From: Symbiodinium sp. CCMP2592
Taxonomy: Eukaryota; Sar; Dinophyceae; Suessiales; Symbiodiniaceae
Assembly: GCA_905221615.1 (NCBI GenBank)
Contig: CAJNDT010001292.1
Location: 1-64,000, forward strand
DNA: 64,000 nt
Reading direction: 5' to 3'
Positions 1 to 64,000 of this stretch are shown here, piece by piece. The first letter of the stretch is position 1; every line of letters starts with the position of its first letter. A program made the translations under genes and the position numbers. The notes under the pieces were generated by a model. That model did no database searches. It was not told the DNA's origin and saw only the letters and a list, made by a program, of their open reading frames with translations.

Positions 1-2062
1 TGCCTTTGCTCGCGGTTGCTTCTTGGAAGAGTTGCTGCGCCACTTCTCGCGGCACTTCGGTGGCTTTGGAAGCCTCGCCCAGCCAGACGTTCCGGGAGAG
101 CTTCATCATCTGGATCGTGAGGTCGTGCTGGGAGCTGGTGGCGGGCGGCTCCGCTTCGTCGGGCGTATCCTCTTCTTCTGCGTCTGCCGCCGCTTCTTTG
201 CCGGCCCCTCGCACTCGCGTCTTTGTGGCCTGCTCGATCTCGTCATCCTCGAAGTGGCAGACCTCGTCCTTCAGGTCCTCGTTGTCGCTGTTCGCGGCCA
301 GGTCGTGGTCGGGCTGCAGGGAGCGGGGCAGGCAGTACACGAAGGCGGAGTTCAGGACGTAGCGCTTCAGCTCCTCGGTGGGGAAGCCGTCGGCGTGCCT
401 CCAGGCGCAGCGCAGGGCCTGGCGCCAGGTGCTCATCTCCGGCGTGCGCAGCTGGCCGATGTAGGGCACCGCCTCCGTGGCGTCCTCGGGGTTGCTGGTC
501 CAGGGGCAGAAGAGGAGCAGAATCTTCACGATGTGCTCCTCCTCGCTGTTGCTGCCGAGCGCGCCGTAAAGCACCGGCACGTGGGGTCGCTTGCGTGGGG
601 TGATCACCCAGTCGTGGCGATGCCTCTGAGCGGAGTTGCCCTTTCCCAGCGGCATCCAGTCTTCGCCGCCTTCCTCCCGGATCAGGTAGTCGTCGCCGCT
701 GTCCAGCGCGTTCTTGCCCTTGTTTTCGCTCAGCTTTGTCGTGCCGCTTTCCGTCAGCAGGGCGTGGAAGGGGACGTCCGTCGCTCCGCGAGCCAGGGCG
801 TCCGTGGCGCGCTCTTGTCTTTCCACCGTCCACGGGTGGCGGGCAAGCTGGATTTGGTAGTAGCGCGCGAACTCGAAGGCCGAGAGGGGCCGGACGCGCG
901 GGTCGCTTCCACGGTTCCCGTAGACGGTCCACAGTTGCGGTCGGGCGATGACCTTTCTTTTTCCCTGCGCGTTTGAATTCCTGTGGAGGTCGCTTTGCAG
1001 TTGTTCTCGTTCTTGCCAGGGTCGGTTCTCCATGGCATTTCGCAAGAGCTCCATGCCGGTTTTGAGGGACATCTCCGTGACCTGGGCGGTCTTGATGGTT
1101 TCCGCCGCGGTGGGGTCGTTGTGGCCGGCGTTGTCGATGAGGTTCGCGCATTCCACGGAGCCGCGGACGACGCCGCGGGCGAAGGCGTCGGTCATGAGGC
1201 GCTTCGAGACGCGGGCGCCGACGTAGCCGCTGGAGGGGTTGTTCTGAAGCTCCGCCTGCAGGTCGTTCTGGCTCTTCTTCCACTCCTGGACCTCGTTGAC
1301 GGCGATGGGGTTCCGCTTGTTGCTGTAGTCGCAGGCGTAGCCCGCCTGCGCGGCCTGGTTCACCTGGGCCTGCTGGGTCATTTCGCGCAGGCTGGCTTGG
1401 GCCGGGCAGTCCTTGTCGCAGTGTCCGGACAAGGCGTGGAGGTCCTCCGTGATCGGGAAGCGATAGGGCACCTGCACGTCGCCGTTGCAGCGGAGGGCGG
1501 CCAGCAAGGCGGGGTGGTTGCCGTTGAGGTTCGGGTCGTTGCAGGGCCCCCACAGGCGACCGAGAGCGCTGCGCTTGCCCTTTGTGGCCATGCCCATCTC
1601 TTCTGCAAGGCCTTGACATACCAGCGTCGTCGTGTCGGTGAGCTGCATCTCGCGCGGGAAGCCCGACTTGCACTTGGTGGGGTCTTTTTTGTCGCGGCAG
1701 TGATCCAGCGGCAGACGCGGGCCGCCCGGTTTCTTGGGCAGGTGCACGTGGTGCTGCTTCAGCTGCTGCAGGGCTTCCACGTCCTCGTCCAGGAAGAGCC
1801 GCCGCCAGGTTGGATCGTCCATGGAGGCGTCGGCCCTCTGATAGTCGGGGCGGCTGAGGGCCAGGAGGGAGTCCCGGTAGGCGGGCCACTTCTCCTCCGT
1901 TTCCTGGCGCTTGTTTTCCCATTCTTCTGGATCCTGGTAGACGGTGCGGCTGACGGGAGCGGTGTAGGTGCAGTATTTCTGGAAGAGGTCCATCTTGTGC
2001 TCCGGGTTCAGCGCGTGGAGCTCCGAGAGGGATTTGAACTGGTGGAAGCACTGGAGGAAGAG
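1..2062 (-). CDS. Helitron transposase (RepHel), third exon, cut by the window edge
   Basis: This exon is open for 687 codons with no stop. It has no ATG, so a start-based scan misses it and reports antisense or shifted frames instead. It begins LFLQCFHQF, directly continuing the HUH motif of the previous exon. Around 1323-1345 it encodes GYACDYSNKRNP, which I read as the two-tyrosine nicking motif (Y-x3-Y followed by K) of Helitron Rep domains. Around 520-640 lies RHDWVITPRKRPHVPV, followed by an LLLFCPWT segment; this is the linker typical between Rep and helicase in RepHel proteins. The end is acidic and low-complexity (EEEDTPDEAEPP). The SF1/PIF1-like helicase should lie left of base 1. 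Role by family: nicks and rejoins single-stranded DNA during rolling-circle transposition. Alternative: a domesticated or decayed copy, but no disabling change is visible here. Confidence 0.85.
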
Positions 2063-2217
2063 CTGCGGGCAGGGCAAGCATGCGGCCGTGGTTTCGGTAT
2101 CGTGTCTCTTTTTGTGCCTCGATGAATCTAGAGATTGCTGGTTCTCTCGCTTTTCGTGCGTGCGTGTGTGTTTGTTGTGCGTTGCTGTTCTATAGTTGTT
2201 GTCTGAGGAGAGCGGGC
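2063..2217 (-). other. Intron 2 of the Helitron gene, non-canonical GC-AG
   Basis: Reading the minus strand, the upstream exon ends ...CACTTTCAG, the next bases are GCCCGC, and the 155-nt segment ends TGCCCGCAG before CTCTTCCTC. Splicing here is phase 0 and joins HIHFQ to LFLQCF, as expected for the Rep fold. Reading through instead gives a basic tail and a stop at 2128. GC donors are known to be common in dinoflagellates. Confidence 0.75.
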
Positions 2218-2794
2218 CTGAAAGTGGATGTGCAGCACTCCGGACTTCTGGCACTCGATGGAGCCGTAGGCGGCGTCGAGTCGGCCGAAGATGCCCCCGC
2301 ACGCCATGGCGTTGCTGCCGAACGCGTCCGTGCAGGGATTGTCGGAATTCCCGCAGTCGGGGCACTTCGGGCAGTAGCGGACGCCGAAGAGGTGCCGGAG
2401 CGCCAGCTGCACCAGGACGCGGAAGCCGTCCGCGCAGGCCACGGGGTCTTTGGTCAGCATGGCTCGCCGCTCGTCGTAGGGCGGCAGCTCCGCGGCGAGT
2501 GCTTCCGGGTTCAGGCTGTAAAACTCCACGTCCAGCTCGGGCTTGCCGCGGCTCTGTGCGGCACGGTTGGTCTGGGACTCCTGGCTGAGGCTGGGGTCGG
2601 ATTGCCGGGCGCGGGCCAGGCGCAGCATCACCGTGTTGTCTCGCTCGGACGGGGAGAAGGTCACGAAGAGCGGGGTGCCGTGGCAGACCCGATTGGCGTG
2701 GGTTTGGTGGCGCATGGTCGTGCGCACCTCGTGGGTGCCGGGGGTGTTCCGGCTGCGCGCCTCCGTGTTGTCCAAGACCTGCGGCTTTTTCTGG
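2218..2794 (-). CDS. Helitron transposase, second exon (Rep N-terminal half with HUH motif)
   Basis: The exon contributes 192 codons. It carries the segment HGTPLFVTFSPSERDN, the usual Helitron-like N-domain signature (G-x-P-x-F-V/L-T-F-S). Near its 3' end are an ACGGIFGRLDAAYGSIE stretch and the metal-binding HUH motif in KSGVLHIHFQ. A CxxC-xxC cluster (RYCPKCPDCGNS) sits about 35 residues before the HUH motif, as is often seen in this region. The exon is bounded by an AG acceptor at 2795 and the GC donor at 2217, both in phase with neighbouring exons. The first ATG-like start in this frame is only an artefact: coding sense begins at the acceptor. Confidence 0.85.
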
Positions 2795-2869
2795 CTTTTG
2801 TTACATCATTATAAGGGTTCCGAGCCTACGTATGCAAGTTTTTTTCCCCGGTTGTACTATAGTCTTTAC
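2795..2869 (-). other. Intron 1 of the Helitron gene (GT-AG, 75 nt)
   Basis: On the minus strand the donor is TGCAG/GTAAAG and the chosen acceptor is AACAAAAG/CCAGAAAAAG. This joins ...NRRC to S-QKKPQVLDNTEARSRN in frame. The more downstream GCCGCAG acceptor would shift the frame, so I rejected it. The intron itself contains an in-frame TAA. Confidence 0.65.
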
Positions 2870-5800
2870 CTGCATCTTCTGTTGGTGTCGTCGGTTGACA
2901 AGCTGGGCTCTGGCAGTGGTTTTCCTGTTTTGCGCGCCTTCACGGCTGCCGGCTGCAGTCCGGTGGCGAAGCGCACCTTGCTCAGGTCTCCGTTGATGGC
3001 CTTCGTCTGGCCGTTGACGTCGAGGTACTTCCCTTTGACCAGCTCTTTCTGGATTTGCTTGCCGCCGTCCAGGATCTCTTGGCTGGTCAGTGCTCTGCGT
3101 CCGTTGTTGTCGTCGGGGACGCTGTACATGAAGGTGTTCTGCTGCAGGTTCACCATGGTCCTGAAGAGGTAGTTCCACAGGGTGAAGCCGAAGGTCCAGT
3201 CCCGCCGGAATTGGGTCTCGGCTCGGCGTTGCATGGCCGCCGCCCACGCGTGGATTTCCACTTGGGGGGCTTCGGGGTTCCTGCTCCTCCGCCGTCGCTG
3301 CCGGTCGTTGCGGGCTCCCTGCTGGTTATTCTTGACGTCGGGACAGGCGGTGCCGTGCGCGAAGCAGAAGCTGAAGGCCGTGGCGAAGTAGAGCGGCTGG
3401 AACTGGTCTATGAGCATATTGCTTGTTCGCACCTCGTAGGTCTCCAGGATCTTCTCGTTCTTCTGCTTGCTTCGGAGCTGGTCCTCGAGGTCGTTCAGGG
3501 CGGCCGTGGCCACGGCGGTCTGGTCCTCTCGGTCTTGGTTGCAGCCTTCCGGAAGAACGGCTCGGGCGCGTTGGTTGGCGAAGATGGCGCCGGCTTGCTG
3601 TACGTCTTCTTCCGGGGCGTCCGTGGGGGCCGCCGCCTTCTGCGGCTGCAGTTTGTGGCTGGTCTCGTCCTCTTCTCTCATGCCGTGGATGACCTTCAGC
3701 ACCTCCGGGGGCACGCCGCCCTCCGGCAGCTGTGCCGCGGCCTCGCGCACGGCTTCTTGTCGCAGGTGCTGAAAGGCGGGGTGGCCCAGGCGTTGCATGT
3801 CCAGGATGAGGTTGACGACCACTTCCCTCCGCACCGTCGCTTGGTGGAGCAGGGTTTTGATTTCTGACTCGCTGGTCTTGCCTGTCTTGTTGGTCTTCAG
3901 GAGGACCCTCACCACGTCGCCGAGTGCCGCCCCTGCGCGTGGTACGTTCGGCGGGGGCGGCTCTTCGTTTGCAGCTGCCGCTCGCTGCGTTTCCGCCACT
4001 CCTTCCTCGTGCGCTTGGAGGTTGCGCAGCACGTCTTCCCATGGCAGCGGGAAGGTGAGGGCGTTGCCCCGGGCTCCGAGGCGGTGGTTGGCGTTCTGGG
4101 CTTGCTCGTCTAGGGTGGTTCCCTCGCTGCGGTGCCGTGCTTCCATGGCCATGCAGACCAGCGTGGTGACGCAGGGGCTGGCACAGATCATCTCCATGAC
4201 GGTGACCTTCTCTTCGTGTAGGCGTGCTGGCGAGTAGCCGGTCCACATGTCGTTGCACAGGCTCAGGGGCGGCAGCCGGCCCTTTCGCAGCTGCTCGTCG
4301 CACTCGCTGCAAAGGGGCACTTCGCAGTGCTCGCAGAGTGTGCGCTGGCTGGGGTGCTCGGGGCGGGCTTGGCATCGATGGTCCTCCGGGCAGCACAGGA
4401 TGTTGCCGAATCCGGGGATGGTCACCGTCCAGTCGTCGAAGTTGGCCACGTCTCTGAGCTTTGCGTCGCCGGCCAGGTCGTCGTAGTAGTCGAGGTATTT
4501 GTCGATGCTCAGCAGTTCGTGCAGTTTTGCGGTGGTCTCGGCGTGGTTGTCGTCGTTGCTGCCGGGGCTCTGGATGAGTTTGCGCCAGCTGATGCGGCTG
4601 CTGGCCGCCATGTCGGCTGTGCGCGGGTGAATGCAGGCGCAGCTGAAGCAAATGAGCGATTCCACGTTGTCCTTGCTGGTGGCCTCGGCGAAGCTGCGCA
4701 GCGCGCTTCTGTCCCGAGAGCTTCCCGCGACGGGCGCGGCCTCTCTGCATCGAAGTGCGACGGCCTCGTTGTAGACGCTGGTCAGGGCGTCTTTCGGCAG
4801 GGGCCTGGGCATGTGCTGGGCCACCAACTCCAGCTCCGGTGCGTGAGAGTCCTTGACATGCTCGTGGAGCTTTTCTTCCGTCCCAGAGAATAACGACCAT
4901 TTGCATCCCTGGAATGCGCAGAAGACCTGCGGCCAGGCTTCGCCCTGGTCCACGTTGTCGGCTTTGGCTTCGGGTGGTATCAGTGGCTGGGCTCGCAGGT
5001 GGGTGCTTGCAAAGTGCTTGAGCGCATTTTCCAGCTTTCGTCTGGGGTGGTAGTGGGTGGGCTCCGTTGACTCCGTTGCAACGGGCATGCTGGTCAGCTC
5101 TTCGAGGAGGCTGGGTCCTTCCTCTGCTGCTTGGGGGGGTGCCGCCTCTGGGTTCTCTGTGGCTCCTTGCGCCTGACCTTGCCGCGTGCGCTGAGCTTGG
5201 CCGGCTGCGGTTCTCTGGCGCTTGGGCGGGCGCGGCTCTGGGTGGGGTGGTGGTGGTGCTGGTGGTGTTGGTGCTGCTGGTGGTGTTGGTGGTGGTGTTG
5301 GTGGTGGTGGTAGCGGTGGTGGCGTCTGGTCACTGGGCACGAGCTGCGCGCCGGAATGTTCCGGCAACTTTGGGGGTTGGGGCTCGCGAGGCTGCTCGCT
5401 CTCCTGCGTTCGGGCTGCGGTTTTGTTGCGCTTGGGCGGGCGCGGCTGCGGGTGCGGCGCCGGTGGTGGTGGCGGCGGTGGGTTCGCGAGATCTTCCGCA
5501 GTCTGCGGTGCTCCCTGCGCTCGCTGCTGCTCGGGGTTGCTGGGAACGAGCAGGTCGTAGTGGTTCTGGCCGTTGTACCACAGGTGAAGGACGTCCTGTT
5601 CTCGGAGTTCTCCTGGCACATTTTCGTGGGTGCGGTCGATGGACTGGATGGTGCCGTCCTCGCCGCGCCAATGCAGCGTGATACTCTGCTGGTTCATCAG
5701 GCTGAAAGCCACAATGGCCGTGTCCCCTCCCCAGTTGTGGGGGTCGCTTCGAAGGTAGTCGGCCTCTCGAAGCCAAGCGTCCGCTTGCTCTTCGTGCTCT

Positions 5801-5959
5801 TGGTGCACCGCGTTCTGCTCCAGGAAACGCATGATCTGCTCTCGCAGCTCCACCCCGCTTTGCCGGCTCTTGTCTGCGAGCGCGTGAAAGAGGCAGTTGC
5901 CGTCGCCCCTCATCTTCTTCAGCGTGAAGGTCCCCTGGAAGTGCTCCTGTCGCGCGCTG
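2870..5959 (-). CDS. Helitron transposase, first visible exon: OTU protease-like plus Helitron N-region
   Basis: At least 1014 codons. Order from the N-terminus: an OTU-type cysteine protease domain (GDGNCLFHAL with the catalytic Cys, residues about 3-12; later W-G-G and an N-H-Y-D box near 120); long Pro-rich linkers (about 135-260); a C2H2-like finger (CAFQGCKW...H...H, about 330-360); paired CxxC with PPLSLCNDMWTG, like the DUF6570-type segment before Helitron Rep domains; and a C-terminal part matching the Helitron-like N-domain layout (FQPLYFATAFSFCF). OTU domains are a known accessory of Helitron/Helentron proteins. The first ATG is at 5913, but the frame is open to 5967 with an AG acceptor at about 5960, so the true start is probably in an upstream exon. 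No internal stop or frameshift is visible over 3 kb. Confidence 0.85.
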
Positions 5960-6295
5960 CTATAGTGTCACCCGAGTCGGGGGTCAAATCATTTCTTTAC
6001 GTGGCATCAAGTTCTTGGCGTTGAAGCATGCGGCTATGTGTGTAGTTATGTATGCTTCTGGCTATCCGAAGAATAGAACCTAATTTGTTTCAAAGCAAGC
6101 CGACGGCGGGCCTGCCTCGATGCTGGGCCCGCTTTGTTCCGTGGCGTTCGCATTGGCGCCGCCCCGTCGTGGTGCAGCGCCGCGATGTCCATGAGGAGGG
6201 CCCACCGCGGCGTTTGAATCGGATTGCTCCGACAAAGCTTTTGCGGTGACCCTTTCCGCCTGCAGCCGCATTGATCGAGGAGCTGTGCGGCTGAA

Positions 6296-6397
6296 TTAGG
6301 CTGCGTGCCGCGCCTCTGCCATTCGGAAAGCGTCTTCGAGTGCGGAATCGTCCTCGGCCGTCCACTTTGTTGGCTTCGGTGGTCTCGGCGCGGGAGC
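6296..6397 (-). CDS. Probable last exon of a host-type gene
   Basis: After a CTGCAG acceptor the minus strand reads 33 codons and a TAA: APAPRPPKPTKW, then TAEDDSALEDAFRMAEARH and AA. The acidic helical ending and the Trp-x2-Glu-Asp-Asp pattern loosely recall a SANT/Myb start, but the piece is too short to assign. It lies about 330 bp upstream of the Helitron exon. It probably belongs to the same gene as the exon at 7367-7969. The in-frame 63-codon ORF after the stop (6080-6271) may be 3' UTR or an unrelated exon. Confidence 0.4.
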   Translation of the reverse strand, partial: APAPRPPKPTKWTAEDDSALEDAFRMAEARHAA

Positions 6398-7366
6398 CTG
6401 CAGACTGATTAATGCACAGTCTCTGCGTCTTCCAAGCGTTCTTTTCAACCCTCAAGGCAGTGCCTTTTTGCGTCGGTGCGCCCGTTGCTGTCCACTTTGG
6501 CCACTGGCCGACCTTCGTGTCCGGGATGTCGTCGGATGCGTCTTCCATGCCTCGGTGCGGGCACATTGCGGTGGAGGCTGCTCGAGGGTTCCAAAGTGAG
6601 TCCGCTAGCTATCGCTGCCGTCGAAAGCTTGGCGTGGAGCCTCGTCGATTTTGATCATTCCGGCCTCGCTGGGTTTCCCACAGAAGCAACGGGATTCATA
6701 GGACGGCAGGTGCTTGCATTACTGTGGTCGAATGCAGTTCTGGGGCGGTGGCTGGCGTCTTCAGCGTCAAGGAACACTGCGTTGCCAGGTATTGCCTCTT
6801 GAACGCCTCGAAGTTGAAACACCATCCGGTCCCCTGCGCGCGCCAAGATCCGGCCGTCTGTCTGCCTTCGTCTCTGCCTTTTTGTTCACTCTCTCTCCCT
6901 CTCTCTCTCTCCTCGGTAAACAGGAAGACAGGGACTGAGTGCGAGAGAGTCTGTATGCCTTGACTGCTAGCTTCCTGCATGCCACCTGTTCCTCCTCGTC
7001 CTCGACATCGGCCCATCGGCGGCGGTTGCTCGGGTACATTTCCGTTTGACCTGCAGGGCCGGCGGAGAAGGTTCTGCTGCCATTCCTTCCTGCTTGCTGT
7101 CGGAAGCGGCTTCGGCCTGGATAGTCGCCGAAAGGTGCGGAACTTCTGCTCTTGATGCTCTTGAGCGCGAATTGGGCTGCGGTGCCAAGCTAGTGCTACT
7201 AGTGTGCTCTCATTGCAGGCATGATGGCAGTGACGTTGGCTTGCAGCTGGTTCCAAGCAATTTTTCCGCTCGCTCCTTGCCGTCCCGTCCCAATCACTTC
7301 CACCTATTTCAATGGGCCGGGGCTGTCTCGAACAAGGCAGCGGTCTTCTTGTCCAGACCGTCCAAC
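6398..7366 (-). other. Probable intron/exon mosaic of the same host-type gene
   Basis: No single frame stays coding through this stretch. Short coding-like minus-strand pieces occur at about 6480-6566 (MEDASDDIPDTKVGQWPKW), 6700-6830 (DRMVFQLRGVQEAIPGNAVF) and 6980-7188 (EAASDSKQEGMAAEPSPP). They are separated by a (CT)n-rich tract at 6885-6915. I could not fix splice sites. Confidence 0.3.
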
Positions 7367-7969
7367 TCAAGCCAGCCAAGATCCGATGCCGTCCCATACT
7401 TTTTCCAGGTGGCTTGCGAATCCGTAGACAGGCAGGGGCTTGTTGATGCCGCGAAGGACGGAGTCGCCGCACATGGCATAGTGCAGGGCATAGTAATGGA
7501 ATTGCATGCACTCGCGCCCTCCTCGTTCGTAGAGCTCCCTGCCCACTCTGCGCTGGTCCAGAAAAGCTGTTTGGCATCTCTGGCCTGCTGATTCCCACAA
7601 GGTACGGAAGGAAGGGTAGTGGAACCAGCCCAGCTTCTTGGGTGTCCAGCCCAGGTGCCTCATGAGTTGGGAGAAAGTCCGGGAATCTTCTTCGGCCGGG
7701 CCTTCGTGATCTGCCGCGTTGCGAAGCCAGGCCTTCATGGTGTTTTCTGAAGGACAAGGATGGCGTTGCACGAAAGCGGCGAGTTCTTGCTCTTCCCGAA
7801 GGACTTGGGCACGAAGCTCTGCGTCTAGCGGGAGAGGCTGACTCGGCTGCACGAAGATGCTTGGCTTTATCGGTTGCTTCGGGGATGTTGGCGGAGTGGG
7901 CATTGAAAAGCTTCCTTCGTCGCTGCTGCTATCGAGATGGTCCCATCTGGTGTAATCGATTGCCGCCAT
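7367..7969 (-). CDS. Host-type gene, first coding exon, function unknown
   Basis: ATG at 7969; 200 codons to a TGA that may instead lie in an intron. The N-terminus MAAIDYTRWDHLDSSSDE is a short acidic IDY-x-x-WD-x-L/I-x-x-S-D-E start that recurs in otherwise different eukaryotic proteins (Cdc37-like and MYND-type among them), so it does not identify the family. The body has Trp/His-rich segments (RHLGWTPKKLGWFHYPSF) and no catalytic motif I recognise. Just upstream on the minus strand a GTAAGG donor (about 8013) and a TGTGTAG acceptor next to CAGGATG suggest a 5' UTR intron. A second frame (DLGWLELDGLDKKTAALFE, ending 7309) may be the next exon or reflect a frameshift. Confidence 0.5.
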   Translation of the reverse strand: MAAIDYTRWDHLDSSSDEGSFSMPTPPTSPKQPIKPSIFVQPSQPLPLDAELRAQVLREEQELAAFVQRHPCPSENTMKAWLRNAADHEGPAEEDSRTFSQLMRHLGWTPKKLGWFHYPSFRTLWESAGQRCQTAFLDQRRVGRELYERGGRECMQFHYYALHYAMCGDSVLRGINKPLPVYGFASHLEKVWDGIGSWLA

Positions 7970-8269
7970 CCTGCTACACAGCAAAACGCCCTGGTCTCGC
8001 AGGGCCTTACCTGCTTGATTCTGAAACCTGGGGCTGCAGCAGGCATGGGCAGCTCAATCCCTAAGGCTCTGGACTCAATCCAGAATTTTCACAAGCGCAT
8101 GGACTAACGAGGACAGCTGCGCAGTACACTCCATTGTTGCCCGGCTCGGGGAAAGGTCGCGATGTAGCCGTAGCCGTTCTGTGAAACTGATTTTGTCTGC
8201 GGCTCTCACCGCCTGCGGCTGATTCAGGATCACTTCGGGCCCTGCAAGCAAGCTAGATTTCGTGATACA

Positions 8270-8790
8270 GCTCAGCCGAGTTGCGACCAGCGCAATACCT
8301 TGGCAGGCACATGCTGGCCTACGAAACGTAGGGAAAGGCTTGTGCGGACTCGAGGTTTTTGCGTCTAGATGCAGTCTGGAGGCGGCTTTCGCCTCATCCG
8401 ACGGCCTTAGCTTCGACCGGGAAATCGATGCAAGCATGGCACAAGCCTGACGCAAGCAAGCTCTAGACGTGGGCGTGCTTGCTTGCAGCCGAGTTGCGAC
8501 CAGAGCAATATACCTTGGCAGGCACGCGTTGAGTCAATATGCAATGCATGATCATGTGCGACGTCGCCCTCGTACCTTGGCTTCGGAGGGGAACTCGATG
8601 CAAGCATGGCACAAGCCTGACGCAAGCGCACTCTGGACGTGGACATGTTTGATTGCAGCCGAGTTGCGACCAGAGCAATACCTTGGTGGACGCATGCTAG
8701 CCTACGAAACGTAGGGAAAAGCTTGTGCGGACTCGAGGTTTTTGCGTCTAGATGCAGTCTGGAAGCGGCTTTCGCCTCGTCCGACGACTG
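8270..8790 (+). repeat. Dispersed repeat family with a conserved 32-mer
   Basis: The word GCAGCCGAGTTGCGACCAG followed by AGCAATACCTTGG (with small changes) occurs at about 8276, 8489 and 8657 here, and again near 9426, 11185, 17161 and 17460. In this block it is followed by near-identical text ending ACGAAACGTAGGGAAA and GCGTCTAGATGCAGTCTGGA. A second shared word, GCAAGCATGGCACAAGCCTG, lies between copies. No coding or RNA identity recognised. Confidence 0.7.
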
Positions 8791-9050
8791 TTTCGGGCTC
8801 TCGCTGGACCTCTGGTGGGAACTGTTCGGGCTCTCCTGGGGACTGTTTCGGGATTCCGCGGGGACTGTTTCAAACTATTTGGGGCTCTCGCGGGGACTGT
8901 TTCGAGCTCTCCTGGGGACTGTTTCGGGCTCTCGTGGGAACTGTTTCGGGCTCTGGCGGGGACTGTTTCGGGTTCTCCCAGGATTGTTTCGGGCTCTGGT
9001 GGCGACTGTTTCGGGTTCTGGGCGGACTGTTTCGGCGTCTCGTGGCCGCG
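8786..9050 (+). repeat. 22-bp tandem repeat (ACTGTTTCGGGCTCTCGTGG type)
   Basis: About eleven imperfect copies of a 21-22 bp unit beginning ACTGTTTCGGGCTCT. Overlapping ORFs on both strands here only translate the repeat. The same unit returns at 17026-17135, 17296-17440 and 19060-19240. Confidence 0.8.
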
Positions 9051-9057
9051 AAAGGTT

Positions 9058-9245
9058 TCCTTCTAACGCCCCAATAAGCGAAACAATTCTGCAAGAGGTT
9101 TATCTTCCTAACGCCCCAATAAGCGAAACAATTCTGCAAGAGATTTTCATTCCTAAAGCCCCAATAAGCGAAGTAATTCTGCCGGAAGTTTTCCTTCCTA
9201 ACGCCCCCATAAGCGAAACAACTCTGCAAGCAATTCTCATTCCTA
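9058..9245 (+). repeat. 45-bp tandem repeat, four copies
   Basis: The unit starts CTAACGCCCCAATAAGCGAA and repeats every 45 bp, a multiple of three. Both strands therefore show a 15-residue repeat, but I see no gene context that would make it coding. Confidence 0.75.
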
Positions 9246-9483
9246 ACCCTTACAAACTCCTTGCAAGGCTTATGCGGACTCGAGATTCTTTCGTCTAGAT
9301 GCAGTCCGGAGGCGGCTCTCGCCTCATTTGACAGCTCTGGTTGTGCCTTGGCTTCGGCAAGGAAATCGATGCAAGCATCACGCAAGCACGACGCAAGCAC
9401 ACTTTAGACGTGGACATGCTTATTTGCAGCCGAGTTGCGACCAGAGCAATACCTTGGCGGGCACATGTTGAGAGAGCGAAACC

Positions 9484-11172
9484 TTAAACCCTAGGACCCC
9501 TAAACCCTAAACCCTAGGGCCCTAAACCCTACGAAACCCTAAACCCTATAAACCTTCAACCCTAGGGCCTTAAACCCTACACCCTATGGCCCTAAACCCT
9601 CAGCCCGAGGGCCCGAACCGTAGCACCCTAAACCCTCAAAGAGAGGGCTTTCCTAAACCCAAAACCCTAGGGCCCTAAGCCGAAAACCCTCAACCCTAGA
9701 CCCACCCAGGGCCCTAAACCCTGAAAACCCACAACTAGCACCTTCCCGAAAACCCACAAACCTAGCACCTTCCTAGACCCTAAACCCGAAACCTGAACCC
9801 TAAACCCTCGGACCCAAAACCCTAAACCCTGAGCCCGAAACCTTAAACCCTAGGACCCTGAACCCTCAACCCTGGTAAACCCTACACCCTAGCTAGGCTA
9901 AACCCTAGGGCCCTAAACCCTAAACCCTGGGGCCCGAAACCCTAAACCCTAGCACTCCCAGACCCTAAAGCCAGTGCCAAACCCTCAACCCTCGGGCCCG
10001 AAACCCTAAACCTACAAGCCTAGGGACTGAAACCCTACAATCTAGGGCCCTAAACCCTAAACCTCAGGGCCTGACACCTAACCCTCAACCCTAGGGCCTT
10101 AAACCCTACTCTAGAGGTCTCGGGCGCGAAACCCTAAAATTTAGGACCTTCAACTCAACCCCAAACCCTACACCCAAGGGCCCCCAAACCCTAGATTTCT
10201 AGGAATTAGGACCCGAAACCCTCAACTTCAACCCTACATCCTGAACCCCTAAACCCTAAACCCTAAAACCGGAAACCTTAAACCCTAGAACCCTAAACTT
10301 AAACCTTCAACCCAACTTAAACCCTACACCCTAGCTCGAGCCTTAAACCCTTTGCCTTCCACACCAAACCCTAACACCCCAAACCCTAAACCCCTACTCG
10401 TCGAGGGTCTTTGACCTAGGGCCCTAAACCTTAAACCCTGAAACCCTAAACCCTCAACGCCGAAACCCCAAGCCCCAGGGCCTTAAAGAAACCCTCGAAC
10501 CCTAGGGCCTTAAACCCTAAACCCCAGGCAAAAACCCGAAACCCTAGGACTCTAAACCCTCAACCCTAGGGCCTTAAACCCTACACCCTAGGGCCCTTAA
10601 ACCCTGGGACCCCAAAGCTCCAAACCGTTCCCTAAACCCTAGCCCTTAAACCCTACACCCTCAACCCCTCAACCCTAAACCCTAGAGCCCTGAACCCTCA
10701 ACCCTAGGGCCCGAAACGTTAGGACCCTAAACCCTCAACTCTAAGGCCTTAAACCCTACACAGGCCCTAAACCGAAAACCCCTAAACCCTAAACCCTAGA
10801 TCCTTAAACCTTAAACCCTAAACCTAGAACCCGAAGAACCCAAAAGCCGTAAGGCCCAAAACCCTAAACCCTCGGACCCTGAACCCTGCTTTCCTAGGGC
10901 CCTAAACCCTAAACCCTAGGGCCCTATCCCCTAGGGCCTAGGGCCCGAAACCCTACCCTGTAAACCCGAGGGCCACCCTGATGCCTTAAACCCTAAACAC
11001 TAGGGCCCCAAACCCTAAACCCAAAACCCTAGCCCCTTAAAACCTACACCAAAAACCCCGAAACCCTAAACCCTAAACCTAAACACTCGGGCCCGAAACC
11101 CTAAACCCTAGGACCCCTAAACCCTAAACCCTGCAAACCCTAGGCCCTACACCTTAAACCCTAGGGCCCGAA
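9484..11172 (-). repeat. Degenerate CCCTAAA (telomere-type) array
   Basis: About 1.7 kb of CCCTAAA words interrupted by CTAGGGCCC, CGGGCCCGAA and similar fillers. The TTTAGGG strand is the minus strand. It is far more degenerate than the TTTAGGG spacers after 19.3 kb, so it is old or non-telomeric. Confidence 0.85.
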
Positions 11173-11183
11173 ACATGCTTATT

Positions 11184-11762
11184 TGCAGCCGAGTTGCGAC
11201 CAGAGCAATACCTTGGCGGGCACATGTTGAGTTAACGTATATGTTGATCATGGGGAGTGTGAAGATCCTTGAAGGCACCCCCCGGATAGATGATTCATGA
11301 TGAATCCGGGATAGCCTTGTTTCAGAATGCCTTGTCAGAGAGTGTCCCTCAGTACACGCTCCTACTTCCGTAGCCCGTGCCGGATTAGAATGGCAGAGAG
11401 GCTTCACCTGTGCTGGGTTCGCCGACTTCGGAGGAGTCGACAGCCCGGTAGTAACGCGCACTCGCCATGCGAGTACACGCGTTCCCTTTAACAGGTTGGA
11501 CGGAAGATCCCGGCCCGTGGCACTGAGGAACGAATCCTCGCGCAAAGCGCGGCCGTGGCACGCACCCCGAAAGTATGGCCGCAGCCTTTCGGAAATGCTC
11601 GGGAAGGCATCCTCGGCCTTTTTAGGTATGTGGAGGCCGCTTCGCTAGTCAATTGGCGCGTACAGCAGTCGCTGTAGTTCAACGCCAATACTAGCTTCCA
11701 CAAGGACAGCAAGGATGTCCCCTTAGGGGGCGAGCGGAGCGTCCAGAAACGCACTGTGTGTA
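11184..11762 (+). repeat. R1: left copy of a 579-bp direct repeat bracketing the fold-back array
   Basis: The segment from GCAGCCGAGTTGCGACC to CGCACTGTGTGTA is repeated at 17459-18037 at a constant offset of 6275 bp with only a few substitutions. It contains GC-rich potential hairpins (for example CTCGCGCAAAGCGCGG) but no tRNA, 5S or other RNA I can name. The 132-aa minus-strand ORF in it is also present in R2 with a different continuation and is not convincing. Confidence 0.8.
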
Positions 11763-14700
11763 CGGAGGGGGCCGGGGGGCCCAGATTGTCACTTTTGTCG
11801 GCGTTCACAAATTGGGAAAAGGACAAGACAGACTGGCGTGACAATCTGGAGGGCCGGCCCGTGTGTACATGTAGTCGCGCTTGTCCTTTTCGGAAAAGGA
11901 CAAGCAGCTCTAAATCCAGGATTTTGTGCATTTAGTCGTGCTTGTCCTTTTCGGAAAAGGACAAGCAGCTCTAAATCCAAGATTTTGTAGATTTAGTCGC
12001 GCTTGTCCTTTTCGGAAAAAAACAAGCAGCTCTAAATCCAGGATTTTGTACATTTAGTCGTGCTTGTCCTTTTCGGAAAAGGACAACCAGCTCTAAATCC
12101 AGGATTTTGTACATTTAGTCGCGCTTGTCCTTTTCGGAAAAGGACAAGCAGCTCTAAATCCAGGATTTTGTGCATTTAGTCGCGCTTGTCCTTTTCGGAA
12201 AAGGACAACCAGCTCTAAATTCGAGATTTTCTATTTCTTGCCTCCGGAAATTTGGAAAATTGCTGGTGATTTTCAAGTGACAAATTCTGTTCATAAAATG
12301 TGCCTTTTAATGAAAGCCGGCTGCGAATCTCGAGGTCCCCCCCTTTCTTTTCGTGTGGCTGCTCTTAGCCTTCCGGTTTTCTACATTTAGTCGCGCTTGT
12401 CCTTTTCGGAAAAGGACAAGCAGCTCTAAATCCAGGATTTTGTAGATTTAGTCGCGCTTGTCCTTTTCGGAAAAGGACAAGCAGCTCTAAATGTACACAC
12501 GGGCCGGCCACCAGATTGTCACTTTTGTCGGCGTTCACAAATTGGGAAAAGGACAAAACAGACTGGCGTGACAATCTGGAGGGCCGGCCCGTGTGTACAT
12601 TTAGTCGCGCTTGTCCTTTTCGGAAAAGGACAATTAGCTTTAAATCCAGGATTTTGTGCATTTAGTCGCGCTTGTCATTTTCGGAAAAGGACAACCAGCT
12701 CTAAATTCGAGATTTTCTATTTCTTGCCTCCGGAAATTTGGAAAATTGCTGGTGATTTTCAAGTGACAAATTCTGTTCATAAAATGTGCCTTTTAATTAG
12801 AGCCGGCTGCGAATCTCGAGGTCCCACCCTTTCTTTTCGTGTGGCTGCTCTTAGCCTTCCGGTTTTCTACATTTAGTCGCGCTTGTTTCTTTCGGAAAAA
12901 GACAAGCAGCTCTAAATCCAGGAATTTGTAGATTTAGTCGCGCTTGTCTTTTTCGGAAAAGGACAAGCAGCTCTAAATGTACACACGGGCCGGCCACCAG
13001 ATTGTCATTTTTGTCGGGGTTCACAAATTGGGAAAAGAACAAGACAGACTGGCGTGACAATCTGGAGGGCCGGCCCGTGTGTACATTTAGTCGCGCTTGT
13101 CCTTTTCGGAAAAGGACAACCAGCTCTAAATCCAGGATTTTGTGCATTTAATCGCGCTCAACCAGCTCTAAATTCGAGATTTTCTATTTTTTGCCTCCGG
13201 AAATTTGGAAAATTGCTGGTGATTTTCAAGTGACAAATTCTGTTCATAAAATGTGCCTTTTAATTAAAGCCGGCTGCGAATCTCGAGGTCCACCCCTTTC
13301 TTTTCGTGTGGCTGCTCTTAGCTTTCCGGTTTTCTACATTTAGTCGCGCTTGTTCTTTTCGGAAAAGGACAAGCAGCTCTAAATCCAGGAATTTGTAGAT
13401 TTAGTCGCGCTTGTCCTTTTCGGAAAAGGACAAGCAGCTCTAAATGTACACACGGGCCGGCCACCAGATTGTCATTTTTGTCGGGGTTCACAAATTGGGA
13501 AAAGGACAAGACAGAATGGCGTGACAATCTGGAGGGCCGGCCCGTGTGTACATTTAGTCGCGCTGGTCCTTTTCGGAAAAGGACAATTAGCTCTAAATCC
13601 AGGATTTTGTGCATTTAGTCGCGCTTGTTCTTTTCGGAAAAGGACAAGCAGCTCTAAATTCTAGATTTTCTATTTCTTGCCTCCGGAAATTTGGAAAATT
13701 GCTGGTGATTTTCAAGTGACAAATTCTGTTCATAAAATGTGCCTTTTAATTAAAGCCGGCGGCGAATCTCGAGGTCCCCCCCTTTCTTTTCGTGTGGCTG
13801 CTCTTAGCCTTCCGGTTTTCTACATTTAGTCGCGCTTGTCCTTTTCGGAAAAGGACAAGCAGCTCTAAATCCAGGATTTGTAGATTTAGTCGCGCTTGTC
13901 CTTTTCGGAAAAGGACAAGCAGCTCTAAATGTACACACGGGCCGGCCACCAGATTGTCATTTTTGTCGGGGTTCACAAATTGGGAAAAGGACAAAACAGA
14001 CTGGCGTGACAATCTGGAAGGCCGGCCCGTGTGTACATTTAGTCGCGCTTGTCCTTTTCGGAAAAGGACAAGTAGCTCTAAATCCAGGATTTTGTGCATT
14101 TAGTCGCGCTTGTCCTTTTCGGAAAAGGACAACCAGCTCTAAATTCGAGATTTTCTACTTTTTGCCTCCGGAAATTTGGAAAATTGCTGGTGATTTTCAA
14201 GTGACAAATTCTGTTCATAAAATGTGCCTTTTAATTAAAGCCGGCTGCGAATCTCGAGGTCCCCCCCTTTCTTTTCGTGTGGCTGCTCTTAGCTTTCCGG
14301 TTTTCTACATTTAGTCGCGCTTGTCCTTTTCGGAAAAGGACAAGCAGCTCTAAATCCAGGATGGTGTAGATTTAGTCGCGCTTGTCCTTTTCGGAAAAGG
14401 ACAAGCAGCTCTAAATGTACACACGGGCCGGCCACCAGATTGTCATTTTTGTCGGGGTTCACAAATTGGGAAAAGGACAAGACAGACTGGCGTGACAATC
14501 TGGAGGGCCGGCCCGTGTGTACATTTAGTCGCGCTTGTCTTTTTCGGAAAAGGACAACCAGCTCTAAATCCAGGATTTTGTACATTTAGTCGCGCTTGTC
14601 CTTTTCGGAAAAGGACAACCAGCTCTAAATTCGAGATTTTCTACTTCTTGCTTCCGGAAATTTGGAAAATTGCTGGTGATTTTCAAGTGACAAATTCTGT

Positions 14701-15780
14701 TCATAAAATGTGCCTTTTAGATAAGGCCGGCTGCGAATCTCGAGGTCCCCCCTTTCTTTTCGTGTGGCTGCTCTTAACCTTCCGGCTTTCTACATTTAGT
14801 CGCGCTTGTCCTTTTCGGAAAAGGACAAGCAGCTCTAAATCCAGGATTTTGTAAATTTAGTCGCGCTTGTCCTTTTCGGAAAAGGACAAGCAGCTCTAAA
14901 TGTACACACGGGCCGGCCCCCAGATTGTCATTTTTGTCGGGGTTCACAAATTGGGAAAAGGACAAGACAGACTGGCGTGACAATCTGGAGCGCCGGCCCG
15001 TGTGTACATTTAGTCGCGCTTGTCCTTTTCGGAAAAGGACAAGCAGCTCTAAATCCAGGATTTTGTGCATTTAGTCGTGCTTGTCCTTTTCGGAAAAGGA
15101 CAAGCAGCTTTAAATCCAGGATTTTGTACATTTAGTCGCGCTTGTCCTTTTCGGAAAAGGACAAGCAGCTCTATATCAAGGATTTTGTACATTTAGTCGC
15201 GCTTGTCCTTTTCGGAAAAGGACAAGCAGCTCTAAATCCAGGATTTTGTGCATTTAGTCGCGCTTGTCCTTTTCGGAAAAGGACAACCAGCTCTAAATTC
15301 GAGATTTTCTACTTCTTGCTTCCGGAAATTTGGAAAATTGCTAGTGATTTTCAAGTGACAAATTCTGTTCATGAAATGTGCCTTTTAGATAAGGCCGGCT
15401 GCGAATCTCGAGGTCCCCCCCTTTCTTTTCGTGTGGCTGCTCTTAACCTTCCGGCTTTCTACATTTAGTCGCGCTTGTCCTTTTCGGAAAAGGACAAGCA
15501 GCTCTAAATCCAGGATTTTGTAGATTTAGTCGCGCTTGTCTTTTTCGGAAAAGGACAAGCAGCTCTAAATGTACACACGGGCCGGCCCCCAGATTGTCAC
15601 TTTTGTCGGGGTTCACAAATTGGGAAAAGGACAAGACAGACTGGCGTGACAATCTGGAGCGCCGGCCCGTGTGTACATTTAGTCGCGCTTGTCCTTTTCG
15701 GAAAAGGACAAGCAGCTCTAAATCTAGGATTTTGTGCATTTAGTCGCGCTTGTCCTTTTCGGAAAAGGACAAGCAGCTTT
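11763..15780 (+). repeat. Higher-order fold-back array (H, M and W modules), about 485-bp period
   Basis: Three modules alternate. H: a hairpin with 12-bp arms CTTGTCCTTTTC / GAAAAGGACAAG around a single G, itself flanked by ATTTAG...CTAAAT. M: a roughly 105-bp fold-back whose ends start GTACACACGGGCCGGCC and continue into AGATTGTCAC, with the complementary arm at the other end. W: a roughly 115-bp core from GGAAATTTGGAAAATTGCTG to CTTTCTTTTCGTGTGGCT. W copies lie near 12240, 12727, 13195, 13681, 14166, 14651 and 15317. Spacing is 466-487 bp except the last (about 667 bp, extra H copies). M copies lie near 12492, 12979, 13446, 13930, 14416, 14900 and 15571, with a diverged one at 11765-11870. 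The many about 98-aa ORFs are repeat translations. Confidence 0.9.
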
Positions 15781-17010
15781 AAAACCTCCGGCACCGTCCC
15801 CCCAAAACGCGACGCCATGACAATCTGAGCCGCCCAGAACGCGACGCCGTGACAATTTGGAGCCCCTCCGGCCCCCGCGTGCGTCACACTCCTCGCGTCC
15901 TGGGGGCCGGAGTCGCGCTTGTCCTTTTCGGAAAAGGACAAGCAGCTCTAAATCCAGGATTTTGTACATTTAGTCGCACTTGTCCTTTTCGGAAAAGGAC
16001 AAGCAGCTCTAAAACCTCCGGCACCGCCCCCCAAAACGCGACACCATGACAATCTGAGCGGCCCAGAACACGACGCCGTGACAATTTGGGGCCCCTCCGG
16101 CACCCGTGTGCGTCACACTCCTCGCGTCCTGGGGGCCGGAGTCGCGTTTGTCCTTTTCGGAAAAGGACAAGCAGCTCTAAATCCAGGAGCTTGTGCATTT
16201 AGTCGCGCTTGTCCTTTTCGGAAAAGGACAAGCAGCTCTAAATCCAGGATTTTGTGCATTTAGTCGCGCTTGTCCTTTTCGGAAAAGGACAAGCAGCTCT
16301 AAAACCTCCGGCACCGTCCCCCCAAAACGCGACGCCATGACAATCTGAGCCGCCCAGAACGCGACGCCGTGACAATTTGGAGCCCCTCCGGCCCCCGCGT
16401 GCGTCACACTCCTCGCGTCCTGGGGGCCGGAGTCGCGCTTGTCCTTTTCGGAAAAGGACAAGCAGCTCTAAATCCAGGATTTTGTACATTTAGTCGCACT
16501 TGTCCTTTTCGGAAAAGGACAAGCAGCTCTAAAACCTCCGGCACCGCCCCCCCAAAACGCGACACCATGACAATCTGAGCGGCCCAGAACGCGACGCCGT
16601 GACAATTTGGGGCCCCTCCGGCCCCCGTGTGCGTCACACTCCTCGCGTCCTGGGGGCCGGAGTCGCGTTTGTCCTTTTCGGAAAAGGACAAGCAGCTCTA
16701 AATCCAGGAGCTTGTGCATTTAGTCGCGCTTGTCCTTTTCGGAAAAAGGACAAGCCGCTCTAAAACCTCCGGCACCGTCCGTCCGGCCCCCCGTGCGTCA
16801 CACTCCTCGTGCTCCCGGAAACCCCCAAAACGCGACGCCATGACAATCTGAGCCGCCCAGAACGCGACGCCGTTACAATTTGGGGCCCCTCCGGCCCCCG
16901 CGTGCGTCACACTCCTCGCGTCCTGGGGGCCGGAGTCGCGTTTGTCCTTTTCGGAAAAGGACAAGCAGCTCTAAATCCAGGATTGTGTACATTTAATCGC
17001 GCTTGTCCTT
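15781..17010 (+). repeat. Second fold-back array: H modules alternating with an ACCTCCGGCACCG module
   Basis: H hairpins continue, now alternating with a module that starts AAACCTCCGGCACCG, contains two TGACAAT half-sites and ends TCCTGGGGGCCGGAGTCGCG. Module copies begin near 15780, 16013, 16301, 16532 and 16763, the last with internal rearrangement. The repeat of about 520 bp (15780-16300 and 16301-16762) is nearly exact. Confidence 0.85.
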
Positions 17011-17458
17011 TTGGACTGTTTCGGGCCTTCGTGGAAACTGTTTCGGGTTTTCGTGGGGATTGCTTCGGGCTCTCGTGGGGACTGCTTCGGGCTCTGGCGG
17101 GGACTGTTTCGGGCTCTCGTCGGGACTGGGCCTGTTTCCTTCGTGTGGACATGTTTGATTGCAGCCGAGTTGCGACCAGAGCAATACCTTTTGGAGCGGG
17201 CACTTCCAAATCGACGATTTTGGTGCGTTTGTGATGTTTCCCCCTTTTTCGGCGGCCTTGGAAGCCGGAAATCCGAGAAATCCGAGGGGCTGGTGGCTAC
17301 GGTTTCGGGCTCTCGCGGGGACTGTTTCGGGCTCTGGCGGGGACTGTTTCGGGCTGTGGCGGGGACTGCTTCGGGCTCTGGCGGGTACTGTTTCGGGCTC
17401 TCGTCGGGACTGTTTCGGGCTCCACGGGGCCTGTTTCCTTCGCGTGGACATGTCTGAT
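17011..17458 (+). repeat. 22-bp tandem repeats interrupted by the 32-mer repeat
   Basis: Copies of the ACTGTTTCGGGCTCT unit at about 17026-17135 and 17296-17440. Between them lie the GCAGCCGAGTTGCGACC word and a short unique stretch (17195-17290). ORFs on both strands translate the repeat only. Confidence 0.75.
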
Positions 17459-18037
17459 TGCAGCCGAGTTGCGACCAGAGCAATACCTTGGCGGGCACAT
17501 GTTGAGTTAACGTATATGTTGATCATGGGGAGTGTGAAGATCCTTGAAGGCACCCCCCGGATGGATGATTCATGGTGAATCCGGGATAGCCTTGTTTCAG
17601 AATGCCTTGTCAGAGAGTGTCCCTCAGTACACGCTCCTACTTCCGTAGCCCGTGCCGGATTAGAATGGCAGAGAGGCTTCACCTGTGCTGGGTTCGCCGA
17701 CTTCGGAGGAGTCGACAGCCCGGTAGTAACGCGCACTCGCCATGCGAGTACACGCGTTCCCTTTAACAGGTTGGACGGAAGATCCCGGCCCGTGGCACTG
17801 AGGAACGAATCCTCGCGCAAAGCGCGGCCGTGGCACGCACCCCGAAAGTATGGCCGCAGCCTTTCGGAAATGCTCGGGAAGGCATCCTCGGCCTTTTTAG
17901 GTATGTGGAGGCCGCTTCGCTAGTCAATTGGCGCGTACAGCAGTCGCTGTAGTTCAACGCCATTACTAGCTTCCACAAGGACAGCAAGGATGCCCCCTTA
18001 GGGGGCGAGCGGAGGGTCCAAAAGCGCACTGTGTGTA
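17459..18037 (+). repeat. R2: right copy of the 579-bp direct repeat
   Basis: Same text as 11184-11762 with a few base changes (for example GGATGGATGATTCATGG against GGATAGATGATTCATGA). Together R1 and R2 bracket 5.7 kb of fold-back modules, in the manner of long direct terminal repeats or a segmental duplication. Neither copy starts TG and ends CA, so LTR status is not supported. Confidence 0.8.
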
Positions 18038-18045
18038 TCCGGGCC

Positions 18046-19000
18046 GCCCGGATTGTCACGCCCTTCCTCCCAAAAAATTGTCGCGGAATGACAATTTAGA
18101 TTGTCATGCCGTGACAATCCTGGGCCTGTTCCTTCTCCAGATTGTCATGGCGTGACAATTTCCGCCCCCTTTCCCCCCCAGATTGTCACGTCGTGACAAT
18201 CTAGATTGTCACGCCGTGACAATTTCAGGCCCCTTCGGGCACCACCTGCGTCACACTCTTCGTGTGGTCGCGGCGGCCAGATTGTCACGCCATGACAATC
18301 TGGTCCCCCCCGCCCCCCCAGATTGTCACGCTGTGACAATTTGAAGCCCCTTCGAACCGCGCCCGCGTCACACTCTGGGGGGGGGGGCGAGGGGGGCAGG
18401 ATTGTCATTTCATGACAATCTGGGGAGGGGGGGAGGGGGGGGCGGGATTGTTATGCCACGACAATCTGGGGATCTGGTCGACTCCAGGTTGTCATTTATG
18501 ACAATCTGGGGGGGGGGGGGAGATTGTCATGGCATGACAATGTGGCCTTCTCCCACATTGTAGTACCGTGACAATCTTGGACTTTCTCCCGCCAGATTGT
18601 CACGTCATGACAATTTGGGGGTGACAATCTGGGATTGTCACCTGGTGACAATCTTGGGGGGGGGCGATGGCAGGGGAGAGATTGTGATGCCGTGACAATC
18701 TCCGCCCCCTTCCCCCCCAGGTTGTCACGCCGTGACAATCCAGATTGTCACGCCATGACAATTTGAGGCCCCTTCCACCCCCACCTGCGTCACACTCTTC
18801 GTGCGGTCGCGGCCGCCCAGATTGTCACGCCATCACAATCTGGGTCGCCCCGCCCCCCCAGATTGTAATGCTGTGACAATTTGAAGCCCCTTCGAACCCC
18901 GCCCGTGTCACACTCTTCGTGCGGTCGGGGCCGCCCAGATTGTCACGTCGTGACAATCTAGGCCCCCCCCACCTCCCCCAGATTGTCATGCTGTGACAAT
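18046..19000 (+). repeat. Array of ATTGTCACG-C-CGTGACAAT palindromes
   Basis: Roughly 20 copies of a 19-bp palindrome with 9-bp arms ATTGTCACG / CGTGACAAT. They are separated by G-runs, C-runs or a spacer containing GCGTCACACTCTTCGTG. Several diverged copies remain self-complementary, such as ATTGTCATG-G-CATGACAAT near 18523 and TTGTCAT-TT-ATGACAA near 18489. The same half-site ends the M modules and recurs in the C elements as GTGACAATCTCCAGGCCC. Confidence 0.85.
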
Positions 19001-19044
19001 TTGAAGCCCCTGCGGCCACCGCGTGCGTCACAGTCCTCGCGCCC

Positions 19045-19240
19045 TCGGGGCCGGCTCCGCGGGGACTGTTTCGGGCTCTCGTGGGGACTGTTTCGGGCTC
19101 TCGCTGCGGCTCTCGCGGGGACTGTTTCGGGCTCTGGCGGGGACTGTTTCGGGTTCTTCTGGGAATTGTTTCGGGCTTTCTGGGGATTGTTCCAAGCTTT
19201 TCTGGGGACTGTTTCGGGCTTTCGTGGAGGACTAATTCGA
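19045..19240 (+). repeat. 22-bp tandem repeat (ACTGTTTCGGG type)
   Basis: About nine copies of the unit seen at 8786-9050, running into the 3' end of element A5. Confidence 0.75.
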
Positions 19241-19303
19241 GTGTTGCTGCTACTGTCAAACCACAACCTACGCTGTCGCATCTTGGCGCTTGCGCCTTCT
19301 AAA
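19241..19303 (+). mobile_element. A5: 3' end of a class A element
   Basis: The 3' signature of class A is intact: subterminal CTACGCTGTCG at 19268-19278, then a hairpin GGCGCTTGCGCC, then TTCTAAA joined to TTTAGGG. The stretch before the inverted repeat is diverged from A2/A4, and no matching 5' end (CGACAGCGTAG) is visible to the left. It is either truncated, diverged or very long. Confidence 0.65.
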
Positions 19304-19333
19304 TTTAGGGTTTAGGGTTTAGGGTTTAGGGTT
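19304..19333 (+). repeat. TTTAGGG spacer between A5 and B1
   Basis: Four perfect TTTAGGG units ending GGTT, directly joined to the 5' end of B1. Confidence 0.9.
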
Positions 19334-21909
19334 CGCCAGCGCAGTTTTTGGACTGCGAGGGCGCCCCGGCCAATTCCGCTTTCAAGCTCTGTCTAGCTTT
19401 TTTTCCTTAGGGGGGTAGCCCTAATCCCTAAAGTTTGCCGGAAAAAATTTTTTGCTTTTTTCCATCCAGCCTCGCCCCGGCACCCCTAATCCCTAAAGTT
19501 TGGCGGAAAAAGTTTTTTGGTCCGCCCGGCCCCAGCCCCGGCCGCTTAAAGTTTGGTGGATGATTTGTCCACCCGGCCCAGGCCCCGGCACCCTCAATCC
19601 CTAAAGTTTGGCGGAAAAATCTTTTTTTGTCCACCCGGCCCCGGCCCCAGCGCCCCTACTCCCTGAAGTTTGGCGGAAAATGTTTTTGTTTGTCCCCCCG
19701 GCCCCGGCCCCGGCCAAAAGATTGGTGGATTTGTGTTTGCATTTTTTGTTAACCTGGCCCCGGCCCCGGCGCCCCTAATCCCTAACGTTTGGCGCAACAA
19801 AGCTGTTTTTGTCCACCCCCCGGCCCCGGCGCCCCTAATCCCTAAAGTTTTGCGGAAAAAATTGTTTTTTTGGTCCACCCGGCCCCGGCCCCGGCCTAAA
19901 GATTGGTGGATTTTTTTCGTACACACGGCCTCGCCCCTTTTCCCGATTTTTTGGCTGATTTTTTTTTGTCCACCCGGCCGGCCCCGGCGCCCCTAATCCC
20001 TAAAGTTTGGCGGAAAAAGCTGTTTTTTGTCCACCCGGCCCGGCGCCCGTAATCCCTAAAGTTTGGCGGAAAAAGTTTTTTTGTCCGCCCGGCCCCAGCC
20101 CCGGCCGCTTAAAGTTTGGTGGATGATTTGTCCACCCGGCCCAGGCCCCGGCACCCTCAATCCCTAAAGTTTGGCGGAAAAATCTTTTTTTTGTCAAACC
20201 GGCCTTAACCCCGGCGCCCCCTTCTGACCCTCCCTGCACCTTTTCACGTGGCCCCCTTCCCACGAAACCCTTTCCCATGAAGCGCCCTGCCCCTGCATCC
20301 CTGGCTTTTTGGGCCCTTTGGCTGGTGCCCCTGAGCCCCCGAACTACGTCCAAGCCCCCAAACTGGGTTTTTTGCTTTTTCCACAAATTTGGTTTTTCTT
20401 TTTGCAGGCCCCCTCCAAGCCCCCAAATTGTGTTGGCGTTCTCCAGCGATGTTGTGGCCATCGCAAGCTTGTAACGGCGAGGAGTTGTCTTTGCGCTTTT
20501 CATACACATGGAGCAACCTTTTTTCCAGTTGGCTGGAGAAGCGTTCAGCTTTTTCGGCCAAGAACTCTCACCTGAAGTGCGGCGTTCGACTCCCCAACAA
20601 GCAAAACAAACTCCACTTGCAGTGCCGGGTACCGCCGCGATTAGCGAAGCAGTTCTCACCTGAAATGTGGTGTTGGATGCCGCAATAGGCAAAGCATTTC
20701 GAGAATTTTCCGAAGCTTCAACCTTTCACACGGCGCTGCAGAAAATGGTTCCACGCCAACTTGGAGCCGGACGTTGCAGCACGCACATCATGCGAAATTG
20801 CTCCGACGCTCCACTACAACCTACATGCCGGTAAAAAGGGAATGTGTTTGAGGTTGGGCTGGGGCAGAGAGCCAGCACCTAGACACTGATTCTGCAATTG
20901 GCATACAGTCCATGCCATTGGCGCTAGCTATGAATGACTGAGCTGCTGGCTTCTAAGCCGAAAGGCAACTTGATCGAGGACCTTGCTCACGCCACCTCTG
21001 GAGCCATGGTCTAGCAAGTCGCAGGCTTTGTTCGCATGGAATTGGACTGAGAATTCACGTTTTCCGCGGCGGTGCTCATTCTATATGTCGTGTGAAAACT
21101 GCAGGATCATCTCCCCGGTAGCCCCTCTGATCCTTGTCTCGTCAGCGACCCTTTTGGCAGTGTCTGCTGCTAGCTGCTGGGATGGATGTGGTGAAGTATC
21201 GTGTTAACATACCACCCATGAGTAAGAATGCCATATTCAAGCAATATCATCCTATTACTTGCGAGGGAGCGAGCTGGAAGAGACAAGACATCAGTTGCGG
21301 GCTCGCTTCTGTCTCCCGGCTCTGCATTCCGGACAGAATTTCGGCCGCGTCAGTCCAGGTGCATGAACCTCTTGATACAGCTTCTGGCATTTTGGGTTCT
21401 GGCACTTGTGCCATCCAGTGGACGCCCTGGTGCCACGGACTGCGCAATTGGAGCAATGGCTACTGCTATCATTGCCCGCTGCACGAAGGCCAAAGGGTTG
21501 GTCGCAGCCCCTGCACAGGAACCAACCTCCACGCAGGCGCTTCGCTTTGGGACGCACCTCCTCTTGGCAGTCCTTGCATACCGCACAGCCGCGTGGCAGG
21601 GTGCACATGCTGGACTCGAAAGCATTGGCAAGCTTGGTCGTTCCGCACGTATAGCATGTTAAAGTGCGTTGATTGCGAGCACAATTCGTACACATCTTCT
21701 TGGCATCCGGTGCTTCTTGGCGCAGCTGCGCTACTGGGAATTGCTTGGGTCATTTCAATTTACTTAAACCGTTCAGTTGCACTTAGAAAAAACTTGTCAA
21801 TTTACTTAAACTGCCCTATGGTCGACCGTTGCTTGCCTTAAATCCTGCGTACCTGCTGAACATCAAACCAGAAGCTGCGCTGGCGCACCTTCGGCGCAAG
21901 CCGTCTAAA
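19334..21909 (+). mobile_element. B1: class B element, 2576 bp
   Basis: The 5' end CGCCAGCGCAG follows GGTT. Its exact inverse CTGCGCTGGCG (21875-21885) lies 24 nt before the CTAAA terminus, with a CGGC-GCAA-GCCG hairpin between. This asymmetric inverted-repeat layout is that described for Helentron/Helitron2-like elements. The first 0.9 kb is an array of 70-90 bp units containing CCCTAATCCCTAAAGTTTGG and CCACCCGGCCCCGGCC. Unique sequence follows, then the antisense Cys-rich gene near the 3' end. B1 and B2 are head to tail and nearly identical. No Rep or helicase is present, so the element is non-autonomous. Confidence 0.8.
21291..21695 (-). CDS. Cys-rich zinc-ribbon-like protein carried by element B (copy 1)
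   Basis: 134 codons from an ATG. Sixteen cysteines, mostly in pairs: CTNC (2-5), CYTC (14-17), a CAVC-x2-C group (about 36-42), CRGC (about 60), CSNC (about 82), then HKC/PKC and FCPEC. A basic tail RAGRQKRARN follows. The spacing K-L-x-N-A-F...CAVCKDC resembles, from memory, the Stc1-like zinc domain common in dinoflagellate predictions. Zinc binding is likely and the target unknown. The same frame is open upstream of the ATG for 17 codons (PKQFPVAQLRQEAPDAKK) to a TGA, so a 5' exon may exist. The gene is antisense to the element and ends 0.6 kb short of its 3' terminus as read on the plus strand. The longer 235-aa frame on the opposite strand is a shadow. Confidence 0.65.
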   Translation of the reverse strand: MCTNCARNQRTLTCYTCGTTKLANAFESSMCTLPRGCAVCKDCQEEVRPKAKRLRGGWFLCRGCDQPFGLRAAGNDSSSHCSNCAVRGTRASTGWHKCQNPKCQKLYQEVHAPGLTRPKFCPECRAGRQKRARN

Positions 21910-21925
21910 TTTAGGGTTTAGGGTT
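21910..21925 (+). repeat. TTTAGGG spacer between B1 and B2
   Basis: Sixteen bases, TTTAGGGTTTAGGGTT: the minimal link between two head-to-tail B elements. Confidence 0.9.
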
Positions 21926-24501
21926 CGCCAGCGCAGTTTTTGGACTGCGAGGGCGCCCCGGCCAATTCCGCTTTCAAGCTCTGTCTAGCTTTTTTTCCTT
22001 AGGGGGGTAGCCCTAATCCCTAAAGTTTGCCGGAAAAAATTTTTTGCTTTTTTCCATCCAGCCTCGCCCCGGCACCCCTAATCCCTAAAGTTTGGCGGAA
22101 AAAGTTTTTTGGTCCGCCCGGCCCCAGCCCCGGCCGCTTAAAGTTTGGTGGATGATTTGTCCACCCGGCCCAGGCCCCGGCACCCTCAATCCCTAAAGTT
22201 TGGCGGAAAAATCTTTTTTTGTCCACCCGGCCCCGGCCCCAGCGCCCCTACTCCCTGAAGTTTGGCGGAAAATGTTTTTGTTTGTCCACCCGGCCCCGGC
22301 CCCGGCCAAAAGATTGGTGGATTTGTGTTTGCATTTTTTGTTAACCTGGCCCCGGCCCCGGCGCCCCTAATCCCTAACGTTTGGCGCAACAAAGCTGTTT
22401 TTGTCCACCCCCCGGCCCCGGCGCCCCTAATCCCTAAAGTTTTGCGGAAAAAATTGTTTTTTTGGTCCACCCGGCCCCGGCCCCGGCCTAAAGATTGGTG
22501 GATTTTTTTCGTACACACGGCCTCGCCCCTTTTCCCGATTTTTTGGCTGATTTTTTTTTGTCCACCCGGCCGGCCCCGGCGCCCCTAATCCCTAAAGTTT
22601 GGCGGAAAAAGCTGTTTTTTGTCCACCCGGCCCGGCGCCCGTAATCCCTAAAGTTTGGCGGAAAAAGTTTTTTTGTCCGCCCGGCCCCAGCCCCGGCCGC
22701 TTAAAGTTTGGTGGATGATTTGTCCACCCGGCCCAGGCCCCGGCACCCTCAATCCCTAAAGTTTGGCGGAAAAATCTTTTTTTTGTCAAACCGGCCTTAA
22801 CCCCGGCGCCCCCTTCTGACCCTCCCTGCACCTTTTCACGTGGCCCCCTTCCCACGAAACCCTTTCCCATGAAGCGCCCTGCCCCTGCATCCCTGGCTTT
22901 TTGGGCCCTTTGGCTGGTGCCCCTGAGCCCCCGAACTACGTCCAAGCCCCCAAACTGGGTTTTTTTGCTTTTTTCACAAATTTGGTTTTTCTTTTTGCAG
23001 GCCCCCTCCAAGCCCCCAAATTGTGTTGGCGTTCTCCAGCGATGTTGTGGCCATCGCAAGCTTGTAACGGCGAGGAGTTGTCTTTGCGCTTTTCATACAC
23101 ATGGAGCAACCTTTTTTCCAGTTGGCTGGAGAAGCGTTCAGCTTTTTCGGCCAAGAACTCTCACCTGAAGTGCGGCGTTCGACTCCCCAACAAGCAAAAC
23201 AAACTCCACTTGCAGTGCCGGGTACCGCCGCGATTAGCGAAGCAGTTCTCACCTGAAATGTGGTGTTGGATGCCGCAATAGGCAAAGCATTTCGAGAAGT
23301 TTCCGAAGCTTCAACCTTTCACACGGCGCTGCAGAAAATGGTTCCACGCCAACTTGGAGCCGGACGTTGCAGCACGCACATCATGCGAAATTGCTCCGAC
23401 GCTCCACTACAACCTACATGCCGGTAAAAAGGGAATGTGTTTGAGGTTGGGCTGGGGCAGAGAGCCAGCACCTAGACACTGATTCTGCAATTGGCATACA
23501 GTCCATGCCATTGGCGCTAGCTATGAATGACTGAGCTGCTGGCTTCTAAGCCGAAAGGCAACTTGATCGAGGACCTTGCTCACGCCACCTCTGGAGCCAT
23601 GGTCTAGCAAGTCGCAGGCTTTGTTCGCATGGAATTGGACTGAGAATTAACGTTTTCCGCGGCGGTGCTCATTCTATACGTCGTGTGAAACTGCAGGATC
23701 ATCTCCCCGGTAGCCCCTCTGATCCTTGTCTCGTCAGCGACCCTTTTGGCAGTGTCTGCTGCTAGCTGCTGGGATGGATGTGGTGAAGTATCGTGTTAAC
23801 ATACCACCCATGAGTAAGAATGCCATATTCAAGCAATATCATCCTATTACTTGCGAGGGAGCGAGCTGGAAGAGACAAGACATCAGTTGCGGGCTCGCTT
23901 CTGTCTCCCGGCTCTGCATTCCGGACAGAATTTCGGCCGCGTCAGTCCAGGTGCATGAACCTCTTGATACAGCTTCTGGCATTTTGGGTTCTGGCACTTG
24001 TGCCATCCAGTGGACGCCCTGGTGCCACGGACTGCGCAATTGGAGCAATGGCTACTGCTATCATTGCCCGCTGCACGAAGGCCAAAGGGTTGGTCGCAGC
24101 CCCTGCACAGGAACCAACCTCCACGCAGGCGCTTCGCTTTGGGACGCACCTCCTCTTGGCAGTCCTTGCATACCGCACAGCCGCGTGGCAGGGTGCACAT
24201 GCTGGACTCGAAAGCATTGGCAAGCTTGGTCGTTCCGCACGTATAGCATGTTAAAGTGCGTTGATTGCGAGCACAATTCGTACACATCTTCTTGGCATCC
24301 GGTGCTTCTTGGCGCAGCTGCGCTACTGGGAATTGCTTGGGTCATTTCAATTTACTTAAACCGTTCAGTTGCACTTAGAAAAAACTTGTCAATTTACTTA
24401 AACTGCCCTATGGTCGACCGTTGCTTGCCTTAAATCCTGCGTACCTGCTGAACATCAAACCAGAAGCTGCGCTGGCGCACCTTCGGCGCAAGCCGTCTAA
24501 A
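21926..24501 (+). mobile_element. B2: class B element, 2576 bp
   Basis: Same length and termini as B1 (5' CGCCAGCGCAG at 21926; subterminal CTGCGCTGGCG at 24467-24477). Differences are a few point changes and 1-bp indels, for example in the T/C-rich tract near 22960. The 3' flank is TTTATAGAAATTGTT instead of pure TTTAGGG; this matches class D sequence, so B2 or its neighbour A1 entered a D-type end. Confidence 0.8.
23883..24287 (-). CDS. Cys-rich zinc-ribbon-like protein carried by element B (copy 2)
   Basis: Protein identical to the copy in B1 (134 aa, 16 Cys). Identity of all intact copies reflects recent duplication of the element and by itself says nothing about selection. Confidence 0.65.
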   Translation of the reverse strand: MCTNCARNQRTLTCYTCGTTKLANAFESSMCTLPRGCAVCKDCQEEVRPKAKRLRGGWFLCRGCDQPFGLRAAGNDSSSHCSNCAVRGTRASTGWHKCQNPKCQKLYQEVHAPGLTRPKFCPECRAGRQKRARN

Positions 24502-24649
24502 ATTTATAGAAATTGTTCGACAGCGTAGCGGTCGCCCCGGGCAACTTGAGGGTGCACTTCTTTCATAGGGGGCTGCTTCTTGGCCCGTAAAACCCATCGC
24601 CTAGGGTTTTCCTATGGCCCAAACCCGCGGCCCAACCAAACCCGTGGCC

Positions 24650-25002
24650 GCAGTCCCTGCCCGAAACTCTCCCGCACCCCTCCGCGCGCCCCACGCTGCA
24701 CCCGCCGCGCGTGCAGCCCTTGCGCCCGCCCGACCCGCGCCCCCACCCGCGCCCCGCGCCCCGCGCCCGCGCCCCGTTCCCGCGCCCGCTTCTGGCCCCG
24801 CGCCCCGCGCCCCCCCCGCGCCCCGCACCCCCCCCCCCCCCCCCCCCCGAGCCCCGCGCCCCACGCCCGCACCCGCGCCGGTCCCGCCACGCACGCGGTG
24901 TGGCCGCACATGTGCCCCCCACACCCCCCGCTCCAGCGCGCTCCCTGCACCCCCCCCGCGCCCCGCGCCCCGCGCCCCCACGGCCTCCCGCCGCACCCGC
25001 CC
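24650..25002 (+). repeat. Extremely C-rich core of element A1
   Basis: Nearly pure GCGCCCCGCGCC-type sequence, including a run of more than 20 C. Overlapping ORFs in four frames (Pro/Ala/Arg or Gly/Ala/Arg) are compositional. The minus strand is G-rich with potential to form quadruplexes. Confidence 0.8.
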
Positions 25003-25275
25003 TAAACCCTAAACCCTAGCACCCTAAACCCTAAACCGTCGACTAAGGCGCCGAACCTCAACCCAACACCCCAAACCCTCAACCCTGGGGCCGGAAACCC
25101 TAAACCCAAGGCCCCAAACCCTCAACCCTAGGGCCTTAAACCCTAAACCCTAGGGCCCTAAACCCTAAACCCTAGCACCCAAACCCTAAACCCTCGGCCC
25201 CGAAACCTTAAACCCAAGGCCCCGAAACCCTAAACCCAAGGCCCCAAACCTTCAACCCTAGGGCCCTAAACCCTA
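25003..25275 (-). repeat. CCCTAAA-type array inside A1, left part
   Basis: CCCTAAA words with fillers TAGCACC, TCGGCCCCGAAA and CAAGGCCCC. TTTAGGG is on the minus strand, opposite to the spacers outside the element. The array resumes at 39341 after the 14-kb insertion. Confidence 0.85.
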
Positions 25276-25472
25276 CCTGTAGATACCTCCGGCTGGAAAA
25301 AACCAGACGCTCGAAGAGGATATAAAAATCCGACCTCGCTAAAAAACCGACCGCTTTACAACCTCCGAAAAACACTAATTTCCTGGTGGGACAGGCTGCT
25401 TGAAAAAACCCGAAGCAAAACCCTCTTAAGTCTTGAAAGATCCGGAGAAACATCGCGAGTCCGCCATGTTTT

Positions 25473-27274
25473 TCAGCTGAGAGCCCTGTTCACGGCCACC
25501 AAGTATCTCTGAAGAGTCCTCAGCATTAACTGCTGATTTCCTACTCTTCTGCTCATCCGGGACATGTGTCCTACAAAATCTTCATCCATCTGCACTGATG
25601 TGGCCAGTGGGCTTCTCACCCAAGCATGCCTCTTTGCCGCCAAGATAATCTCTCTCCAACAGTGATGTAGATAGTGGCTCTTGGGCATCATCGGGTATCG
25701 TGATCTGGACTGTTGGAGTGTTACAAAAGCCAGCTTAGCATACGATTGTAAGCACCGGAGACCAGACAGACCAATGGATCTCGCTTCATCAGAAGAAAGC
25801 CAATAGCCGCCTTGGTAAGACAGCCTAAAAGCTCGATTGCCAGCAGCGATACAAATAAGAGCCTCCTCAGTAATCTCTGTTGGAACGTAGAGGGCCCGAT
25901 CTCGCAAGAAGTCTTCCAGAAAACAAAGCAGGACACGAGTGTCCGAGAACTTGCTCCAGCATCCAACTGGAAGAACTTGGTAGCCCTGCTCCATCCCGAA
26001 CAGTTCCCGGTCAAAGTGGCCAATATGCAATGTCAGTTTTGACTTCTTTCGCCAGGTTTCATAGGCTTGCTGAAGAATGCTAAATTTGAAATCAATAGAT
26101 CCCACTTCCAGATTGGGTAGTATTTCGGCCACTGTCGAGGCTGCAATATGTTTCCCTGTTCCTCCGTGAAAATTGTGCCAGATATCGAACTCAAGAAATC
26201 GTGGCGCTTTCAAGTCGTCTTCGTCAAAGCCTAGCCCTCGCAAAAAAGGTGGCAGCTGCGACCAAGGCAGAGTCTCGTCGATCGTGTAGCTCCACTCCGG
26301 ATGTAGGTTCAGATTTTCAAAAGGCACGTTTGGGGTTCCTGCTAGGCATCTCCAACAGATGCCATGGGAAACATCCTCCCCAGTCGATTTGGCTACCCTG
26401 GCGAACGATCGCTCTAAGTGGGCGACCTTGGCCAAAAACGGGTTGTCTCCAGTAAGGCCAACACAAACAGCATGATAATGCTTCCCATCAGCATCCAAAA
26501 AACCCTTTGTTTCAAGTCGCTCGTACGATGCAGCAATGTTGCGGCCAATTGCATCCCAAACAGTTTCTGCATTTTTTCCGTACACTGCCTTTGGAACTGC
26601 AACATGAAGAAACCTGGAGGTCATGCTAGCAGACATATTAAGGCCCATTCGGTTTTTCTGCTCGGCCTCGGAGTGCATTTCCTGAAACTGTCGTGTCCCG
26701 AAGCCCACACATCCACGAAGTGACCATATCAAGATGCCCTTTTTTTTCTTGCCCCTGCCTTCATCTCCATGAGAAAAGAACGGAATCGTTCTCTCCAAAG
26801 AGATGTCTCCACGGGCGGCAGCCTTGAAAGCTCGATGCCCAGGCTCCACTTTGGCGAACCGTCGCCACCACTCCAACAAATTATTCTTTCCATGTAGAAA
26901 CTCCAGTTTAGCATCCCGGGCCAAACAAGATACCATTTTGTATGGATCCAACCACGGAATCTGTCTGATGCCAGTGCTTGTTTCAACCGGAATGTAGTCG
27001 ATGTCTACTTGCAAAGTATGTCCGCTTTGCTGCAACCTGTCATTTATGATGCTCGGAGATGCAAAGTCATACTTTATTTTATTTTCAACCGAGAACAACC
27101 AAACCAGTAGAATCGAACTAGTTGTACCAAGAGGCTCCCGAAAGGCATTCTTCTCAGCTCGATGCTTGCTTCCTTTGGCAAGCCTAGCATAAATCGATTT
27201 CGCAGAAGGCGGGTCCGGCTCTTCCAAGCGTGATTTCGCATCGGCCCAGATGCTCTCCCCTGTTGCCTTGGGTA
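25473..27274 (-). CDS. Large dinoflagellate-type protein of unknown function, candidate transposase of the 14-kb element
   Basis: The frame is open for about 600 codons, from just after a TAG (about 27275) to the stop at 25473. There is no ATG at the front, so a short upstream exon is likely (an ACAG/GGGAG acceptor is possible). Visible features are KNAFREPLGTT near the start, IPWLDPYKMVSCLA (about 105), HGICWRCLAG (about 305), FLEFDIWHNFHGGTGKHIAA (about 360-380), VLPVGCWSKFSDTRVLL (about 440) and a basic end DFVGHMSRMSRRVGNQQ. The Asp/His box and PVGCW box resemble, from memory, a highly repeated Symbiodiniaceae protein family without assigned function. It starts about 200 bp inside the left end of the insertion, a transposase-like position. 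Catalytic residues are not proven. Confidence 0.6.
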
Positions 27275-28088
27275 GCTATTATTTGATTTCCTTAAAATGA
27301 TACATCGGAGGAAGTTGGTATACTTAACGGGTTTGGGGGTCATACTTAAAGGGTTTGGGGGTCTGGGGAGGGGTGACTGACTGAATTCTGGAGAGGGTTA
27401 TATGTGCCACCCCGGGGACCATAAGGATAACTACTAGAAAACATATAAAGTCAATTATCCTTAAATTCAATAGCACCGAAAATAATACCTTGAAAGCCCC
27501 AAACCAAATCTCAACAACCCCAATGCCCAACCTCGGTCCTAACTTCTACGATCCCAACTCCCTTGGTTACTAGGCAGAACCTTAGAAAGCTAAGCCAACT
27601 CCAGAAGAGCCTTATACAACTATGAGACAATATCCGAGGTTGTTGTACCCCGATACAGCCTGTATAACCTTCTCTTATATTAGAAACCCATCCTCGACCA
27701 AGCCATCCTCCCAGCGATCCCACGACTGGCCGTGGAGCCCCTCGCGACAGCGACCTCGCCACATTCAGGCGCTGCAGTTCTCGACCTGGCTTTGGTTTTT
27801 TTTGCACGGCATAGTTGGAGGTTTGCAAGATAAAGGCATTCGAGGGCGTCTTTTTCTTTCACGGTAGCCACAGGGCCTCCCCGTAGGCCCGATCGACGAG
27901 CTTGCATGCACCCGTGCAGCAGACAGCTAGCATATCAACCCACACACACACACATACTGTAAGTTCCGTACATCGGAGAGCTGTGCTGATGACTTGCTGC
28001 ACAGGATCTCGCATGACAACATCATCTGCTAGGTGGCACAAACACTAGAACATCGTTTGATCTGGAACATCAGCAGCAAAATGCTGCT
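27275..28088. other. No gene seen
   Basis: Unique sequence with a GTTTGGGGGTC doublet near 27330-27365, a short CA repeat at 27943 and only short shadow ORFs. Confidence 0.6.
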
Positions 28089-28327
28089 TCACTTCTTCTT
28101 CGGCTTGCCTTTGGCAGCACATTTGGCCGCATGCTTAGGGCCTGGAGTAGCTGGACCCTTGGGTTTCGTAGAAGCCTTCTTCAACTTCTCGATATCACGG
28201 ATGAGGGGCCTCATCACGGGAGTGCGGATATTTCTGATACTTGCAGCTCGAAGGGTTACTCTGGGAATGTAAGATCCACACTGGCAAGAAGCTTCTTTCG
28301 AAGTTGCTTTGGCCATCCTTGACTTGC
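28089..28327 (-). CDS. Multi-exon gene, probable last exon
   Basis: Reads MAKATSKEASCQCGSYI, then VMRPLIRDIEKLKKAS and a Lys-rich tail ending CAAKGKPKKK and a stop. Lys/Ala/Pro-rich C-termini are usual in dinoflagellate nuclear proteins. I link it to the exon at 28552 because that exon ends in a GTGAGC donor. Confidence 0.4.
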
Positions 28328-28551
28328 ACATAAGCAAACCGACTATAAAGACAGAGCAAGCGGTGGAGAGTTAGGCAGAAAACAAGAAGAGGAAAGGGAG
28401 ATGGAGTGAGACAGAGAGAGTGAAAGAGACAGAGAGAAGCCAAGCAAAAAGATAAAGATAACAGCCGGGGTGCAGAACCGTAGCCTTCTTGATGTGATCT
28501 TGCATCTTGGACCTGAGTGTGGAAAGAAGCAACATCGCATCACAAGCTCAC

Positions 28552-28703
28552 TTGAACCGCTTCGTATTGCAAGCACGGCACGACAGATCATCAGATTCGC
28601 CATGGGCACTCAGGTTCGCCAGAACCTCGGCCAATGCATCGTAGACGGCCTCCATGTTGCCAGCCAGTCGGTCAAGCTCGCTTGCATGCCTGAGCAGATA
28701 TCG
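28552..28703 (-). CDS. Multi-exon gene, helical exon
   Basis: The minus strand reads RYLLRHASELDRLAGNM, then EAVYDALAEVLANLSAHG and SDDLSCRACNTKRF, ending at CAA/GTGAGC. The pattern is a short coiled-coil-like helix followed by a CxxC. It is in the same frame as the next block upstream, from which only one TGA (28704-28706) separates it. Confidence 0.45.
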
Positions 28704-28706
28704 TCA

Positions 28707-28898
28707 ATCGATAGGCACCGGCACCCCAAAACTTGACAGTCGTGCGGCTACCACCTGACGATGTTTTACAAGAGACCTTGCATGGGTGGGCTTCGGATCC
28801 GTGTTGTAGGGCTTCGTGAACTTCTCGGAAAGCTCGTGCATCTTGGCGATGGGGGGCAACAGGTCACTCATCGTTTTCTCGGCCCGTTCGCAGAGGTC
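28707..28898 (-). CDS. Multi-exon gene, exon after a CCGCAG acceptor
   Basis: Starts DLCERAEKTMSDLLPPIA and ends SSFGVPVPID before an in-frame TGA. Without that TGA it would run directly into the 28552-28703 block, giving one continuous helical segment. The TGA is either a nonsense mutation or part of a very short intron. Confidence 0.45.
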
Positions 28899-28976
28899 CT
28901 GCGGGGTATGGAGCATAGGGTTGCAAAACCTAAAGGCCCTCTGTACATACTATAAGTAATATATAGATATGTATGT

Positions 28977-28981
<5 letters not shown>

Positions 28982-29044
<63 letters not shown>

Positions 29045-29060
29045 CAGAGAGAGAGAGAAG
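28982..29060 (+). repeat. (GA)n microsatellite
   Basis: About 50 bp of uninterrupted GA followed by GACAGA variants. It lies in the intron between two coding blocks. Confidence 0.95.
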
Positions 29061-29077
29061 ATTGTATTGAATGCCAC

Positions 29078-29290
29078 CCTGCACATCCTCCTGCGTGCTT
29101 TTCTTCTGGCTCGGCCGGTGCTCGTCGTCGGATTTCTCGTCCTTTTCGAAGTCCGAAACCTCACCATCAGCTTCGCTGGGAAGCTCTTTGTCATTCGTGC
29201 TCACTTCCTTTCGTGTGCCCTTGATCGTCTCGCTTGAGTCCACACCAATGGTCTCTTTGTCAACCCAATGCTGAAGCTTCTTGGCATTGT
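29078..29290 (-). CDS. Multi-exon gene, acidic exon
   Basis: Reads KLQHWVDKETIGVDSS, then ELPSEADGEVSDFEKDEK and EHRPSQKKSTQEDVQ up to a CAG/GGTGGC donor. Upstream, 29291-29430 is coding-like in another frame (SLREEIKEIVDYTSTRP), so a frameshift or a small intron may lie near 29350. Confidence 0.4.
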
Positions 29291-29479
29291 ACTTGTACTT
29301 CCTCAGCACAAGCAAGAGATACAGACCCCGATAAATCCTCATGTTGTGTGCGTGCACCCCGCCTCCTCAAAGCGGGTCGGGTTGAGGTGTAATCGACGAT
29401 CTCCTTGATCTCTTCCCTGAGAGAGGTGACACTGCTTGGGGATGGAAAAGCTTCGTTTGTTGTCAGGGTTTCACTAAGG

Positions 29480-29660
29480 GCAGGGCTCGCTGAGTTTCAG
29501 CTGCACAGACATCGCTGACTCGGTGTACCAACCAGCAACTGTGTCAGTCTTCTTCTTGTGTGTCTTCTCCGAGAACTTGGTGATATTCCGCTTGAAAGCA
29601 GCCTTAACTTGACTGGATTTCATGGAGACACAGAAAAGTGATCCGAAAGGTTGGTCACTT
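29480..29660 (-). CDS. Multi-exon gene, basic exon with GWYTE motif
   Basis: Reads KSSQVKAAFKRNITKFSE, then KKTDTVAGWYTESAMSVQ and LKLSE. Lys-rich text followed by GWYTE-x-x-M resembles, from memory, a repeated hypothetical family in Symbiodiniaceae in which it follows an L-x-S-REEL-x-K-x-L-x-x-x-G helix. That helix is what the next block upstream encodes. Confidence 0.4.
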
Positions 29661-29850
29661 GCTACGATATCAGGTGAGGGGCTGTGCAAAACCCAGCCGA
29701 GATGAGCATCTTCGTCAACTCCTCCCGACTGCCGAGGTCCTTGTACATCTCCACTGCCTTTGGGCCCCCGGTCGCCTTCTTTTTTTTGCCATTTTGACAG
29801 GCTCTGCGAACACGTTGGTCGATGGCTGCTTCGGAAAGAACCTGGCCCAT
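29661..29850 (-). CDS. Multi-exon gene, exon with DLGSREELTKML helix
   Basis: Starts MGQVLSEAAIDQRVRRAC, then a Lys run, then VEMYKDLGSREELTKMLI. It changes frame relative to the 29480-29660 block, so an intron lies near 29660. Confidence 0.4.
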
Positions 29851-30097
29851 GGTGGTTGCACCACAACTACTCTACATGAAAAAGAAGAATCACGACAAAC
29901 CATACAGAAGTATGTCGGTGTTTACATGCAGACATACCCAAGCACCGAAAAACTTTGAGATGCATGTACATGCATGCACACACACATACCCTATTATGAT
30001 CACACACACACACCTGCACATAAACATTACCATGTGTATATTTATGTATGTACATATGTATATGTAGAGAGTGAGAGCGAGAGAGACATATGGAGAT

Positions 30098-30131
<34 letters not shown>

Positions 30132-30305
30132 CAAAAACAAAACAGAGAGCGAGAGCGACAGCAGAGAACTCGAAGCATGCACGGCGACACAGAGAGCGGG
30201 AGAGAGTTATCAAGCCCTGTACACAGTTTTAGACTATTATACACTCAGAAGCGAAGAGGCAAGCACAGATGAATCCAATACTGATTGTGGGGCACACACA
30301 CACAC

Positions 30306-30883
30306 AGAGCGGCCTTGCCGGTCCTGGGGTCGTAGACCATACCGTACTTGCCACTGTTCGCCTCGCCATCCTCGTCACCGTCCTCCTCGTAGTCCTCCGG
30401 CTCCTCGTCGTTCCAGTCCTCGTCGTTTGGCGCTTCGGAGGCCGATTTGCCCCCGACACAGGAAGGCAACGAAGTGCACGAAAGAGATCGAGATGGCACG
30501 GCCTTTCCACCAACTCGCAACGGGGCTGCCACGGGTCTGTCTCGGCGAGTCGATGGCTTCGGTCGGGCAGTTGACGGCGAAGGGGTTGCTCCGGAGCTGC
30601 CAAGGCTGAGGGTAGAGCTTGCAAGTGCACGATTAAGGGTCGGGATTGTCGACGAAGGCGGTGATGTCTGGGGCGGATTCGGCTTTGGGCTTGAGGACTT
30701 GCTTCGTCTGATCGACTTTGCGGGAGGGCCCTCAGCCGCTTCATCCTTCACTCGCTTCCTCTGGAGCTGATCCTCGATCTTCCTGAGCTGGTGTAGAAGG
30801 TTGTCTTTCTCCTGCTGCAGGAGATCATCATCATCGGACTCCCCACCGGAGCCAGTGCGTGGAGGGGTCTTCTTCGGCCCATC
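30306..30883 (-). CDS. Multi-exon gene, exon with coiled coil and Ser/Pro-rich linker
   Basis: 193 codons between a CTATAG acceptor and a CT/GTGTGTGT donor. The N-terminal part is GSGGESDDDD followed by LLQQEKDNLLHQLRKIEDQL (heptad pattern, coiled coil). A Ser/Pro/Arg-rich linker follows and then an acidic block (DEDWNDEEPEDYEEDGDED). It ends YGMVYDPRTGKAA. The best-supported exon of this gene. Confidence 0.55.
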
Positions 30884-30984
30884 CTATAGTTGACTGGTCA
30901 CCTAAAATTTAGGTGACCGAGAAAGAGATAGAGAGAAAGGAGAGCTGGATACCTACCTACCTACATACACACACACACACATAC

Positions 30985-31103
30985 ATAAAGGCATATATAT
31001 ATATATATATATATTTACACGTCTATATATATATATATATATATATGCTAGCTATCTATCTACAAATGCCTCATGAACACAATTAGAGGATATGCCCTGC
31101 GAG

Positions 31104-31165
<62 letters not shown>

Positions 31166-31170
31166 GAGAG
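30985..31170 (+). repeat. (TA)n and (GA)n microsatellites
   Basis: Two TA runs at 30990-31010 and 31024-31046, then about 58 bp of GA at 31106-31163. They are intronic between 30883 and 31290. Confidence 0.95.
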
Positions 31171-31289
31171 AGCCAGAGAGAGGGAAAGGAGAAAGAGAAA
31201 GAGAGACAGATATAGACATATATATAGTTATGTATATGCGTTTAACTATGGTTTAGAACAATTGATTCATACATGCTGTCATCCATTTA

Positions 31290-31533
31290 GTTTCAACAAC
31301 ATGCAGTCCTTGCTCTTGGAAGGTGCTTTGGGCGACCGGGCTTTTTTCCCTCGGGAGGCACTTCGGGGTTCGACTGGGGCCGTGTCCGGCTGTGTCGCCG
31401 GAAAGAGGGTTTCGGCTAGCGTGGTAGGCGAAGACCCAGACTCTGCATCACCATTCTCCACTGCATTGAACCTCGATTCGAGTCTTTGCGGAACGAAGCG
31501 ATCATCGGCTTGTGCATGACCGCCAAGCCCCAC
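31290..31533 (-). CDS. Multi-exon gene, low-complexity exon
   Basis: After a TTGCCCAG acceptor: VGLGGHAQADDRFVPQRL, then SRFNAVENGDAESGSSP and a basic end SRGKKARSPKAPSKSKD. Disordered, with no domain recognised. Confidence 0.45.
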
Positions 31534-31789
31534 CTGGGCAACCCAAACATAGCCCCAGGAACCGTTGCAGAACTCGAAGTATTTCGAGGTTTAGGGGTAT
31601 GGGATTATGGTACTATAGTGATCCTGAGAACATATGGGAATGGGCTTTATAACAAGGTTTTGTGGGTCTTGGGTTTTAATTTTTGTTTTGAGTTTGGAGC
31701 AGTGCGGGTTGCTGGCTTTAGTGGTTTGGGGCTTCAGAGGCTCGGCTTTATAGGGCTTTGGGGGTTTAGGGCTACCCGAAGCCACGGAA

Positions 31790-31874
31790 CCCTCTCGGAG
31801 GTTCCAGATCGCCTCTTCTTCGGCGTGGCTTTACCAGCCGGGCTGCCCAGCTCGTTGAGCATGTTCTGCAGATC
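31790..31874 (-). CDS. Multi-exon gene, short exon
   Basis: After a TTCTGTAG acceptor: DLQNMLNELGSPAGKAT, then PKKRRSGTSERV. PKKRR could serve as a nuclear localisation signal. Confidence 0.45.
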
Positions 31875-31939
31875 CTACAGAAAGGTATGTTTGTGTGTAT
31901 ATACATGTGCACATATGTTCGAGATTTGGGGGGGCTCAA

Positions 31940-32140
31940 CAAGAACACCTATATGCGGCAGCTGCTGGTATGTCCTCCAGCTGGTTTTCCAAACCCTCAT
32001 CCGTAACCTCCTTCTTGCAAGCCACTGCACCAGCCATGGGCGGAGAGGCTTTCTTGCTAGCCCTCACCATCCTACAGCTACAGCACCCACAACACACAGG
32101 CTTCTGCTTGATCTCAGACATCACCGGAGCACATGAGCTG
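31940..32140 (-). CDS. Multi-exon gene, Cys-rich exon
   Basis: After a GGCTGCAG acceptor: SCAPVMSEIKQKPVCCGC, then CSCRMVRASKKASPPMAG and EVTDEGLENQLEDIPAAA. Five Cys within ten residues suggest metal binding. Confidence 0.4.
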
Positions 32141-32370
32141 CAGCCTGCACACCTATAAAATGGCTTGGTAATGCGGGATGCAGTTTGGAAAAGTGGCCTC
32201 TTTGTAAAATGTGACCTCTTACGGTTTCTTGTTGGGTTTTTGTTGGGATAGCCCTACGGCTTTTTACGGCCTCTTGTTGGGCTTTTGTTGGGATTTTACG
32301 CTTTCGTTACGCCCTACGGTTTTTTTACGGCTCATTACGGTTTTGGCCGCTGACCTCCCTATCCCGATAA

Positions 32371-32402
32371 ATCCCAACATAATGTCGACATTATGTTGGG
32401 AT
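32371..32402. repeat. Perfect 32-bp palindrome
   Basis: Arms ATCCCAACATAATGTC and its exact complement. It lies in a repeat-like stretch (32205-32440) rich in TTGTTGGG and TTACGG words and ending CGAAAAAAAATAATTTCC, which resembles 25363-25382 near the left end of the 14-kb insertion. Possibly a small nested element. Confidence 0.8.
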
Positions 32403-32439
32403 ACGGTTACGGCTTTGGGTGGTCCCCGAAAAAAAATAA

Positions 32440-32988
32440 TTTCCTAGGTGTAACAGAACCTGCCTGGAAAAGATCGCAGATCTAATTAAAGCGAAAGTAC
32501 ACCCGAAAAAAACATCACAACCCACACTCTCCAATCCGCCGAAATCCGCCGAAATGCTAAACCCGTCTGAAAAGCCCATAAAAGCCAACTTGTTGGAACT
32601 CAAGAGCCACCGGCACTTTGCATTCTCGCCGTAGAATCATCCAATACCGAGACACGAATTCTAGCTATGCGAAGCACTATGGAGTCCGACTCAAGCCAAG
32701 CCTTCGGGCCCGGAATACAAACCTATAGTTAATCCTGAACAAACGAAGCCCTATGTAGTCCGAGCTAAATACCCACCCGACCCAAACAACCTCTGGACCA
32801 ACCAAATTGGAATACTTATGCCCACACATCACTAACCTCACTACCAACCTCTCAGCGAGGTCTGACGAATCTCGGCTGCCTGCAGCGAGCCCGTTCGGTA
32901 AGGGGAGAACCTTTGGGAGATTATATAGGCTCGTATATATACATATATATATATATGTAAGAACAGACATATGTCTACATACATACAC

Positions 32989-33024
<36 letters not shown>

Positions 33025-34660
33025 GTATATATATATATATATATATTTATACAGATATGATGTACATTTAAATATCGGGGTGCTTCGGGATCGATAAGGT
33101 CTCCGTGGTTGGAGAAAAGGTTTCTTTGGAATTCGTGCGGGGCTGGGTTGTTGAAACTGCTACAAAACTACAAGTTCGATTGTGCTGTCATAATAGGAGG
33201 GTGAGGAATATTCTTGCGAGCAATGAACCCTTTGTACCTCTGTAGACTCTGTAAAACCATATTTAATCTTAGAAGTCCTACTGAGTCGGGGCTCGGGTTC
33301 TATCGTGGGGACACTAATAAACTTTCCCGAAAGGGCTTTGTTAAAATGGTTGGGGCAGGGCTTTATTTAAATCTTTCCCGACTAGCTATCCTATCACCCC
33401 ACAGCCAGCAAGCAAACCACCAGGCGTGAAAGTCGGTGCCTTCGAAACTTATGGAGCAGTATCAGGATCTAGAGAGCTAGAGTACCGAAGCGAATCTCTT
33501 CTTTGATCTTTCTTAATCGTTCTTATTACGAACGATGTAAACCAGACAAGAAAGCATGGAGACTGTTCAAGTCGCAAGTATGTGTGCTGCTCTGAAACAA
33601 CATGACCCTTTAGGGGTTAGGGGCTTGGGGGTTTAGGGTTATATAGGTTTAGTGGTAGGGTCTTTAAACTTTGCATGCAGAAGCTATACCAGACCCTTTA
33701 TAAAGTTTACCCATATCGAAACCCCAACACACCCACATGGAACTACCTCACTCTTGGCCCGGGCAATTCCTAAGCCTTCTGTAAGCAATATGCGGCTCTA
33801 GGGTTTCTAACACATACATACATGTATATACATATATACGACTGTTTCTGCTTGTGCTTAAGGACTTAGTTACTTAGTGATTGTTTGTTGCAATGGAACT
33901 AGACAGGACAGGCAGCCAAACAGCACAGAACCGTCCTTCGTAATCCCAAAGGCCCGAACACCTGCAACACAAAACCCTGAGCAGCCCCAACCCTCCGAAA
34001 AGATGCGGTCTATCCTGGCCGAATAAAACCGCAATCCACCCATTATTGTAACTTGAAAACCCGTTTGCGTAGAGACCTGGGTCCGGGATGGGCTTCGCGA
34101 ACCTGTGCGGATTGTCGTTGTTGGGGTTTCGAGCTATTAATTGGTTCTAGGCCGGGGCTTGAATCTGCGGTTGGATTGCAAAGTGTACTTGGGCTCAAGA
34201 TAGGACGGGGAGTTTTAAATTAAAATGCCGACAGAGTGTACGATGATTTTGGGAGGCTTCGGTTTTTTGATCAGGGCTAAAGGTTGCGGTTATAGGTTAG
34301 CAGGGCAGAAAGATACTTGTGATTAGGCCGGGTATGCATTGCAGAGCAAATTCGCAGGCTTGAAGGAACGTTTCGGCAAAGGTTTAGGGGCATAGGGTTC
34401 GTAGGGTTTAGAAAGGACCAGAGGCCGAGAGATACATCTTGTTTACTGAAGTTTAAACCCAGCAGCATAATGTAGACGAGAAAGCCAGCAGCAGACTCCA
34501 GAACCCAATCTCGGGCAATCTGAGCAACCCCTACCTTCCCAAAGCCGGGCCTTCGCACATCCATCACTCGGAGGGCTCGCACGAACAAGGCCATACAGCA
34601 ATGCTAAGAATGTGCCATGCCACCGATGCTTGTTCTGAGCTGCTGGACATAATTAGTGAA
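32440..34660. other. No gene confidently seen
   Basis: Unique, partly AT-rich sequence with TA microsatellites (32935-33050) and isolated TTTAGGG-like words. Short ORFs only. A long intron or intergenic part of the 14-kb insertion. Confidence 0.5.
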
Positions 34661-34689
34661 TAACTATGCTATTGCTTGACTTGGCACTA

Positions 34690-34870
34690 GCAGCACCACT
34701 GAAGAAGTGTTGAAACAACAAGAAGCATCGGCAATTCTCTCGCGGTGCTCACAAAAGAACTTTCCAGGCAGCACCATTAAACTAACCCAACAAAGATAGC
34801 CGGATTCGCCCTTGGTCTCCTTGACGATGCTCCGAGTGTAGCCAGCAGATCTTGATTGAAGAATACGACG
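34690..34870 (-). CDS. Multi-exon gene, possible exon
   Basis: Reads GYTRSIVKETKGESGYL, then CEHRERIADASCCF. Plausible composition but splice sites not fixed; weak support. Confidence 0.3.
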
Positions 34871-35223
34871 AACCACCACCGTAGGCCTGCGGGGGGAACG
34901 ATTCGCACGAAAGGATTAGGGTTTGTCGTTCAACTCTGCCGAGGATGCTACTGCGACTTCAACAACATGCAGCTGATTGCCAGGAGACCACGGGCAAGCA
35001 AACGTCTTTTTGTCCAATGTTGAACAGGCACGGACTACTCCCGAAGCTCATGCGAAGCACACTATCTTGGCCTTCGCTCGACCAATTAGGTAGGAGGCAT
35101 GAGAGGTCCACAACATGTAACATAAAGATTGCAAGGTTCTGGACTCCATGAAGTATGCATACACTATTCTTGGTGTGTAACCTCCCCCTATCCTCCCCCT
35201 AAGTTCCCAGTAGAAAAACTCGC

Positions 35224-35478
35224 TCAGGCCCCCTCGCTGGGAGCTGCATACAAACAGCTTTTTGAAGCCTCAAACTTCTTGAATGAATCGTTCGGATCGA
35301 AGCCAACATGAAGATCAAGGGCCTCAGATATTTGGTAATGTTGTTCAGTTCTGATCGGTTCGTGATTGTATGCAGGGTTCTTTGTCAGCAGAGATACAAG
35401 CTGCTTGATGGGCAAGAAGTTGGCCATCACGTCAACCTTCGTGGATCCACAGTAGGCAACCTTAGCGGCAATTATCAC
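35224..35478 (-). CDS. Multi-exon gene, exon
   Basis: Reads AYCGSTKVDVMANFLPIK, then ALDLHVGFDPNDSFKKFEAS. The mixed hydrophobic/polar content looks like a folded segment. No family recognised. Confidence 0.4.
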   Translation of the reverse strand: MIIAAKVAYCGSTKVDVMANFLPIKQLVSLLTKNPAYNHEPIRTEQHYQISEALDLHVGFDPNDSFKKFEASKSCLYAAPSEGA

Positions 35479-35543
35479 AACAACTTAGAATGCACTCCGA
35501 ACCATTCCACAATGAAGGTTTGAATCAACCTCAGCCTAGACAC

Positions 35544-35666
35544 CTGGGGACTGTCCGGGGTTGCCTCCAAGAGCCCAAAGCCAGCTCGGGACCAGTAGGC
35601 CATGATCTTGTGCTTGGCCCCGGCTCGATTGAACTCGTGGATGAAAGCTTTGATCTCGAGCTCGTC
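35544..35666 (-). CDS. Multi-exon gene, 41-codon exon
   Basis: Bounded by an ACCGTAG acceptor and a CCCCAG/GTGTCT donor, exactly 41 codons, phase 0 at both ends: DELEIKAFIHEFNRAGAK, then HKIMAYWSRAGFGLLEA and TPDSPQ. It lacks an ATG, so a start-based scan does not show it. Confidence 0.55.
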
Positions 35667-35739
35667 CTACGGTACTTACACATCACAGCCCTTAGAAATA
35701 TGTGTGGCAATATGTGCTCTGGTTTCCACATCGCGAACG

Positions 35740-36249
35740 GTCCTCGGTACGTGTCCCTGGCGGCTTCTCTCTCTTCGCTTTGGCTTTCGGATTGGGGTTC
35801 TTTGCCTTTGCTTTGGCCTTGGCCTTGGCTTTTGGGCGGGGTGAGTTTTCCTCCTCCTCTCCTTCTCCGTCCGGCTCCTTTTCCCCTTTCGAGATCTTAG
35901 CAGCCGGCCTTTTGCAGACCGGTCCTTTCTTCTTCATCGCCTTGGGCCACTCACTCCAATCCTCCTCCCAATCATCCTCCCACTCCTTAGCAGACCACTC
36001 CTTGGAAGCTTTGGTTTTGGCACGTTTCAGCTTTCTTTTCGATGGCTGGGGATGCTCCTCCTCCTTCTCCTGTGGCTCCTGTGGCTCCTTCGAACCTTCC
36101 TCTGGCTCCTGCGAACCCTGTGGCTCCTTTGAACCCTGTGCCCCGTCTGCATCCTCCTGCTCCGAATCCCCTCGCTTGGCCTTGCCTTTGGCTCGTGCCT
36201 TCGCCTTCTTTCTTGCCTGCAAGCCCAGCTGATCTAGACGATCCACAAC
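35740..36249 (-). CDS. Multi-exon gene, Lys/Glu/Ala-rich exon with KRPAA
   Basis: After a CTTAG acceptor: QARKKAKARAKGKAKRG, repeated GSKEPQG/SQEPEE units, KEWEDDWEEDWSEWPK, then VCKRPAAK and (KA)n. The KRPAA motif and (KA)n repeats are frequent in dinoflagellate nuclear proteins. Highly charged and probably disordered, DNA- or RNA-contacting by inference. Confidence 0.5.
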
Positions 36250-36294
36250 CTAAGCTGCAAGAAGTTCTGTATGCTGAGCCCAATCCCTAAAGCC

Positions 36295-36378
36295 ACCCTG
36301 ATCGTGCAAGACGAGTCGCAGGAGCCATCTCCTGCTCAACTTGCACCAGCTGGGTGTCCATGGCATCCATCGCGGATC
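36295..36378 (-). CDS. Multi-exon gene, short exon
   Basis: After a CCCCTCAG acceptor the strand reads MDAMDTQLVQVEQEMAP, then ATRLARSG. A short amphipathic helix. Confidence 0.4.
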
Positions 36379-36379
36379 C

Positions 36380-37600
36380 TGAGGGGATTGGTTTGGTGGG
36401 CTTATAAGTTTCTATGTTGGATATATGCACATATATAAAACAATTTTAAGTATATAAATACATATATATATGATATGTTTGTATGCAGGCATGTGTGTGT
36501 GTGTCCATCTGGTGTGTAGCCCTAGGTGTGTCATGTATGTCTATGATTACAGTTGTTTTCGTATTTACAAAGATGTACTATGTTGAAATAATGTAGACAT
36601 ATATAAGCACATAAAATGGCACATACTTGTGCAGATAGATAGATAGGTAGATAGGTAGATAGACACATAGAAAGATATATGCGTGAGTATCCTTTTGGCC
36701 TGCATGTATGCGTGTGCGGGCCCTTTGCCTGTTGTGTGGGGAGACGGGGCGGGAGAGGGGTGTAATTGCCTATATGAAAGCCTCTATACGATTGCAGATC
36801 CTTATCACTCCTATGCCTGTGCAATGGCAAACTCGTGATTTGATAGCTTATTTGTTATGCTTCTTGTTTGGTGTGTACGTGTCTATCGGTGAACAATATT
36901 GCAGCTTTTGTTGATTTGCATACCTAGATATATACATAAGTGCAACATGCACAGATGATGTGAGTGTGTGTGTGTGTATGTATATATATATATATATATA
37001 TAGATAATGCATCTATGCCAGTAATTGAGCAAATTACATAACTACGTAGTGACTGTATTTTGGAAATATGTGTATATGTGTATATATATAGTATATATTT
37101 GTTTAACCATATGTGCATATAAAACCCCGGGGATGTCTTTTTCAGCCAAATGCGAGTGCATACACACATCATTTGCAAGAATACTTCATGCTGTAATTTC
37201 ATAAAATGTATCTGAATGGCCTTTGGGCCTTTGGGATAATATCGGCAATATGTTTATGTGTCTGTATGCAGGCATGCACCTCATGTGTTTATGCATACAT
37301 ATATATATATATATATATATGTATGGGTGCTTGCAACATATGCATACTGTGTAATGTATACGTACATGTGCATGTGTATGTTTACATGTAGATGCGTATG
37401 TAAAGGTGGGTTCGTGTAATTATGTGGTGGGATTGACTCTATGGGCTATAAAATTATTGGCGTATTTATCTTTTCAATTCATCACTATTTACAGTGTATG
37501 TAACCGCCCAACACTACAACCGTAAGAATGTCCGAATCGAAGAAAAGAATTGAACCCCGAATAGTCTGATCAAGAAACCCGCAGCAGCCGGAGCCGACAC
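36380..37600. other. Intronic microsatellite-rich stretch
   Basis: (TG)n, (TA)n and GATA-type tracts (36640-36665, 36963-37002, 37298-37320). No coding block seen. Confidence 0.6.
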
Positions 37601-37639
37601 CTGTGCCGCCTCTTCAGCTGCCTGTTTTTTCTCGGCAAT

Positions 37640-38022
37640 CCTCGGCTAGGAGAATCGAAACTATGCGAACACACCCTTCGACAAACGACTCCCAAAGCTT
37701 GCACAGATATGACTCGACCCCCCAAATAGAGATGAGCCACCGTGCTCGGATGCTGGCAATCTGCTGCTCCAACATACGACGTTTCATATCTCGGGCTGCT
37801 TCAATACCACCCGTCACAACACAGTCATCATCGTCATCCACAGGAACCGCTGCGGCACGGGGAGCTGGCTTCGTTTTCGCAGCCGTGGCCACCAAAACTT
37901 TTTCCACAACTTCCCCACCCTCTTCCTTTCTTTCTTCCTCATCATCATCATCACCATGATCCCCGCCCTCGTGCCCGTCGGCGGCAGGCACATCCAGCTC
38001 TGGATAAGCTGCCTCGCAGAAA
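37640..38022 (-). CDS. Multi-exon gene, acidic exon
   Basis: After a CTGCGAG acceptor: AAYPELDVPAADGHEGGD, an Asp/Glu run, VVEKVLVATAAKTKPAP, then CVVTGGIEAARDMKRRM. It joins the exon at 38080 in phase 0 across a 57-nt GT-AG intron. The 3' limit is uncertain. Confidence 0.45.
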
Positions 38023-38079
38023 AGCAAAGACAATCCCGGACACAACAATGATGTGGCAACAAGCATCATGAGCCCCTAC

Positions 38080-38168
38080 AATAAATTCAATTCCTGCCTT
38101 CGCTCCGAAGGCGGCCACGATATGGCGATACGTGATATCCTTGGGTGGTTGGAAGCTTTGGCAACCAC
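38080..38168 (-). CDS. Multi-exon gene, short exon
   Basis: After a TTGGTAG acceptor: GCQSFQPPKDITYRHIV, then AAFGAKAGIEFI, ending ATT/GTAGGG. Phase-compatible with the exon at 38022. Confidence 0.45.
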
Positions 38169-38214
38169 CTACCAAAATGACAGATGGCCTAATTCATGCA
38201 TGAAGTCTTAACTG

Positions 38215-38709
38215 CTACTGAGATTCCCGGGATGCTCGGTCACTGACAAACTGCTTCTTGCACATTGACAGCAGGCTTTTAATGTGCTTCGCATCCGAAT
38301 GACAAGTAGCCATGACTGCATCTGGCAAGCGAAAGCTTTCAGGCAACTTGGGAGGTCTCCCTGCTGCGGCAGCCCGGCGCTTTTCCTTGGCCTCGTAGTA
38401 CTTATGCCACAAAGCAGAAAGCTCCGAAACCAAAACCTCAATACTCGGGATTTTCAAGCTCCGTGCAGCTAGCATCTGCACCATGATAGGTTTCAGAAAC
38501 ATATCGTTGGCGACAGCCGTAGCTTGGATGCAAACCGGGCTTTTTTCGCCTTCCGGAGGCAGAACCAACCCTTTTGCTCCTTCCTCCATGAGTCTCTCTT
38601 TCACCTCAGGATTCTGATGCCATGCTGCAGCCAAGCCCGCCAGTTCCACCTCCTGAACCTCGCGATCCATGGCCCACCACGTGTGACTGTCTCGGGCCCA
38701 CAAATGATC
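38215..38709 (-). CDS. Multi-exon gene, conserved-looking exon (DSHTWWAMDRE)
   Basis: About 160 codons: LWARDSHTWWAMDREVQE, SPVCIQATAVANDMFLKP, ALWHKYYEAKEKRRAA, then a basic end. A TTTGAG acceptor lies just before it. From memory this matches a family of Symbiodiniaceae hypothetical proteins with a (D)SHTWW start, a CAVH-like core and a W-x-x-YY-x-AK segment; unverified. It is the most upstream block I can see of the gene spanning 28.1-38.7 kb. Confidence 0.5.
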   Translation of the reverse strand, partial: DHLWARDSHTWWAMDREVQEVELAGLAAAWHQNPEVKERLMEEGAKGLVLPPEGEKSPVCIQATAVANDMFLKPIMVQMLAARSLKIPSIEVLVSELSALWHKYYEAKEKRRAAAAGRPPKLPESFRLPDAVMATCHSDAKHIKSLLSMCKKQFVSDRASRESQ

Positions 38710-39275
38710 TCAAATGCAGCAGATCACAGACCCATTGTGACAACAGTGCTTTTCATCAGATCGTGTTGCACTCGCACATGCTGCACAAAGTAATGTGAAG
38801 CGAAACGAGAAATCAACAGTTTGCGGGGCTGGGCACACCTGTACCTCGGAGCCATCCATGACGAATGAGAGGGCAGCAGCCCATGGCAAATGTTGCTGCT
38901 GATTGCAGAAGCTGCTTGTTTGCTTCTCGATGCGAATCCAAACTGCTGCGATGCCAGCTGTCTTTCTATCAACCGAAGTTCCAGAAACCTAACTAGTGTG
39001 ATATGACCCCTCTATGGACCGAGTAACCCAAACCCCTAAGTGCCTTGTAATGCCTTGATCCGGATCGTCGGCGAGTCGTCGCAGGGCTGTTTGTGGCCTG
39101 AAGTAGAGGCGATCTTGGATGGGATAATGGGGGTTCGGACACGGTTCGGGCGGTATATCTTATGGGTTTAAGGGAAGATGCCCTGAGGAAGTTGTTGGCT
39201 GTTCACGAGGGCTATTCCTAAAATCCGACCGCTTTCAACCCATCAAAAAAAACAATTTATAAACCCCTTTACGGC
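38710..39275. other. No gene confidently seen; right part of the 14-kb insertion
   Basis: One 82-codon minus-strand frame (38724-38972) is possible as a 5' exon but has no supporting features. The remainder is unique sequence before the inverted terminus. Confidence 0.5.
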
Positions 39276-39340
39276 CGCTTTACGGGGAAATCCAGATTTC
39301 AGGAAGAGGCTGGATTTAAGTGGCCGCTAGGATCTCCAGG

Positions 39341-39605
39341 TAAACCCTAGCACCCTGAACCCTAAACCTTCGGCCCCGAAACCCTAAACCCTAGCACCCA
39401 AACCCTAAACCCTCGGCCCCGAAACCCTAAATCCTAAACCCTCGGCCCCGAAACCCTAAACCCAAGGCCCCGAAACCCTCAACCCTAGGCCCTTAAAGCC
39501 TAGACCCTAGCACCCAATCCCTAAACCCTCGGCCCCGAAACCCTAAACCCAAGGCCCCAAACCATCAACCCTAGGGCCCTAAACCCTCAACCCTCGGGCC
39601 TTAAA
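39341..39605 (-). repeat. CCCTAAA-type array inside A1, right part
   Basis: Continues the array broken at 25275 and matches A3 42287-42545 almost base for base. Confidence 0.85.
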
Positions 39606-39695
39606 AGATTTCGGGCTTCCTGCTTCCATTCTACTGTTAAACCAACAACCTACGCTGTCGCATCTTGGCGCTTGCGCCTTCTAAAATTTAGGGTT

Positions 39696-40161
39696 CATGT
39701 CCGGAGTTTTGGGCGGTTTTGTGCGGTTTTGTGCGGTTTTGGGCGGGTTTCGCCTTTTGCTTTTGCTGGGTAGTTGCTTTGGTGGGTCCTTTGGAGGCCT
39801 TTTGCTTTTGCCGGGTAGTTGCTTTGGTGGAGGGTTCATGTCCGGAGTTTTGGGCGGTTTTGTGCGGTTTTGTGCGGTTTTGGGCGGGTTTTGTGCGGGT
39901 TTTGCCTTTTGCTTTTGCTTGCTATAGAAATTGTTTAGGGTTCAGGAAATTGTTTAGGGTTCAGGTCCGGAGTTTTGTGCGGTTTTGGGCGGGTTTTGTG
40001 CGGGTTTTGCCTTTTGCTTTTGCTTGCTATAGAAATTGTTTAGGGTTCAGGAAATTGTTTAGGGTTCAGGTTTTGGGCGGGTTTTGTGTTTTGCTTTGCC
40101 TAAACAATTTCTATTTATCCTGGGCTTGAGGGTTTAGGGTTTATAGAAATTGTTTAGGGTT
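39696..40161 (+). mobile_element. D1: class D element, first 466-bp tandem unit
   Basis: Starts CATGTCCGGAGTTTTGGG right after A1 and a TTTAGGG-type link. It contains repeated TTGTGCGG and TTTTGCTTTTGC words, includes TATAGAAATTGTTTAGGG and ends with the inverse CTAAACAATTTCTAT plus TTATCCTGGGCTTGAGGG and TTTAGGG. The inverted words again make an asymmetric, hairpin-capable 3' end. The overlapping Phe/Gly/Val-rich ORFs are repeat translations. Confidence 0.6.
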
Positions 40162-40611
40162 CATGTCCGGAGTTTTGGGCGGTTTTGTGCGGTTTTGTGC
40201 GGTTTTGGGCGGGTTTCGCCTTTTGCTTTTGCTGGGTAGTTGCTTTGGTGGGTCCTTTGGAGGCCTTTTGCTTTTGCCGGGTAGTTGCTTTGGTGGAGGG
40301 TTCATGTCCGGAGTTTTGGGCGGTTTTGTGCGGTTTTGTGCGGTTTTGGGCGGGTTTTGTGCGGGTTTTGCCTTTTGCTTTTGCTTGCTATAGAAATTGT
40401 TTAGGGTTCAGGAAATTGTTTAGGGTTCAGGTCCGGAGTTTTGTGCGGTTTTGGGCGGGTTTTGTGCGGGTTTTGCCTTTTGCTTTTGCTTGCTATAGAA
40501 ATTGTTTAGGGTTCAGGAAATTGTTTAGGGTTCAGGTTTTGGGCGGGTTTTGTGTTTTGCTTTGCCTAAACAATTTCTATTTATCCTGGGCTTGAGGGTT
40601 TAGGGTTTAAG
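40162..40611 (+). mobile_element. D2: class D element, second tandem unit
   Basis: Repeats D1 with no difference I can see. It ends CTAAACAATTTCTATTTATC and GGGCTTGAGGG, then TTTAGGG repeats to A2. Confidence 0.6.
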
Positions 40612-40628
40612 GTTTAGGGTTTAGGGTT

Positions 40629-41511
40629 CGACAGCGTAGCGGTCGCCCCGGGCAACTTGAGGGTGCACTTCTTTCATAGGGGGCTGCTTCTTGGCCCGTA
40701 AAACCCATCGCCTAGGGTTTTCCTATGGCCCAAACCCGCGGCCCAACCAAACCCGTGGCCGCAGTCCCTGCCCGAAACTCTCCCGCACCCCTCCGCGCGC
40801 CCCACGCTGCACCCGCCGCGCGTGCCCCCCCCGCGCGCACGCGCCCGCGCCCGCCGCGCCCGCCCCCGCGCCCGCGCCCCCCCGCACCCCGCACCTCGCC
40901 CCGCACCCGCACCCGCATCCTGCGCCCCGCCCCCCGCGCCGGCGCGCACCCCGCGCGCGCCTCCGCGCCGGTTGCCGTGGCCCCCGCGCCCCCGCGCCCC
41001 CGCCCGCACCGCCCCCGGCCTGCCCACGCCCCCCCGGCCCCGCGCCCGGCCCGCGCCCGCCGCCCGCGCCCCCCGCTCCCCGCGCCCCCTCCGCGCCCAC
41101 ACCCCGCGCCCCGCCCGCCCCGCGCCGCTGCGCCGCGCCCGCGCCCGCGCACGCGCACCGCACCGCCCCCGGCCTGCCACGCCCCCCCGGCCCGCGCCCG
41201 CGCCCACGCCCATGCTCGCCCAGACCGCGGTCCGCAGCAGGCGCGCCGGCGACGCGCGCCCGGCCGCACGCGCGTCCGCGCCCGCGCCGCCCGCACCACG
41301 CCCCGCGCGCGCCCCCCGAGCGCGCCCCGCGCCGCGCCCCGCGCCCGCGCCCCCCCCCCCGCACCCGCGCCCGGAAGGATTTCGGGCAGAATTTCGGGTA
41401 TTCGTGGAGGGGATTTCTGGCTTTCGTAGGAGAATTTCGTGCTTTTTGCTTCCATTCTACTGTTAAACCAACAACCTACGCTGTCGCATCTTGGCGCTTG
41501 CGCCTTCTAAA
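40629..41511 (+). mobile_element. A2: class A element, about 0.88 kb
   Basis: 5' CGACAGCGTAG at 40629 after GGTT; subterminal CTACGCTGTCG at 41476-41486; hairpin; TTCTAAA end. The core is C-rich (40780-41365) without the CCCTAAA array of A1/A3. The tail AAGGATTTCGGGCAGAATTT is shared with A4. The 150-280 aa ORFs are low-complexity artefacts. Confidence 0.8.
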
Positions 41512-41528
41512 ATTTAGGGTTTAGGGTT

Positions 41529-42631
41529 CGACAGCGTAGCGGTCGCCCTGGCCAACTTGAGGGTGCACTTCTTTCATAGGGGGCTGCTTCTTGGCCCGTA
41601 AAACCCATCGCCTAGGGTTTTCCTATGGCCCAAACCCGCGGCCCAACCAAACCCGTGGCCGCAGTCCCTGCCCGAAACTCTCCCGCACCCCTCCGCGCGC
41701 CCCACGCTGCACCCGCCGCGCGTGCACCCCTTGCGCCTGCCCGACCCGCGCCCCCACCGTGCCCGCGCCCCGCGCCCGCGCCCGCGCCCCGTTCCCGCGC
41801 CCGCGCTCGCGTCCGCGCCCGCACGCTCGCCCGGGCTGGAACTCATTTTAAAAATCCATGTCCGCAGCCTGCCGCGCTGCCCGCCCACCCAGCCCCTGCG
41901 CCCGGCCGCCCGCACCACGCCCCTGCGCCCTGCCCCCCCACACCCCCCCCCGCTCCAGCGCGCACCCCCCCCGCGCCCCGCGCCCCGCGCCCCCACGGCC
42001 CCCGCCCACCCGCCCTAAACCCTAAACCCTAGCACCCTAAACCCTAAACCGTCGACTAAGGCGCCGAACCTCAACCCAAGGCCCCAAACCCTCAACCCTG
42101 GGGCCGGAAACCCTAAACCCAAGGCCCCAAACCCTCAACCCTAGGGCCTTAAACCCTAAACCCTAGGGCCCTAAACCCTAAACCCTAGCACCCAAACCCT
42201 AAACCCTCGGCCCCGAAACCTTAAACCCAAGGCCCCGAAACCCTAAACCCAAGGCCCCAAACCTTCAACCCTAGGGCCCTAAACCCTAAACCCTAGCACC
42301 CTGAACCCTAAACCTTCGGCCCCGAAACCCTAAACCCTAGCACCCAAACCCTAAACCCTCGGCCCCGAAACCCTAAATCCTAAACCCTCGGCCCCGAAAC
42401 CCTAAACCCAAGGCCCCGAAACCCTCAACCCTAGGGCCTTAAAGCCTAGACCCTAGCACCCAATCCCTAAACCCTCGGCCCCGAAACCCTAAACCCAAGG
42501 CCCCAAACCATCAACCCTAGGGCCCTAAACCCTCAACCCTCGGGCCTTAAAAGATTTCGGGCTTCCTGCTTCCATTCTACTGTTAAACCAACAACCTACG
42601 CTGTCGCATCTTGGCGCTTGCGCCTTCTAAA
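41529..42631 (+). mobile_element. A3: class A element, about 1.1 kb, holds the empty site of the 14-kb insertion
   Basis: 5' CGACAGCGTAG at 41529; subterminal CTACGCTGTCG at 42596-42606; TTCTAAA end. The C-rich core (41690-42015) is followed by a CCCTAAA-type array (42016-42545). It is separated from A2 only by about 17 bp of TTTAGGG. The uninterrupted TA target is at 42287-42288. Confidence 0.85.
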
Positions 42632-42661
42632 ATTTAGGGTTTAGGGTTTATAGAAATTGTT

Positions 42662-45237
42662 CGCCAGCGCAGTTTTTGGACTGCGAGCGCGCCCCGGCCA
42701 ATTCCGCTTTCAAGCTCTGTCTAGCTTTTTTTCCTTAGGGGGGTAGCCCTAATCCCTAAAGTTTGCCGGAAAAAATTTTTTGCTTTTTTCCATCCAGCCT
42801 CGCCCCGGCACCCCTAATCCCTAAAGTTTGGCGGAAAAAGTTTTTTGGTCCGCCCGGCCCCAGCCCCGGCCGCTTAAAGTTTGGTGGATGATTTGTCCAC
42901 CCGGCCCAGGCCCCGGCACCCTCAATCCCTAAAGTTTGGCGGAAAAATCTTTTTTTGTCCACCCGGCCCCGGCCCCAGCGCCCCTACTCCCTGAAGTTTG
43001 GAGGAAAATGTTTTTGTTTGTCCACCCGGCCCCGGCCCCGGCCAAAAGATTGGTGGATTTGTGTTTGCATTTTTTGTTAACCTGGCCCCCGCCCCGGCGC
43101 CCCTAATCCCTAACGTTTGGCGCAACAAAGCTGTTTTTGTCCACCCCCCGGCCCCGGCGCCCCTAATCCCTAAAGTTTTGCGGAAAAAATTGTTTTTTTG
43201 GTCCACCCGGCCCCGGCCCCGGCCTAAAGATTGGTGGATTTTTTTCGTACACACGGCCTCGCCCCTTTTCCCGATTTTTTGGCTGATTTTTTTTTGTCCA
43301 CCCGGCCGGCCCCGGCGCCCCTAATCCCTAAAGTTTGGCGGAAAAAGCTGTTTTTTGTCCACCCGGCCCGGCGCCCGTAATCCCTAAAGTTTGGCGGAAA
43401 AAGTTTTTTTGTCCGCCCGGCCCCAGCCCCGGCCGCTTAAAGTTTGGTGGATGATTTGTCCACCCGGCCCAGGCCCCGGCACCCTCAATCCCTAAAGTTT
43501 GGCGGAAAAATCTTTTTTTGTCAAACCGGCCTTAACCCCGGCGCCCCCTTCTGACCCTCCCTGCACCTTTTCACGTGGCCCCCTTCCCACGAAACCCTTT
43601 CCCATGAAGCGCCCTGCCCCTGCATCCCTGGCTTTTTGGGCCCTTTGGCTGGTGCCCCTGAGCCCCCGAACTACGTCCAAGCCCCCAAACTGGGTTTTTT
43701 TTCTTTTTTCACAAATTTGGTTTTTCTTTTTGCAGGCCCCCTCCAAGCCCCCAAATTGTGTTGGCGTTCTCCAGCGATGTTGTGGCCATCGCAAGCTTGT
43801 AACGGCGAGGAGTTGTCTTTGCGCTTTTCATACACATGGAGCAACCTTTTTTCCAGTTGGCTGGAGAAGCGTTCAGCTTTTTCGGCCAAGAACTCTCACC
43901 TGAAGTGCGGCGTTCGACTCCCCAACAAGCAAAACAAACTCCACTTGCAGTGCCGGGTACCGCCGCGATTAGCGAAGCAGTTCTCACCTGAAATGTGGTG
44001 TTGGATGCCGCAATAGGCAAAGCATTTCGAGAAGTTTCCGAAGCTTCAACCTTTCACACGGCGCTGCAGAAAATGGTTCCACGCCAACTTGGAGCCGGAC
44101 GTTGCAGCACGCACATCATGCGAAATTGCTCCGACGCTCCACTACAACCTACATGCCGGTAAAAAGGGAATGTGTTTGAGGTTGGGCTGGGGCAGAGAGC
44201 CAGCACCTAGACACTGATTCTGCAATTGGCATACAGTCCATGCCATTGGCGCTAGCTATGAATGACTGAGCTGCTGGCTTCTAAGCCGAAAGGCAACTTG
44301 ATCGAGGACCTTGCTCACGCCACCTCTGGAGCCATGGTCTAGCAAGTCGCAGGCTTTGTTCGCATGGAATTGGACTGAGAATTCACGTTTTCCGCGGCGG
44401 TGCTCATTCTATATGTCGTGTGAAAACTGCAAGATCATCTCCCCGGTAGCCCCTCTGATCCTTGTCTCGTCAGCGACCCTTTCGGCAGTGTCTGCTGCTA
44501 GCTGCTGGGATGGACGTGGTGAAGTATCGTGTTAACATACCACCCATGAGTAAGAATGCCATATTCAAGCAATATCATCCTATTACTTGCGAGGGAGCGA
44601 GCTGGAAGAGACAAGACATCAGTTGCGGGCTCGCTTCTGTCTCCCGGCTCTGCATTCCGGACAGAATTTCGGCCGCGTCAGTCCAGGTGCATGAACCTCT
44701 TGATACAGCTTCTGGCATTTTGGGTTCTGGCACTTGTGCCATCCAGTGGACGCCCTGGTGCCACGGACTGCGCAATTGGAGCAATGGCTACTGCTATCAT
44801 TGCCCGCTGCACGAAGGCCAAAGGGTTGGTCGCAGCCCCTGCACAGGAACCAACCTCCACGCAGGCGCTTCGCTTTGGGACGCACCTCCTCTTGGCAGTC
44901 CTTGCATACCGCACAGCCGCGTGGCAGGGTGCACATGCTGGACTCGAAAGCATTGGCAAGCTTGGTCGTTCCGCACGTATAGCATGTTAAAGTGCGTTGA
45001 TTGCGAGCACAATTCGTACACATCTTCTTGGCATCCGGTGCTTCTTGGCGCAGCTGCGCTACTGGGAATTGCTTGGGTCATTTCAATTTACTTAAACCGT
45101 TCAGTTGCACTTAGAAAAAACTTGTCAATTTACTTAAACTGCCCTATGGTCGACCGTTGCTTGCCTTAAATCCTGCGTACCTGCTGAACATCAAACCAGA
45201 AGCTGCGCTGGCGCACCTTCGGCGCAAGCCGTCTAAA
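42662..45237 (+). mobile_element. B3: class B element, 2576 bp
   Basis: Same length and termini as B1 and B2 (5' CGCCAGCGCAG at 42662; CTGCGCTGGCG at 45203-45213). The 5' flank is TATAGAAATTGTT, as for A1: insertion after TT of class D sequence TATAGAAATTGTTTAGGG. Confidence 0.8.
44619..45023 (-). CDS. Cys-rich zinc-ribbon-like protein carried by element B (copy 3)
   Basis: Same 134-aa protein as copies 1 and 2. B3 differs from B1 elsewhere (for example CTTTCGGCAGTGTC near 44478), so the copies are not assembly duplicates of one locus. Confidence 0.65.
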   Translation of the reverse strand: MCTNCARNQRTLTCYTCGTTKLANAFESSMCTLPRGCAVCKDCQEEVRPKAKRLRGGWFLCRGCDQPFGLRAAGNDSSSHCSNCAVRGTRASTGWHKCQNPKCQKLYQEVHAPGLTRPKFCPECRAGRQKRARN

Positions 45238-45247
45238 ATTTAGGGTT

Positions 45248-45965
45248 CAGGTCCGGAATTTTGTGCGGTTTTGGGCGGGTTTTGGGCGGGTTTTGCCTTT
45301 TGCTTTTGCTGGCTAATTGCTTTGGTGAGTCTTTTGGGGGCCTTTTGCTTTTGCTGGGTAGTTGCTTTGGTGGGGAACCCCAAATTTGCTCAAAATCACG
45401 AAAATTGGCCGTTTAAGCTGGCAAATTGGTTCAAAATCACGATAATTGGCCATTTAGCGATTTCCCAAAAACCGCAAAATATGCCAGAAAACCCTTATTT
45501 TGGCCTTTGGGAAAGCCCAAATTGGCTCAAAATCACGAAGATTTGCCATTTGGCCATTTGCCAAATCCGTAAAATAGGCGCAAGAGCCCACTTGGCGATT
45601 TCCCAAAATCTGCAAAATGTGCCAAAAAGCTTTTATTTTTGTCATTTCGGCAGCCCTCGAAAAACCAAATTGGATCAAAATCACGAAAAATTTGCCATTC
45701 GGCGATTTCCCACATCCGCAAGATAGGCTAAAAAGCCCTTATTGTGGCCATTTTGGCAGCCCTTGCGAAAGCCCAAATTGACCCAAAATTACGAAAATTG
45801 TGCCATTGGGTTTCGCCTTTTGCTTTTGCTGGGCGGTTTTGGGAGGGTTTGCGGCGGGTTTTGACCGGGTTTCGCATTTGGCTGTTGACTACGTTAACGT
45901 CATCAAGGGCTGGGCTCAGCTGGCTGTGGTTGCTAAACAATTTCTATTTATCCTGGGCTTGAGGG
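45248..45965 (+). mobile_element. D3: class D element with internal degenerate repeats
   Basis: Starts CAGGTCCGGAATTTTGTGCG and ends CTAAACAATTTCTATTTATC plus GGGCTTGAGGG, the same 3' end as D1/D2. Its middle (45380-45815) is about four degenerate units of roughly 120 bp built on CAAAATCACGAAAATTGGCC. Confidence 0.55.
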
Positions 45966-45990
45966 TTTAGGGTTTAGGGTTTAGGGTTTT
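45966..45990 (+). repeat. TTTAGGG spacer between D3 and C1
   Basis: Three perfect TTTAGGG units then TTTT, joined to CGCTGCGAGTGCG. The same join occurs at 60170-60193. Confidence 0.9.
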
Positions 45991-48275
45991 CGCTGCGAGT
46001 GCGCTGTCGACCCCTCCATGAAGTGGTTGGGGTCGGCGCATGAGCTGCAATGCCCGCCCTCCCACCCTAATTTCAAACCTTGAACGGGTTTAGGGTTGTC
46101 TACCCCCCCAACCCCCCCTAGCAAGGGGGGCTTATATGGTTTGGAAGCAACAACAACAAACAACTTTTCCACAACGCCAAAGTGACAATCTCCAGGCGCA
46201 AAGTGACAATCTCCAGGCCCCAAAGTGACAATCTCCAGGCCCCAAAGTGACAATCTCCAGGCCCCAAAGTGACCCAAAGGGCCTGGCTTCGGTGGGCTTG
46301 TGGCCTCTGGGGCCTTTGCAGGGTTTACGGGGGAGGACCTTCTGCAGGCTTTGTGGGGGCTGCGCGGCCTTCTGGAAATCTTCTGGACACCTTTTTGCCC
46401 ACCTTCAAAACTGCTTAAAACCTATTGAAACAGCTACAAAAACCAGATAAAACTTTTAAAAACCATTCTGAGCTTTAAGAACCTCGCAAAACCTGCAAAA
46501 ACTTCAACCAGACCAGGCCAACTTTTCCACAACACCAAAGTGAAAAACTCCAGGCGCAAAGTGACAATCTCCAGGCCCCCAAGCGACAATCTCCAGGCCC
46601 CAGAGTGACAATCTCCAGGCCCCAAAGTGACAATCTCCAGGCCCAAAGTGACCCAAAGGGCCTTCTGGGTGGCTTCGGTGGGCTTGTGGCCTCTGGGGCC
46701 TCTGCAGGGTTTACGGGGGAGGACCTTCTGCAGGCTTTGTGGGGGCCTGCGCTAGGCTCTGGGTCCTTAATTTTAATTACCGGTTAATTTTAAGCTCCGG
46801 GCCTTTAAGTTTAGGCTCCGGGTCCTTAATTTTAGGTCCGGTCCTTATTTTAAGCTCCGGTGCCTTAATTTTAGCCTGGCCCTTAATTACGGGCCCTTAA
46901 TTTTAGGCTCCGGGTCCTTGATTTTAGGTCTGGCCTTAATTTTAAGCTCCGGGTTCTTAATTTTCGGCTCCGGGTCCTTAATTTTAAGGTTCTTTAAAGG
47001 CAGCAAGGAGGAATCCAGGGGTCCCCGCCCATTTGCACCAAGGTTTACCGGGGCCCAGAAATCTGGAAAATTCCTGCTGATTTTGCCTTGTTAAATTCTT
47101 TACATAAAATGTGCATTTTAATGAGGGCCAAGTGCCCAAGTCGAGGTCCCCCTCTTTCTTTTCGTGTGGCTCCACTAAACTCTGCCCTGGGGCTCCTCGG
47201 TCCAGGGCTCGGAACCGTCCCTGAGCTTAGGATCGAAAAATGGACCCTCGAGTGCTCGTGTGTGCCCAAAGGGGTCGGGGCCACATTCTGCAGCAAAACA
47301 GGGCCGTTCTTTATGTGTGCCGCCACTAAACCATCCGGTGTCCATGTGGGCCCAAAGCGGTCAAGGCCACATTCTGCAGCAAAACAGGGCCGTTCTTTTC
47401 GTGTGGCTCCACTAAACTCTTCCCTGCCCTCCAAAAATCTGGAAAATCGCTGCTGATTTTGCCTTGTTAAATTCTTTATATAAAATGTGCATTTTAATTA
47501 GGGCCAGGTGCCCAAGTCGAGGTCCCCCTCTTTCTTTTCGTGTGGCTCCACTAAACTCTGCCCTGGGGCTCCTCGGTCCAGGGCTCGGAACCGTCCCTGA
47601 GCTTAGGATCGAAAAATGGACCCTCGAGTGCTCGTGTGTGCCCAAAGGGGTCGGGGCCACATTCTGCAGCAAAACAGGGCCGTTCTTTATGTGTGCCGCC
47701 ACTAAACCATCCGGTGTCCATGTGGGCCCAAAGCGGTCAAGGCCACATTCTGCAGCAAAACAGGGCCGTTCTGTTCGTGTGGCTCCACTAAACTCTTCCC
47801 TGCCTTCCAAAAATCTGGAAAATCGCTGCTGATTTTGCCTTGTTAAATTCTTTATATAAAATGTGCATTTTAATTAGGGCCAGGTGCCCAAGTCGAGGTC
47901 TCCCTCTTTCTTTTCGTGTGGCTCCACTAAACTGTGCCCTGAGGCTCCTCGGTCCAGGGCTCGGAACCGTCCCTGGGTCTTTAATTTAAGGCTCTTTAAA
48001 GGCAGCAAGGAGGAATCCAAGGGTGCCCGGCCATTTGCACTAAGGTTTACCGGGGCCCAGAAAGGAGGAATCCAGGGGTCCCCGGCCGGTTTGCACCAAG
48101 GTTTAGGGTTATTACTTTATAGGCTGACAGTAGCGGCCTATTCACTGGAGCCGCGTGGACCTGAGGTCCAGGACCTACGGCTTGCCTTTCGGCCATCGCC
48201 TACGGTCCGGCAGGCGCCTTCCGGTCCGCCTGCTGCGGCCGACCCCATTCGCTGCGGTGGGGGGTCGGCCTTCAG
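45991..48275 (+). mobile_element. C1: class C element, about 2.3 kb
   Basis: The 5' end CGCTGCGAGTGCGCTGTCG follows TTTAGGG. The 3' end is a 10-bp hairpin GGCCGACCCC / GGGGTCGGCC (48237-48270) followed by TTCAG and TTTAGGG. The interior has AAAGTGACAATCTCCAGGCC units (46180-46275, 46545-46645), a 21-27 bp CTCCGGGTCCTTAATTTTA array (46755-46990), and three W cores (about 47060, 47436, 47812). Unlike A and B, I find no matching subterminal inverted repeat. It aligns with C2, which has an extra 1.4 kb helicase-bearing segment. Confidence 0.65.
47045..47960 (+). repeat. Three tandem W-core units in C1 (about 376-bp period)
   Basis: Each unit runs from TCTGGAAAATTGCTGCTGAT through TTTCTTTTCGTGTGGCTCCA to a CTCGGTCCAGGGCTCGGAAC segment and a CACATTCTGCAGCAAAACAG doublet. 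The first 115 bp is homologous to the W module at 12.2-15.4 kb. Confidence 0.8.
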
Positions 48276-48291
48276 TTTAGGGTTTAGGGTT

Positions 48292-48435
48292 CGACAGCGT
48301 AGCAGTCGCCCTAGTCAACTTGAGGGTGCACTTCTTTCATAGGGGGGTGTGTCCTAAACCCAGAAACGAAATTTCGAAACGTAAACGTAGCCATCGCGAT
48401 GGGTGGGTGGCCGGGGTGGGTGTTGGGTTGCGGGT
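48292..48435 (+). mobile_element. A7: class A element truncated onto TTTAGGG repeats
   Basis: Begins CGACAGCGTAGCAGTCGCCC like A4 and A6 but stops after GGGTTGCGGG, where A4 continues. It is joined directly to TTAGGG TTTAGGG (48436-48491, about eight units, two with changes). No 3' end is present. Confidence 0.75.
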
Positions 48436-48774
48436 TAGGGTTTAGGGTTAAGGGTTTAGGGTTTAGGGTTTAGGGTTTAGGGTTGAGGGTTCGACAGCGT
48501 AGCAGTCGCCCTAGTCAACTTGAGGGTGCACTTCTTTCATAGGGGGGTGTGTCCTAAACCCAGAAACGAAATTTCGAAACGTAAACGTAGCCATCGCGAT
48601 GGGTGGGTGGCCGGGGTGGGTGGTGGGTGGAACCATAAACCCATGGCCCAAACCCATGCTCCTTGGAGTGGCTTACGGAATTTTCATGAAATTCTTTAGG
48701 AATCGTAAATATTCACCACCGTGATCCTGGGGGGCGCTGCCCCCCAGACCCCCCGCCAGGACTCCTCGGCCCCG

Positions 48775-51377
48775 GAACCCTAAACCCAAGGCCCTGAAAC
48801 CCTACACCCCAGGCCCCAAACCCTCAACCCTAGGGCCCTAAACCTTAAACCCTAGCACCCAAACCCTAAACCCTCGGCCCCGAAACCTTAAACCCAAGGC
48901 CCCGAAACCTTAAACCCAAGGCCCCAAACCCTAGGGCCCTAAACCCTAAACCCTAGCACCCTAAATCCTAAACCCTCGGCCCCGAAACCCTAAACCCAAG
49001 GCCCCAAACCCTCAACCCTAGGGCCTTAAACCCTCAACCCTGGGGCCCTAAACCTTAAACCCTAGCACCCAAACCCTCAACCCTCGGCCCCGAAACCCTA
49101 AACCCAAGGCCCCGAAACTCTAAACCCTCGGCCCCGAAACCCTACACCCCAGGCCCCAAACCCTCAACCCTAGGGCCCTAAACCCTAAACCCTAGCACCC
49201 AAACCCAAAACCCTCGGCCCCGAAACCCTAAACCCAAAGCCCCCAAACCTTAAACCCAAGGCCCCAAACCTTCAACCCTAGGGCCCGAAACCCTAAACCC
49301 TAGCACCCTAAATCCTAAACCCTCGGCCCCGAAACCCTAAACCCAAGGCCCAAAACCCCTAGGGTCTTAAACCCTAAACCCTAGGGCCCTAAACCCTAAA
49401 CCCTAGCACCCAAACCCTAAACCCTCGGCCCCGAAACCCTAAACCCAAGGCCCCAAACCCTCACCCCTAGGGCCCTAAACCCTAAACCCTCGGCCCCGGA
49501 ACCCTAAACCCAAGGCCCCGAAACCCTACACCCAGGCCCCAAACCCTCAACCCTAGGGCCCTAAACCCTAAACCCTAGCACCCAAACCCTAAACCCTCGG
49601 CCCCGAAACCCTAAACCCAAGGCCCCGAAACCTTAAACCCAAGGCCCCAAACCCTAGGGCCCTAAACCCTAAACCCTAGCACCCTAAATCCTAAACCCTC
49701 GGCCCCGAAACCCTAAACCCAAGGCCCCAAACCCTCAACCCTAGGGCCTTAAAACCCCAAACCAACCCTAAACCCTCGGCCCCGAAACCCCCAAGGCCCC
49801 AAACCCTAAACCCTCGGCCCCGAAACCCTAAACCCAAGGCCCCGAACCCTAAACCCTAGGGCCCTAAACCCTAAACCCTAGCACCCAAACCTAAACCCTC
49901 GGCCCCGAAACCCTAAACCCAAGGCCCCCAAACCTTAAACCCAAGGCCCCAAACCTCAACCCTAGGGCCTTAAACCCTAAACCCTAGGGCAAACCCTAAA
50001 CCCTAGCACCCAAACCCTAAACCCTCGGCCCCGAAACCCTAAACCCAAGGCCCAAAACCTCAACCCTAGGGCCTAAACCCTAACCCCAGGGCCCTAAACC
50101 CTAAACCCTAGCACCCAACCCTAAACCTCGGCCCCGAAACCCTCAACCCTAAACCCTCGGCCCCGGAACCCTAACCCAAGGCCCCCCCCTACACCCCAGG
50201 CCCCAAACCCTCAACCCCGGGGCCCTAAACCCTAACCCTAGCACCCAAACCCTAAACCTCGCCCCGAAACCCTAAACCCAAGGCCCCGAACCTAAACCCA
50301 AGGCCCCAAAACTTCAACCCTAGGGCCCTAAACCCTAAACCCTAGCACCCTAAATCCTGAACCCTCGGCCCCGAAACCCTAAACCCAAGGCCCCAAACCC
50401 TCAACCCTAGGGCCTTAAACCCTCAACCCTGGGGCCCTAAACCTTAAACCCTAGCACCCAAACCCTAAACCCTCGGCCCCGAAACCCTAAACCCAAGGCC
50501 CCGAAACCCTAAACCCTCGGCCCCGAAACCCTACACCCCAGGCCCCAAACCCTCAACCCTAGCACCCAAACCCAAAACCCTCGGCCCCGAAACCCTAAAC
50601 CCAAGGCCCCCAAACCTTAAACCCAAGGCCCCAAACCTTCAACCCTAGGGCCCGAAACCCTAAACCCTAGCACCCTAAATCCTAAACCCTCGGCCCCGAA
50701 ACCCTAAACCCAAGGCCCAAAACCCTCAACCCTAGGGCCTTAAACCCTAAACCCCAGGGCCCTAAACCCTAAACCCTAGCACCCAAACCCTAAACCCTCG
50801 GCCCCGAAACCCTAAACCCTAAACCCTCGGCCCCGGAACCCTGAACCCAAGGCCCCGAAACCCTACACCCCAGGCCCCAAACCCTCAACCCCAGGGCCCT
50901 AAACCCTAAACCCTAGCACCCAAACCCTAAACCCTCGGCCCCGAAACCCTAAACCCAAGGCCCCGAAACCTTAAACCCAAGGCCCCAAACTTTCAACCCT
51001 AGGGCCCTAAACCCTAAACCCTAGCACCCTAAATCCTAAACCCTCGGCCCCGAAACCCTAAACCCAAGGCCCCAAACCCTCAACCCTAGGGCCTTAAACC
51101 CTAAACCCTAGGGCCCTAAACCCTAAACCCTAGCACCCAAACCCTAAACCCTCGGCCCCGAAACCCTAAACCCAAGGCCCCGAAACCCTAAACCCTCGGC
51201 CCCGAAACCCTACACCCCAGGCCCCAAACCCTCAACCCTAGCACCCAAACCCAAAACCCTAAACCCCTCAACCCTAGGGCCCGAAACCCTAAACCCTAGC
51301 ACCCTAAATCCTAAACCCTCGGCCCCGAAACCCTAAACCCAAGGCCCAAAACCCTCCCCTAGGGTCTTAAACACTAT
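48775..51377 (-). repeat. CCCTAAA-type array with higher-order period
   Basis: The array is not random telomeric decay. Blocks cycle in order through CCCTAAACCCTCGGCCCCGA, AACCCAAGGCCCC, CCCTCAACCCTAGGGCC and CCCTAGCACCC. Long stretches (for example 48880-49130 and 49590-49750) recur nearly unchanged. Confidence 0.85.
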
Positions 51378-53952
51378 TTTAGACGGCTTGCGCCGAAGGT
51401 GCGCCAGCGCAGCTTCTGGTTTGATGTTCAGCAGGTACGCAGGATTTAAGGCAAGCAACGGTCGACCATAGGGCAGTTTAAGTAAATTGACAAGTTTTTT
51501 CTAAGTGCAACTGAACGGTTTAAGTAAATTGAAATGACCCAAGCAATTCCCAGTAGCGCAGCTGCGCCAAGAAGCACCGGATGCCAAGAAGATGTGTACG
51601 AATTGTGCTCGCAATCAACGCACTTTAACATGCTATACGTGCGGAACGACCAAGCTTGCCAATGCTTTCGAGTCCAGCATGTGCACCCTGCCACGCGGCT
51701 GTGCGGTATGCAAGGACTGCCAAGAGGAGGTGCGTCCCAAAGCGAAGCGCCTGCGTGGAGGTTGGTTCCTGTGCAGGGGCTGCGACCAACCCTTTGGCCT
51801 TCGTGCAGCGGGCAATGATAGCAGTAGCCATTGCTCCAATTGCGCAGTCCGTGGCACCAGGGCGTCCACTGGATGGCACAAGTGCCAGAACCCAAAATGC
51901 CAGAAGCTGTATCAAGAGGTTCATGCACCTGGACTGACGCGGCCGAAATTCTGTCCGGAATGCAGAGCCGGGAGACAGAAGCGAGCCCGCAACTGATGTC
52001 TTGTCTCTTCCAGCTCGCTCCCTCGCAAGTAATAGGATGATATTGCTTGAATATGGCATTCTTACTCATGGGTGGTATGTTAACACGATACTTCACCACA
52101 TCCATCCCAGCAGCTAGCAGCAGACACTGCCAAAAGGGTCGCTGACGAGACAAGGATCAGAGGGGCTACCGGGGAGATGATCCTGCAGTTTCACACGACG
52201 TATAGAATGAGCACCGCCGCGGAAAACGTTAATTCTCAGTCCAATTCCATGCGAACAAAGCCTGCGACTTGCTAGACCATGGCTCCAGAGGTGGCGTGAG
52301 CAAGGTCCTCGATCAAGTTGCCTTTCGGCTTAGAAGCCAGCAGCTCAGTCATTCATAGCTAGCGCCAATGGCATGGACTGTATGCCAATTGCAGAATCAG
52401 TGTCTAGGTGCTGGCTCTCTGCCCCAGCCCAACCTCAAACACATTCCCTTTTTACCGGCATGTAGGTTGTAGTGGAGCGTCGGAGCAATTTCGCATGATG
52501 TGCGTGCTGCAACGTCCGGCTCCAAGTTGGCGTGGAACCATTTTCTGCAGCGCCGTGTGAAAGGTTGAAGCTTCGGAAACTTCTCGAAATGCTTTGCCTA
52601 TTGCGGCATCCAACACCACATTTCAGGTGAGAACTGCTTCGCTAATCGCGGCGGTACCCGGCACTGCAAGTGGAGTTTGTTTTGCTTGTTGGGGAGTCGA
52701 ACGCCGCACTTCAGGTGAGAGTTCTTGGCCGAAAAAGCTGAACGCTTCTCCAGCCAACTGGAAAAAAGGTTGCTCCATGTGTATGAAAAGCGCAAAGACA
52801 ACTCCTCGCCGTTACAAGCTTGCGATGGCCACAACATCGCTGGAGAACGCCAACACAATTTGGGGGCTTGGAGGGGGCCTGCAAAAAGAAAAACCAAATT
52901 TGTGAAAAAAGCAAAAAAACCCAGTTTGGGGGCTTGGACGTAGTTCGGGGGCTCAGGGGCACCAGCCAAAGGGCCCAAAAAGCCAGGGATGCAGGGGCAG
53001 GGCGCTTCATGGGAAAGGGTTTCGTGGGAAGGGGGCCACGTGAAAAGGTGCAGGGAGGGTCAGAAGGGGGCGCCGGGGTTAAGGCCGGTTTGACAAAAAA
53101 AGATTTTTCCGCCAAACTTTAGGGATTGAGGGTGCCGGGGCCTGGGCCGGGTGGACAAATCATCCACCAAACTTTAAGCGGCCGGGGCTGGGGCCGGGCG
53201 GAAAAAAAAACTTTTTCCGCCAAACTTTAGGGATTACGGGCGCCGGGCCGGGTGGACAAAAAACAGCTTTTTCCGCCAAACTTTAGGGATTAGGGGCGCC
53301 GGGGCCGGCCGGGTGGACAAAAAAAAATCAGCCAAAAAATCGGGAAAAGGGGCGAGGCCGTGTGTACGAAAAAAATCCACCAATCTTTAGGCCGGGGCCG
53401 GGGCCGGGTGGACCAAAAAAACAATTTTTTCCGCAAAACTTTAGGGATTAGGGGCGCCGGGGCCGGGGGGTGGACAAAAACAGCTTTGTTGCGCCAAACG
53501 TTAGGGATTAGGGGCGCCGGGGCCGGGGCCAGGTTAACAAAAAATGCAAACACAAATCCACCAATCTTTTGGCCGGGGCCGGGGCCGGGTGGACAAACAA
53601 AAACATTTTCCGCCAAACTTCAGGGAGTAGGGGCGCTGGGGCCGGGGCCGGGTGGACAAAAAAAGATTTTTCCGCCAAACTTTAGGGATTGAGGGTGCCG
53701 GGGCCTGGGCCGGGTGGACAAATCATCCACCAAACTTTAAGCGGCCGGGGCTGGGGCCGGGCGGACCAAAAAACTTTTTCCGCCAAACTTTAGGGATTAG
53801 GGGTGCCGGGGCGAGGCTGGATGGAAAAAAGCAAAAAATTTTTTCCGGCAAACTTTAGGGATTAGGGCTACCCCCCTAAGGAAAAAAAGCTAGACAGAGC
53901 TTGAAAGCGGAATTGGCCGGGGCGCCCTCGCAGTCCAAAAACTGCGCTGGCG
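51378..53952 (-). mobile_element. B4: class B element, inverted, inside A6
   Basis: Mirror image of B1: 3' end TTTAGACGG at 51378, CGCCAGCGCAG at 51402-51412, and 5' terminus at 53942-53952 joined to AACCCTAAACCC. Relative to the local TTTAGGG strand (minus here) its orientation is the same as that of all plus-strand B copies. Confidence 0.8.
51592..51996 (+). CDS. Cys-rich zinc-ribbon-like protein carried by element B (copy 4)
   Basis: Same 134-aa protein as the other intact copies, read on the plus strand because B4 is inverted. The TGA that closes the upstream open frame (51535 region) is also retained. Confidence 0.65.
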   Translation: MCTNCARNQRTLTCYTCGTTKLANAFESSMCTLPRGCAVCKDCQEEVRPKAKRLRGGWFLCRGCDQPFGLRAAGNDSSSHCSNCAVRGTRASTGWHKCQNPKCQKLYQEVHAPGLTRPKFCPECRAGRQKRARN

Positions 53953-54679
53953 AACCCTAAACCCTAGGGCCCTAAACCCTAAACCCTAGCACCCAAACCC
54001 TAAAACCCTCGGCCCCGAAACCCTAAACCCAAGGCCCCAAACCCTCACCCCTAGGGCCCTAAACCCTAAACCCTCGGCCCCGGAACCCTAAACCCAAGGC
54101 CCTGAAACCCTACACCCAGGCCCCAAACCCTCAACCCTAGGGCCCTAAACCCTAAACCCTAGCACCCAAACCCTAAACCCTCGGCCCCGAAACCTTAAAC
54201 CCAAGGCCCCGAAACCTTAAACCCAAGGCCCCAAACCCTAGGGCCCTAAACCCTAAACCCTAGCACCCTAAATCCTAAACCCTCGGCCCCGAAACCCTAA
54301 ACCCAAGGCCCCAAACCCTCAACCCTAGGGCCTTAAACCCTCAACCCTGGGGCCCTAAACCTTAAACCCTAGCACCCAAACCCTCAACCCTCGGCCCCGA
54401 AACCCTAAACCCAAGGCCCCGAAACTCTAAACCCTCGGCCCCGAAACCCTACACCCCAGGCCCCAAACCTTCAACCCTAGGGCCCTAAACCCTAAACCCT
54501 AGCACCCAAACCCAAAACCCTCGGCCCCGAAACCCTAAACCCAAAGCCCCCAAACCTTAAACCCAAGGCCCCAAACCTTCAACCCTAGGGCCCGAAACCC
54601 TAAACCCTAGCACCCTAAATCCTAAACCCTCGGCCCCGAAACCCTAAACCCAAGGCCCAAAACCTTTAGGGTCTTAAAT
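53953..54679 (-). repeat. CCCTAAA-type array between B4 and B5
   Basis: About 0.73 kb, closely matching part of 49000-49380. The B element plus array unit (51378-54679, about 3.3 kb) is followed by a second such unit, suggesting segmental duplication. Confidence 0.8.
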
Positions 54680-57240
54680 TTTAGACGGCTTGCGCCGAAG
54701 GTGCGCCAGCGCAGCTTCTGGTTTGATGTTCAGCAGGTACGCAGGATTTAAGGCAAGCAACGGTCGACCATAGGGCAGTTTAAGTAAATTGACAAGTTTT
54801 TTCTAAGTGCAACTGAACGGTTTAAGTAAATTGAAATGACCCAAGCAATTCCCAGTAGCGCAGCTGCGCCAAGAAGCACCGGATGCCAAGAAGATGTGTA
54901 CGAATTGTGCGCGCAATCAACGCACTTTAACATGCTATACGTGCGGAACGACCAAGCTTGCCAATGCTTTCGAGTCCAGCATGTGCACCCTGCCACGCGG
55001 CTGTGCGGTATGCAAGGACTGCCAAGAGGAGGTGCGTCCCAAAGCGAAGCGCCTGCGTGGAGGTTGGTTCCTGTGCAGGGGCTGCGACCAACCCTTTGGC
55101 CTTCGTGCAGCGGGCAATGATAGCAGTAGCCATTGCTCCAATTGCGCAGTCCGTGGCACCAGGGCGTCCACTGGATGGCACAAGTGCCAGAACCCAAAAT
55201 GCCAGAAGCTGTATCAAGAGGTTCATGCACCTGGACTGACGCGGCCGAAATTCTGTCCGGAATGCAGAGCCGGGACAGAAGCGAGCCCGCAACTGATGTC
55301 TTGTCTCTTCCAGCTCGCTCCCTCGCAAGTAATAGGATGATATTGCTTGAATATGGCATTCTTACTCATGGGTGGTATGTTAACACGATACTTCACCACA
55401 TCCATCCCAGCAGCTAGCAGCAGACACTGCCAAAGGGTCGCTGACGAGACAAGGATCAGAGGGGCTACCGGGGAGATGATCCTGCAGTTTCACACGACGT
55501 ATAGAATGAGCACCGCCGCGGAAAACGTTAATTCTCAGTCCAATTCCATGCGAACAAAGCCTGCGACTTGCTAGACCATGGCTCCAGAGGTGGCGTGAGC
55601 AAGGTCCTCGATCAAGTTGCCTTTCGGCTTAGAAGCCAGCAGCTCAGTCATTCATAGCTAGCGCCAATGGCATGGACTGTATGCCAATTGCAGAATCAGT
55701 GTCTAGGTGCTGGCTCTCTGCCCCAGCCCAACCTCAAACACATTCCCTTTTTACCGGCATGTAGGTTGTAGTGGAGCGTCGGAGCAATTTCGCATGATGT
55801 GCGTGCTGCAACGTCCGGCTCCAAGTTGGCGTGGAACCATTTTCTGCAGCGCCGTGTGAAAGGTTGAAGCTTCGGAAAATTCTCGAAATGCTTTGCCTAT
55901 TGCGGCATCCAACACCACATTTCAGGTGAGAACTGCTTCGCTAATCGCGGCGGTACCCGGCACTGCAAGTGGAGTTTGTTTTGCTTGTTGGGAAGTCGAA
56001 CGCCGCACTTCAGGTGAGAGTTCTTGGCCGAAAAAGCTGAACGCTTCTCCAGCCAACTGGAAAAAAGGTTGCTCCATGTGTATGAAAAGCGCAAAGACAA
56101 CTCCTCGCCGTTACAAGCTTGCGATGGCCACAACATCGCTGGAGAACGCCAACACAATTTGGGGGCTTGGAGGGGGCCTGCAAAAAGAAAAACCAAATTT
56201 GTGAAAAAAGCAAAAAAACCCAGTTTGGGGGCTTGGACGTAGTTCGGGGGCTCAGGGGCACCAGCCAAAGGGCCCAAAAAGCCAGGGATGCAGGGGCAGG
56301 GCGCTTCATGGGAAAGGGTTTCGTGGGAAGGGGGCCACGTGAAAAGGTGCAGGGAGGGTCAGAAGGGGGCGCCGGGGTTAAGGCCGGTTTGACAAAAAAA
56401 GATTTTTCCGCCAAACTTTAGGGATTGAGGGTGCCGGGGCCTGGGCCGGGTGGACAAATCATCCACCAAACTTTAAGCGGCCGGGGCTGGGGCCGGGCGG
56501 ACAAAAAAACTTTTTCCGCCAAACTTTAGGGATTACGGGCGCCGGGCCGGGTGGACAAAAAACAGCTTTTTCCGCCAAACTTTAGGGATTAGGGGCGCCG
56601 GGGCCGGCCGGGTGGACAAAAAAAAATCAGCCAAAAAATCGGGAAAAGGGGCGAGGCCGTGTGTACGAAAAAAATCCACCAATCTTTAGGCCGGGGCCGG
56701 GGCCGGGTGGACCAAAAAAAAAATTTTTTCCGCAAAACTTTAGGGATTAGGGGCGCCGGGGCCGGGGGGTGGACAAAAACAGCTTTGTTGCGCCAAACGT
56801 TAGGGATTAGGGGCGCCGGGGCCGGGGCCAGGTTAACAAAAAATGCAAACACAAATCCACCAATCTTTTGGCCGGGGCCGGGGCCGGGTGGACAAACAAA
56901 AACATTTTCCTCCAAACTTCAGCCTGGGGCCGGGGCCGGGTGGACAAAAAAAGATTTTTCCGCCAAACTTTAGGGATTGAGGGTGCCGGGGCCTGGGCCG
57001 GGTGGACAAATCATCCACCAAACTTTAAGCGGCCGGGGCTGGGGCCGGGCGGACCAAAAAACTTTTTCCGCCAAACTTTAGGGATTAGGGGTGCCGGGGC
57101 GAGGCTGGATGGAAAAAAGCAAAAAATTTTTTCCGGCAAACTTTAGGGATTAGGGCTACCCCCCTAAGGAAAAAAAGCTAGACAGAGCTTGAAAGCGGAA
57201 TTGGCCGGGGCGCCCTCGCAGTCCAAAAACTGCGCTGGCG
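54680..57240 (-). mobile_element. B5: class B element, inverted, inside A6
   Basis: 2561 bp, same termini as B4, with small deletions (for example at 55274 and near 56920). The left flank GGTCTTAAA and right flank AACCCTAAACCCTAGGGCCC match an empty site GGTCTTAAACCCTAAACCC at about 57938-57956. This supports a real insertion with at most a 2-bp duplication. Confidence 0.8.
54894..55340 (+). pseudogene. Cys-rich zinc-ribbon-like gene, copy 5, frameshifted
   Basis: A 2-bp deletion near 55274 (GCCGGGACAGAAG where the others have GCCGGGAGACAGAAG) shifts the frame after FCPECRAG. The basic tail RQKRARN is replaced by about 20 unrelated residues. All cysteine pairs are kept, so the product might still fold. 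Confidence 0.6.
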
Positions 57241-58725
57241 AACCCTAAACCCTAGGGCCCTAAACCCTAAACCCTAGGGCCTTAAACCCTCAACCCTCGG
57301 CCCCGAAACCCTAAACCCAAGGCCCCAAACCCTCACCCCTAGGGCCCTAAACCCTAAACCCTCGGCCCCGGAACCCTAAACCCAAGGCCCCGAAACCCTA
57401 CACCCAGGCCCCAAACCCTCAACCCTAGGGCCCTAAACCCTAAACCCTAGCACCCAAACCCTAAACCCTCGGCCCCGAAACCTTAAACCCAAGGCCCCGA
57501 AACCTTAAACCCAAGGCCCCAAACCCTAGGGCCCTAAACCCTAAACCCTAGCACCCTAAATCCTAAACCCTCGGCCCCGAAACCCTAAACCCAAGGCCCC
57601 AAACCCTCAACCCTAGGGCCTTAAACCCTCAACCCTGGGGCCCTAAACCCTAAACCCTCGGCCCCGAAACCCTAAACCCAAGGCCCCGAAACTCTAAACC
57701 CTCGGCCCCGAAACCCTACACCCCAGGCCCCAAACCTTCAACCCTAGGGCCCTAAACCCTAAACCCTAGCACCCAAACCCAAAACCCTCGGCCCCGAAAC
57801 CCTAAACCCAAAGCCCCCAAACCTTAAACCCAAGGCCCCAAACCTTCAACCCTAGGGCCCGAAACCCTAAACCCTAGCACCCTAAATCCTAAACCCTCGG
57901 CCCCGAAACCCTAAACCCAAGGCCCAAAACCCCTAGGGTCTTAAACCCTAAACCCTAGGGCCCTAAACCCTAAACCCTAGCACCCAAACCCTAAACCCTC
58001 GGCCCCGAAACCCTAAACCCTAAAAACCCTAAACCCTCGGCCCCGGAACCCTAAACCCAAGGCCCCGAAACCCTACACCCAGGCCCCAAACCCTCAACCC
58101 TAGGGCCCTAAACCCTAAACCCTAGCACCCAAACCCTAAACCCTCGGCCCCGAAACCTTAAACCCAAGGCCCCGAAACCTTAAACCCAAGGCCCCAAACC
58201 CTAGGGCCCTAAACCCTAAACCCTAGCACCCTAAATCCTAAACCCTCGGCCCCGAAACCCTAAACCCAAGGCCCCAAACCCTCAACCCTAGGGCCTTAAA
58301 CCCTCAACCCTGGGGCCCTAAACCTTAAACCCTAGCACCCAAACCCTAAACCCTCGGCCCCGAAACCCTAAACCCAAGGCCCCGAAACCCTAAACCCTCG
58401 GCCCCGAAACCCTACACCCCAGGCCCCAAACCCTCAACCCTAGCACCCAAACCCAAAACCCTCGGCCCCGAAACCCTAAACCCAAGGCCCCCAAACCTTA
58501 AACCCAAGGCCCCAAACCTTCAACCCTAGGGCCCGAAACCCTAAACCCTAGCACCCTAAATCCTAAACCCTCGGCCCCGAAACCCTAAACCCAAGGCCCA
58601 AAACCCTCCCAGCCTAAACCCTAGGGCCCTAAACCCTAAACCCTAGCGCCCAAACCCTTCCCTAAACCCTCGGCCCCGAAACCCTAAACCCAAGGCCCCA
58701 AACCCTCAACCCTCGGGCCTTAAAA
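57241..58725 (-). repeat. CCCTAAA-type array, right part of A6
   Basis: Continues the same block cycle as 48775-51377 and contains the unoccupied counterpart of the B5 target. It ends in the class A tail AAAAGATTTCGGGCTTCCTG. Confidence 0.85.
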
Positions 58726-58814
58726 GATTTCGGGCTTCCTGCTTCCATTCTACTGTTAAACCAACAACCTACGCTGTCGCATCTTGGCGCTTGCGCCTTC
58801 TAAAATTTAGGGTT

Positions 58815-60146
58815 CGACAGCGTAGCAGTCGCCCTAGTCAACTTGAGGGTGCACTTCTTTCATAGGGGGGTGTGTCCTAAACCCAGAAACGAAATTTCGA
58901 AACGTAAACGTAGCCATCGCGATGGGTGGGTGGCCGGGGTGGGTGTTGGGTTGCGGGTTGATTGGTGGTGGGTGGTCCGTGCTTGGTGGTGGGTGCTGGG
59001 TGGCGGGTGGTGGGTGGTTGGTCGTGGGTCGTCGCCGCCCCGCGCCCCCCGCGCCCGCTCGCATCCAGCACAGCAGGCCCTGCGCGCCACGCCCCGAACC
59101 CCCCCCTGCACGCCCGTGCTCGCCCGCATTGCGCCCCTGCACGCGCCGCGCCCCGCGCCCCGTCCGCGCGCCCACTTCCCACCGGCCCGCCCCACCGCCA
59201 CACCGCCCACCGCCCACCGCCCCCCACCCACCGCGCCCCAACCCCCCACCGCCGCCACGTCGTCCACGTGGTCCCCCCAGCCGCCGCCCCCCCCACACCG
59301 CCCCCCACCCCCCCCACCAGCTTGGTCCGTAAAAGTCATCGCCATGGGTTTTCCCATGGCCCAAACCCGTGGCCCAAATGCCCCGGGCGCCCGTGCCCGC
59401 GCCCGTGCCCCCCCCCCGCGCGCACGCGCCCGCGCCCGCGCCCGCGGCCGCCCCCCGGCCTCGCCCCGCACCCCGCACGCCCCACGCCCCGCATCCTGCG
59501 CCCCCGCGCCCGGCCGCGCACCGCGCGGGCCTCCGCGCCGGTTGCCGCGGCCCCGCGCCCCCGGCCCCCCCGCCGCCAGCGACCATTCCGCGGCCCGCCC
59601 GCGCCCCGCGCCCCGCGCCGCACCCCCACACGCGCCCCGCCCGCACCGCCCCCCGGCCTGCACGCCCCCCCCGGCCCCAGCGCCCGGGCCACGAAGCCCC
59701 GCGCCCCGCGCCCGCTTCCCGCGCCCCTCCGCGCCACACCACCGCGCCCGACCGCGCGCTGGCGCCCCGCGACGCGCCGCGCACCTGCCCGCACCGCCCC
59801 CGGCCTGCCACGCCCCCCCGGCCCGCGCCCGCGCCCCACGGCCCATGCTCGCGCCAGAACCCGGTCCCGCACGCAGGCCGCCGCGCGCGCGCCGCGACCC
59901 ACGGGTCCGGCACGCGCGCTCCGCGCCCCGCCACGCCCGCGCCCGCGCACCGACGCCGCGCCCGCGCCGCGCCCCGCGCCCGCGCCCCCCCCCCCGCACC
60001 CGCGCCCGGAAGGATTTCGGGCAGAATTTCGGGTATTCGTGGAGGGGATTTCTGGCTTTCGTAGGAGAATTTCGTGCTTTTTGCTTCCATTCTACTGTTA
60101 AACCAACAACCTACGCTGTCGCATCTTGGCGCTTGCGCCTTCTAAA
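58815..60146 (+). mobile_element. A4: class A element, about 1.33 kb
   Basis: 5' CGACAGCGTAG at 58815, only about 10 bp after the end of A6; CTACGCTGTCG at 60111-60121; TTCTAAA end. The leader matches A6/A7 (GTAAACGTAGCCATCGCGAT). A GGTGGGTGGT-rich stretch and a C-rich core (59040-60000) follow. The very long Pro/Arg/Ala ORFs (up to 438 aa) over the core are compositional. Confidence 0.8.
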
Positions 60147-60193
60147 ATTTAGGGTTTAGGGTTGAGGGTTTAGGGTTTAGGGTTTAGGGTTTT
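60147..60193 (+). repeat. TTTAGGG spacer between A4 and C2
   Basis: Five TTTAGGG units plus one GAGGG variant. Confidence 0.9.
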
Positions 60194-60349
60194 CGCTGCG
60201 AGTGCGCTGTCGACCCCTCCATGAAGTGGTTGGGGTCGGCGCATGAGCTGCAATGCCCGCCCTCCCACCCTAATTTCAAACCTTGAACGGGTTTAGGGTT
60301 GTCTACCCCCCCAACCCCCCCTAGCAAGGGGGGCTTATATGGTTTAGAA

Positions 60350-60757
60350 GAAGGGCTAAAGCTTTGAGCAGTGATGTGCGAAAGTGCGGCCATGAGAGGG
60401 TGTTTGTGAAGGCAATTTGCATTTAGTCATATGCGTGACATCACAATTTGCGGTCGCCTGCAGCCAAAATTGCAGAAGCGAGACAACTTCACGGTCTATG
60501 CAACCATGTTGCTTGCAGTCTGTATGGTGGGATTAGCAGGCATCAAGACATATGCATGTGTCAAATCAATCGCGAGATGCGGCACAGCACAATTGCGAGC
60601 AACCTTGTTTTGCCGCCTCGAGCGCTGTCTGTCGTGGGCGTGCACTGTGCTCTACACTGCCCGCACAGCATATTGCTCGCAAAGCACGTGTGGTTGTGAA
60701 TTGAATGGCGACCTGTACATTTGACGCCCGCCGACGTGAAGCGAGTTTTAAATCAGA
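60350..60757. other. Unique sequence flanking the helicase fragment
   Basis: Present in C2 and absent from C1. The plus-strand 83-97 aa ORFs have no recognisable features. It would be the 3' flank of the helicase exon. Confidence 0.5.
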
Positions 60758-61770
60758 TCATTTGGCTGGCGTGAAATGATGCTCCGTGAAGATGCCCGCC
60801 AGCAGGAAGTCCTTGTAGTAACCGACCCTACTGATGGCCGTGTAGGCCGCGGCGGGAACCTTCGGGGCATGCAAGTAGACGACGACGTGAGGTAGCTCTG
60901 CACCCTGAAACTTGAGGATGGTGGACGCGTAGCCGGGCCGGACGGGATAGTAGACCAAGCCGCCCCTTTCCGGGTCCGTCCACGGCAAGACGCTGACCAC
61001 ATAGTCGGTGGCAGTCTTGACCAGGAGGCCGCCCGTGCCGTCGTCATACTTCAGGACGGTCGCCTCCATGCCGTTGATGAAGTCGATGTCTTTCCGCACG
61101 TTGCGTGTCAGGTAAACCTTCATGCCCTTGTAGACGGGCATGGCGGAGGGCTGCAGCTCGTCAGCCGGCTTCAGCTTGCCCTGCACGTAGTTGTCGGGGT
61201 TCGCGTCCACGTCAGCCGGCAAAGTCACAAGGGGAGCGTAGTCGGGAAAGAGGGCCTTCAAGGCAGCTGCGTTGACCGAAGCAGCACCTCGCCTGGTGCA
61301 CGTGAGGATGGTCGTGTGGGGCTTGGACTTCAGGAGCTTCCGCAGCCCCTTCACCGTGGGGGGCCCAGGCGGCTTCCAAGCCATCTTCTTGCGGAGCCGT
61401 CGCAAGAGCTGGGCGCTCGGCTTGCCGGTCCTGAGTACCGCCAGGAGCTTGGCATGCTCCTTGTCCTTGCACCGGTACATCTTGTGCAGGGCGACACGGT
61501 AGCAGTACAAGGTCCACAGGCGCGAGTGCCATGGCCGCTGCTCTCCCACGCCCGCCATCTGGTACCGGTCGCCCAGCAGCGCCAATGCGGGCACGCGGTC
61601 CGCAGCTACCCAAAGCTTCAGGATCTTCTCGAAGTTGACCATGTCAAGCTGCGAGAGCTCGTCGACGACGATGAGAGAGTACATGCCGAGCAAGGAAGCT
61701 TCTCCGTGCTCAGCAGCCTCATGAAGGCCGAAGGCAGCGTGGCAGGTGTCGATGTCCACATTGTGTGGCG
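60758..61770 (-). pseudogene. Helitron helicase C-terminal fragment inside C2
   Basis: About 333 residues of the SF1/PIF1-like helicase of RepHel proteins. Present are IDTCHAAF at the front; motif II VVDELSQLD; motif III LLGDRYQ; a middle with KGMKVYLTRNVRKD; motif V-like STILKFQGAELPHVVVY; and motif VI-like AAYTAISRVGYYKDFL before the stop. Walker A and everything before it are absent, because the homology starts exactly where C2 sequence shared with C1 ends (about 61770). The first 36 residues of the longer ORF (to 61867) are C-element repeat, not helicase. The reading frame is intact. It may be a captured last exon, or the remnant of an autonomous ancestor. Confidence 0.7.
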
Positions 61771-62014
61771 CCTCTGGGGCCTTTGCAGGGTTTACGGGGG
61801 AGGACCTTCTGCAGGCTTTGTGGGGGCCTTCTGGAAACCTTCTGGACACCTTTTTGCCCACCTTCAAAACTACTTAAAACCTATTGAAACAGCTACAAAA
61901 ACCAGATAAAACTTTAAAAAACCATTCTGAGCCTTTAAGAACCTCGCAAAACCTGCAAAAACCTCAACCAGACCAGGCCAACTTTTCCACAACACCAAAG
62001 TGAAAAACTCCAGG

Positions 62015-62415
62015 CGCAAAGTGACAATCTCCAGGCCCCCAAGTGACAATCTCCAGGCCCCAGAGTGACAATCTCCAGGCCCCAAAGTGACCCAAAGGGC
62101 CAAGTGGCTTCGGTGGGCTTTTGGCCTCTGGGCTCTGCAAGGTTTACGGGGGAGGACCTTCTGCAGGCTTTGTGGGGGCCTGCGCTAGGCTCTGGGTCCT
62201 TAATTTTAATTAGGTCCGGTTAATTTTAAGCTCCGGGCCTTTAAGTTTAGGCTCCGGGTCCTTAATTTTAGATCCGGTCCTTATTTTAAGCTCCGGTGCC
62301 TTAATTTTAGCCTGGCCCTTAATTTCGGGCCCTTATTTTAGGCTCCGGGTCCTTGATTTTAGGTCTGGCCTTAATTTTACGCTCCGGGTTCTTAATTTTC
62401 GGCTCCGGGTCCTTA
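62015..62415 (+). repeat. GTGACAATCTCCAGG units and CCTTAATTTTA array in C2
   Basis: Same modules as C1 46545-46990 with small differences. The half-site GTGACAATCT is that of the palindromes at 18.0-19.0 kb. Confidence 0.8.
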
Positions 62416-62489
62416 ATTTTAAGGTTCTTTAAAGGCAGCAAGGAGGAATCCAGGGGTCCCCGCCCATTTGCACCAACGTTTACCGGGGC

Positions 62490-63420
62490 CCAGAAATCTG
62501 GAAAATTGCTGCTGATTTTGCCTTGTTAAATTCTTTATATAAAATGTGCATTTTAATGAGGGCCAAGTGCCCAAGTCGAGGTCCCCCTCTTTCTTTTCGT
62601 GTGGCTCCACTAAACTCCGCCCTGGGACTCCTCGGTCCAGGGCTCGGAACCGTCCCTGAGCTTAGGATCGAAAAATGGGCCCTCGAGTGCTCGTGTGTGC
62701 CCAAAGGGGTCGGGGCCACATTCTGCAGCAAAACAGGGCCGTTCTTTTCGTATGCTGCCATTAAACCATCCAGTGTCGATGTGTGCCCAAAGCGGTCAAG
62801 GCAACATTCTGCAGCAAAACAGGGCCGTTTTTTTCGTGTGGCTCCACTAAACTCTTCCTTGCCCTCCAAAAATCTGGAAAATAGCTGCTGATTTTGCCTT
62901 GTTAAATTCTTTATATAAAATGTGCATTTTAATTAGGGCCAGGTGCCCAAGTCGAGGTCCCCCTCTTTCTTTTCGTGTGGCTCCACTAAACTGTGCCCTG
63001 GGGCTCCTCGGTCCAGGGCTCGGAACCGTCCCTGAGCGTAGGATCGAAAAATGGACCCTCGAGTGCTCGTGTATGCCCAAAGGGGTCGGGGCCACATTCT
63101 GCAGCAAAACAGGGCCGTTCTTTATGTGTGCCGCCACTAAACCATCCGGTGTCCATGTTTTGCCCAAAGCGGTCAAGGCCACATTCTGCAGCAAAACAGG
63201 GCCGTTCTTTTCGTGTGGCTCCACTAAACTCTTCCTTGCCCTCCAAAAATCTGGAAAATCGCTGCTGATTTTGCCTTGATAAATTCTTTATATAAAATGT
63301 GCATTTTAATTAGGGCCAGGTCCCCAAGTCGAGGTCTCCCTCTTTCTTTTCGTGTGGCTCCACTAAACTGTGCCCTGGGGCTCCTCGGTCCAGGGCTCGG
63401 AACCGTCCCTGGGTCTTTAA
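62490..63420 (+). repeat. Three tandem W-core units in C2
   Basis: Cores begin near 62495, 62872 and 63245, spaced about 375 bp as in C1. The overlapping 122-129 aa ORFs on both strands follow the repeat. Confidence 0.8.
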
Positions 63421-63559
63421 TTTAAGGCTCTTTAAAGGCAGCAGGGAGGATTTCAGGGGTCCCCGGCCGGTTTGCACCAAGGTTTACCGGGGCCCAGAAA
63501 GGAGGATTTCAAGGGTCCCCGGCCGGTTTGCACCAAGGTTTAGGGTTATTACTTTATAA

Positions 63560-64000
63560 GCTGACAGTAGCGGCCTATTCACTGGAGCCGCGTGGACCTG
63601 AGGTCCAGGACCTACGGCTTGCCTTTCGGCCATCGCCTACGGTCCGGCAGGCGCCTTCCGGTCCGCCTGCTGAAGGCCGACCCCTTGGCCGTAGCAGATA
63701 GTACTTCCGGGTCTTGGGGCCGGTCCTTAATTTGAGGTCCCAATCCAAAATTTTGGAGCACCGGTCCGCAATTTTAGGTTCCAAGCCTGAATTTTGCAGC
63801 CCCAGTCCTTCATTTTCGGTTCCAATCCTTAGTTTTAAAGCCTCGTCCTTAATTTGAAGTCTCAATCCTTAATTGTGGCCGACAGGTCCTTAATTTAAGG
63901 TTGGAGGATTTCAAGCGTGCCCGGCCATTTGCACCAAGGTTTACCGGGGCCCGGAAAGGAGGATTTCAAGTGTGCCCGGCCGGTTTGCACCAAGGTTTAG
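63560..64000 (+). repeat. C2 tail: CCTTAATTTTAGG-type repeats
   Basis: Begins with the C1-like GCTGACAGTAGCGGCCTATT segment, then degenerate GGTCCTTAATTTGAGGT units and a repeated CCCGGCCGGTTTGCACCAAG word. No gene. Confidence 0.7.

Follow-up and report, generated by a model that had tools for sequence, protein, structure and literature searches.

A chain of probable Helitron2-type elements set in TTTAGGG repeats of Symbiodinium

Some retrotransposons are known to use telomeric repeats as a safe haven. The telomere-specific non-LTR retrotransposons TRAS and SART occupy a fixed point of the telomeric repeat in a fixed direction and form stacks, and flies are not known to possess telomerase. 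Among rolling-circle elements, our literature search turned up none with a specificity for telomeric repeats. Helitron2 elements are described, in the part of the account drawn on here, as having a terminal repeat whose 5' copy begins 0-2 nt from the element's end and whose 3' copy lies about 20-30 nt from the other end (Bao and Jurka 2013, PMC3627910). Here we analyse positions 1-64,000 of the forward strand (the window) of contig CAJNDT010001292.1, called C1292 below, from assembly GCA_905221615.1 of Symbiodinium sp. CCMP2592. Genome-wide counts come from the same 1.1-Gb assembly and concern the exact 5' ends of families A and B.

Layout of the chain

The window holds 15 elements in the order A5-B1-B2-A1-D1-D2-A2-A3-B3-D3-C1-A7-A6-A4-C2, all present on the + strand as a preliminary description of this DNA had stated (Table 1). 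The TTTAGGG-type DNA that it proposed as links is borne out: all ten + strand tracts with at least two perfect TTTAGGG units lie in inter-element links, and a less strict scan finds one more run, a degenerate one at 33.6 kb within the foreign insert of A1, which is not a link. B2 directly abuts the first base of D1, with no link between them. The proposed rule that 5' ends come just after TT is true for the A, B and C ends and for the three D 5' ends in the window. To that extent four classes do obey one rule, but C has no clear terminal inverted repeat, and the genome-wide counts cover A and B. Past the window the chain continues, with C2 ending at 64169 and followed by 267 bp of TTTAGGG repeats, then by a new family (E) and by C3 to the contig end.

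Other parts of the preliminary description need revision. It placed all elements in one orientation, but B4 and B5 lie on the minus strand, nested in the A6 minisatellite. Because this host minisatellite itself has TTTAGGG on the minus strand, the orientation rule is one of direction relative to the TTTAGGG strand. What was taken for a D word inside the links before A1 and B3 is actually a 13-bp D head, cut off from the rest of its element by A1 or B3. The remainder of D restarts past the insert as TAGGGTTCA(T/G)G, and four more copies of the word (39923, 40028, 40389 and 40494) are internal D repeats, preceded by TTGC. A1 consists of an A element of ~1.1 kb and a 14,065-bp unrelated insertion, and A7 breaks at a GGGTT, passing directly into telomeric repeats.

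Table 1. Features of the window, in order of position.
Feature	Position	Strand	Remarks
Rep exon, Y2 motif (AGYACDY)	5..2065	-	66 homologues, several with PF14214 and PF05970
Rep exon, HUH motif (LHIHFQ)	2209..2778	-	tblastn to protein P0021, 73% identity; translation
OTU and DUF6570 part of Helitron-type Rep gene	2869..5967	-	Pfam OTU (PF02338) 1.2e-5, DUF6570 1e-10; 15 homologues, named ones Symbiodinium/Effrenium
A5 3' end	19268..19303	+	3' inverted-repeat copy, hairpin-like stretch, TCTAAA; A5 5' end outside contig
TTTAGGG link A5-B1	19304..19333	+	
B1	19334..21909	+	11-bp asymmetric terminal inverted repeat (ATIR), 3' copy 26 nt from end; 99.0-99.7% to other B copies
Rep-helicase C-terminal Cys-rich relic in B1	21321..21749	-	tblastn match in B2-B5 too
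TTTAGGG link B1-B2	21910..21925	+	
B2	21926..24504	+	
D1 head (TATAGAAATTGTT), separated from D1 rest by A1	24505..24517	+	compared with unbroken D2 at 40142
A1, including foreign insertion 25276-39340	24518..39688	+	terminal TT assignable to either side
D1 rest	39689..40132	+	100% to D2 over 448 bp
Link D1-D2	40133..40141	+	
D2	40142..40598	+	16-bp ATIR ATAGAAATTGTTTAGG
Link D2-A2	40599..40628	+	
A2	40629..41512	+	
Link A2-A3	41513..41528	+	
A3	41529..42632	+	
Link A3-D3	42633..42648	+	
D3 head, separated from D3 rest by B3	42649..42661	+	
B3	42662..45240	+	
D3 rest	45241..45965	+	
Link D3-C1	45966..45988	+	
C1	45989..48275	+	hairpin z against shuffles: 5' -4.86, 3' region -2.47; shared parts match C2 and C3 at about 95%
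Link C1-A7	48276..48291	+	
A7, first 145 bp of an A, 3'-truncated, then telomeric repeats	48292..48436	+	100% to A4 over 145 bp
Telomeric run A7-A6	48437..48491	+	
A6, with internal CCCTAAA-type minisatellite (about 48764-58724)	48492..58805	+	
B4, within A6 minisatellite on its TTTAGGG strand	51377..53952	-	
B5, within A6 minisatellite on its TTTAGGG strand	54679..57240	-	
Link A6-A4	58806..58814	+	
A4	58815..60147	+	
Link A4-C2	60148..60191	+	
C2 (runs on to contig position 64169)	60192..64000	+	
Antisense helicase relic in C2	60761..61873	-	AAA_30 2.2e-7, AAA_19 3e-6, UvrD_C_2 0.0021 (under curated cut-off)

Termini and coding relics

The asymmetric-repeat layout of Helitron2 is found in five A copies, five B copies and D2. 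The inverted repeat is 11 bp long in A, 0 nt from the 5' end and 27 nt from the 3' end in the five copies tested; it is also 11 bp in B, at 0 and 26-27 nt (five copies tested), and 16 bp in D2, at 1 and 20 nt. C1 lacks the layout, as a search for a terminal inverted repeat gave nothing beyond 6 bp. Hairpins, which Helitron2 elements have at both ends, differ among the families when compared with shuffled sequence, and are present in C (Table 1) and E. The z scores for E are -5.34 at the 5' end and -0.87 at the 3' end, and those for B -1.91 and -0.98, the latter hardly better than shuffles. A is no better than shuffles at the 5' end (0.03/-0.53) and hardly better at the 3' end (-0.90), and D has no hairpins (0.79/1.01). 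Insertion next to T without target duplication, another Helitron2 trait, is seen for A1 in D1, B3 in D3, and B4 and B5, and 80 of 80 inspected A ends follow TT.

The earlier label of Helentron-like elements suits the ends of A, B and D. Helentrons are defined by an AP endonuclease domain fused to the Rep-helicase; no such domain was seen here, where the Rep gene leaves the contig. No endonuclease Pfam appears among the domains listed for 66 Rep homologues, which are proteins of limited length, many with no domain listed at all. The OTU cysteine protease typical of Helentrons is present, in a gene that would belong to an A element. In Helitron2 an element-encoded Rep with HUH and Y2 motifs is fused to a PIF1 helicase. 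The Rep gene of C1292 has both motifs and runs past the contig start, beyond which its helicase part would lie. It may be an autonomous partner, perhaps within A5, and would then be joined to A termini; it is connected to the A5 3' end by position alone, with 11 kb of repeats between. The best-scoring relative of the helicase relic in C2 is an S. natans 'PIF1' (85%), and the Cys-rich relic of B matches protein P0052 at 31% in all five B copies, with B1 also matching P0040 at 38% and P0078 at 45%. The six window ORFs scanned with Pfam contain no RT domain.

Searches of other collections gave little. In viral_contigs the A 5' pattern had 0 matches, no relative turned up for OTU or Rep, and 7 matches to the B 5' pattern were judged to be chance, none of the seven having TTTAGGG and their context being unrelated. 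The A 3' pattern had 0 matches in genome_contigs, where the Rep alignment led to one MAG contig (L001) that is probably a contaminant and has no TTTAGGG. The same alignment had no match in the PDB at E 0.01.

Empty sites and genome-wide recurrence of A and B

Element boundaries can be read from interrupted targets. D is split at GTT^TAGGG by both A1 (in D1) and B3 (in D3), without target duplication. Once joined, the flanks of A1 match the D2 head at 98.8% over 85 bp, those of B3 match it at 89.4% over 85 bp and a D internal repeat at 93.5% over 93 bp, and those of B4 and B5 form continuous minisatellite at 92-94%. After B4 and B2 the next bases are TAGTG and TATAG, respectively, instead of TAGGG. 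Since target sequence comes right after A1, B3, B4 and B5, TTTAGGG is ruled out as part of the element's own 3' end. GTT^TAGG accounts for 43 of 4872 TT sites on the + strand of the window and 245 of 4997 on the - strand; with these shares and the genome-wide recurrence of the rule, the placement of 5' ends at GTT^TAGG is more than chance.

Copies of A and B in the assembly may have been duplicated along with their flanking DNA, or may lie on allelic contigs, so that the counts are not of independent insertions. All 80 inspected A 5' ends (from the first 100 listed places, out of 188 exact ends) follow TT, with 77 after GGGTT, one after a D head and two in other DNA. Of the assembly's 117 exact B 5' ends, 92 follow AGGGTT. 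The B figure is a count of exact AGGGTT, with sequence viewed in a few fetched loci; the 25 B ends that lack it include B3 of C1292, the one viewed. Outside C1292, GGGTT precedes 72 of 74 inspected A 5' ends. The larger loci fetched there (L018-L050) have 11 distinct readable A and B 3' ends, same-sequence repeats and an end cut by its locus (L019) excluded, and (A)TTTAGGG comes after each of the 11. For 44 of the 80 A copies, the 3'-end motif of a further element occurs upstream on the same strand, no more than 300 bp away. With C1292 omitted and each family limited to its first 100 places, multi-copy contigs carry their copies on a single strand in 20 of 21 B cases and 11 of 14 A cases; on contig C3172, one A is inverted inside another A's minisatellite. 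A binomial test for enrichment of A copies on short contigs is disregarded, since it took contig numbers to follow length and long contigs with high numbers occur. As far as these counts go, copies of A and B elsewhere are neither mostly in non-telomeric DNA nor randomly oriented, which supports the earlier proposal of a target-specific system that inserts into telomere-type DNA.

Origin of the chain and comparison with known systems

We consider it probable that these are Helitron2-type rolling-circle transposons, mostly non-autonomous and specific for telomere-type DNA, whose chains grow by successive insertion. A break in the target G-strand at GGGTT^TAGGG would receive the element, whose 5' end (CGACAG, CGCCAG and the like) would be attached to the 3' side of ...GGGTT and whose 3' end (...TCTAAA(A)(TT)) would meet TAGGG, without target duplication. 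Telomeric DNA left beside each insert would serve as the site for the next element, in the same direction along the G-strand, so that head-to-tail chains would build up. An element's own minisatellite may offer the site on the other strand, which would yield an inverted insert. We infer the mover of A and B, presumably this Rep or a relative, the path of nicking, probably that of HUH-Y2, and the source of the target specificity; C, D and E would move as A and B do.

The single direction of the + strand elements would also fit growth toward one chromosome end, with an element's 5' end joined to the 3' overhang (...GGGTT-OH) and its 3' end extended by telomerase, so that the chain is a stack of former ends. 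The truncated A7 resembles a healed end, and the 267-bp run after C2 points the same way. However, A1, B3, B4 and B5 are internal, with the target continuing on their far side, inverted copies within minisatellites cannot be end additions, and neither contig end is a terminal repeat run, the left lying in the Rep gene and the right in C3, all of which makes such growth decidedly unlikely. The elements might further be the rolling-circle equivalent of retrotransposons that target telomeres, and help to build chromosome ends, the G-strand 3' overhang being the acceptor for the 5' end and telomerase capping the 3' end. Several families would then share the niche, telomeres or subtelomeres would become transposon chains, and A7 would be a healed end; we think this unlikely, if conceivable.

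Multiplication of one old chain (element plus TTTAGGG unit) by unequal exchange, segmental duplication or rolling-circle read-through would involve no target choice, and would explain the identity of the tandem D1 and D2 as well as evenly spaced B 5' ends, such as the five on contig C1993, about 1.97 kb apart. This is very improbable given the mixed order of A, B, C and D, the differing link lengths, the interruption of D at one identical site by members of two families, the inserts in minisatellites, the differing left neighbours of A on other contigs and the clean single insertion already seen for A1 in D1. Rolling-circle concatemers are ruled out by the mixed families and variable links. 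The contig is only 66,683 bp long, its right end lies within a repeat element, and the chain is known here from the assembled contig; that repeats were misjoined at TTTAGGG runs is nevertheless hardly credible in view of nested insertions with matching flanks, precise empty sites and the recurrence of such junctions on many contigs.

If the elements are indeed telomere-specific rolling-circle transposons, their occurrence as several families within a single genome would show that a quite different enzyme can evolve the same niche. They would provide a natural sequence-specific rolling-circle system for study, and may account for part of the many interstitial TTTAGGG tracts and broken assemblies of dinoflagellate genomes.

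The likenesses to described systems are given here within the part of each paper drawn on. With Helitron2 (PMC3627910) these elements share short asymmetric terminal inverted repeats with the 3' copy about 20-30 nt inside, and some Helitron2 members have the Rep gene opposite to the element strand, an arrangement to which the relics in B and C2 also point; that part describes no telomeric target, and the 5' hairpin of A is no better than shuffled DNA. Helentron, DINE-1 and HINE elements (Thomas et al. 2014, PMC4067079) likewise insert between T's into an unmodified target with a variable number of T's at the ends, have the OTU protease and, in some copies, internal tandem repeats, but their target is T-rich DNA in general rather than telomere-type DNA, and their endonuclease was not seen here. 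FoHeli of Fusarium (PMC5148889) has asymmetric inverted repeats and one case of an element adjoining another, whereas it inserts after TNAT, and telomeres are not mentioned in the portion used. In the Helitron-rich telomeres of Drosophila biarmipes (PMC10088271) rolling-circle elements also occur at chromosome ends, but there Helitrons make up the telomere, and the portion used describes no insertion into a telomerase repeat.

In their way of working, with a fixed point, a fixed direction and stacks, the elements recall TRAS and SART, whose fixed register and direction in telomeric repeats recur here (77 of 80 A, 92 of 117 B) as a functional likeness and not as membership. TRAS and SART are non-LTR retrotransposons, whereas the elements of this chain are DNA elements with Rep-helicase relics.

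Order, orientation and insertion boundaries

Motif maps of both strands give the element order A5-B1-B2-(D1 head)-A1-(D1 rest)-D2-A2-A3-(D3 head)-B3-(D3 rest)-C1-A7-A6 (holding B5 and B4, inverted)-A4-C2, bearing out the chain order and short TTTAGGG-type links of the preliminary description. The longest link in the window, before A6, is 55 bp and has irregular units. All 10 plus-strand tracts of at least two perfect TTTAGGG units in the window lie in links, and the 45 such minus-strand tracts are placed by their coordinates in CCCTAAA-type minisatellites. Because the contig is 66,683 bp, the window covers nearly all of it; C2 has its 3' end at contig position 64169. Beyond it come 267 bp of TTTAGGG repeats, irregular in one stretch, then the new element E and, in the contig's last part, a third C.

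The earlier claim that all elements share one orientation is right along the TTTAGGG strand but wrong for the plus strand, because B4 and B5 lie inverted within the minisatellite of A6, where TTTAGGG is read on the minus strand; their 5' ends are preceded by TTTAGGGTT, as elsewhere. One A is also inverted within another A's minisatellite on contig C3172 of the same assembly. Among the first 100 places listed for each family, with the present contig left out, contigs with several copies have all of them on one strand in 11 of 14 cases for A (P 0.013) and, for B, in 20 of 21 (a result reached in 0 of 20,000 simulations).

Insertion falls at GTT^TAGG(G), without target duplication. D2 carries TATAGAAATTGTTTAGGGTTCATG uninterrupted, and the flanks of A1 (left TATAGAAATTGTT, right TAGGGTTCATG), once joined, give a 98.8% match to D2's head over 85 bp. 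The joined flanks of B3, in D3, match D2's head at 89.4% over 85 bp and D's internal repeat unit at 93.5% over 93 bp, and those of B4 and B5 match continuous minisatellite at 92-94%, as they would match many of its units. The A1 and B3 joins each have one extra T at the seam, where exact assignment of the end T's is impossible. Element 3' ends vary (TCTAAA, TCTAAAA, TCTAAAATT), resembling the variable T's reported for Helentrons (PMC4067079). Of the A or B 3' ends on other contigs that are distinct and readable (loci L018-L050), all 11 precede (A)TTTAGGG, in a few cases just a single unit of it. Nesting places D1 before A1, D3 before B3, A6 before B4 and B5, and A1 before its 14-kb insert.

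Features and side observations with their coordinates
Feature	Position	Strand	Description
OTU + DUF6570 + Rep gene	5967-5	minus	HUH motif (LHIHFQ), then intron ~2208-2066, then Y2 motif (AGYACDY)
Short-palindrome arrays	11864-19053		GTCCTTTTCGGAAAAGGAC; AGATTGTCACGCCGTGACAATCT; tandem units 61, ~118, ~485 bp
Insertion in A1's minisatellite	25276-39340		14,065 bp; imperfect inverted ends (CCTGTAGATACC / CCTGGAGATCC); TA both sides; 600-aa ORF on minus strand, no Pfam match
A7	48292-48491		Stops after 145 bp at GGGTT, passes into telomeric repeats; resembles a healed chromosome end
New family E	L017:437-1390		Between telomeric runs; strong 5' hairpin, z -5.34
Possible B tandem array	G000:C1993:6259-14035	one strand	Five B 5' ends, nearly even ~1.97 kb spacing
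Further family	L048:2755-2766; also L050, L039, L025, L019		5' end CAGCAGCTC(T/C), also after TTTAGGGTT

Recurrence across the assembly

Telomere-type DNA is widespread in the genome, since (TTTAGGG)3 occurs at 73,488 + 75,164 overlapping positions, versus 0 and 1 for the control, and it is found even in the interior of a 4-Mb contig. At L009, L014 and L016, on a 4-Mb contig, the interstitial TTTAGGG tracts are short and in some cases adjoin other inverted-repeat sequences (AAAGTTGG...CCAACTTT).

The 5' 18-mer of A has 188 matches in the assembly (control 0), and the flanks of the 80 examined among the 100 places listed are GGGTT in 77, ATTGTT in one (A1) and another TT in two (L021, L094). 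Outside the present contig GGGTT precedes 72 of the 74 examined, in keeping with the telomere-type target proposed beforehand. Upstream of 44 of the 80, on the same strand and no more than 300 bp away, lies another element's known 3'-end motif (A 18, D-like 13, C 8, B 3, a further type of TCTAAAA end 2), counted whether or not the intervening stretch is purely telomeric; none was seen in 36. For B, whose 5' 18-mer has 117 matches (control 0), exact AGGGTT precedes 92, against a plain chance expectation of 117/4096, or ~0.03; among the other 25, the flank examined was that of B3 in the present contig. The A and B counts, those of strand included, are non-independent because copies may have been duplicated with their flanks or may lie on allelic contigs.

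Termini, Rep gene and relics

The terminal inverted repeats of A and B are 11 bp long, one copy flush with the 5' end and the other 26-27 nt in from the 3' end (five copies of each element), and those of D2 are 16 bp, 1 and 20 nt from its ends; A, B and D therefore show the inverted repeats of Helitron2. A search of C1 gave no inverted repeat beyond 6 bp, and C and E are classed with the others only by their behaviour. Hairpins are strong in C and at E's 5' end and moderate at B's 5' end; A's is no better than shuffles at the 5' end, and D has none.

The Rep exon alone scored no Pfam family; its identity comes from 66 homologues, some of which have PF14214 and PF05970. Where named, the homologues come from Symbiodinium, Effrenium and Amphidinium, which makes the host a dinoflagellate and most likely one of the Symbiodiniaceae. 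A contig in an alphaproteobacterial MAG (L001) encodes a 55% relative of Rep and is probably algal contamination. Judged by position only, A5 would be the autonomous element. A relic of the Cys-rich C-terminal part of Rep-helicases of this kind is present on the minus strand in each of the five B copies (31% to P0052; in B1 also 38% to P0040 and 45% to P0078), and C2 carries an antisense helicase relic. The similarity among the B copies, 99.0-99.9%, points to activity or duplication in the recent past.

A possible mechanism and related systems

Site, direction, absence of duplication, nesting and recurrence are shown. On the model of the known Helitron mechanism, Rep would open the G-strand at the GTT^TAGG junction, joining the element's 5' end to ...GTT. 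Specificity might come from Rep itself, from its Cys-rich C-terminus, or simply from exposed single-stranded G-rich DNA. Because each insertion would leave telomeric DNA beside the element, the chain could grow.

Dinoflagellate telomeres are given as (TTTAGGG)n in PMC11508785 and PMC11453091. A non-exhaustive literature search that covered few subscription papers brought up no rolling-circle element with telomeric repeats as its specific target. Among the nearest known systems are telomere-specific retrotransposons and the telomeres of Drosophila biarmipes, of which Helitrons are the main component (PMC10088271).
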